64,000 bases of DNA from Saccoglossus kowalevskii. Taxonomy: Eukaryota; Hemichordata; Enteropneusta; Harrimaniidae. The position numbers were made by a program, and so were the translations under genes. The DNA lies in NCBI RefSeq assembly GCF_000003605.2, contig NW_003149765.1, positions 162,296 to 226,295 on the forward strand. Reading direction: 5' to 3'. This document shows, one piece after another, positions 1-64,000 of the stretch. The notes beneath the pieces were generated by a model. That model worked only from the letters and a program-made list of their open reading frames with translations. It was not told the origin of the DNA and did not search any database. Numbering within the stretch: the stretch's first letter is position 1; each line of letters starts with the position of its first letter.

Positions 1-27
1 TTAGCGATACTGTGTCTTTGCACTGAC

Positions 28-731
28 CATTACAAGTCGATGGTTTGGGAATACGTTTCACACCACTTTCCAACAACAATCGAACCATCTCGAAGTTGTT
101 GCTCTCTGCGGCCAGCTGAATTGCGGTGACAGGTAGCATTTTCCGCATGACAACGCAGTTAATGTCGAGTAGTGCATTCTGCCAGAAAGGTGTAAACGAG
201 AGAAAAACAGTTGGCATTGTTAGATGCCATTAAATGGGAGGAATGGAATATATTATGTGAAGGAATGTATACGGCAGTTTAAGCATTTTGTTTGAAAATT
301 CTACACAAAATAAGTTATTGTGTATGAATACTACATAGTTCAGCCATATACAACGCACAAGACGTATAACTATAAAATATTATTTATTGATTACAGCAGT
401 ATGTGTTAGAAGGACAACATGGCCACTATGTGTTTTTAAGAAACAATTAAGAGCCATGAACTAATGAGTATGCAATATATGTTTGAGGCAAAGCGATGCC
501 TGTCGTGGCATAACGCACATGGAGTATGTGGACAGCATTTATCAGTGATTTGTTTATTAGCAAATGCGAAATTACCTTCAATAACTCTTTAGTTTTAACA
601 ACATCACCGCGTTCTACCGTAGATAAGAATTCAGCTTCGTCAGGCGCCAGTCCATTTTTTCCATCCACGAAATAAGACCACTCCTTCGTTGTCATTTGAC
701 AAAGATCACGTACGCAAGACCCCGCCGCCAT
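28..731 (-). CDS. G1: TRPC-like channel, exons 1-2 only (partial at window edge)
   Basis: This is the 5' end of a TRPC-type cation channel gene that continues beyond the left edge. Exon 1 is 576-731 (52 codons, ATG at 729-731) and contains CQMTTKEWSYF followed by an acidic helix and DVVKTKELLK. It ends at a GT donor in phase 0. Exon 2 is 28-178 (151 nt, phase 1 end) and encodes one clear ankyrin repeat, with PVTAIQLAAESNNFEMVRLL and a GVKRIPKPS turn. Both exons match G4 and G5 nearly residue for residue, with one extra codon near the start (MAAGSCVRD versus MAEPDVRD). Membrane and pore exons are not in the window, so completeness cannot be judged. The 5' flank carries a DR2 half-site pair at 935-948. 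The sequence shows exon structure and homology to its neighbours; channel function is inferred from the paralogues. Confidence 0.8.
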
Positions 732-779
732 GACAAGTTCTTGTACCGGCAGTCGTGTTCCTGCGTTACTAATGGATAA

Positions 780-1060
780 TGGATTGTCGAACTCGGAGAC
801 GACAATCTTCTAAAAACAGTATGTATTTGGTATTTGAAGCTCAGGACACATAAACATTACGATTACGTGCTCGGCTGTCACCGTTTAGCTCCAGACTAAC
901 CCTCGGTTATACACAAGATAGACATAATGAGAAAAGTTCACAGGTTCAGACATTCATAATATTAACCTACACACTCATAATAAGACGCCCCAGATTCGAC
1001 GAATGCAAGCCGTCTTTATCAGCACAATACCGAACCAAATATACAATGCATAGTTGACAG
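780..1060 (-). promoter_or_regulatory. G1 5' flank shared with G4, G5 and the relic
   Basis: The flank upstream of the G1 ATG resembles those of G4 and G5, for example the stretch CATAATAAGACGC near 980 and CAATGCATAG near 1045. It is the more diverged of the copies. It carries the DR2 half-site pair at 935-948. Extent of the promoter cannot be set from sequence alone. Confidence 0.5.
935..948 (+). promoter_or_regulatory. DR2 nuclear-receptor half-site pair upstream of G1
   Basis: AGTTCA-CA-GGTTCA fits the direct-repeat consensus RGKTCA-NN-RGKTCA exactly, and lies about 205 bp upstream of the G1 ATG. It occupies the position of the pairs in G4 and G5, although the bases differ, so the pattern is kept rather than the exact sequence. 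DR2 sites are bound by RAR/RXR-type nuclear receptors in other animals. Binding here is inferred. Confidence 0.45.
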
Positions 1061-3489
1061 ATTTTTTTCTTTGGAGAAAACAGAGCTAACTTATCATGAT
1101 ATTTGAATGCATGGTATCTTCGTTCAGACAATGAAATGTCTCTAAGTGCCTTGATATATTAACCTTTATGAACTACATACGGCGTTTGAAGCCCGAGGTC
1201 ATTTGGTCGAAGCGCCCTCACCTGTAGTAACGGGAAAATCCAAATAAATTTACTGAACTGTACAATAAAATTGAACGGAGTCCAGTTAATGGCTGTATAA
1301 ACAATTATGAATTAACAAAACATTTTTTTTCATTGCATCGCAAAGGGGCCGATGATTAGTTCAAAAGATATGTGGCACAAATGTCGAGTGAAACACTCTA
1401 GATACATTCTGCCAAGAGATAAAAACTAAATTGTTTAAATGCAATTGGATCGGCGATTGTTGCACTCAGAAGTAAATAAATAAATAAACAAATAAAATGT
1501 CACTATAAAAAGCTGCTCATCTTCATGATTTCAACTTTCAATAATCATTTTTTTAAGAACCTCAATATACAAAACTAGACTGGAAATACGTGAAAAACTT
1601 ATCACGTTTGAAAGACAATTATCGCAACCCAATTGACAGATTGTAGATTTTTTAAGAAACAATGGCATCCCATTTTGCCCTTCAACACCGATTACAAAAT
1701 GCAAACACACTGTTTGGCCCAAAACTTTAAATAGATTCGCTAACGTGATTTTGAATACTTAATAGTTTTTTTTACTATTTTATCAGTATTTCAGTCATTG
1801 GATACTACATTTGATAGTATTTGTACAATTAAATATTGCATAACGATATATTTAACTTAACTGTAAAGATATTTATTCGACGAAATAGTCTCTTGTCGAA
1901 ATTCCGTGCATCGAATTACATAGATTTATGGCTTTGACCAATGACATTATATTTTGAATATATAATATACCATTGCTCCAATAGCTCCAAACTTGGTAGA
2001 AATGTATTGTAAACAATGTACGTAATCACTGGGTCAATGAATTAGGAATTGTAATGCGGCATTGGTGTAATGACAATATTCTTGAATGTCAAGGAGTTGT
2101 TCCATACATATATCAAAACAATAGGCAGGAGACCTTTTAATTATAACAACATTTTGAAGTTTTAATATATATTTTGCTGTTACTGGCGATTTTGCAATAA
2201 TAACCTTATAATAATTATAACAATTCAAAAACACAGACAGACAGTTTTTTTTCAGTCTGGACCAAGTATCGTGAACTACCTACCATGAAATGGAATTACA
2301 ATTTCAAAACTGTATATTTGATTGGCTACGTACAGTCAGAACTTTTTGTCTTCTCAGATAAAAAGAAAAGTTTTCGCCAATAGAGGACGTCCAATATGAA
2401 ACTAGGATATGTATCCATGTACATGTTGGTAATCAAGTGTCATATGCATAAAACACAATACATGTAGGTGTCATACATGCAAAATGTGTTTTATATGTCC
2501 TCTAAAACACGCTTTGTTTCAATACACATTTGCAGGATTTTTTCGCTGATCGAATTGTTCAAGGGAATACGGTAATTTTGTTCAAATTTACATTGGGGTC
2601 AATATGGGATCAAATGTTGACTTTGCGGATTCAGAAATTTGATGGTGCCAGTAGAGAGAGGGCGCAATTCATACGAATCCATCATCAGGGTTACCAAAGG
2701 CTGTACTCTCACCACTCGTACCTTGGCCCATGGGACCACACTAGTTAATAATTTAAAATGACTGCCATCTCATAAAATTATTGTCACTAAAGACAACTTT
2801 CATCCTTTTTAAAGTAAACAATTTATAATCATGGCGCAATAAATATTAACTGCGTATTTTATAATTTTTATAATCAAATACAAGTTATACTTGCATCAAC
2901 TCGTGTTTATAATTTCTGTTTGAGTAACTAACACTCTGGTATAATTTAATAGTAGCATTGTTTGAAATACGAACACATTTGAATTTGTGAGATTGTAATT
3001 TTAAATAAAATGCTGGCTCATTATATATTCATATGTAATATGGTGTGGAATGTTAACTTAACTTAACATAAGTAATACAAGTCTGGAGGGGTGTTAATAT
3101 CTGTTATCATGTATATGCAGAGTTGGCGATTGTAATATTTAACTAACAGAAAATTAGTGTACGTTCATATTCTGGAGGCCATACCAGCTGGGCGTACTGG
3201 ACCATTTTGTTCGGGCATTTTTATGTAAAAAGAAATGCATTCAACACCATCATGTTTAATTTTGTTAAATGGAAGTGTTTGAGTGAATGGGCTTAAACGA
3301 TCATAAAAAATCGTTTTTCCGACATAAATGTACCGATCTATATATGCATTGTATAATTGGTGAGGTATTGTATGAATAGAGTTAGCTTTCATTCATAAAA
3401 TCTTTAGCTTTTATGTGGATAGAATAAGCTTAAATCTGGAGCACCTCATCGTGGTTATGTAGTTCAAAAGGTTGGTATTATGAATGACT

Positions 3490-3503
3490 TGAACTAATGA
3501 CCC
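3490..3503 (-). promoter_or_regulatory. DR2 half-site pair in the inverted relic
   Basis: TGAACT-AA-TGACCC on the plus strand is the reverse complement of GGGTCA-TT-AGTTCA, identical to the G4 site. It lies about 240 bp upstream of the relic ATG at 3744. Confidence 0.4.
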
Positions 3504-3743
3504 TGTACATTATGTGTAACACACGTGTAGACGCGCTGCCGTCTGTAGAGCTAAGCAATGCCACTTATCCGGATAGTCATGTGTATGTGATAAACGCATT
3601 GATTCATATGCCTACTGTATTAGTCTTGACCGCGTTTATACCAGCACCCATTAATCGTAACGAAGGAGATCACAAACTAATTTTAGTTGAACAACCTGAT
3701 ATGCAATACTAACGCAAGCCGATAACCGATACCATAACACACC

Positions 3744-3896
3744 ATGGCGGAGCCAGACTTACGGGATTTTTGTCAAATGACAACTAAAGAGAGGTCTTAT
3801 TTCATGGACGGTAACAATGGTCTGACACCCGACGAAGCTGAATTCATATTCAAAGTTGAAAGCGATGATGTTGTAAAAAATAAAGAGTTATTGAAG
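3744..3896 (+). pseudogene. Orphan TRPC exon 1 on the opposite strand
   Basis: These 51 open codons start MAEPDLRDFCQMTTKERSYF and end VVKNKELLK, equivalent to exon 1 of G5, but on the plus strand. The tryptophan kept in all six array genes (EWSYF, EWNYF or EWQYM) is arginine here. The donor after the last Lys codon is GC (GGCAAGAG) instead of GT. No exon 2-9 equivalent follows on the plus strand. Sequence 100 bp downstream already matches G5 intron 4, so exons 2-4 are deleted. I call it a pseudogene relic. A GC-AG intron joined to a distant exon is the alternative, which I consider unlikely. Confidence 0.8.
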
Positions 3897-4775
3897 GCAA
3901 GAGTTTTGCTTTGACTTCGATAGTACCACCCGAAGCCTAATTTGAGGTGTTATTAGATCTTGATCTACATATTAACACATTGAACATCACGACCGAATGT
4001 TATGCAAATCACCTAATCAATATTTGTGCCAAAATTCTGTGTTCAAAATATTGTATCTGTTGGGCAACTTCCATTTCAATACATCCCGATTTGAAACAGA
4101 CACACACATACGAACGGATGGGTGGATAAATCATCAGTACAAAATTTGTAAATATCTTTTTCCTACCTTCACCATCCTTTGCTATAATTGCATTAACACA
4201 TTCTTGATACAACAAACATGAAGAGGAAATAACACACTAAGTACTTTGTAGATGTGTGTCGTTAGGTCTTATCTGGTCAATATTCTTATCTTCTTATCAA
4301 TTTTCACCATAACAACTTTAATGTGGATCTTGAAAAAAAACATCTAAAAATGTTGCTCTGTGGGTTTTTGGTTGTCAACCCTTAAAGACAGTCAACAAGT
4401 ATTATTTGAGAACAAGCAAATTTACAATTCGTAGTAAAAAAAGATTGACGCATCTACATTATTGGTGATGGTATTGTACAGTTTGTTTTAGCTTATGTTT
4501 ACAAATTGAAACTCGAAAATTAAAATAGCATCAAAATGAGAAAATATGAAGTCAGTAACCAAACTGTGAAGATGAGTAACATTAATTTGAATGAAAAAAT
4601 AACGAAATAAATAGTACTAGTTCTGTCTAACAGAAAACTGTCAGTTGTTTTGAGTAAAAGCACGAAACATAAAGTTATATATTTGATTAATACTTATCTG
4701 AGTGTTTTTTTTATAGGATGTATGGTATGTGACCTAAGAATGGGAAATTATGTTCAACTAATACGCACATGCATA

Positions 4776-7700
4776 TGCATATTAACAGATTGAACAAATT
4801 CTCTGATGTGAAACACGAAAAAATGTTAAACACTAATGTTAAGTACGTGCTGTACAATTTGAAAAGTGGTGTGAATCTAGGTAACCTCCTCTACATATGC
4901 AAACGTGTACGTCAAAGTAACTTTGAAATATGAATCACTGAATCATCCTTTCAGCGAAAATATTTTACAGTATTGGGAGAGAACACATGAACTTATTTGC
5001 TTTATGTTGATACCACATTTGATATGACAGGAATATCAGAATTCTTCAACACATAATCCACTATAATTTCAAATTGAGTATATGGAAACCTGGAATTCAT
5101 ACAATCATGACCTAAAATAGAGTGGTTAACCCGTAAATCCGAATAGTAAATACTCAGCAATTATCAATTAGATAGTTTCAGCTCTTTAATCTGCTACGGA
5201 CGATGATTGGCTCACACCCTATTGGAGGAGTTAGTTTCAAAAGTAAACCACTTTTGCCTGCAAATCCTGTTTGCCTAATGACAAAGGTCCTTGTATTATA
5301 CTGGCCAACCAGCCAACCACCCGACCGTCCAACCGAATACAGAGTAGGGAGCAAGAGTGGAAGGTGACTAGATTAGAGATTGGTCTTTTCTGTAGTTTTA
5401 CCAACAGGTCATATTTGTTGTGGGTGGTATAATTAAAATTTCACGTCAGCTGTCAATCACAATTGACTGACAGAATTGTGTGTGTGTGAGTGAAATAGAT
5501 TAAAATTCATGAAAAAATGCATTTTTATTCACTCGTTATAAAAGTCATATTTGACTAACAATTATTTGCAGAATACAATAACTGACACTGTAATAGGTTA
5601 ATTATGAACGTTACAAATTATACTCGTAAACATACATGCACATACAAGAATTACTGTTGTCATTTTTGAATGATGTTTTTTGACTGCACTATATTTCAAT
5701 ACTTGAATGGTAATTGTGAAGCTGTGATCACAATAAGAATAGTAGAATAGAAAAATAATGGTAAATAAATATGTGCACTTTTAATTAAATATTAAATTGC
5801 AAAACACATGTTTGTAAGAAATTTCGGATTTTCTACCAAATTTCAAATTGCAGGCTGCAGGCTTTGTACAAACTTCATTACAATATTGTTAAATGTATGA
5901 TATCTTCTGTGTGCAATTCTTTACCACCTGGAGTTTGACTAAACTGTTCTCCTGCTTATAATTAGAAAACGAAGTAGAAGAACGAGAATTCAAATTTATT
6001 TAACAGATACGATTCTGAGGGCGATGTTCAATGACTCGATTTGTTCACAGTTTACCATCATAATGTTTGATGGCGCTTTTCAAGGACTGGACATTACCCG
6101 AATCTCGCAGGTATTTTTAAGGGCACTGTTGATCAGTGTTCGATGTAGGAAATTCTAAAGATTATTCATAATCCACAGTTACAATCCAGAATTAGTCATA
6201 CTTATTCATCGCTCAGTCATACAATTATAACAGTTCCCAGCGTACAGTACCACATTATTCAGTGAAGACTAGTTATTAGTTGACATCAACTAGAATGAGT
6301 GACATATTTAGTTACTATAAACTGTGTCTGCAAAATATACAGTAATTACGTAATTCCATAATTAACATTTTGACAGGTATTAATAATCCTTCTATGGTTA
6401 GATTCTATGGTCCATATGACCTGTTCATTTTATTGGAAAAATTTGTAAAGTTTACACACACAGGAATACTAACCTTAAGGAAGCCAACATGTAACATGTA
6501 TATACAAACTAATTCAAAACTGGTAATTCTAAATGTTACTATATGTAACACTCGATGGCTCTGAATAAAATTCCCAAATTATTCTTGGTGTAATACGGAT
6601 AATCTTCAAACATAGTATATGAATAAATAAATACTCATAAATTAACATTGACCTAGTTCTAACATCCCGAGTACAATTACCACCCTATATAGCATATACC
6701 ACCCCTCCGAAAAACACAATAACATCAACTTGTGAACGTTATAGTTCAAGGCTGGACAAACAACATAGATATCAAAATGGATATATGTCTTATAAAAAAT
6801 GCGGGTCCTTAATGTATAACCTGTATATCTATAATTATACTCGCGTTATAAAAGAAATGCTTACATGTGCATTACGGGTTACCATACAATTGTGGTAACA
6901 TCGTGGAAAACATCAAAGGGATGCGTCATTTATTTCCCCTTCGCTCCCTGGATGACAATAAATGCCCAATCATTCTGTGGACGAGTTGTGAATATAGCAA
7001 TATGTCAAAAAATGTCAATGAAACCGTGAGTGTATTTATAAATAATGTTCATTTCTAAATTAATCACTTGAAATTAAAGATTTTAAAAGCATGTGTTCTT
7101 TGTCACAACGAATTTGCGATCTAGAATAGCTGAAACTGGTGCATGTAGAATCGTATATCTACATTATATGAAGAAATAAAAAATGTTAAATGTACGAAAC
7201 ATCTTGTCGTCTTTGATGCACAAGACCCTGAATACTGGCGCGCCAGTTAATTATTAATCTGTTCATGACTTGCCAATTTGTCTAGCGACGTGCACCATAT
7301 TTATCATATTCATGTGCAAAATGTAGTCAGCAGTAGATTTTAACATGTTTTATTGCGTCATCTTAGAACCTACGTAATGTAGTTCAATGCTCAATGAATC
7401 AACGACAATCTGCTCATGTCCGGAATTTTACTGAATGTTGGAATATTTGATTTACATTACCATTACAGTGACCACTTTTGAATTAAATATCGTCATGCAA
7501 AGTGGTATTCTGACTAATGATTATTGTACCAGTAACTCCTCAACACTTGTTACCGATAATTGCATACAATAAAACGGGGTCTTACCTAATCACAATAATG
7601 TATTCAAGATGTGGATACATTGTATAGGTGCAACAGCAATGCACAATACACAGTACACTGGGTTTTAAATATTATTGGCTGAAAACGGATATGCAGAAAG

Positions 7701-8186
7701 TGACATAAAATCATCACACATCATTAATATTACCTCGAGATAGTTAGTGAAATTAACATGACACATGCGATGCAATATTTTCCCGTTTCTTATTCTTTTT
7801 TTTCTAAAGCTTCATATCACTAAACAAATTTTTGATTTGCACGTTGAACATGGCATGGTATGCAATATGGTTAACATATTGTAATTGTTAGAACAGTGAG
7901 AGAGTGGAACTGTTATAGAACAACATTCCTATTAAACCATTTTACCACAGTTCTGTTTTTGTTTATTCACACATAATGTGAGGTAATATCGCATTATGAT
8001 GAGTTTCATTTCACTCACCTATATGGAGCTATCGTAATGATATATGCATAAATAAATAAACAATACTTAATGTAACACCAAATTATGAATTATTTTAGGA
8101 AAATTCAAATTAAAAATTGGCCTTCAACTCCGAGATATAACGAGAAACATATGTCATGAACTCTTGTACAAACACATGTGACACTC
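4776..8186. other. Spacer between inverted relic and G2 3' end
   Basis: AT-rich, with no ORF of convincing composition on either strand and no recognisable repeat. The G2 3' untranslated region occupies its right end, with a possible AATAAA (minus strand) at 7962-7967. Confidence 0.5.
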
Positions 8187-11100
8187 TCATGCTGTAATGT
8201 CTTCTGTTTTCACAACTTTATCATTTATAAATCTGCTGCACTTTATGTCTTTTTCCCGTATGACTTTTTTCTTCAGTAAATAACGAGCAAGAAGAACCTT
8301 AATGAGCTACAGAATGTGAGAGCACGGTTATGAAGAAAGTTAGTTGGCTATAATAAACTGCATTTATATAAACGATGTGAAAGTTCATATAACTTTCGTA
8401 TCTATAAACAATATTTCAAAAAGTTTGAAGTGTTCGTTACGATATCCTACCTGCTTATATTTCAAAATCTGGTTCTCTGTAGTCCTGAACAATGTAAACT
8501 GTAGGATGTAATGATGTAATTGTTAGTCAGTTACTACCGAATTTGTTCAATGTTTATGTTTGATACAATTCAGATGCCAGATTGACATGATGGTGAACGA
8601 ATGTAGACTATGTCGATGACTGAAAGGCATCCTCGGTCTTTGATTCATTTCGGGACGTATTTCAAATGCAAATAATATATTGTCATTAACGAATACACGT
8701 ATACGAGTATGCTATTAAATCAAAAGAATAAGTGAAGCCCCGAGTAGTAGCATAAATAAGTAGTCACCTCGATGTCTGTATTCGTCGCCAGCTCAGTTGA
8801 AGTCACCCCTTTAGTACAACACCTGAATAGTCGTTTAAATGATTTGGCAGATGGTATAATATTGTATGGTGCTGGTAGTACTGGAGCACAGATGTACTTC
8901 ATCCACATCTTTGTGCGAAGAAATTTCCACTCTATATCGATATTTTCCTAAACAGAATATTAACATTTTATTAACAGGTTACTGGCAATAATCCTGCCAA
9001 TAAAATAGCGATATGCTATTAAATATATTATTTAATTATACTCACTCTCATCCGTGTGTACGTGTCAGACATCATAGCAATACATATATTAAGCAGCATC
9101 AACATACATAGAGTTCCAAACATGGTAAACAGCAAAACACCCGTCCATTTGAACATAAAATTAGCATAAGCCGGGAGGTTGTAATCAGGAGTGGCATCAA
9201 TGTTTAGTTCGTCAGTTGGATCACCGCCAAATATTGTAAGGATCAAAGACGTTATTGATGATTCTAAACTTTAAAAACGAAAGTACTTTGTGTTATTTCT
9301 GTAAATCATATTAGTTTAATACAGGATTGCTGTGACTGATTTATTAAAATAATCGTCTTACAGTGGTTGCAGCTTTTATCTGTTATTTTTCTGTTTTTAT
9401 TATGTCTAAAAGCTTAATATACAATTTGTCAATTTAAAAAACATTTTGGCCAATCAATCAAATTATGAATTATTGAATAAAATAAAATCAACAATTATCA
9501 TTATCAATTTTATTTTCAATTTTCAATGTATACTTCTATACCGCATACTACTTTGAGGTCACATTTATTTATTATGCGTTTATTGATGGAATTGTTTCAA
9601 TTTGCTACAAATATGTAATAATTGGTTGTATTATATCGACGTCGGTAAGATCACGACTGATCCAACTCATGTATACACCTATTTGTCTATATCTTGGCTT
9701 CATTCAAATATTAGTAAATTTTGTTTTTGAATGAAATAACAAACAGATAATTCATCATTCATATATATCATCACAGACTGCATGTTATACTAAAAACATG
9801 TAAATCTATGATTAATTTATCAGATTAAACCACAAATGTTACGTTCCCATAATGGCCATTTTGTGTACGAAATTAGAACAATGTATATTTGCTTATGCAT
9901 AACCGAGACCCAACTATTGCTGGATTGTTGTTTTAGCATGTTTAACTGTTAAAATAACCACCAGCCGAAACTAATGTGTGTGATTATGCGTTATATGATT
10001 TGTGAAACAAAATGACCTGCATGAAGGCCTCATATATGTAAATGGAATCCACATCAACCCATGACATTTATGAATTTTTAGCAGAAAGCAGCCGCTATTT
10101 TGCCATCTTGCATTGGATTATGAACCGAATATGAATAAATGTTTACCAAGACGTATGATATATCAGTCCGAGAGTGGCACTAGGATGGCATACAATAAAA
10201 CATAATGTTGACCATTTTGAGTATAATGTACAAAAACGATTTACCCTATGTTCCTCTATTGTCTAATGCGTGTACCGAGTATAAAATCTGTCAACAAACG
10301 ACTGAGATCTTGTTTTTAAATTCTTGATTTTATGAATTAATAGTGGTCATATTGAATATTGAACACAAAACAATTGCACGTGCATATGTATCCGCAGATG
10401 TAGTATGAATGTGCGTAAATAGAACGTAAGGATACAGACAGACCAGTGAATGAACAAAGGGCTAATTAATTTATAAGGACCCAACAAGATATTTGTTTCT
10501 GGTCAAAAATGTGATATGAATTTTTACTGATTCACTTTTTTCTTGCATGGGTATGATACACTAGTGTGAATACATGTAATTTATATGTAATTAATGACCA
10601 AATTAGCAGATACAATTGCATAACATCAATAATTTAAAGTTTTTGTTTGAGTAACCTGCAATCTGATTACAACCAAATATCGTTTCTATATATATAGTTA
10701 TTTTTTCTCTATTTATAAATAATGTGGTTTTAATTGCTTATGTATTGGTGGCCCTAACAGTTGAGGCGACCATTCTCCCAGTTACCATATTGACAATTCT
10801 CTCAAAGATTTCACGAAATCTGTCAATAGTTTACACATTTTGGTTTATACACCTGAAGTCCCAGACAAAGCAATAGAAAAATGAAATTTGCATGTCGACT
10901 CCGACACAATCATAACATTCTTAGTAAAGGAATAATTTATCCCATAGTTGGATCATAAAAAAGAGCATTTTGCCTGTCACCTTATCCTCGATCTTGCGTA
11001 CTACGTGTTGCATTTTTTTCACTACACTCTACAGTTTTGTGGAAAAAACTCAAAAATCGATCGTACCATCATCAGCTATATTGCAGTTGGTAAGTGAAAT

Positions 11101-14100
11101 GGGAATGGAATATAGATTAAAGTAGTTATAATTTAATTTTTACATGCAGCTGATAACACTATAAGCCTTGCCATGAGTCACATATGTTTCATTGCTCACA
11201 TTGTTTTGTAGTCTAGTTAAAAAAATACCATCATTCAGAATGTCAAAAGATATTTCGCAATTCTTTTTTAAAATTACGTGACCAAGGTTCATTAGGTTGA
11301 GTTAATATACGCATGCAATTAATATCGCTTACAAAAATAACACCATTAAGCTTTGCGAGAAATATATAACTTACATCGACATAAATCGTTCTTGGTAGGT
11401 AAACAAAGACTGCAGTTGTAGTAATTACTAAATCATGTAACGCCAGTATTCATTGTTCGTTCATATCAATAATGTGTTACATGATTTGACCCCGATTATT
11501 TATACAAATGTTTTGAGTGGATAATATAATCACAATTTTTAAACATAACCATGTGAGTATACACCCTAATTTTTTTGTTGTATCGTTCATTACTGGAAAG
11601 ACGTAGGTCATATTATGTTAAGAAAAGATAAATAAGAAAATCATAAAATATCTAAATAATATAAATATGTGTGTTGTAATCAAAGTCACTAATAAAACCA
11701 AATACTTCTTGGCAGTAGGCAAGAAAAGTTGCAAATGACATTATTGACAACCTTGTTCACTAAACATAGTGTTGATCACCTTGGCGCAATGCTCAACAAT
11801 CGCCACTAGTCTACCTATTTATAGAAATGAGTTGTTCATTCCAAACAGCAATAATTCTAAAATAGGTATACCCTTTCGACAAATGCAAAGCTTTGTTGTG
11901 TTTTATGTTTCTTGTTTATGTGTTATGTGTTACTGTCCGAAATCGTATGTTGAAAATAATTATGTTCACATAAAATATTTAATGAGACAAAAAATCGTGG
12001 CGTTATGTCGAGAGTGAAACACAAATTTGACATTCATGAACGTATGATGTTTCTGACTACGTAAACAATCATATTAACCAGACTCTCGTTGATAACAAAT
12101 CGGCGTGGTTTAAACAGAATAGTTTCCTTTTAGAAAAAAAATGTTTTGCTTTGATCGCTTTAATATTAAACATATGCGTCGGTCTGAATGATTTCTGTGC
12201 CGTTATAAAATCCAAAACCGTGTTAAGCTTCCCAGTCTGGCAATTGCAATTGTTTGTTCGCCCGCGCTTTTTTGCGCCTAAAAAACTCGCTCGAACCAGT
12301 ATATCCGCGTACCCGAAACCATTGCCGTATTACGGAAACAGACATTCGTACTACAAGTATAGAGATTTTCGACATTTGCAAAACGCCTAATAGAATTATT
12401 GTCACGACCAAATATTGTGCAAAATCGGGCGCCAAACTCTTATGTCAACTGTCCTTCTCTGTTTCGAGGATGCATTACACTCATGAATTCGCGATGCATA
12501 CCACAATAAAAATGTACTGTATATACTTACAGGTTGAATGCATTGTCTGGAACACCTTCATACAGATAATAGAACCCAATTGCAAACGCTAACACAACAT
12601 ACACGAAGGTCACGAGAAATTTTATAACGTCATCTTTCATTGCAGTGAACAATAGGAGCACGGAACCAAGGTAATTTGTAAGGTAGATGTGTTCTAAGAA
12701 GCGTAGACAAGCTAGAGTCAGCGCCAGTGCTGTTGAATTGATCCAAAACACTTGCAGAGCATCTTCGACGTCAAGTACACTGTTCATAATCCATAATAAA
12801 ATGTCTATTCCAAATGACATAAAAACTATTATATCAAGATGATTCCATAAGTTCATTACATACTTGTTGAATCCTTCAGTCATTAGCTCTACGACCTCTG
12901 CCCAAATATACGCAACGTCGTATATTAATAGAAATACGAGTAGAATTTTCACCTCATAATTTAATTGGACGTTTGGATCTGTTTTGACATCTAAGATTAT
13001 AATGAGCACGAGAAAGAGTAAATATGACGTCATTTTCGTGAAATATTTGGCTTTCGGATTATCGATTATTTTTGCTACAGTGCAGTCTGGTGCTATGATA
13101 TAAATAATTGCTAACACAGGTAGCAAAGCTACATACATTAACACACAGTACGCGACATATAGTAACCACCAGCAGTTGTTAGTATGTTTCTCCTTCCACG
13201 ATGGTTGACCAAATTTCCAGATTTTCTTCATAATCTTCTGGGTTTTGTAATGTGCAACGAACTGTAGAACACATAGTAAGTGGTGAGTGAGGAATGGGTG
13301 ATATTACACTAACTAAAAAAGTAATTGAATAAATAAACGCTCTAGTAATTTATACTAGGATACTATATTGTTTTGGGAATTACATACTACAATCATAAAA
13401 GGAAGGCAACCAATGCAAACAATGATCTATTCAGATTAAGTTCGATGCTAATTCCAATTTTAGATTTCAATATTGTTTTTAATATTTTACCTCTTTATGA
13501 CAGCTCTCTATGGCTTTACTAATAATAGCTTCTTTATCTGGAAGTGTAATTGCCAAAACACCAATATCCTTTCCAGTCAGAAGAGTGTAGACTTCTTTCA
13601 TATCTTCGCAACAGTCAAGCAAATCCAATGAATATTGGAAAGCTTTTTTTCTTACCTTCTCATAGTTTTCCTGTTTTGTTGTATAAATTATAATGTGCAT
13701 AGTTTGGAATGATTTGAAAATGACAAAAAAATTGTAATTGTTGTACAATTCACAATTGATATTCAATTCTGACGTATGTCACGCCATGGACATGTAATCG
13801 CTGTTGTAAATATTTTAATGACTTATTGAATTGTTAAATAACAAATACCCACTGTCATAACTAAATTAACTAGCTTTGTTTGTGTTATTTGATTTGCATG
13901 TAATTAAAATCTTACGTCTGTCACGCCTTTAATATCTTTTGCAAGATCAAAACAAGTCATTAGTGGGTCACTGTTGGCTGCACTCAGGTAAGCAGGTGAT
14001 GTTAGAGCTTTATATGTTTCGAACATTTTATCATAGTCCAATATGTTTCTTTGCTCTACAAAAGAGTAATTCATTATGTTTATGGAATATTAGGCACGTC

Positions 14101-14666
14101 CATTGCCATTAGACATGTATCTTTCAGTGAATGACATTCGTCTACAGCCATATAACTATAGTTTGTGTCCACTTACTCTTGAACTTGGATGGTCTCGTGA
14201 TTGGCTTAGCTCCTTTGTTTAGAAGGAGATTGATCATGTGATAATCGTTATTTTTTGCCGCTATTTGCATTGCCGTTATTGGTTGTTTTTTCCGTCGACC
14301 TACGCAGTTGATGTTGACCTCGTCATTCTGTAAGTATTAGCAAAATAGAATGGTGCAAAATTACCCTCAATGTCAATGGAAATGTCCGACTAGTCAGTCT
14401 CGTTCATCATCATTAGGTTAAAATGGTATACAATACGTATTATTTCCCATCAATCAGATTCACATCATCGTGTAACAAAACAGTAAGTATGTGTAAATAT
14501 GCACAGTATGTGTATTTACCTCCAGGAATAATGCAACTGCATCTAGATCTCCGCGTTGAACGGCTGAAATAAATTCTGTTTCATTTTTTGTTAATGCCTT
14601 GTTAGTTCTGTCTTGCATGAAATAGTTCCATTCTGCTCTGGTCAACTCATAACTTATTGTAGCCAT
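8187..14666 (-). CDS. G2: short TRPC-like cation channel, 9 exons, 639 aa
   Basis: Exons in coding order: 14520-14666, 14177-14327, 13916-14055, 13491-13670, 12531-13261, 9046-9268, 8768-8947, 8451-8498, 8187-8306 (stop TGA). Residues 1-97 are an N-cap and ankyrin helices ([24 protein letters not shown]). Residues 98-206 are the TRP_2/linker region ([20 protein letters not shown]). Exon 5 starts FVAHYKTQK and encodes S1-S5, with the TRPC-typical IWAEVVELM and NLWNHLDI around S2-S3. Pore residues are IFGGD 462-466, S6 has [16 protein letters not shown] box EWKFLR is at 530-535 and LPAPYNI at 548-554. The protein ends soon after the LARYLLKK helix. It is a predicted plasma-membrane non-selective cation channel subunit. 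Exon 3 is 27 nt shorter than in G4-G6. The exon-6 acceptor (TTTTTAAAG) is weak but is the only one that keeps frame. A possible AATAAA lies at 7962-7967. Confidence 0.88.
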
Positions 14667-17600
14667 GGTAGCTGAAAGTAGAATAGGTAAAGTAGAATAA
14701 TTGTTAACTGTGTTATTTGTAGCCGTACTCTACATACCCGTACATTCTGATAACAAATATGATCATCACATTACAACATGCAACAAGTGATTCAAATTCC
14801 CGATAATGAAATGCGGCTCACCATTGAAAGCAGAGGAGCTTCTATACAGGCTAACACTCACTATCCAAATAGCTTTTAGTGAACAGTGATCAGATATACG
14901 TGCATACATGAAACATTAAAATGATGTAAATGCTTCTCGTTATGTTTGCAAGGTCATATTTTTGTACAGGTAGTATAAGAACAAGTTTGCATTAGCTGTT
15001 CAAAATATATATAATTTATAATGCCATATATATGCATCCAGTGTACATAGTTTTATTATCAAACATAGTGTTCTTAAATAAATTGTATGATATGATTAGC
15101 AAGATACACCCGATTTCAATGGAAACTCAACAGTAACTATATTGTGGTATTGTATTTCTTTTGCCAATATATATCACGTATAAGTTATAGATGCTTGTTC
15201 GTGGGCACTCTCAGTGTTTTTTTTTGCTTTTCTTACCCAGACAGTCTTGGCTAGATAGTGTTGAAATTTCGGAGCATTGTCACTGCTGAAACCTGCCCAA
15301 AAATGGATTTTAAAATATAGGGAATCGAGGCACGCGTAGTTTATTAAAAGTCCCGAAAGTTTGTTTACGTTGCTGTTTGATTGACAAGTCACTGTTGATG
15401 TTATATGCAAATGAGTTGCTGGCCTCAGTTACGTTGCGGCGATGTGTAACTTCCTGTCCGCGACTCTGTTTAACTTACCTCAAGCGCTATCAACTAGTCT
15501 TGCAAACTACAAAAAATGACAAGACGTAGACACTTCCAGCATGCAAGCGGAATATAAAAAACATACAGTTATAAATGATAAGTAAACTTGTTCACTCTTA
15601 TCTCGCAACATATGTCGACAAATTGTAGCCTGGCAGCTTCCAGTGGAGTACTGGCATTATAAAACTGACTAATTATACATTTGTCGTTTCGCTGTAACGA
15701 TCACCGTGTGGATAGTTACCTTAATCAGAAACCCCCTTGTCAGCTAGCATGCATCTGTAGCGATGACGCAATGTAAGTTGTACGGCCGTGCTCGGCGACC
15801 TCTGGTACTATGGCACTCTATGAATGAGGTATTTCCAGAGGTCAGGGTTCGTTTTAATTTTTATCGACCCGTCTAGTCTGCTCAATTTACAATAGCTGTC
15901 TTCCATTTCGACTTTTTCTTACCGGTGTTTGAGCGATTGAGTACAAAATCTGTAAATAGCCGTTGTGTAGCAAAATATTACGGTCCATTTCAACCTGGTC
16001 ATCTAACTTCGCACGGTCCATTTCACTGCGTCATACAGAGTATTTTTTAAAGGTTTGAGGAAAGGTAAATTTAGACCCAACCCACCCAATGGGAGTCGCT
16101 ATGTTTGTATAACTGTATGAATATCTCATCGGATTTACGTAATCCTTTGTGTCCCTCCCTCAGTGGAAATGATAACACGACGCCATGACAGTTTTCATGC
16201 AAGGTTTTTACTCCGCGGACGATTTTACGTCCGTTTCCCTAGTATTGTAAATATTTTTTTTTAATCTGACGATTGAACATCAGCAAGCGTCGGTGTATGA
16301 TGGATTTTGGCATGTCGTCGTGATGCAATAGCCATTTTTGTGTACGATTAACGTCACTTTCATAAAACGGCCATTATCTCCGTTCGTGTTTTCTGGTTGG
16401 TCAGAGAGATAGAAAATTAATTAGCGCCCACAGTTTCTGTCAGTTTGTCTTGACATTTTCACACTATTTTGACAGCGTCTCTACGAACAAAAGGACGTCT
16501 GGGCTTATTTTTAAAGCTTCCATGGTAAACTGAAAAACACAAGTGGAGATAATGGCTAATTTGCATAAACCATTCACTCAGTAAGAAGTTTGCTAATGCT
16601 CATATTAGCAAATGGCTGTAACAGTTTGTAACAAATTAAAACCTATTATCGTTTTGTGAAAATTTAAATATAGTGCATACTATGGAGATCCCGTCATTAC
16701 TTTTTTTCACCAAGTTTCTTTTTGATTATTTATGTACAGCCTTGCTAAATCTTGCTAATCATTCAAAAGAGAGAATGTTTGTATCAGTTTTCTATATTTT
16801 AAAATCGTCTTTTGAGTATGTTCCACTATTCATAATGCTGTGAAATTTTAACAGTCTATAGCCAAGACTGTTCGGATAATAAAAAGCAAAAAAAAAAGAA
16901 AGAAAATTCACTCGCAAGTGCCCACGAACCTGCATCTATACCTTAATGAACTATTCACTGTTAACTCAGATATAACGTATAGTTTTGATAACAATTGTGT
17001 ATCAATGTTTTTACTCCGATTGATATATAATCTATATATGAGATGCATTTTCAAATCATGCATGGAATAACAACATGTACCATAGTTAATTGGTGATTAG
17101 TGCCAGAGTAAGATTATTTCTTTCCATTGAATTGAAACACAACACGAAGTACGAAAAACAGGATAAAGAAATTTGAAAAAAATTATTGAATGCAACACGT
17201 CCCTGATGAATCTACGTTCACTACAACTGCTTTCACTTGCAATTCTAGAAACTCTTGGCATTTTATTATGTCGTTGACGTGCGTACAAACGTGTGTGGAA
17301 ACGATCGTTTTTTTCGCAGAACAAAGGTGAGCGTAATATATTTCCTATGTCTAGAAATTTCTGCACTCTCAAACGATACTAGTATCATACAATTAAAAAA
17401 ATGGCTGTCTCGCCTGCAGAAGACGCGAAAGTAAACTCTCCACGGAGCAGTGTCTGCATCACAACCCTCATGACTCACCCATGGAAAACGACAATATATT
17501 TACTAAAGCATAAATTTAATTATTGTCTATAAACACATATCAAGTTTTCCCTTTATAACGTATTTTCATGTGATGTGAAAAATTAGATTTCTCACACTCA

Positions 17601-19100
17601 TTTGGGATCTTTTTTTTTTCTGTTAAGCCCAATGTAACTTAAAGTAACACTTTTAATTTGTCCCATCACTACATACTCTGCTATCGCCGTTGCATAATGA
17701 GGTCCGTCGATTGGTAATGGAATTTAAATTTAAATATAACGTGTACAAAAAGCGGGCACCTAATAATAAATGACACGTATAGCTATTATTACACACTCGT
17801 TGCAGGTTATTGCTTATTTATGCATTTCGAGGTGCATGGATCAGAGGTCGCGAGTGTTTGTAGCCAAAACGACCTAAACGCATGTAATCAGAAAATGCAC
17901 CACTTGCTCCTCATCCTATAGACGTAAACGTGGTAACAGAATGCGCCATTTTATGTTTTTAGAGTAATAGACATTGTTTTTAGCATTGCAAAGGGTAATG
18001 TCACCATCATTATGTTCATTCATAAGACCACAATGGAGTTGAATAATCTAACGACTAGTGATGTGTTTGTTCACTAATTCGGTATCACTAGAATATTACC
18101 GTATTCTTATTTTAAACTGGTTATGCTAAATAAATAAATGAATGAATACATTATTTGCCTGATGCAGAAATAATTGCAATTGTTTATCACAAAGTATTTT
18201 CTAGAGAATAGATGGGTTACCAACATACATTCACATAATCAGGATTATCAAAAATATATGGTAAAATTCTCAACAAAGTATATAATTTCTCTCTAATACG
18301 ATATAAACATACAGGTCATCTTTTTCAACGACATAATAAATAGTGTTAAGTACTTTAAACATATACTGCCACTTATCTAAGATATTACCTATTACATTAG
18401 TGAGACTGAGAAATGAATAAAAATGAGGGCAAAATAAAGTTGCAGTAGATATATAATATACTTACGCATATTGTTGTTTTCTCGTTTATTGCAATGCACA
18501 TATTTAATTGATCCATTGAATGGCTCTGGGAATACACTATATACATATCAATTGCAAATTCAATTTCTAGGACTGTCTTCATTGATTAAAGTCTTTAAAT
18601 ATACTATCAATTGCCTAATGACTAATATTTTATGATTGGTAGTGTTGTATAAACACATCATTTCATAAAGAATTAAATAAAATTACAAACCATAGGATTA
18701 ACATGAAATGCAAAACTTTCACGTAATTGTACACATGTTAATTTTTCAAAAACGTACAAAAGTACATGTGTACAAATCTTTCTATTCAGTATAGTTATTT
18801 AACTCTGTAAATGGTTACTGAGAGTGTTGATTTCTGATGAAATAATTATATGCCCAAATTTCTTTATATGAAACAATGGCAAGCATGAAGTGCTTTGAAG
18901 TAATTAATAATTATTTAAGCGATAATACTTCATATATAAATATACATTTTTAACAAAAATATGCAAACATTAAAACAGTATTTTGTCTAATCACACTATT
19001 TTTATAACTTTATCATACACAGAATGATACTAATCAATTACCGACTCCAAAAATACAAACATATGCCACACAAATCATATTGCATAATAGTGTTACACAA
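14667..19100. other. G2-G3 spacer
   Basis: Holds the G2 5' flank (lone AGGTCA at 14951-14956). A relatively GC-richer patch at 15400-16500 has a perfect 9-bp hairpin GACCTCTGG/CCAGAGGTC at 15797-15843. No supported gene; short frames near 17100-17480 match nothing I know. The right end is the G3 3' flank. Confidence 0.5.
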
Positions 19101-22100
19101 TCATGCTGTATCTCCTGCTGTCATATCTGTATCATCAGTAGCTTGACTGCACTCTATATCTTCCTCCTTTATAATCTCTTTCATCAGTAAATAACGAACT
19201 AGAAGAACATTAATGAGCTACAAAACAGAACAGTTATACAAATGTTTAGTTAACGAAAATTTGCATTCAAATAAAAGTCTCGTATGTTTGATATTATCTA
19301 ATTAACATACACCTTTAAGCGACATCCTACCTGCTCGTAATGAAGAACCTGTTTCTTATCTTCTTTCAAGGACAATGCGAGCTGTGAAGTATAATGCAAA
19401 TTATGCAGTCAAGTGTTACATAATATTGTTATTACTTATGCAACATGTGTCAGATTTCAGATTGCCATGAAAGCGAAAGCATGTAGAACCAAAAGGCATT
19501 CTGGAAATTTAAATATCAGCTTTTCCATGTATAGTATTATACAAAACGAAAATCACCTCCATTTCATCATTTGTCTCCACCTCAGCTGATGTCGTCTTTT
19601 TGATACAGCTCATACAGAGTCGTTTAAATATTGAAACGTTTGGTACAATGTTGTAGGGTGCTGGTAGTACTGGCGCACTAATGTAATTCATCCAAATCTT
19701 TGCACGGAGAAATTTCCACTCAGTGTCGATATTTTCCTGAAATCAATATTACAACAATATATATGCAGCAAACCTTTGCATTATTCTTGTAAATAAAATT
19801 ATGGCATATTAACAATTAATAGGTAAAATTTAAAGATACTCACTCTCAACTGTGTGTACGTGTCAGACATCATAGCAATACATATATTAAGTAGCACCAA
19901 CATACATAGAGTACCAAACATGGTAAAGAGTAAGAAACCCATATATCTGTACATAGGATATGCATAATAACCCTTGGTATTGTGATCGGGCGTGGCACCA
20001 AAGTTCAGTTCTTCACTTGGATCACCGCCAAATATTGTCAGTATCAAAGAAGTTATTGACGATTCTAAGCTGCAAAAAAAATAATGTATATTAATTGTGT
20101 ATTAAGGAGCTTTAATTGACCCAAAGGCCTAATTCTACGGCGGTAAATAATGCTGAAATAATCGACATAATTATTAATATTTTGGTTTGTTGTTTAAAGA
20201 GAGACTTCGTAAATTATGTGTATATCACAAATGTGGATATCACCAAAATCTAACCCTTTTAAACAAAATTAAATCAACACGGTCAATTATCACTTTTGGG
20301 ATTTCCAACATTAACTCGCAAAAACAATATTCAATAAACATATTTTAATAGTATTAGTATTAGAATGTAATTGTAAAAAAAAGCAAAATGTAATCACTTG
20401 TTCAGAAACACATATAACTTTACTAAGATATACGTCACAGAAAAACGACATACGTAAACGTGGGTCAGGGTTATTGGTTATTATACAAATCTTATATAAG
20501 AACAGTAGGTTTTGTGAGGAACCGTCTTGCACTACATTTGTTACTGTAATGTATCGCTATTATAACATAATTTATTACAGTACATATACTTACTTGTTAA
20601 AAACACTGTCTTTAACACCTTCATACAGGTAGTAGAACCCAAATGCGAACGCTAACACAACATATATGAAGATTACCAGAAATCTGGTAACGTCCCCTTT
20701 CAGCTCAGTGAACAAGAGGAGCAGGTGGCCAAGGTAGTTGGTCAGGTACATATGTTCAAAAAAGCGTAAACAAGCTAGAGTCAGAATCAGAGCTGTCCAA
20801 GTAAACCAAAACACTTGTAGTGTGTCATCGATTTCGTCCAAACAGTTCAATAACCTCAGTGAAATGTCCGATCCAAATGACACGAAAATCAACAAGTCAA
20901 TATAATTCCAATAGTTCGTGAAATATTTTTTGAATCCAATACTCTTAAGCTCCACGATCTCTGCCCAAATATATGCAGTGTCGTATATTAGTAGAAACAT
21001 TAGAAGACCCACTAACATATCACTTAATGGGTCATTTGGGTTTGGGGCAATTTGGACATTTAACACGATAATGAGTACCAGGAAAAGTAAGTATGATGTC
21101 ATTTTGGTGAAATATTTGGCTTTTGGATTATCGAGTATTTTTGCCACAGTGCAGTCTGGTGATATGATATAGGCAGTTGCTAACACAGGCAGTAGAACTA
21201 CATACATTAATAGGCAGTACGCAACATAGAGAAACCACCAACTCCAACTGTCAGAATGCTCTTTCCACAATGGCTGTCTATGCCTCCAGATTGTTTTCAT
21301 AATCTTCTGGGTTTTGTAATGTGCGATGAACTGTAGAACAAAGGATATTTTATGTGTCTGACAATCTGAATAATCTAAAAAAAATAATTAAACCATTCAG
21401 CAGTTTATGAAAGGAAATGGTTATAAGTGTTCTACTGGAATTACGTACAGATTGCCTGGACTATGAATAATGATTCATTGATATGTTCGATGCTTATCGT
21501 CATTTTACACTACATATCAGAAGCGTAATATTACGTTCACCTCTTTATGGCAGCTCTCTATGGCTTTACTGATAATGGTATTTGTGTCTGGAAGTGTAGT
21601 TTCCATGCAATCAGTATCTCTCCCAGTCATAAGCGTATAGACTTCGTTCATGTCTTCACAGCATTCAAGCCATTCCATAGAATACTTGTAAACTTTTTTC
21701 CTCATCTCCTCATAGTTTTCCTGTCATTGTAAGTAGTTTTGTGAGGTAATGCAATAACTGCCTGACTTGGCGTAACTATTCAAAGCTGAGAATGTATTAT
21801 GATAAATATTAATAGACGATATGTGGTCTATCTGTAATGTAATCGCTGTCCCTTATGCAATAGTTAAATATTAAATACCTATGGTCACTACTAAAAAGCA
21901 TTGTGTGTGTTATTCAATTTCGATGTAATTAAAATCTTACGTCTGTCACGCCCTTAATATCATTGACAAGATCCATAGAAGTCGCAAGTGGATCACTGTT
22001 AGCTGCACTCAGGTAGGCAGGTGATGTTAGAGCTTCATATGTTTCGAGCATATTATCATGGCCTAATATGCTCCTTTGTTCTACGAAGAAGTAATTAATT

Positions 22101-22669
22101 TATATTAATGAAATATAGAATTAGTGAAGCACGTCAAAGTTATGTTAGTTATATTATACACATTTAGTTTGTTTTGTGAATATAATTTAAGTTTGCGTTC
22201 ACTTACTTTGAAAGGTCGATGGTCTTGTGATTGTCCTAGCTCCGTTGCTTAGTAGCAGATTGATCATGTGATAATCGTCATTTTTTGCCGCTAATTGCAA
22301 TGCCGTTATTGGTAATTTTTTTCGCCGGCCTGTACAGTTAACATTTATTGCGCCACTCTGTATGGTAGTAAACACAGATTATTGAGAGAACTACTGTGCT
22401 ACATCACTTCGACACACAATTTGAATAGGTATGCAATGAGTAGTGCTTATTTGTCAATCAAGTTACTAACAACATTGTGTAACGAAGCAGTAATTATGAA
22501 ATATAAGCACATATGTACTTACCTCTAAGAGTAATGCAACTGCATCTATATCTCTGCATTCAACGGCTGAAATAAATTCTGTTTCATTCTTCGTTAATAC
22601 ATCGTTGGTTTTGGCCTGCATGAAATAGTTCCATTCTCTTCTTGTCAACTGGCAACCTTTTTTGGCCAT
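19101..22669 (-). CDS. G3: short TRPC-like cation channel, 9 exons, 642 aa
   Basis: Exons: 22523-22669, 22207-22357, 21941-22080, 21541-21720, 20594-21330, 19844-20069, 19557-19736, 19331-19381, 19101-19217 (TGA). It is the closest paralogue of G2 and the most compact gene in the array. The start MAKKGCQLTRREWNYF aligns with G2's [16 protein letters not shown]. The ankyrin repeat is in exon 2 (PITALQLAAKNDDYHM) and the TRP_2-like segment in exon 3 ([13 protein letters not shown]). S1-S5 are in exon 5, with [14 protein letters not shown] and IWAEIVELKSIGF. The pore IFGGD is at 464-468, S6 has [13 protein letters not shown], the TRP box EWKFLR is at 533-538 and LPAPYNI at 551-557. Like G2 it lacks nine residues at the exon 3/4 junction. 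Frame is open through all nine exons, so it looks functional. The TRPC assignment is from motif order; ion selectivity and activator are unknown. Confidence 0.89.
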
Positions 22670-23845
22670 GAGTGTGCAAAAGTTATTAATTAAAGTTAAT
22701 TATAGCCGTGCTTGCTTCTATTGACAATTTTTTGCATAACGTGTAGACAACGTCCTCTACACAATGTAATTACAGGGATATAAACATACATTACAACATG
22801 CAAAATGCAAACTCCTCGCGTCTGTATAAATACACGCCGTACTACGCAACACTTGCTGTGCAAACGATTTCTGGTCGTGTATTAAGAACACAGTAATCAC
22901 GTATCTAAATATACATTTCATTTAGGTCACAGTTGAATGTGTTAACTGTTATCGCGCACAGATCACGAATGACCCGTTTCTCTTTCAATATATTATATTT
23001 GTTACAGGCTGTGTATCTAAATGATCGCATTAGCTGTCAAAGATAATGACCTGATAGTGTATGAGTGACGTTGGTTATCAATGAATGTTTTCGTAGATTT
23101 GTTCATATGTGTTAGGCAGGTCATACCTTCAAGCTCGTGTTGTGGTAAGATATGAAAATAATCCCGGCTCAAAGTTGCCACGAGTTTTCGAATACCATCG
23201 CGCCAAATGTATCATCCCTACTACCTTGGATATATCACATTCTACTAAACTTAATTGTGGGCGAAAAATTTGTTTATTTTTTATATCATAATCTTTTTCA
23301 TTGCTGATAAATTGGACCGCGTATTATATTTTTTACCTTTCTTTATTGATCAAATTTGACGGGCAGGTCACACCTGCATTTTGGAAAGGTTAACAAATTA
23401 TAAAAAAAATGTTCTGTCCTTATTGTTGCCATGACAACGGCCAGGAATGTTGTGTTCTCGAAATTGAACAAAAGTTAAAATTGTCAACAATGTTTAAATA
23501 TTTTCTATGATGTATGTGATTGTCTCAGCATGCAATTCAAATAATTCTGCATTCATCACGAGGTGCCCACTTTGATGACACACTGCAAAAGTAATTAAAA
23601 TAATAAATAATAACACATGTTTGAGAGAGTATTTATCACATCTCACTGCTGTTACGCATATGATGGGTTGAAACTCAGTCACATGACATTGAATAAAAAT
23701 GGATATTATATGGTATATTGCCCGCCAAGTGGATATAACATGGGGATATCACATGAATAACGTCATTGAAACTACTGTGCATAACAAATTGTCGTTCGCC
23801 GCATTGGTGCTTCCCCGGACGTTGTTGCTTTCAAGGTTTTTAAGG
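22670..23845. other. G3 upstream spacer
   Basis: Contains the G3 5' flank with the imperfect half-site pair at 22924-22936. No gene seen. Confidence 0.5.
22924..22936 (+). promoter_or_regulatory. Imperfect DR1-like half-site pair upstream of G3
   Basis: AGGTCA-C-AGTTGA, with the second half-site one base off consensus, lies about 255 bp upstream of the G3 ATG. G2 has a lone AGGTCA at 14951-14956, at a similar distance (285 bp). Single half-sites are common by chance, so support is weak. Confidence 0.25.
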
Positions 23846-25306
23846 AACTTTAGCCATCCGAAATAGACAGCGAACGTACCAGAACGGATATTAAGTAAGA
23901 TACTCTGTTTTGATGTTTAGGCTATTCTTTATATGAAGCGAAAATGAACGTCAAAGTCGCCACTGAAACAACGGCCTGGATCGCTGTGGGCATTTCTTCG
24001 CGTTCAAGTTCCACGACGATGGTAACTGAAAACGCTCTAAGCTGTGAGACTTGTTAATAGAAGTGTAGTACGTTTGTGAGAAAGTAATTTCAAACACGTC
24101 TACGGTACTCTGACATTTTAATCTGGCGAGTGGTTAAATAACTTGCGTTTGAGAATTTCTCAATTTATTTAAAAAATGTTATACTCGATAAATGGAGTGG
24201 TTCATTTTTAGTATCCGTGGCTGAAAATAGCGTTTACTATGTGTATTCCGCAGTTTTTTCAGCAAACAATGTATGTAAATATTGAGCAATGTGGCACTTG
24301 TTATATTGCATAAAATAAAATATTGCATACTTCAAATCTAAGTGTTGTTATTTTGTGGGAAAGCGGGTGTGAGTGATGTATGGTTAGATGTGTTTGTGCA
24401 TGGTGGATGTCTGCTCGATAAGCTAAAAAAACATGGTCATTCGGGCAATATCACGATTTGTTGTCTGCCCTCTGCCTTCGGCTCTGGCATCATCAATATT
24501 ATGGTCATGACCACCATCCCTTGGGCAGGCAACAAATCGTGATATTACCCTCACAAACATGTGTTATTATTTAATTGTCGTCTGCCTAAAAGATGGTTGC
24601 CATGACCATAATATTAATGATGCCAGAGCCAAAGTCGAGGGCATCATCAATATGAGGGTCTTGATCAACAGCCCGAAGGGCAGACAATTTTATCACATCG
24701 AGCAGACATCCACCATGCACAATCACATTTACCATACATCACTCACACCCGCTCTTCCACAAAATAACAACACTTATATTTGAAGTATGCAATTTTTTAT
24801 TTTATCTATTATAACAAGTTTCACATTATTCAATAGCATGATACATTGTTTGCTGAAGAAACCGCGAAATACACAAGTAAATGTTATTTTCAGCCACGCA
24901 TACTCTTTTTAGTAACCGTGTTTCAGCAGTGTGAATCACTCAATTTATCAAGTGCAACATTTCTTAAATGAATTGAGAAATTCTCAAATGTACGTTATTT
25001 CACCACTCGCCAAATAAAAAATGTCAGAGTGCTGTGGAAGTGACTGCATAACTTTCTCCCAAACGTAACACATCTTCTATTCACAAGTCATTCAGCTTTA
25101 GAGCGTTCTCGGTGAGCATCGGCGTGGCACGCGTTGAAATGCTCACAGCGTAGAACGCGCCGCAGCAATCCCGGTTGCGACGTTTCAGTGGCGGCTTCGC
25201 CGTACATTTTTGCTTCATATAAAGAATACTCTGAACATCAAAACGGAGTATCTTATTAATATCAGTTCCCACACGTTCGATGTCTAATTTGGATGGCTAA
25301 AGTTTT
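23846..25306. mobile_element. Foldback (large inverted-repeat) element
   Basis: Two imperfect arms of about 700 bp face each other around 24560. Outer pair: CTTTAGCCATCC (23848) and GGATGGCTAAAG (25291). Next: ATTCTTTATATGAAGC (23925) and GCTTCATATAAAGAAT. Near the centre: TGGTGGATGTCTGCTCGAT (24401) and ATCGAGCAGACATCCACCA (24698). The left arm has its own inner hairpin, AATATCACGATTTGTTG (24449) against CAACAAATCGTGATATT (24530). No transposase ORF is present, so it is non-autonomous. Terminal duplications are not clear, so the exact ends are uncertain. Confidence 0.75.
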
Positions 25307-27169
25307 TTCTGAGCGAGTCTCAATCAATAATAGCATACGTAACATCAATGAGATGTGATGAAGCTAAATATATCCCTCATGTACGTAAATACAAGTGAAC
25401 TTTTCACTCAAAAATGCTGGTACTATGAGCTCGGATCTGTTATCAATATATGTACAACTTAGTATACAATAGTAATTAATATACAGATTTGGTACATTGG
25501 AATTGTGCTGAACAGAGTCCTCAAATGCACATGTGAGATACATTGCACCACCCAGTGTATTGAACAAAGCCCTCGATTATATGTATAAACTGTGCAATTA
25601 CTCATCCAGGTCGCACCGTAACCATTGAACATCGCCCTCAACGCTATATCTGAATAATCTGTAGACACAATCAAAGCATTCAAAGTTAACCGAGCAGCGC
25701 CCTAAACGGTAGATTATGTCAAATCTAATAAACCCGATACAGACGAGCCTTGTGAAGACTCACCAAATCCGACAGTGTACAACACACACTTACATGTAAG
25801 ATTCTGCCAGGTGAGGCCACGTATATTCAGTCCATGTATTTAGCATAAACGCACTAAAACAGAATAATACAGCTTGTACAAACTGCTCAAAAATAAAACA
25901 ACTGACAAACCAAGAACAAGAAACTAAAAAAAAAAAAAAATATGACTTGCTGGTGACCTGCAGAAAATCACTAATCTAATCGCCAGTCAATCCTACCTCC
26001 AACCCTGTGATTGATCGGACGTTTTGGTCGAGTTTTGGTTGTTGTATTAATGTGCAAGAGGCAGTGATTACCAGCAATCAGCTCGACAATCAGATCGTCC
26101 TTGGCAGATTGTCAGTCAGTTTATAATATTTACATATTAGTCACATAGTGAGATATTTTGAAATTGGCCACTTTGCCAAAACATGTAATTTAGTGTTTGA
26201 GTATAGCATTGTGTAGAATGTTTCATATTTATAAACATATACTGTTAATTGATATGGATGGCCTTTGTTACTTGGTCAGTTTGTGTTATATATATTTAAA
26301 CATTGACGTCATCTGTCTTGATTTATGAATCATGTGCAAACTTCGTGAAGATGTATTTTTCGCAATGCCTCGTCAAATAATGGTTTATTTTCCAACGACT
26401 ATTTTAAGATGCTATTTTACAATATAAAGTAAATCTGCCAAAGTATTATTTTGAAACTCCAAGATGACATGCATTGAGAACTCAGTGTCGTATTTACGCC
26501 ATTAAAAAAAAATCAGGTTCATTTATTTGTTGGAAAAATAAAAACAACGATTTTACAAACGATATTTACTACAGATGCTTATTAGACCTAGAAGATGGGA
26601 AATGCAAAATGAAGGATGAGCTTGGTAGTGACTTCATTAATTAAAACGTCTAATTTCTATGACTTATATTTACTATTAAAAGATGTTACCCACAAGAACG
26701 GTTGTCATATTCTGCAATGCAGCTCACCACGCATATATCTATTTGTATATAAATACAATGATTCTATAACAGTATCAGTATCAGTAACAGTAATTCGTGA
26801 TTCTGAATACTATGTGTATACACCTAGTGTCATAATATCATATGTTTGTTTATCCTAAACAGCCATTGGCTTATTTATAGCAAGTTTACTCAACATTTGT
26901 TCATTGTTTCTTGCAGCTATATTTTCATTTTTTATTAGTTGGTTAGCACAAGTTATGTATAATATATTAAGTATTGTCATTTATTTTTAGTTAAAAAGAA
27001 GGTACTATTTTATGAATTGTTTTTTTTTACATTTGAATCAAAAATAATAATAAATTTATTTCTGAGAGATCATCATCATGGTTCTCATAATAGATGTGAT
27101 ATTATATATTATTAATTTTAAACATATACATTCCCATGGTACATGAATATTGTTTTCAATATTGATTTT
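25307..27169. other. Spacer between the foldback element and the G4 3' flank
   Basis: AT-rich unique sequence with a poly-A run near 25930. No gene or structured repeat recognised. Confidence 0.5.
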
Positions 27170-27846
27170 CCTGACTAATCTGGCGGTATTAGAAGATGAC
27201 ATTGAAACACAATGACACAAAACGTTTGATGTCACGAATAATATTTGTAAATTTATTACAAAAAGCCATAACAGACATGAAAACTGTATAATAGTTTATT
27301 ATCCATTTATTGGATTGAAACATGCACGTCATTTATGTGGGATGTGAAAAGGTTGCATCCGGTATAATTAATAAGATTTGGACTGAATTCACATCAATGT
27401 CCCAGCAGGGGAATAACTGAGGGATGTCGATTTCTGTTTCGTGTGTACCTCTTCATTTTTGCAGTTTTCGGTACAATTGATAATCGATATTTCAGTACTC
27501 TTGGTCGTTAAATGTCGTAAACAACTATACTAAAACGACCTAACGAGTTAAGCCGGTGCTGGTATCCTCTGTAAATAGTGGATAATATATATATATATAT
27601 ATATTGCGTTGATTAATTTATCTGTACTAGAGTTGTCATTATCTCAATATTGTGTGAGTTGCTTCTAATCTAATATAATAATAAAATATGTAATTATTCA
27701 GTTTTATTGATGTCCGACATTTAAACACCTATGTATATCTTTTGATCAGTAAATTACAGAAGACAGAAAATTGGGTAGAGTTTGCACTCAAATGCTGCTT
27801 TTTTACCTTATAATAGTCAGTACAACGTCTGTCACGGGCGTTAAGG

Positions 27847-27927
<81 letters not shown>

Positions 27928-27982
27928 TACAATTTAAAGATATTTCTACAGTAATCGTGTTCATAATAATTAGCATTGATTT
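27170..27982. repeat. G4 3' flank, duplicated at G5
   Basis: Runs from the G4 stop outward. Short matches to the G5 3' flank at 35960-36862 include AAGGTTGCATCC versus AAAGTTGCATCC, the CATCAATGT-CCA-CAGGGGA words, and TTGCGTTGATTAATTTA versus TTGCGCTGATTAATTTA. The pairing shows that the duplication unit included both flanks of the gene. Confidence 0.6.
27848..27922. repeat. (AT)n microsatellite beside G4 stop
   Basis: About 75 bp of uninterrupted AT, 61 bp beyond the G4 stop codon, so probably within the 3' untranslated region. Confidence 0.95.
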
Positions 27983-34514
<6,532 letters not shown>

Positions 34515-34562
34515 GGTAATTTGTGGTATGTTCTGTTCCTGGTTAGTATCGCATACCATAGG

Positions 34563-34990
34563 TTGTTCAACCTAAATTAGTGAGTTATCTCTTGTGTTAC
34601 GATTGCTCGGTGCTGGTACAATCACGAAGAAAATTACTAAAAAAGTAGGTATTCAGGAGAATGTGTTTTATCAGATACGCATAAGATATTCGAATAATTT
34701 GCATTCTTTAACCCCAGACAGCAGCCGCGACTACACGTGAGTTATAATTCACAGGGTCATTAGTTCAAGTCATTCAAAATACCAACCTTTTCAACTACAC
34801 AACTACGATAAGACGCGCCAAACTTGATGAATGCACGCCTATTCTATCCACACGAACCCTGGGCATTTTATGATTGCAAGCCAACGTACCATGACCATAC
34901 AATACCTCACCAAATTCACAATGCATAGTGGGCGTTACATTTATGTTGAAAAAGCTATCTGTAAATGATTGACTGACAATAATATTTACC
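34563..34990 (-). promoter_or_regulatory. G4 5' flank duplicated with G5 and relic
   Basis: Plus-strand ATTCTATCCACACGA near 34841, CAATACCTCACCAAATT near 34900 and AACGTACC recur with small changes at 47871-47940 (G5) and in reverse at 3330-3440 (relic). A non-coding flank this recognisable marks a recent duplication unit that included the promoter. Confidence 0.6.
34754..34767 (+). promoter_or_regulatory. DR2 half-site pair upstream of G4
   Basis: GGGTCA-TT-AGTTCA fits RGKTCA-NN-RGKTCA. It lies 240 bp upstream of the G4 ATG, inside the flank shared with G5 and the relic. Confidence 0.45.
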
Positions 34991-35959
34991 AAAAAAGCTT
35001 TTTCTAGTAAACAGAATAAAATAGTCTCCCATATCGAGATAGAATTATCATAAACACAGTTTTAATTTTATTAAAAATATTTGCAAAAGAGTTGTAACAT
35101 TGTCAAGCAGTATTGCCGAACATTTGCTCGTAATATACACCTGTGAAAGATACTACCAAACCTTTCCACATAAATTGAATCGTTAATTTTATAAAACTCA
35201 ATTAAACAATCATTACTGAGATCATTTAGGTAACAGTAGATAATAATGTCATGATACACGTAATCAATGGGCTTTGAATCAGTTGAAATACAATGTCGGG
35301 CAAGTTAATCTTAAACCCTATTCAACTAACTTAAGAACCTTAATTTTGGGGTTGTCCTCAATTTTAGTAAATCTTTAACATTAGATAAAACAATTCTTTA
35401 GTGGTTTTTATGTCATGGTGTTCCACGACAGTGAATCACGTACACACGTATTCGGAACAGCGGCTACGCATTATTTGCGATTCAAGGATCCGGGGCTTTA
35501 TTTCTATATTGCCTGTATTCTAGTTATGTCTGTTCAAGGGCGCCACCACATGCTTGCCGTGGACGCGGGTAGTTTTGCATCGAATTATGCCAAGTTTTAC
35601 ATAGTTTAGTGAAAAATACATACTACAACTAATAGAATACATAGAAAGATATCGTATATATATAAAGTGTATAGTGTATGCTGTTTGCGGAAATAAAATA
35701 TACATTCATTTGAACGTTGAGATTAAACAAAATTGAAATACTTATACTTGTGGCATTCATAGATTATTCGCCCTAATATATAAAATGGCCACAGATTCAC
35801 GTCGAATAGGTAATAACAGAATAGGTAGAGATAATTTAATAAAGAATTATAGTTCTGAAGGTATCAAGTATCAGAAGAATTATTATTATGTTTCAACACC
35901 ACATACACATTACCTTGGACATTAATATTAAACTCAAAATTGATTGTATTTTCGAATTT
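34991..35959. other. G4-G5 spacer core
   Basis: Unique sequence between the duplicated 5' flank of G4 and the duplicated 3' flank of G5, presumably containing the duplication junction. No gene seen. Confidence 0.5.
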
Positions 35960-36862
35960 AGCGATTTTGAGAAGGTGACATTGAAATATCAAATACTAGT
36001 ACACAAGAGTGTTATAGTCTACATGTGACACAACATAATTGATGGCTCGAATATTATTCTTGATATCTGAAGATTTTATTACAAAATGCAATAACATACA
36101 TGCAAACTGTACATTAGCTAATTATCCAGTTCTTGGATCGAAATATGCACATTGTTTATGTGGGGTGTGATAAACAGATGTTGAAAAAGTTGCATCCTGT
36201 AAGATTGATTAAATTGGGAATTTATATTCCCATAATATTGCATTCGCATCAATGTTCCAACAGGGGAGTTACTGGGGAGTTTCAGAGGATGTGAAAAATG
36301 TTGTTGACCGCAAATAACCAATTTCTGTCTTGTGTATACTTTTTTTCATTTTAGCATGACATTTGACACTATATATTCGTCACAATGTATACTGGCACGT
36401 GGATTATAGCCGTAACGTTCACTCGATAGCGGTAAAATCACCTGAATATATATTGCGCTGATTAATTTACAAATATTAGAGTTGTTATTATCTCATTGGC
36501 ACACAATTATATTGAGTATAATGTTTAGCTCAAATCTTATTGAATTAGTCATATAGATCAGATGTTCTAAAATATGTACATACATGTAATTAACCAGTTT
36601 CATTGAAGTCTGACATTCAAATTATTATATACTGTATATCGATATTCAATTGGTCAGTAAATTACATAAGACACTTTATTTTGCACTAAACATGCTTCTT
36701 TTATATCTCATAATTGTACAAAATATATAACAGCCTTTACGGTGTTTTGTATACATGAAATTGCTTTTCTAATCAAACTTCATTAACTAGTAAAGTGTAA
36801 AATACCGGTTGATACATTTCAAACACATTTCGACATTGACCATGACACCCAATATCAGTGTT
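35960..36862. repeat. G5 3' flank, duplicated at G4
   Basis: Counterpart of 27170-27982, same order of matching words. It lacks the long AT run found beside the G4 stop and has a possible AATAAA (minus strand) at 36675-36680. Confidence 0.6.
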
Positions 36863-37960
36863 TCAGAGCCATGTCGTATCTGTAGAGTGTTTTATATGGT
36901 TTTCCAGAGGATGAGCTGAAGTATGAAACTCCTTCAAAGTATTCTCGTTCACGATACCTTTCATTAGCATATAGCGAGCACGTAGTACCTTTATTAACTG
37001 TAAAAAAAAATACGTGGTTTGTGTAAGTATAAATAGCATTTATGGTTACCAATGAACCAAGTAAACCGAAACTTTAAAACTGACATCCAATAAATGCATC
37101 ATATGATAAAATTGACTATACATAAAGTCCGTACACTATATTTGACTAAAAATACGGCCAATTTCACGATATAATCCATATTCGTGCTAATTAAATAAAA
37201 AAAAGTGAATTAAATATTAATGAGTGTTCTTACAATGTAAAAGTAAATGTTTCTTTTCTATAGTGAATGTTGTATACACGTTTCGTCAAAACAAATATAA
37301 GCCTCAGCTCACCTCCCCATAGAGCAACTCTTTCTTCATCTGCTCTTCTGTTGTGTTATCATTTGGAATAGTTAACTGTAGATTATAAACATGCAGAGAA
37401 TTATACATGCAGAAATGAACAACTTTTACATTAACGTGATATCCATATTTACTAGCTACTTTTAATATTTCTATGCTCTTACCTCAACGTTTTCATCTGT
37501 GCTCGAGCTAGGCTTGTAGCTACAAAAACACTTTTTGACAATAGAAATCAAACACGAAACTGATGGGATAATGTTATATGGAGCTGGCAATACGGGGGCG
37601 TCGACATAACTCAACCATATCTTCGTCCGCATAAATCTATACTCGACCTCAATATTTTCCTAAGGCAAATCCACAATATGCGAAAAATAATTAAAAAAAA
37701 AATAGATCGGCTTTTAAATTAGAAACAAAGGACGAGTTTTGTTGTTACATCCGTGGTGATTGATCGCAAACGAAAAGAAATAGTGAAAGTTCCACATGTG
37801 TGACTCCCCCCACAAATGTTTAATCACCGACTTAATTACAAACTGCGAATGTGCAATGTACAAAGAAATAAATACACACATATGATACCGCATGGTGGCC
37901 AGTACGCTTCTAACCTGGTAGTGGTACAATAAGCGATGGTGAAATGGGGAGCAGGGAGCA

Positions 37961-38027
<67 letters not shown>

Positions 38028-41000
38028 CATAATTGGTTGGTGGAAGGAAAACCTAATTGGTTACATAGCATTATGATTACATAGGAAAATACCTTACAAG
38101 GAAACTATTGTTTTGGTATGCTGATTCGGAAAAGCGGGTTTGTATATTATGGAGACACGTAAACAAATATATAGAAACAGATCCAGTGGGTGAATAATGA
38201 ATCAACAACTGGAATGAGAAAAGAACCACGAAACATCGCGGGTTGGCCAACACACATTTGGTACGGACAATGAGGGAATCGAATGCCCTGCCCTGTGTCA
38301 AAATAAGTCACATTAAACGATTACAAACGATTACCGATAATCAACAACAGACAACAATTACAAGCCTGTGCTCTCTATAAGGTAGTTATGGTTCATGGCA
38401 ATCAAAGTCTTATTCTTATTCTAGTGCAACTATCCCGAGTGTCCTGGGACACAGTATGTTTGTTTGGGTGAATGACGTCAGGATAGATGACGGCGCGTCG
38501 ACATGACAACGAAAGTTGGCCGTCCTTAACTGAGGCGTTAAGAACATCGCGGAGATTCGAGTCAAACAAAGACAAAAATGCCGATACAATTCACCAGGCA
38601 AACCGTGAATACCACAGACGTACCCTATGATAACAATTTAAAAGCACAGGTCAACCCATCAAAAGATATCATCAAAAGAGGTCATCACACATGTCTTTAA
38701 GCGATTAATCAAGTTGGGGGAAGTCCTTTTCGTAGACGAGCTAGACAGTCAGTTGACCCAGGGTCAGGGAAGAAAAGAAATTTCTTTTGTAAGAGTTCGC
38801 ATTTCACCCAGTGCCTCGTAGTAGTATTTGGTCGTTGTAACTGGGTCACGACCTTTTTATCAACCTCTGTTTTTCGATATCAGAGAAGAAAAAAAGTCAG
38901 GAGCGCATTAGTTTTATTGAGAATTCTATGCCGCGATCTACTGGTAACCCCCCTTGATTTATTTTGCAATAAAGTTTGAAATGAAGCTTTTTTTTTGTTT
39001 AATTGTATCTTGAGTACATCAGTTGATTGGTTTGTCTTCGCAAAGATTTTGTTTAATGCGCTTATGGTTATTTCTTATATTCGCACTGTAGTGTGTAGTT
39101 AGTTCTTTTATTTAAAGTTTAACAATATCCCACCACATTTGCCTGGAGTAAAAGCGACTTTTTCTTTGAGCCATAACAGCCAGAAATCATTAAAAATATA
39201 TATTAGTATTTACCTCTAATGATGACTAGATCTTAAATAAAATCATTTAGCATGTTCTTAAGTATTTAAAAAAAATCAAGCCGATCCACCCCAACGGTGG
39301 GAGCATAAACATTTACCGAGTAAACTGGCGACCCGTCTATCTCCAAATGTATGTGTAGCAAACGTCTGGAGACAACATCAGCAACAATGGAAAAAGAAAA
39401 TAGAAGATATCCATACAATTTTCCACTGGGCTTCATCGGCTTGAACAGTGTAAGTTTCCTGACGGAATAAAAGTCGCTAGAGTGATTTAATTTAGAGCTG
39501 GCATCGCTTCAATGAATCTCGACACACGAACATTGCATGTGACTGCAGACAAACTCATCATTAATGTGAAAAGTAATAAACCATTAATATATGGAACAGA
39601 CATTTAGTAAACATGTAGTGCATTTAAAGATCATAAATCTATTTTCTATTTGTGACTTTTTTAGCTGGTGGTCGAAATTCACGCTTTGTCTTTAAAAGCA
39701 GGGATATTAATTTTATAACAAGTTTAATTATTTTAGAAGCAACCCCTTGGATGCGCACTTTTTCGTTGCTTGGTATAGGGTGGGCTTAGCGCACTTAATT
39801 GGGCGAGCGCGCAAACATCTTTAGAACGGGACAAAAAAGGTAGCCACATGGATAATTTTTCTTCAATTAAATGATCTAACTAAGAAAGGATTAAAAGCAT
39901 CACGAGAAAGCAGTTTTGCTCACACGCTTGAAACAGTGAATGTAATAGCATATGTAGACAGAGTATACAATCAGAGCAGTCAATCGACTCTGCATCATCC
40001 ATGTCATCAGACATATCTACAGGAAATAAAGTCTTTATTGTATCGAAAGGCTCACTCGACACTCCTATTAAAATTAGATAGTAAAGGGGTGGGTTTGTAC
40101 CACCTCCTCACCATTTTCAATATGATCATTTATTGCCTTAACTTCCGTTGAAATTGATCAGTTTTCCAGTACTAGGAGCATGAGTATTGTTTAATTTCGT
40201 CATTATCGTTTCCTTTGTTCTTGTAATTGTCATTTCAATTGCTGGTACGTACGTAGTCCTTGTCGACATTGTCATTCAAAGCATTGTCGTGTGCCTCAAC
40301 TTCAACCTTGTTATTTGAACCCGTGACATGCGCCTCAGAATTATCGACACTATTATTATTTCAGGTGATGGCACGTGATTCATTGTCAATATTCAAATCG
40401 TTTAAACCAATGACAGCCATTCTGTTTAAAGATCGTTCATGTTAACATTGTTATATTTTCGGTCGTGTTATCAATTGCATTTATGTCATAAAGTTTATCA
40501 TTTCTAGTTTGAGCAAGAACATGTTGATCCGTATGTAGAGACTTGGGGTTCGGGTGGGTATCGCTATTTCGAATGGCACGAACACGAACAGGGTCAGTGT
40601 CGCATAATATGCTTTCTTTCTCGCTGTTCATATGCGACATTAACAACATCGTCAAGTTTATCGTCGTCGTCAATATAAACTTGACGGCGACAATTAAACG
40701 TTCTTGTTTCCGTGTCAATCCTACAAACTGGCTGACACGTCTATTCGCTGCGGAGGCCACCATCTTAGAGAGGCCCCACAACGATTACAACAAAAGAGAA
40801 AAGCAAATTATACAGAGAAAGCAAAATGAATGAACCTATATATGCAAGTATTCTAAAAAAAGACAGTATGAAATGGTAGTGACTTACTAACTGTTTGAAC
40901 GTGTTTTGAGGAGCTCTAGCAAAGTGTGGAAGACATGCGCAGATAAATAAATAAATACATTATGTCTGTAAATAAATATTGTATCATCGTCTTGTCTATA

Positions 41001-44000
41001 TGATTTTGCAAAAAGCAAGTCACGAATTGTTATACATTACATTTAATTATGTAAATTACACCATCTAACTGTAACTGCTTAAAATTTGTTACACTTTTTT
41101 ATGTGCAAGCGGTGCCCATCATATTTATTTCTCATATGGCAGTATCGATATCAGTACTCATTAGTCATTATCATTAGTGTTCAAGGTAACAAGCAACTAA
41201 ATCACTTCGGTACATACTGAATTATTTGGTTGGCTGGGTCACGTTGGTTTCTATGCCTCTATACTATCTAGATTGTCAAGACATGTAATACAATTAACCT
41301 TTAATTATACTTACCTTCATTCTTGCATAAGTATCAGACATCATGGCGATGCAGATATTAACCAATACTAGCATACACATAGTACCAAACGATGCATATA
41401 GTATGAACCCCATTGCTTTGTACATAGGTCCTGCATCGACTATAGCCCCAGTAACGTTAAAAAGCAGATCGTCAGCTTTCAAATTGTCCGTCGGGTCGCC
41501 ACCAAAAATCGTGGTAACCAGGGCAACAAACGACGTAGCGAATCTATATTTATGTAAAACAGATAGTAACAGTGTAAAATAGTCAATGATGTTATGTTAG
41601 TTCGTGCGTGTAAGTAAAGTACAGGTTTGTGGGCTATCAGAGACTGAATCATTGTTCAATCAATTCAAACACGGTATAAATGCAGGTTGTTGGAACTTTG
41701 AGTGAAAAAGCAAATGTGCCTAAGGGTAAAAATACAATACCTTGGTCACTGTTTGTATTTCCAATAGGAAATTTACATTAATTCAGTTCTGAAAACATAA
41801 TTTAGTTTCCTTCATGTAGCTTGTTTACACGATTCCCCGTGTATTTGTGAACAAAAAGTAGGCCTGGTATATTTTTGTTTATTAATTTGCTCATTTTTAA
41901 ATAATGTCACAATAGCAGTGTGTAATAATTAACTATAGAAATATATAACATATATAATGCAAACACTAAACGTAGTATTCAAAATTCCAGACAGTCGTTT
42001 GTGAATAAACAATCTATGAACATAATGTGAAAGTTGCATATGATATAAAAATAAATTGTGGGACTTATTTAAATTTGAACATTCCAGATTGAAGCAAGCA
42101 CAGGTTCTTTACTCAGGATGACTATACATGAAATGTTTATTATGCAAATCGAAAACTGTCATCATTAGTTTCAACTAAGTTGCACTTAAACTATTTTTGT
42201 ATGACCTTGGAAGTCATGTAAAACATTCATATGGAAATATTGTTGCGACTTTTCATATAAACCACAAGTACCCACGAGACTGTATTAATATGTTAAACTA
42301 TCTGAGATCTGTCATATTGAAAAAGAGTTTCTCTTCAAGTACAAATTACAATACTCACTCGTTGAAAACATTAGAAGTATCAATATCGTCATATAGGTAG
42401 TAGAATCCAAGGGCAAACGCCACGACAGTGTATACAAATATGATGAAAAACTTGATGACGTCACCAGTCATTGCACTAAATATTAGTAGCATGGGACCGA
42501 GATACAGAGAAAGATAGAAATTCTCCATGGATCGAAGACAAGCAAGAGTGAGAGTGAATGAAGGACACGTGATCCAGAATAAGTACAACTCATTGTTGAT
42601 CGGAACATATTTTAAAAGACTAGCAAGACGGAAGGAGATGTCAGTGAGAAACGAGAACAGGATCAATAAATCCATGTAGTTCCAGAAAGACGTGAAGTAA
42701 CATTTTAATCCGCTTATCCACATTTCTTGAATCTCGCTCCAGATGAGAGCAATAATGTAGATTAGGAGAAAAGTTATAAAATACGCATATGACGATTTAT
42801 AATAAAACGTGCCATCAAGCTCTATGTTAAACAAGACGACCAGAAAAAGAAATTTATAGTAAGCCACCATTTGCATAAGGAATTTGGCTTTAGGGTTATC
42901 CAGAATTTTCGCCACTGGAGAGCAAGGTGCTATGATATATATAACGGCCAGTAGTGGCATTAGTAACACGTATACAATCAAACAGTATATGCAGTACAAA
43001 AACCGCCACCAAAAGCTATTCCTGCAATGCCATCCTGGTTGTCCTTTGTGCCAAGCCTTTCTCAATACGTTCTGACATTTGTAGTGTGCTATTAACTGAG
43101 AAAAAACATTACTTGTAATACATTAGTTCAATACAAATACAGTTAACAAAACATAGACAAGTAAACGCAACACAATCGGTAAAAACAAATACAAATTTTA
43201 TACAATACAATTTTACGTAAAATCACTTTCTTACAAATATGTTCTAAAATACTATTACAATCTCATTAAAATAAATTGTATTATACATGTATTTTTTATT
43301 GAATAAATGTTTTTATATTTGCTATTATTTAACACATTTTACATACATTTATTTTGAATACTTTTAGCTAAGCTTTTTTTTGGTCTTGATGCTCTATAGG
43401 ACTGTGAATTGGGAAAAACTGAAACTCTTTTCTTGTATTGTACATCAGAGCATTTTGTTCAATGAAACAATGAAATCCTCTAATGCACCATTATTTTTGT
43501 GGGTACAATACAATCACAGCACATGCTTATGAATTTTCATTTAATGAATTTTTTTGTGTGTCCTGCAAACACAATATTTGTAGTTGATGATCAATCATAA
43601 TCCGATTTGATGTACATTATAAAGTATCAAACAGCGATGGTTTACCTATGATTTGATTAATACAACACTAATTTACGATAATTATGATTTTGTTGGGGTC
43701 TATTCTACATCAATAAGTTATAGGGAAAGAAATGAGAAACCTTTTAACTTTTAAAATCATTGGGAGATGTATTTCCCATTACCACAGATTGCGCACTTGT
43801 GGTAGCTTCATTCGGATTACTTTACCCGTCATGCACTACAGGATTGTGCACGATAATGTCATAATACATTTTTAACATGGAGAAACAAATGTAATTTTAC
43901 CAAATTTGTTGGCCCAAGTAAGCCAAGAATCTGTAGTGTACATGTTACTAGTAACACTATTTGGTATGTTTTAATATGCATTCGTAGGTTTATAACAAAT

Positions 44001-47000
44001 GAACACAAAGACAATGTGGCTGTATACCTAATGATTTGTAACAACTAATTAATTAATAAGCTCACTGTTCATCATTTAAGTTTGGGGTGTACATAACCAT
44101 TTACAATTATAAATATATCTTGATCATGCATCGGAAACTTACGATTTCTTTCATATTTAACTTTTGGGATTTTAAAATAGTATTGCCATAATGAGATCAA
44201 ATGTGAACAACAGCTAGGAATTTCTTCAATGATAGCAGTAATCACATAGACAAGCTCCAAATTGTTATGCAGGTAACATTTTGTCCTATGTGAAATTCTT
44301 GTTAAATGTTATTGTTAAAAGCAAGTCTTGCTATATATTCTGTAGCCTTTGATCACTAAAATCCAAAATTGGTATCGTATAAATATTTATAGTGAAGCCC
44401 AGACAGTAACTGTAGAAAATTCATGAATTTATATTTTAGTTATAGCAGTTGAGTTGATAAGTAAACTATGCTAGCTACAAATGAAAAATAAACATAACAT
44501 TATATTTGTTCATAGTCTACATAATGTTAACATGCACATCTACATCAATATAAAAACATCGATAAGTTGTCGATAACTCCCCCTCGATGTACATATTTAT
44601 CTGAATGGATGAATGAATGAGATGATTGGCTTAGTTTAAGTAATACTTGACATTCAGTTAAATAGATGTAAACATTCTAAAACAAACAAATATAACCAAT
44701 AATGTAGAAATAAAATCATAGATCAGTAGAAAAAGATCCTGCTATATTAGTTATAACATTTAAGATTTCTTATGCAATTGTTCGTACTCTTGAATAAACA
44801 TCACAGCATAAAATGTTTATAAAACTTTTTATTTTAGTAAAAGTTAAATGGTATGATTACGAATTCTACTGTTGACTTGAAAATCTTCAATAAAGTATAA
44901 AATATGCAAAACAAAATACAACAAAAAATGGGAATTTGCGCTACTTGAAAATCTCAACCAAACAACTAGATACAAATCGAATGAAGAATATCAACGTCTT
45001 TGTTGTATTACTTGCTGTCAATTTGTCTAAAAAGAGTGAAACTCAAAATGTAATTTAAAAAGACATATCAGTGGTTACTATGGTGAGCTTTATTTTCTAT
45101 CAGGAAATACACCTAATTATCATGACAATAAACATAAGATTAAGAGCTTATTTTACAAAGAATTTATATCCATTCAACCGATACGAAGAATCCTCGGCCA
45201 GAGGGACTCAGAGATAAGTGAACAAAGAAAACGTATTTAACTACTAATAATTTAACCTGAAATAATGGAATTGAGTTCATGGGTGATTGATCACTGAATA
45301 TTTTATGAGCAAACCTAAACATTCAAACCAATTGATCAAGTTATGATCAAGCTAACTGAGTGTCAAGTATATAGATGCCATAAACGAATAGTTCTCAAAT
45401 CAGTATTCATTAAATCTATAACTTCTATAACAGACTGTTTCTTCAATACTACGGAACTAGTACTATTTAGTTTGTTATTTTGTCATTCAAATTATTGTTT
45501 TTCATCTTTTCTGTTCTAATTTTGGCGAATAGTTTGGCAAGTTTTAATTTGTAACGTTAAAGCAAACTGTACAATTCTAGCATCAATAATGCATCAATAA
45601 TGCATCAAAGATGCATCAATCTTGTTTTACCACGAATTGTAAATTTGCTCATTCTAAAATAATAATTGTTGACCTTACGCGTCCTTGGGGATTGACCACC
45701 ATAAACCCGGTGAGAAACGTTTTTTAGTACACATAATTGTATTCACCACCTCAAAATTGCTCTCGGTGATATAAACTTCGTGATATGAATATTCACCAGT
45801 TAAGCCCCAAGGACACATATCTGCTGAGTGTGTTGTTCCTCCATAGTTTATGGCAGACACCCGCATAATATATAATGTTATTTTAAGCAAACGCTGTTGA
45901 AGGTAGAAAATGGTATTTACGATTTGACATAATTGGTGGAAATTAATAAATCGTTAAAATGGCCAACAAGCTAGGGTGTTTGTATCGTTTCATGCAAAGT
46001 ACATGTTGCAGTTAATTTTAAATCGTCCGTATGTGTGTTTGTTGTATTCGGGTCGTATTGAATTGAAAGTTGCCATACATATTATTACGAACACTAGGCT
46101 TGATTAGATTTTGATAAAAATACTGATTAGGTGATTTGTATAAAAATCAAATTTAGCATGTTCATTTTGTTATTTTTGCACATATTTGCACATATAAAAT
46201 TGTGTATATGATTGATGTTTATGCAGATGCTGCCCACAATACCGCCCTTTGGTCATTTTGATTCCAATAAAAAAACAGACACCAGTAATCCATCATGAGC
46301 TAGCTATTGTTATTAGCAAGTCTGAACAAATTTAGAATGCGTGCAAGTAGCTAGACCCATAATAATGAATAGGAATGAATAACGTCAAAATAGAAACAGT
46401 TCTAACATAACGCATTGCATTTAGAATCGCACTACAACGAGTTTATGGTACGCACCTCCTTATTGTCGGTTGCTATAGCTTTAGTGACTACTTTTCCTTT
46501 CAGGAGATATTCACTTCTCATTTCTTTAACACCACTGCTTCCACGCATCAGAGTAGACACCTCTCTAGAACTCTCACAACACTCAAGCCAGTCGGTCGTA
46601 TACTGTTGTACCTTATTTTTCAATTCAGTATATCTCGCCTTGGTGAAAACAAAACGAAATAAAAGATACATTATAGAACTGCGTCACACCAAAAGCTACG
46701 TTAGCTGTAATATTTAGTTGCTGTAGTAAAAACGTTTAAAATATATAATGATATAATATCCAATACCAGGGATGTCATTCGAATTTCTCTCGCGTTAGTT
46801 ACTTCCTGTAAATCGTTCGCTAGATCCATTGAAGCCATGACTGGATCACGATTAGCGAGAGTCAGGTACGCAGGTGAAGTTAGGCCACAAAATAAGCTGT
46901 ATCTTAAGTCGTCATCCAAAATATGTTCCTCTCCTGAAATAAAGCATATTCCGTGTAATCTAACACTATATAAGCGTGCATGGTACCGATGTCATGATCA

Positions 47001-47562
47001 ATGTGTCATTGCACTAACCATTACAAGTCGATGGTTTGGGGATACGTTTCACACCACTATCTAACAACAATCGAACCATCTGAAAGTTGTTGCTCTCCGC
47101 AGCCAGCTGTATTGCCGTGACTGGTAGCATTTTCCGCATGACAGCGCAGTTAATGTCGAGTAATCCATTCTGTCCAAAATATGAAAAAGAAGAAAAATGC
47201 AACGATGATTTTTGATTGTAGGGTTTTTGTATGAGCAAATATATACCATGGATTATCAGGTCACTTCGACACAACAACGAGTATGGATAATATATAACAC
47301 AGAACGGTTTCACTACATAGTAGGTGAATACAATGAATGGTCTGTCGCCGTGTAACACACACAAGTAGGTGGATATCAATTATGGATGACTAGTTGATTC
47401 AACTCCTACCTTCAATAACTCTTTCGTTTTTACAACATCGCCGATTTCTACCGTTAATAAGAATTCAGCTTCGTCGTGTGTCAGACCATTTTTACCGTCC
47501 GTGAAATAAGACCACTCTTTTGTTGTCATTTGACAAATATCACGTACGTCTGGCTCCGCCAT
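36863..47562 (-). CDS. G5: short TRPC-like cation channel, 9 exons, 664 aa
   Basis: Exons: 47410-47562, 47019-47169, 46767-46933, 46456-46638, 42359-43095, 41315-41543, 37483-37659, 37313-37375, 36863-36997 (TGA). It is the sister of G4. Start MAEPDVRDIC has an in-frame TAA three codons upstream. Domains by residue: ankyrin region 1-102, TRP_2/linker helices 103-218, S1-S5 219-463 (PGWHCRNSFWW pre-S1, IWSEIQEMWISG, FWNYMDLLI), pore IFGGD 476-480, S6 [16 protein letters not shown] box EYRFMR 546-551, LPAPYNI 564-570, and a final LRARYMLMKG helix. TRPC proteins assemble as tetrameric cation channels, usually downstream of phospholipase C; that role here is inferred. Intron 4 is 3.4 kb. Intron 6 is 3.65 kb, against 0.75 kb in G4, because of an inserted block (about 37800-40930). 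A DR2 half-site pair lies at 47789-47802. Confidence 0.88.
37964..38020. repeat. (AT)n microsatellite in G5 intron 6
   Basis: About 57 bp of pure AT within the intron-6 insertion block of G5. Confidence 0.95.
39880..40790 (-). pseudogene. Degenerate coding-like sequence in G5 intron 6
   Basis: A 114-codon minus-strand frame (40437-40781; includes RRVSQFVGLTRKQERLIV) is followed, after a frame change, by Asn/Asp-rich sequence with two stops (LNDLNIDNESRAIT, then ALNDNVDKDY). An acidic stretch (FPVDMSDDMDDAESIDC) follows at about 39950-40050. I do not recognise the protein. It sits in the block present in G5 intron 6 but absent from G4 intron 6, which suggests an inserted, decayed mobile element or retrocopy. 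No reverse transcriptase, protease or integrase motif is visible. Confidence 0.3.
45579..45622. repeat. Short tandem repeat in G5 intron 4
   Basis: Three to four copies of an 11-bp unit around ATGCATCAATA, expanded relative to the matching site in G4 (near 32595), which has one. Confidence 0.7.
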
Positions 47563-47589
47563 GTTGAATTACGGTATCGGTAAGTCCTA

Positions 47590-47960
47590 TTACCAGGTTG
47601 TTCAGTGCTTATTTCATTATTGATATCTGGGTGCTGGTATAATCACGTAGACGGCTAATTACTAAAACAGTAGGTGTTTAGGTGAACGCGTTTATCACAT
47701 ACACTCGACTATTATGTATTCGGATAACTAGCATTGTTTACCTCCAGACGGCAGCTGTGACCTTACGCGAGTTAGACATAATGCAATGAGGTCATTAGTT
47801 CAGGACATACATTATACCAACCCTTTGAATTACAAAACCGCGATAAGAAGCACGGATAGAATGCCCGCCTATTCTATCCACACGAGCCCTGAGAATTTGA
47901 GGAATACAAGCCAATTATATCAATACAATACCCCACATTCATGTTGGAAAAAAACAATCT
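47590..47960 (-). promoter_or_regulatory. G5 5' flank duplicated with G4 and relic
   Basis: Contains ATTCTATCCACACGAGCCCTG near 47873 and CAATACCCCACATTCATG near 47926, matching G4 at 34841-34940. It also contains the DR2 pair at 47789-47802. Confidence 0.6.
47789..47802 (+). promoter_or_regulatory. DR2 half-site pair upstream of G5
   Basis: AGGTCA-TT-AGTTCA is a perfect consensus DR2 pair 227 bp upstream of the G5 ATG. A TATA-like GGTATAATG (minus strand, near 47811) sits just upstream of it with respect to the gene, so the transcription start may be close. Confidence 0.5.
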
Positions 47961-48723
47961 GTGAAAGAGCGACTGTATTGTTTAGGCAATAATATATACC
48001 AACAATAATTTCGAACTGATTGAGTAATTTAATACAAACCTCGTATATTTTTAAACGTTTATTATCTGATACAAATTATTCGGTCACTTTTATGGTCATT
48101 TTACACCTTATTCGAGATTGAAGAATTCCTACATTGCCTGTATTCTAATTATGAGCATCGCTGTGGGCGGGGTATTTAGGTTTTGACTAACATAGTTAAT
48201 AAATGCTATTTTTATTTGTGCACTTTTATATGAGACAAAACATTATCATCGAATATCTATATTTAGGTGCAGTTATTATGAGCCAAGTAAAGTGATTTAT
48301 GTGAATATTTTGCTAGGCGCCTGTGAACTTTGACTTTGAATACACCTAACAAACGGAATATACTACACTCAATCGCAATCCAAGGCATGACATACACGCT
48401 GCCGCTGAACCTATGTAAGGTAAAATGAATTCCCTAGTTCCATGCTATTTAAATTCCGCTTCTGTATTTTATGACTGAACGAAACCACCCTATTTAAGAA
48501 ACAATCCTTAATGTTATGAAAATTGTTTCTTTCTGTGGTCCAAATTTAAAAAACAACAACAACTGCTAGGCATTCTTTAAACGTAGATAATTGCCAACTT
48601 TCGGTAAAAGTATATGTCTAAAGAATATAACGAGTGTTAACAGCACCTTCAAAAATCAAAGTGACCTTAACTGCCAGTAACCGCATGGTGGCGCCCTTCA
48701 AAAAACGAAGTGTTATTTACGAA

Positions 48724-49327
48724 GCGCGGAATGTAAATTTAATCATTTGTGTATACTATAATAAAACGTAGTAATATTTCAAAATAACGTGTGTGTATTT
48801 TGAAAACGTCGTGACTGTGCGTTCAGTGATGTGTTTAATTGTGTTCAATAATATTTTGAAACGATGTGTGTGTTTCAAAATAGCGTGACCATAATTATTT
48901 TAAAATGCTCTGTGTTTTAAAAAGACATGAATTTAAAAATGACATGTCTACGATTTTAAAAATAATGTGTGAAATTTAAAAAGACGTGCATATTGGAAAT
49001 GTATTACGCGTGTTACAATGGTGTGTGTATTCTGAAATCATGTGTGTTTTTATTAAATGATATTTGTTTTGAAATAGTGTGTGTATTTTAAAAAGATGTG
49101 AATGTTTAAAAATGATTGATGTTTTTACTCAAAAATAACTATGTTTGAAAATTATGTATGTGAGGTGGTTATCAGTGAATGAAAATTTCGTGTGTGTAAA
49201 AGAGAAAACGCGTGCATTAACCTATTCCTGCCTGTAGAGGGCGATATCATTGAATGTTTTTCCCCGTGTGCATTATCGCATTCACGCCTGTAGAATGCGC
49301 TTTCGGTGAATGTCTTTTTCGTGTACG
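48724..49327. mobile_element. Diverged half copy of the 49380-50200 element
   Basis: Begins GCGCGGAATGTAAATTTAA and TGTGTATACTATAATAAAAC like the terminal repeat, then runs into GTGTGTTTTAAAA-type units, which are the minisatellite on the other strand. It ends in two copies of a block with GCCTGTAGA-GGCG (49230 and 49290) just before the gap. Its right part may be hidden by the 50 N. Confidence 0.6.
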
Positions 49328-49330
49328 AGG

Positions 49331-49380
49331 NNNNNNNNNNNNNNNNNNNNNNNNNNNNNNNNNNNNNNNNNNNNNNNNNN
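49331..49380. other. Assembly gap (50 N)
   Basis: Fifty N at 49331-49380 between two copies of one repeat family, so the local order here may be an assembly artefact. Confidence 0.99.
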
Positions 49381-50200
49381 CGCGGAATGTGAATTTATTA
49401 TTTTGTGTATACTAGAAGAAAACGTGCTAATAATTCAAAATTACGTACGTAATGGAGGCCGTGGCGTGTGTGTTTTAAAATGATGTGTGCATTTTAAAAA
49501 AAACGGCGTGACTGTGCGTTTTTTTGCACACACACACGAAAAAAAAAAAAATCAAAACAGCGCCCCCACAGGCGTAAATAAGTTAATGCACGCGTTTTTT
49601 TCTTTTTACACACACGAAATTTTCATTCGACCTCACACACGTCATTTTTAAAAACACACACGTCGTTTTTAACACACACGTCGTTTTTAACACACACGTC
49701 ATTTTTAACACACGTCGTTTTTAACACACACGTCGTTTTTAACACACACGTCATTTTTAAAAACACACACGCCATTTTTAAACACACATGTCATTTTTAA
49801 ACACACACGTCATTTTTAAACACACGCTATTTTTTAAAACACACGTCATTTTTAACACGCATGTCGTTTTTAAACACACGCCATTTTTAAAAACACACAC
49901 GTCGTTTTTAAACACATACGTCATTTTTAAACACACACGTCATTTTTAAACACACGCCATTTTTAAAAACACACACGTCATTTTTTAAAACACACGTTTT
50001 TTAAAACACCCACGCCATTTAATATACACACATGATTTTTTAAAGCACATACCGTTAAAACGCACAGTCACGCCGTTTTTTTTTAAATGCACACATCATT
50101 TTAAAACACTCACGCCACGGCCTCCAATACGTACGTAATTTTGAATTATTAGTACGTTTTCTTCTAGTATACACAAAATAATAAATTTACATTCCGCGCC
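49380..50200. mobile_element. Inverted-repeat element with internal minisatellite
   Basis: Terminal inverted repeats of about 140 bp: it opens CGCGGAATGTGAATTTAT and closes ATAAATTTACATTCCGCGCC. Both arms continue through TGTGTATACTAGAAGAAAAC, TACGTACGTAAT and GGAGGCCGTGGCGTG in complement. The interior is a tandem array. No ORF is present, so it is MITE-like and non-autonomous. Confidence 0.7.
49625..50040. repeat. Minisatellite, about 17-20 bp unit
   Basis: Roughly twenty variant units of ACACACACGTCATTTTTAA, with CGTCG, CGCCA and CATGTCA variants. It forms the core of the surrounding inverted-repeat element. Confidence 0.85.
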
Positions 50201-51760
50201 TCGTATTCGTGTAAAAAATCGCGTGCGATAACCTATTCGCTTCTGTGGGCGCTGTATTCAGTGGTGGCCATTTTCACGCTCTAACGAGACTGGAGAAATG
50301 TACTAATGTATGTGGAAATTCTATATCAATGTGAGTGTGTCCAACACAAACATTTTATTCCGATAATCAAGCTTCGCGCATACACTACTGCCACAGTCGT
50401 TTGTAATGAAAAATAGCACTCAACCAGCTAATGTATATTAACCGGCCCTTCCTAGTACGTTGACCCTTAAAGGGGCCGCAGTCGACATGACACATAGCAT
50501 ACTGTCAATGTTTACGGAACCGTCCGATTCGCACCCCACCGTTGGTCGTTCTCTTGACTCATTGTCTTTGTCCTTGCTCTGTATGTATGCATGGATATCT
50601 CAAGGAAAAAATCGATTACACTTGGTACATAGATGATCTGTGATAACACATGGATCTGACTAGTCAGAAATTGTAACTACCTAATTTGCATAGCGATAAG
50701 TCAATTTCGAATTATTCCAAAAATATCTAAAATATCAACCAACAGATTCCAATGAAACTTTATTGTTGGGTCCATGCATATTAATTACCTATTTTGCACA
50801 AATTAGTCAATTTCTCGATACCTCATTGAGCTTTCTTTAATTTCATATTCAACTCGTTATCTATGACCGTTGCACTTTTATTAAAGAATAAAATTTAAAA
50901 AAATAAGTATCCTTGCCAACAGAACAGCGCTACACAATGTTGCCCAGATTTAAGTGTTTTGAAGAGAATGTCTATCAATGCAGATAAATGACAAGGACAA
51001 TAATCACTACATTGGGCAAATCAGGGTGTTATTCGACAAATGTTTTTATGAAAACATAAAATGACATACCACATGTGCGTCTATATTGATTTTCTGTTTA
51101 CCCTGTCATCAAACCACTACGTCAAAGTGAGTTGAGGCTAGAAAAGCATCTTTTGAAACAGCCATCATACCGCGATATCAAACAAAATCAATTTTAGTTG
51201 TCCAACATATTGTTGAATTGGTATTCGTGAACTTGATGAAAATTAGAGAATTTAATTTGCTGTATAATGGGAACGCCGTAGATCTATAGATCTAATATTA
51301 ATTGATGGATGAAAAGTTGGTGAATACACTAATTAAAAGTGTTATTGTACTAGATCGTGAACATACATGGAAAGTGAGCCACACATAAACACAATACAAA
51401 GATGCAATTAGATGACTCATATATAGCAAATCCACAAATTACAAAAATAAATATTGGCGTATCAATGCAACTCTGTACACTATCACCTAAATATAACAAT
51501 TTAGTTTGTTTTATATAAATCCTTCACAATATATTAAGTGTATATATAAGACGAATGTGCTGAGTGAATGGCTGTACCTTGTCAGCAGGATATATATAGA
51601 CCACATGGTTGGCAATCAAATAGCATCATCAATAAACATGCACAACCATCGTTATCAAAAACCACCATGTACAATTGTATCATAGGCGATTATAGTAACA
51701 AAGAACATGCTGCGATTTATAGCGGTCAATGTCATATACACGACAGGTTTTGTTAACACA
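50201..51760. other. Spacer between repeat copies
   Basis: Starts with a tail (50205-50270, TGTGGGCGCTGTATTCAGTG) resembling the blocks at 49230-49325. Otherwise AT-rich with nothing recognisable. Confidence 0.5.
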
Positions 51761-51983
51761 CACACAAAAAATCATTCAAAGTAGCGCCCTCTGTAGGCGT
51801 AATGGATAATGCAAGCGTGTTTTTCTTTTTATACTTAAAATTTGTATTACGTGACAACGCCCTCACACACCCTTTTAAAACACACGCGTCATTTTTCAAA
51901 ATACACATCATTTTTTGAAAATAAACATGTTTTAGTTTATTTTATAATAGTATACACAAAATAATAAATTTACATTCGGCGTC
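51761..51983. mobile_element. Short partial copy of the same repeat family
   Basis: Contains GCGCCCTCTGTAGGCGTAA, several CACACGCGTCATTTTTCAAA-type units and the terminal AGTATACACAAAATAATAAA with TTTACATTCGGCG. It is one arm with a few minisatellite units. Confidence 0.6.
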
Positions 51984-52072
51984 TTGTCATGTCCGAATCG
52001 CACGGTCCCGTGTCCTTGACCTATAGGCCTCTACACGACACCATGCGGGAGCGCATAGGCTAATTGTATATC

Positions 52073-52321
52073 TTAAGCAGTGAGATCTGATTGGGCGCGC
52101 CTCGCTCGAAACATGGCGCCCAATCGGCTTGGACGTATGCAATTATAAAATAAAATTCCACTTCCTGTTTTTGTCGCTATGAAGACATCCTTACCACACA
52201 AAACTGCGTCGATTGCCTGTACCTGATGAGGCTTGAGGGCACCAACACCAATAACTTTCGCAATTTTATCATCACAAATATCACGATTTTGTTTAGAATG
52301 AAACGCAAAAGAGGGATTTGT
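52073..52321 (-). pseudogene. RecQ-like DNA helicase fragment, Walker A broken
   Basis: An open minus-strand stretch reads KVIGVGALKPHQVQAIDAVL followed by GKDVFIATKTGSG. This is the Q-motif-like entry and Walker A loop of RecQ-family superfamily-2 helicases. The expected Lys-Ser after TGSG is replaced by Ile-Leu, and the following residues do not continue the helicase fold. The frame has no convincing ATG; it opens from a TTG. No motifs II-VI are seen nearby. I read it as a transposed or truncated helicase piece. A single exon of a diverged gene is less likely because the ATP-binding lysine is missing. Confidence 0.55.
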
Positions 52322-52458
52322 AACACGCAAACTGATTGTACAATGATTAGCCGCAACTGACTACTAGGGGCGCTGTTAGAATACGGATGGTCGATGGTGG
52401 TTAGGCCAAGGTCTGTTTAGAGGCTTGGCCGAATAAACTTAGACCTTGGCTAGCGAAG

Positions 52459-52548
52459 ATGGCGTCTCGTACATTGCTTTTGGTTTTGTTGATATCATCC
52501 ATGTTGGCCGCGATGCCATACAATCCTGGCAATATTTATAGGTTATAG
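52459..52548 (+). CDS. Candidate first exon: signal peptide (29 codons)
   Basis: An ATG in good context (GCGAAGATGG) opens a frame with MASRTLLLVLLISSMLAAM: one Arg, a hydrophobic core of about 13 residues and small residues at a possible cleavage site (LAA). It then continues PYNPGNIYR and meets TAG. A donor-like AG-GTTATA precedes the stop, so this could be the first coding exon of a secreted protein. No second exon is recognised downstream. It lies head-to-head with the helicase fragment. Confidence 0.3.
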   Translation: MASRTLLLVLLISSMLAAMPYNPGNIYRL

Positions 52549-55500
52549 CTGAGATGTATTGTACATGACGACTTGTCAACAAAGAAGTGGCTAGCCGGAA
52601 ACTGGCAGTATTTTAGCACCCTTTTATTCACTGCCAACATTACCAATGCGCAACCCGATAGACGATATTTTTCTAAATAATATAAATTATTGTTTGTGTA
52701 ATCTGACACATAAATCATTATTATTATTATTATTATCGAGTTTGCCATCTTGCTTTTTGTCGCTAAGACATAACACTATACTTGTGGAGACGTTTTAAGA
52801 GACGTAACAATACCACATTTACAATTATTTCTGTCAAAACGATCATTATTTGAACATATACATTCCCTGTTGCAAATGCATGTTGACTCGGCAAGATGTA
52901 GCAGACTTGGAAGTGAATTACTTGTATATCGTACTTTTATACCACATTCACAGTAATGAAGTGAAGCTGTAATTGCTATACATCACCAAACGTGTAAACA
53001 TACATTTCCGAACATTCTTTAAAGTAGACAAGTGCGTCGTAATAAGCAAGTTCAATACAATAGACACACGTATATTGTGCGCGTGTTTTCACAATTACTT
53101 CGCTTGACTCTACCACACTCACAGAAGTTTACTCGTTTATAGCCCCTTAAGCTAAACTGGAGCAGGCAGGTGTCGGTATGTGTCATCGAACTATAGGAGT
53201 GTTGAAATGTGGTTTTAATAGTTATTACACGCTACTGAGAAACATGTTCGAACAAAAAAAATGCAGTGTGCCAGCAGTTTAAGTAAACGCAATGATAAAT
53301 GTGTAAATTAAATTTTCATCCAAAAGCAAATATGAAATAAAATTTATGAAATGTTTACAGAAAATATTCAAATATTTTAATTATTAATAAAACAGAAAAT
53401 ATTTGTGTTTAGGATTTAGAGACATCCAGAGTAAGTGCTCCGAAATCTATAAAATATTCTACCATGAAAATAGTTAATAATATTACACACTTGCGCGTAG
53501 TTCCAAAAAATCCCAAATACCTTGGAAACCAATAGTAAAACCGTCTAATGTGCATATTAGACACACATCACCACTGACTATTGCCAGGCAACAGTTTAAT
53601 CATTGTTAGTTGAAGCATTGTATCGAGTTATTCCATATGCTTGTATACACTTACAGTTGACGCCACTTCGTTAGTTCTGTAATTAGAAGTGGTACACTTG
53701 TGAACAAACGATTCACGTATTAATGATGATATTTTATGAAAATTAAGCTTGACAATAACGTGATTACGTATTCAAAAATTACGCTCGCTGCTTTTGTTTT
53801 ATCCTTCATCTTCGATTTATGAGATAAATAGTATATCAAATTTCGTGACCCAAATATACCATATATATATATATATATATATATGCTCGAGCAAAATGGC
53901 TATACTCAATAAATCAGATATATGCATTAGATATGACACTGCGTCTTGAAGCGCCATCTATGTTGCAATTACCGTTATCTGGAATTGTCATCAATTTATG
54001 ATTGTAGCAACCTTCGTGAGTGTAATAAAGCCATAAAACACAACCATAAGGACGTTTCACATTCACATGTCAAGTGTGACCATAACGTGATAACGTTTTC
54101 ATTTTATTACCCTTTGCTTTTGCACTGTCTTGCACTAACTTCAAGAACGAACAGATTGAGGGCGCGACTTGCTAAACCGACGAATGGTGTGCAAGTGCCG
54201 TAATGACTTTTTTATAATTGCCGATCGTAGTAGCAATGTCTAACAGTTTCCATAAATAGTTACAGTACCAGTAACAATGCACACGCGCGATTGAAAAAAA
54301 CACAAACAAATAACTTTTATACGACATTCCATTCCATGTGCCCGCGTATGTATTTATTGCTGTTGTTAATCAAAAGTTTATACTGCGAGTCATAAACTAT
54401 ATCAATGTTTAATTAAATTGCTATGTAAGCTCAAGCTGAACTATTCTATTTGCTTTACGTTGTTTTGCATGTATTAAGTATATCTGTTAATATTTTGTAA
54501 TTATTGTTAGAATCGTGTCCTATTTTTTATATCTCATTAATCGCTCTACTGATTCATTACATAAGTGTGAATACTTTGATACTTTAGGGCCAGGAATCCG
54601 TTTTATAGCTTGCAAGCAGATCCGTAATGTCCAAACGAGTATTATAAATCCCTCTAATCTAAGTCTTCTTAAAGCATTTGCTCATTTCTATAAACGACCT
54701 TTAAAACAAAATGCTATTATTTCATCTTCATACGATTTTTGAATACTTATTTGTTTTGGATATCGGGGTTTGTTGCTGGTATGATTACTGATTTTGAAGT
54801 AAAAGTTATAAAAAGGTCGTTACGCAATCTCCTCGAAACGTTTATTTAGACTCTAGTGCAATCCATTTGTGTACAATGATAAGTTGAATTTGGAATAATT
54901 AAAAAAACATGCATTACTTATATTTGTGAATACTCATAACGCTAAGATTACGTATTTGTAATGTTTTATTACACACTGCTAAACTATAATGTAGGTTTAC
55001 ATAGATCAAAAACATTACACTACGAAATGTTTTTAAATATTAAATACCTTTGTATAGAATACACCTCCACTGTTCATTTTCTCTGAGATTAGCACACTAT
55101 GAAGGTGGTATATTCACTCCGAAAATAGTGCCAACTTATTTGTCACCAGGCTCTGTCGGAAATATTTTCGTTCTGCTATCCAACCCATAATCACACATTT
55201 ACATAAAATCAAATACAATGAATCATTTGTTAATCAATTATCCATACTATTATTTATTACAAAACAAAACAAAACACATTACCAAATACAAATCATATTC
55301 AGTTACATAAAGCAGAACAAGCAGACCATATCTCCCAATCACTATAAACAGTGTATACGAAATGTGTGTATGTGCTTGCAACCACACGTCACAAACGACA
55401 AAAAGGAAAGAAAGTTATTATTTTGATTTGTTGTTCTGATTCCAGAAGTGTTAAATTCTAAACTAGGCTTAATTACATTTGACACACACAGAACACAGTA

Positions 55501-56040
55501 TCAACAAACTAAAATGTTTGTAAATTTTCCAATATAACAAAAAAAAAATATTGTGGGAGTTTGATATCCAAATAGTGGTTTCGATTAGCGTTACCTACTA
55601 AATTGTAAAGAAAATGATATATAAAAAGCATATATAGTCTTTCAAGAGAAATATTACACATACATTATCATGTAAAATAGAAGCTCAAATCATGAAATAA
55701 TACATCTGCCTTAGAGATAAAACCCAAATAATACGCGTATGGATTGTTCATCATGTCTGTTCGTTTAACAAACAATCCATCAATATTGCTAAATACAGGC
55801 AAAGCTCGTTAGTTTGCTAATGGACCTACCCGATTATTATAAACAATGTTAACATACTTTGCAATGTAAAATTAACCTTTCTGTAACAAACCAAGTACAC
55901 ATTTCCACATACCCAAACGTTACAGTGTGATTGTATGCTATATTTGTCTTTTGTATATTGTTAGATGGTATCATCACCGCTAGTAAGATAAACTTGTACA
56001 ACTCGACATATGCTAGGCAAATTACTTTCATGATGGAAGC
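52549..56040. other. Spacer left of G6
   Basis: AT-rich. A search by eye for an exon that could follow the signal-peptide ORF found none. The G6 3' untranslated region lies at the right end. No other feature. Confidence 0.45.
53860..53884. repeat. Short (AT)n run
   Basis: About 25 bp AT run in the G5-G6 spacer. A similar short run lies at 27584-27604. Confidence 0.9.
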
Positions 56041-59000
56041 TTATTTCTCATTTATATTGATACAGTTAGATGAAATGTTGGGTACATCCATGTTGTGATG
56101 ACAGTTTTGTCGAATCAGTTCATCCTCGCTGATGATGCCCTTCGAGATCAAGTAACGATTCAGTAGAATGGGGATTAGCTACGGGAATAAGAACAAACAT
56201 AAATAGAAACCTAATCACTCGTGCTGTCCAAAATATTGGTATTGCAGTAATAATTTAATAACATAAAAAAGTGCCATGCGATATCCGATTTGATTTTGAT
56301 GAAATGTACTAAATTTTGTTAATCATCAGTCTCTTGTAGTATAAACACCGTTTATTTGAACTCAGTAATATACGGATTAGGAAACATGTTTTTTTTTGTC
56401 ACTTACTTGCTCGGACGAGGACGTTCTAACCATTGGAAGTCCACAACTAGACATTTTTGTCGGTGAATTCTCTAGCTGTAAAATAAAATTTACATTCATT
56501 ATTAAAAAAATGAACAAATCCACACAAGTTAAAAGTTGGACATTGTTGTTTCCCTTGATCGCAAAACATAAACGGAGGTATATTGAAAATGTTGAAAAAC
56601 ACCAAAATGTTTCATAGGCAAATGCCAATCCATTCTAGAATGTAGCAAAAGTGCATTGGGTGTTGCGAAAATATGTACATCAGTTTATATTATAAAATGC
56701 ATTGGGGTTATGAAATGTAACTCCGCGTTTTAGCACCAAATGCTCAAACTCTTATTATTGAATCTACAGAAAACAATATAGAAAACAGCACTCTATAGTA
56801 TAGTATAGTATAGTATAGTGCAAATGTGATTTGAAAACACCACTGAGTTAACACGGGTAATCAATTCTGTTCTAATCGGCGGACTAAGCACAGAAAGTTG
56901 CTAAATTACACATTGTACTTGCTGACACATTGTGAAACACTGTCTTATCTGTATTGGCGCCGACATATGCACTTAGTTTGTAGTTGCAATATTTGGCACA
57001 ACCAATCTTTTTCCGGGACCAATGCAATTGACAGTATGAACACCACTATCAAAGCAAGGGTATATATCGAAACAAATATTATAAATACCTTTATATCTGC
57101 TTGAACGTTTTTTGTTTTATTCCTGTAGAAGCATTTTCGAGCAATGTTTTTCACACACACCACAGATGGGAAAATGTTGAATGGTGCTGGTAAGACTGGT
57201 GCATCTACATAGTTCACATACACTGTAGTTCGGAAATACTTGTATTCTTTGTCCATTTGGTGCTAAGTGATTTAACATTTTATTATTATATTTTTATTGT
57301 TTGTATTTGTAATTACAATAAAACCACTCGTTTATATCAATTTGCGATGTGATTGCCTGGTAGCACATGAAAAAAAAAGCTTTCGGTTAAGCATTATTGT
57401 TTGCATTTTATTGAAAATAAAACAAAACACATAAACTGATGGCGTTTATCGCAATACTAACTAGTGACTGTTCACACTAAAGGCCACGACTATGGAATAT
57501 ATTCATAATGATCCTGTGAAGTATCGTCAATATAGTACATGGCAAATAAGGGATGACTATGTACATGTGCGTATCATTATTGCAACGAGTATATACACAC
57601 ACTTTATATATAAATACTATTCCTATCGGGATATGAATTTCGATGTGTTAAACGTTGGCGTTATATGACGTGATGGAATATTCATCAAATGTTTTACCTT
57701 AACACGTACTTACACATTTTCTTGCGTATGTATTTGACATCATGGCAATACATACGGAAAGCAGTACTAGCATAACAAGCGTGCCAAACACTGCGTATAA
57801 CGTAAAGCCTACCCCTTTGTACAAAGCTGATGCATCATATAGCTCGTTCGATGTGTTGTTCACTAAAACCACAACGTTGAGACTGTTGGTGGGATCACCG
57901 CCGAATATTGCCGTAATTAACGTCGCAATCGTAGTACCAAAGCTGAATGCAGTAACAAATGACATGCATCAAATTACTGACTTGGTAAGCTGTGACACAG
58001 GTTGCTCATACAATACACAAGTAATACGTTTTAATGGTGGGTCTCGTGCATGCCAAATAGACAAGGTTCTCCTTCGAAAATATCCGTATAGATGACAACT
58101 TGTGAACGACTAAGGAGTGTTTTATAACAAGCGACTTACTTGTTGAATTGGGTTTTCTCAACGCCATCGAATATGTAATAAAATCCAATGGCAAACGACA
58201 TCACAGCAAATGTGAAGATAACTAGAAATCTTACAACGTCGGCTTTCATCGCAGAAAACATTAACATCATAGGCCCCAAGTTAGAAGACAAATATAGATT
58301 CTCCATAAGGCGTAGACAAGCAAACGTAATAGATATACCTGTCCATGTAAACCAGAAAAGAAAGAAGGAGTCGGGGATATCGACCAAGAAATACCCATGC
58401 AGAATGCGAAGAGAAATGTCTACGAGGAATGAGAAAAGAATCAACAGATCCACGTAGTTCCAGAAATCGAAAAAATACTTAGTAGGTCCGTATATCATCA
58501 TCTGGGTCATTTCTGCCCAAAGCAATGCAATGTCATAAACGAGAGCCAATAACAATAATGGCACATATAACACGAGCAGGTCATCGCCAGTATATTTATC
58601 GAATAACATATTTAGAATGAGAACCAATATCAAAAACACGACGTAGGACACCATTTGCGTAATAAACTTTGCCTTGGGGCTGTCCAAGATTGAAGCTAGA
58701 CTACATGTAGGTGCAACGATGTAGACTATAGCGAAGAACGGCAGCAGTATTACGTAGAAGAGGCAACAATACAATACGTAGATAATCAGCCAATGTATGG
58801 CGTTTCGACGATACCACTCGGGTTGGCCGCGATGCCATATATTCCTTACAATGTTTTGGCATTTATAGTGGGCGATGAACTGAAAAAAAATGAAATTCAT
58901 GACTGCTGAGTTGAACCATAAGTGTTGTTAAAATAGGCACTGATTACCCACAATTGCACGTTATTTAATAAATTATCTATCTAAAAACTACTAACAAGCT

Positions 59001-61693
59001 AAAAACAAACTATACAATTTATTGACTCTCCACCAAACACAAACTTCGTATGTTCATAAAAAATATATTAAAGTTGAAAAATGCATTCAGCTAATGAAAA
59101 TTATGAAATATGTTATATTTAGTTTTGTTGATTACGCATGGTTGCGCCCAAACATAAACGCTACACAAATACACAAAATTATACCATTTTATATTGCATT
59201 ATAAAATCAATATGTATTTTGCCTTGTGTATGTTATATAATCAAACTTTTTTTAAGAGTTTGGATAGAAGATACACGTAAAACACCACGAAAAGATATGG
59301 TAAGAGACTGCAAACCGCGATCGTGCGATTTAACATACTAAATAAAGTTATACCCCATAACCTACATTTTCTCGTTTTGTTCATATTGATTAGCCCACAG
59401 TTTCCGTCATAATCTAGCGATCTTTTGGAATTTTATCAAATCTCTGGTTTATTTATATCTGTAAATCCACACCTTATCGTGGTGGTAATAAAACTTACTT
59501 CTTTGTTGCGAGCCGCAATTGCACTCCTCAACATTTCACCTTTTTTCAATCGATTGTCTCCGTTTCCAAGCAATAGGGTTTTTACCTCTAACGAAGTGAC
59601 ACAGCAATCCAGTATCTCCACGGCGTACTTCTCAGGCGTCTTTCTTAATTCGTTATACCGTCCCTAGTGCATTTACGTACAGAATTACTGACTATAGAAT
59701 TACTATGTATAACACAAATGCGAACATCATAGTAACCGAGTATGAACCATTGATTCAAAGTTGGCAAGTGCATCGTAAATAGCAAATATTTTCTTACCTG
59801 TGTTGTCACATTGATTTCCCTCGACTCGCTTACATTCCGAAGTTCACCAGTTAGATTGATAGCCGCCAAAAGCGGGTCTCTGTGTGCTAAGCTGAGGTAG
59901 GCAGGGGATGATATGGCGACATATCGTCTAAACCGAGCATCTTCGTCTGTAATATCTTCTACCCCTGTTATGGCAAAAAAAAAAAATATCGAAATGATCA
60001 AACGTATGTTATTTTAATCGTTAGAAATTGTGATGAAAAATGTTAATACGAAAATAATGCACTGTGTGAACTATACACATTGCAATATATATTGTCATGA
60101 GATATAAAATCAATTTTCCAATCTGCGCATTTTTTTTTATTAAGAAAATATTAATAAAGGGGAGGAACGAGAATATGAAAATCCCATTTCCTAGTAAATA
60201 TAAACATGCCATGCCATGGTCTTTTTCGAATAATAATCATCCCGACCTTATCAGCCAATTCAAATATATTGAACACAGTGTACCTAGTCAAACTCACATC
60301 TTACAATGTGTCAATGACTCAATGTGACATACTTTGTGACAGTGCAATGAATATGTGTTATGTGCATATTCGTTTAACTGCCATAAACCGAATATACTGG
60401 ATATCATTCTGATCGCTCGAACAGTTTATATTTATATATATAATTCATAACGCCAATATTGACAAACACAAACTTTTTTGGTTCGGCAAGTTGGTTGAAA
60501 ACATATATTTATGCATCAAAATTCCCTTTACAATGCAACCAGTATTGAACACAGGCAGTGACCTAGTACAAGCTACAGTAAATATAATTCGAAAATGAGC
60601 CGTTTTTTCTGAATTCAATATGTGCAATATAAAGATATCTGTGATTTACAATATATTAGTTATGCATGTATAGTAAGTGTTGCAAAAATCCATTAAATAT
60701 TCATCTATCTTAAAATAATTACAGTATTATAGTGTGCATGGCGACTTTTGTACAAAATTACGTCAAATACCCCAATGCTTCCACTCTATGACTGACCATT
60801 TGACGGACGGGGGTAGTCTAGACGATTTGCGCCGCTGTCAATCAACAGTTTAACCATGTGGTAGTCATCCGCCTCAGCTGCAAGTTGTAACAGTGTCATC
60901 TGTTGTCCCATATGATTGTATATTAAGTTGCAATTGACGCCATTTCCTTCATTCTGCAATTAATAGTGTGTTAATTAATGTATTAAAATTAACCTATTAA
61001 ATGCATGTCGATTTTAATTGCGTTGTCGTGTATTATAATATATACATATTCTTTTAGGATACATTCACGCAAGTGCAAGCAAACATTGGTGTGAATACGT
61101 TACGGAGAACACTTGTATAGTGATGAGATATACAGGCGTGAGAACGTAACGCCAGCGAAAAAATATCAACATGGCGGAGTATAAATCACTTCGTACGAGG
61201 CGGTATTATCACCATGGTCTCCACGCCATTACTGTGACCATTCTAAGTGGATTAGGAAAGGGAATTTAGGTCAACTATATTCACTTTTAACCAAATTCTA
61301 ACCGCAAATAAAAATGCGTTTAAGTTGAAATATTTTAACATTTATGACATCTTCTTTTTTGTAACTAATGGGCGTGACTTGACCCAACTGTAACTAGTCA
61401 GAATACGGCGAATAGCAAAGAATGTACTTAAAATGACTGATATATCAAAATACACTTGGACCCAACAGTGTTGATAATGTAACACCATGTGTGAGGGGAT
61501 AAACAAGGTACAATCAATACATAGAATATAGAACCACGACACATACCTGTAATATATACTTTGCCTTGGGAACGTCGCCATGTTTCACCACTGAAAAGAG
61601 TTGACGTTCTTGATCTGTCAATCTCCCATTCGACAGTGACATGTACTGCCATTCGCATTGCGTCAACGGGACGAGACTTTCCGCGTTCATCAT
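56041..61693 (-). CDS. G6: divergent short TRPC-like cation channel, 9 exons, 661 aa
   Basis: Exons: 61547-61693, 60797-60953, 59798-59964, 59499-59663, 58140-58879, 57714-57942, 57089-57262, 56407-56475, 56041-56178 (TAA). Two adjacent in-frame ATGs open the frame (MMNAESL), with an in-frame TGA just upstream. Exon 1 (LTQCEWQYMSLSNGRL) shares little with the paralogues beyond the CEWxY core. The ankyrin repeat is MTLLQLAAEADDYHMVKLL and the TRP_2 signature is SPAYLSLAHRDPLLAA. Exon 5 opens FIAHYKCQN and encodes S1-S5 (LWAEMTQMMIYGP, FWNYVDLLI). Pore IFGGD is at 471-475, S6 reads LLSVCIAMMSNTY, TRP box EYKYFR is at 541-546 and LPAPFNI at 559-565. The exon-7 start is HQMDKEY where the others have ENI(E/D). 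Exon layout and phases equal those of the other genes, so this is an older member of the same array. Its upstream region shows no half-site pair. Confidence 0.88.
56795..56820. repeat. (TATAG)n run in G6 intron 7
   Basis: Five tandem copies of TATAG between exons 7 and 8 of G6. Confidence 0.85.
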
Positions 61694-64000
61694 TATTCAC
61701 CGTTACTTTTCATATGACGTATTAGAAATTCGGAAAGCGTAGGCCTGGGCAATATCGATGTGACTGTGTCGAGATATGCGGTTGCACGGTGCCAATACAC
61801 GTACATTTTATTTGAAACTAATGTCAATATGTCATCGAGGCAACCTGCATGGGTGTGATAAAGCAATAAAAACAAATGTAAACATGTGTTTTTTTAAGTG
61901 ATAACGTCAGTTTTAGTTTTATTACCAGATGGTAATAAAAGCTAATGGACACGACCTTGTTGAACCAAAGGAAATAGAAAACTTGTCTATTTCATAGTTA
62001 CGAATTTGTAACAAGTTCGTAGTTAAACTGAACATTTTCTATAAATGCCACAGATACATATTTATTCAAGCAGTCATCGGTTACACCAGATTTGATGTGA
62101 TATGTATGTTTCTGATTGATAGACGGTCTAGTCAATTTCCGTACGTCGTTTCACTTGCACAATGTACTTTACTTATTACAATGTTAAAATTGCACCTTAT
62201 TCACCAGCTCTACGCAATTGTGGGGGATATCTCATGTGTAATACACGAGCTACTCAATCCCCATGAAGTTATATATAAATATAATATAATTGGTTACACT
62301 AGCTGAACATATCATATATCATTTATAGTATTATATAATTCAAATTACATACAGTAAAACCGTCAAAACATTGGGTTGTTTGAATATTTTCTAAATCTTC
62401 TTGGAGAAACCATTCAGGTTACTGAGATTATTACATATTATTAATATACATCTATCACCGTAACGCCATACGTTACAGCGTGCAGTAATTTAGCGGTATT
62501 TTATGGCATGCAAATTCTGAATAATAATAAAAAACAAACATGACTGCCACCAGGGTTTGACCGGAGTCTATACAAAGAAGTTCGCTGATTCTGTTTTAAA
62601 ACAATTATTACACTTATTTATTACACAGAATATACTTATAACAAACATACCTGGGTGTAATCTGTCAGCATCCTTATTCTCTGTTTTTTTATATATTACC
62701 TCAAACCTTGCAAATATAAGTGTGCATGAAATCATGGGAAGTAACGGTGTACATTGCCGTGTTATAACTGTCATAAAGGTGATTACAACTCTGGAAGGAT
62801 AAGTGGAATATACCAGGGGTTGTTGTGATTTACATAACAAACGATGTTTACTATTTACTGACTTGCCTACGTGAGACAGCTGCTAGCAAGACCACATTCC
62901 GATTGGCTCATGTGCAAACCCGGGTGGTGTACCTGAATCTGGGCCGTTTATGCATATAAATATGATGGAGTGAGGAGAGCTTGTGTCCACTATTTCAATA
63001 AGTAACTTGTGTGTTGCTGCTGCGATATTGTGAGTTATTATTAATGCACACTTCCCTAGTCAATCTATTTTAGTGAATTTATTCATTGTATTATTAGGTG
63101 CTTTGTTTCTTGTTACATGTGTTGTTATGTAAAGGTTGGTATTGACTCGAACTGTTTACTGGATTTAATATAATTTTCAACAGTGAAATATTCACGGTAG
63201 ACAGAGCTACAGTGAGGAGAGAAGCGGGACACAGCTAAGATCCTAGAGGGTATAAACGTTTTTCTGTTAGTCGTCGGCTGATATTTTCGAGGAATACGAG
63301 TGAAAAACATCACCGTTATCGCAAGAGGGCGTCTACAAGGGTCACAAGTCCTTTGTTTTTTGGCGGTAACACGACTTTCGCCGTTTACGCACTTCCATGA
63401 TATTTTATTATGAAAAAATAAATAAAACAACAACAAATAAACAAGAGACTATGCAAGTCTATTACACAGTAGGTATAGCTAACAGGGTTACGTACAGACA
63501 CAGACAACTGAATATGTGCGTGTTGGTAACTTTGTAGTAATACACCGTAATATGTTTTTGTAATTGTCTCACTATTGAACAGCACACTGATTATATGTCA
63601 CACATTGCGCATTGGGAGGTTTAGTTACGCGTTCTTATTCAAATTTACGTGTGGTGAATACGCGTAACGTGATCATCACGTGACATAAGAACACATACGT
63701 GCGTTCCGATAGTTAAGGTGCAGTTCTAGACGTTGATATCATCAAGTTACGATTAAGTTCAAAGACAATTTTCTACAATTGTGCTTGCATTTTGCGATTA
63801 GATTCTCCTAATATGTAATATTGATAATTAATATAAACTTAAAAAATCGATGATAAATATTTGTGTTTGTTTTATGAGAGTATTTCGTCACGGCAGCTGG
63901 ATCATCTCAGTTGGCTCATCACAGTCCTGCACCTAACATTTGAGAAACAATGATGACATTTGCTGCATAGCAAGATGTATTGCTACTGGGGAATGTAGTC
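61694..64000. other. G6 upstream region
   Basis: Presumed G6 promoter region and beyond. It has no half-site pair and no similarity to the G1/G4/G5 flank. A 103-codon minus-strand frame at 63125-63436 has no recognisable motif and is not called. Confidence 0.45.

Follow-up and report, generated by a model that had tools for sequence, protein, structure and literature searches.

Background

The TRP box of TRPC channels reads EWKFAR and their C-terminal coiled coil lies beyond the start of the rib helix; TRPV channels have a selectivity filter of the form G-x-G-D. According to the available text of PMC6079076, every TRPC member conserves the pore-helix motif LFW, and its mutation is dominant-negative. 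The excerpts of PMC5951680 report that i) TRPC5 channels with LFW changed to AAA were folded yet non-functional; ii) residue 580, directly above the filter, is important for the Ca2+ permeability of TRPC5; and iii) no clear factor behind the Ca2+ preference of TRP channels could be recognised. Expansion of TRP genes in invertebrates is already known: according to the accessible portion of PMC8004665, the oyster Crassostrea gigas has 66 TRP genes with tandem duplicates, with seven TRPC3 and 21 TRPM2.

Here we analysed a stretch of 64,000 nucleotides (the window; C3976:162296-226295) against its own genome assembly (572 Mb in 4830 contigs). The mitochondrial contig of this assembly, C4830, reads TGA as Trp, AAA as Lys, ATA most likely as Ile and AGA probably as Ser (two AGA codons in total), and its ND1 is closest to mammalian ND1 among PDB sequences; compared with the known code tables, this leans towards a hemichordate-like deuterostome. 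A plasmid collection yielded a single weak match, to bacterial nuoH. The window belongs to a tandem array with at least 15 genes of a divergent TRPC-like branch, whose products are probably cation channels that would conduct, be tuned by Ca2+ and have a rebuilt pore.

Results and discussion

Genes in the window

A preliminary description of this DNA had placed at least six TRPC-type genes on a single strand between positions 28 and 61693, the five complete ones being fully open. Gene models were made with a purpose-written spliced protein-to-DNA aligner on 15 tblastn places and refined with a profile built from the models themselves. The spliced alignment recovered six genes on the minus strand, five complete plus exons 1-2 of G3, and the two outer limits coincide with the boundary of G3 exon 2 and the in-frame ATG of G8. 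The features are as follows (positions in the window; models by spliced alignment unless stated).

28..731, minus strand: G3, represented by exons 1 and 2 alone (exon 1 at 576-713, extended to an ATG at 731; exon 2 at 28-178); the rest of its modelled exons fall on C3976 beyond the left edge of the window.
3744..3908, plus strand: lone inverted exon 1 between G3 and G4 (genome search and spliced alignment), probably a relic.
8187..14666, minus strand: G4, subgroup A, complete, ~657 aa, limits extended to in-frame ATG and stop; exons 14520-14648, 14177-14327, 13916-14055, 13774-13800 (doubtful), 13491-13670, 12531-13261, 9046-9268, 8768-8947, 8567-8607 plus 8451-8484 (doubtful), 8241-8306.
19101..22669, minus strand: G5, subgroup A, complete, ~645 aa; exons 22523-22654, 22207-22357, 21941-22080, 21767-21775 (doubtful), 21541-21720, 20594-21330, 19844-20069, 19557-19736, 19331-19381, 19152-19217.
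27983..34514, minus strand: G6, subgroup B, complete, 657 aa; exons 34362-34514, 33823-33973, 33548-33714, 33239-33415, 29941-30677, 29540-29768, 28614-28790, 28444-28506, 27992-28102.
29540..29768, minus strand: pore exon of G6, reading LVTTIFGGDP against LFWSIFGLIN of TRPC4 (alignment).
36863..47562, minus strand: G7, subgroup B, complete, 664 aa; exons 47410-47562, 47019-47169, 46767-46933, 46456-46638, 42359-43095, 41315-41543, 37483-37659, 37313-37375, 36869-36997.
56041..61693, minus strand: G8, complete, ~675 aa; exons 61547-61687, 60797-60953, 59798-59964, 59499-59663, 58140-58879, 57714-57942, 57047-57262 (3' end doubtful), 56407-56475, 56116-56178.

All five complete models (G4-G8) run from an in-frame ATG to a stop codon with no stop inside, and each of their modelled introns is bounded by GT-AG, which bears out the earlier reading of open genes. 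The common nine-exon layout with shared intron phases, also proposed then, held for G6 and G7 (153/151/167/177-183/737/229/177/63/111-129 nt; phases 0,1,0,0,2,0,0,0) and, with some different lengths and a doubtful 3' end of exon 7, for G8, whose phases are the same. It was not exactly shown for G4 and G5, which otherwise follow the plan: their exon 3 is shorter by 27 nt, and their nine-exon count is not exact because small modelled exons of 9, 27, 41 and 34 nt are doubtful. In the complete array copies S1-S5 lie in one exon.

The view that the window holds no other clear gene agreed with the searches made. Outside the TRPC exons there are 124 open frames of at least 60 aa, simple-repeat frames excluded; the 20 of them that were scanned gave no Pfam match above cut-off, and Rfam yielded no family at or above its gathering score in the window. 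The sole Pfam match in those 20 frames was a 25-residue DEAD-helicase stretch below cut-off.

Extent of the array

The array comprises 15 TRPC-like copies over ~230 kb of contig C3976 (spliced alignment), more than the six first counted. The S1-S5 exon of G8 gave 34 matches in the genome, of which C3976 carries 16, spread over 15 places (133835-355780), while the TRP_2 profile gave at least 35, with at least 13 on C3976 above the Pfam cut-off. Gene models span C3976:131347 to 357-361 kb, exon 1 of G15 being doubtful. The array had been described as passing the left edge of the window; it does so, with further copies on C3976, and it passes the right edge too. The single strand reported for the window genes does not extend to the whole array, in which 12 copies are on the minus strand and three (G1, G13 and G14) on the plus strand.

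Runs of N of 11.4, 25.1 and 9.0 kb (C3976:226296-237702, 266995-292104 and 305123-314116), which may be either assembly gaps or withheld stretches, interrupt the array. At ~238.3 kb of C3976 (minus strand) an intact lone exon 1 has the 11.4-kb run directly downstream; a 16th copy is therefore likely there. G10, whose first exons are missing, sits at the edge of the 25.1-kb run. G11 is broken, its S1-S5 exon carrying stops and a frame shift, and its exons 6-9 were not found by genome search and spliced alignment. G13 has an in-frame stop within the pore exon; its model also contains another stop, possibly an artefact produced by a 2-nt exon. Stops had also been flagged in the genome-search matches of G1, G7 and G10, but were rejected: the exon translations hold none, and the flagged stops therefore sit in intron parts covered by the query. 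There are also stray pieces of exon 1 and exon 3; one stray exon lies near C3976:130.4 kb. Taken as a whole, the history of the array looks like birth-and-death by local duplication.

Pore and cation site

Residue positions are given in TRPC4 numbering from a MAFFT alignment with 14 array rows. Within the pore-helix LFW, L571 is kept and both F572 and W573 are replaced in every array copy (14/14), the variants being LVT, LVI, LIL, LIT, LLT, LTS, LIS or LLN. The filter is F-G-G-(D/N) in 12 copies, FGSD in G12 and FTSD in G15, so that FG-(G/S)-(D/N) describes 13 of the 14. Position 579 is Asp in 11 copies and Asn in three (G1, G9 and G10); position 580 is Pro in 11 and Ser, Val or Ile in G12, G13 and G14. 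Thus the array is altered both at LFW and at position 580. Its G-(G/S)-(D/N) is reminiscent of the TRPV filter.

Elsewhere in the same genome LFW, LLW or LIW is kept, namely in C2917, C3160, C1005, C4614 and three of the four C4610 models. The genome's own TRPC4/5-like gene (C2917) has LIW, LFW not being strictly kept there.

The S2-S3 cation site (Glu417/Gln420/Asn435/Asp438) reads E-(E/Q)-N-D in 11 of the 14 copies; its residues are changed in G10, G13 and G15.

Nearest family

In both sequence and fold, TRPC is the known family closest to the array, as several results show. i) All three proteins scanned with Pfam (G7, G4 and G8) had both Ion_trans and TRP_2 above cut-off, although TRP_2 (PF08344), which lies N-terminal to the channel, scored as little as 27.5 bits in the weakest of them against a cut-off of 27; ii) Among PDB sequences G7 matched TRPC4 best (215 bits), followed by TRPC5, TRPC3, TRP-gamma, TRPC6 and TRPC1, while the best of other families were an algal TRP (65 bits) and TRPM (56 bits); iii) The S1-S5 exon of G7, modelled with AlphaFold (pLDDT 67.5; input of 15 own-genome rows, namely 13 array copies without G11 and G14, plus C4568 and C346), gave 40 Foldseek matches with E <=0.001, of which the first 39 were TRPC, these being partial (TM-score by query length 0.47-0.58, rmsd >10) and Foldseek also using sequence. 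Membership in TRPM or among the algal TRPs was rejected by the score gaps in both searches.

A tree of 25 rows (G11 excluded) was built with four canonical rows (TRPC4, C2917, C3160 and C1005). It has no outgroup, contains neither TRPC1, TRPC3, TRPC6 nor any other TRP family, and includes two very long rows (L031 and L032). The four canonical rows fell on one side with support of 100/100, across a long branch. The 14 array rows grouped with the C4568 locus (98/95), within which the order of C4568, G12 and G15 is not settled; the array alone is therefore not shown to be a clade without C4568. On this tree of four canonical rows the array genes were not scattered among conserved TRPC orthologues, and the idea that canonical orthologues had merely become clustered was rejected. 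The tree, together with the common exon plan and the matches in the PDB and fold searches, thus upholds a tandem expansion of TRPC-like genes, as the preliminary description had it.

Outside the pore, the comparison with TRPC is mixed. The exact EWKFAR box, present in the TRPC4 sequence used for alignment, occurs in none of the 14 copies: six have EWKF (G2, G4, G5, G12, G13 and G14), G15 has EWKY and seven have EY-x-(F/Y). The ten models taken as complete (G1-G9 and G14) are 645-695 aa long. SPAY of TRP_2 stands at residue 113-119 in models with a full N-terminus, and Pfam ankyrin matches were weak, in two of the three proteins scanned. About two of the four ankyrin repeats of TRPC appear absent from these sequences, in line with the G7-TRPC4 alignment, which skips TRPC4 residues 94-142. 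From the RY of the rib-helix start to the stop there are 29-55 residues in 12 copies, leaving no room for the TRPC coiled coil, which therefore appears absent too. Because the array departs from TRPC, in fact or apparently, in three tested hallmarks (LFW, four ankyrin repeats and coiled coil), its genes are named TRPC-like and are not filed as TRPC.

The main rivals of conducting TRPC-like channels are a separate family next to TRPC and modifier subunits. The former, a TRP family beside TRPC rather than a branch inside it, would account for the replaced FW, the lack of an exact EWKFAR, the apparent lack of the coiled coil and of about two ankyrin repeats, and the long branch to the canonical rows. 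We regard it as unlikely: the TRP_2 domain is present, the best PDB and fold matches are TRPC with a gap of ~150 bits to other families, and related loci retain LFW (C4614) or LLW (three of four on C4610).

Selection on the array copies

Nei-Gojobori pairwise dN/dS is reported for the 19 of 91 pairs with dN <0.35, which cover 11 copies; G8, G12 and G15 occur in none of them. The ratio was 0.200-0.321 throughout, showing purifying selection on the copies that could be compared, i.e. in pairs among those 11. Even the closest pair (G6-G7) has a dS of 0.285; the array is therefore not recent. G13, despite its stop, still gave 0.255 against G14, and pairwise dN/dS is thus blind to recent loss.

Pooled over 12 copies, pN/pS was lowest in S5 (0.22) and S6 (0.25), was 0.34 in the pore helix and filter, and was highest (0.61-0.74) in the outer loops and C-terminus. 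Within subgroups the pore helix and filter had 0.17 (B) and 0.20 (A). One outer loop of subgroup A rose to 0.99, no region reaching 1. Dividing outer-loop by core differences gave 1.29-2.48 for 12 array pairs (of 91 possible), three of them above 2, as compared with 1.45-1.80 for three canonical pairs and 1.54 for one C4610 pair; no clear outer-loop excess as a sign of sensing was seen against the three canonical pairs, which are more diverged than most array pairs. The sensory role suggested in the preliminary description thus gained no positive support.

These values bear on what the altered pore does. Since TRPC5 with LFW changed to AAA was non-functional, loss of FW could mean that the array encodes modifier or non-conducting subunits. 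Such subunits would serve canonical TRPC channels without conducting alone, as TRPC1 does for TRPC4/5; the pore brace that TRPC5 needs, in the available text of PMC5951680 and PMC6079076, is absent from the array, and the genome does contain a TRPC4/5-like partner (C2917). However, S6 is well conserved, the pore helix and filter are constrained in both subgroups (0.17 in B, 0.20 in A) and middling when pooled (0.34), and at least 15 copies are many for accessory subunits, so that we hold this reading to be improbable.

It is very unlikely that the copies are mostly relics of an old cluster, kept by chance and now decaying. Decay is seen in places (the stops, frame shift and missing exons 6-9 of G11, the in-frame stop of G13, the stray pieces of exons 1 and 3), but the five complete genes of the window all have open frames, starts, stops and GT-AG introns, dN/dS stays at 0.20-0.32 in 19 pairs, and S5 and S6 show the lowest pN/pS over the 12 pooled copies. 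The close spacing and single strand in the window might hint that several blocks together make up one fused gene, or that they serve as alternative exon cassettes, but this is scarcely credible: every complete block in the window possesses all domains and a start and stop of its own, and three array copies lie on the opposite strand.

Proposed working of the channels and its meaning

For conducting TRPC-like channels, the following working can be proposed, largely by analogy with TRPC4/5. Repeated local duplication would have produced the array, some copies of which are decaying. The products would most likely be plasma-membrane cation channels of four subunits, similar in working to TRPC4/5: they may open below receptor and phospholipase C signalling, and the retained S2-S3 site may allow cytosolic Ca2+ to tune them. 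With the LFW brace lacking FW, and with Asp or Asn just after the second small residue of the filter, conduction would differ from that of known TRPC channels, as perhaps would Ca2+ preference. Assembly without a coiled coil might be carried by the membrane domain together with the N-terminal helices and the first part of the rib helix. The many similar copies could provide cell-type-specific channels or, through subunit mixing, mixed ones.

A more far-reaching proposal is that the array represents a TRPC-like branch new to the literature, with G-(G/S)-(D/N) in place of the LFW-FGL pore and no coiled coil, serving as a Ca2+-tuned receptor repertoire with distinct inputs; we offer it tentatively, as a possibility that is doubtful in this full form.

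These TRPC-like genes without FW are kept under purifying selection, as seen in pairs among 11 copies, despite the motif being called conserved, and disabling if changed in TRPC5, in the available parts of PMC6079076 and PMC5951680. If the array copies conduct, they represent another way of building such a pore; if they do not, they form a large family of modifier subunits. In addition, the filter-adjacent Asp or Asn offers a natural comparison for the determinants of Ca2+ preference in TRP channels.

Comparison with known systems

Among the literature matches listed, in which subscription journals are thinly covered, there was no TRPC array this large or with such a pore. The closest described channels are TRPC4 and TRPC5 (PDB 5z96 and 7d4p), the best match in sequence and fold. 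The array shares with them the order of ankyrin/TRP_2 region, membrane segments, TRP helix and rib-helix start, and keeps the cation-site residues in 11 of 14 copies. It differs in that i) FW of LFW and the FGL filter are replaced; ii) the array models have no cysteines in the S5-pore turret, where TRPC4 has C549 and C554; and iii) the proteins, at ~645-695 aa, skip residues 94-142 of TRPC4 and have no room for a coiled coil.

Within the same genome, the TRPC4/5-like gene C2917 (679 bits to TRPC4) resembles the array in its TRP_2 and channel domains, its cation site (E-Q-N-D) and a phase-0 intron just before pre-S1. Unlike the array, it belongs to the canonical side of the tree (100/100) and combines an FGL filter with LIW, and its S1-S5 region is split by introns, as in all three canonical genes examined (C2917, C3160 and C1005). 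In C3160 and C1005 the cation-site residues are not kept. The related loci C4568, C346, C4614 and C4610 (four copies) resemble the array in having one S1-S5 exon of 719-743 nt in six of seven models. The C4610 copies, one of which was tested and had TRPC as its best PDB match, differ in lacking the cation-site residues and in keeping LLW in three of four; C4614 differs in keeping LFW and in its S1-S5 being modelled in two pieces.

Beyond this genome, the accessible portion of the oyster report, which makes no mention of an altered pore, describes an expansion that is like the array in that an invertebrate has TRP genes in multiple copies, some of them in tandem; it is unlike the array in scale, with seven TRPC3 there and at least 15 copies in one array here.

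TRPC-type genes across the genome

At least 35 matches to TRP_2 (PF08344), the Pfam domain N-terminal to the channel in TRPC, were found in the S. kowalevskii genome, and 22 of these lay outside C3976, the contig that carries the main array (on C1005, C1752, C814, C3160, C3977, C211, C3368, C3897 and others). Thus the TRPC-type set of this animal seems to be large overall.

A second group, consisting of four divergent TRPC-like genes (L033-L036), was located at 481-610 kb of contig C4610. The LLW variant of the pore-helix motif was kept in three of the four models, the S2-S3 cation-site residues (Glu417, Gln420, Asn435 and Asp438) were missing from all four, and the single gene compared with PDB sequences matched TRPC best.

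Repeat elements and a helicase-like fragment in the window

The following features were identified:

23896-25255: a nested set of inverted repeats (pairs I4, I7 and I15), which may be a foldback or MITE-like element
49635-50049: 19-nt tandem repeat, ~22 copies
49381-49522 and 50057-50198: inverted arms flanking the tandem repeat, 96% complementary
52076-52360, minus strand: short helicase-like fragment, 25 residues of which match DEAD, under the Pfam cut-off

Together with its arms, the 19-nt repeat (49381-50198) looks like a mobile element.

Mitochondrial contig

Contig C4830 (L029) is mitochondrial, with ND1 and COX2 on one strand and COX1 on the other; TGA is read as Trp and AAA as Lys, while ATA probably encodes Ile and AGA probably Ser.
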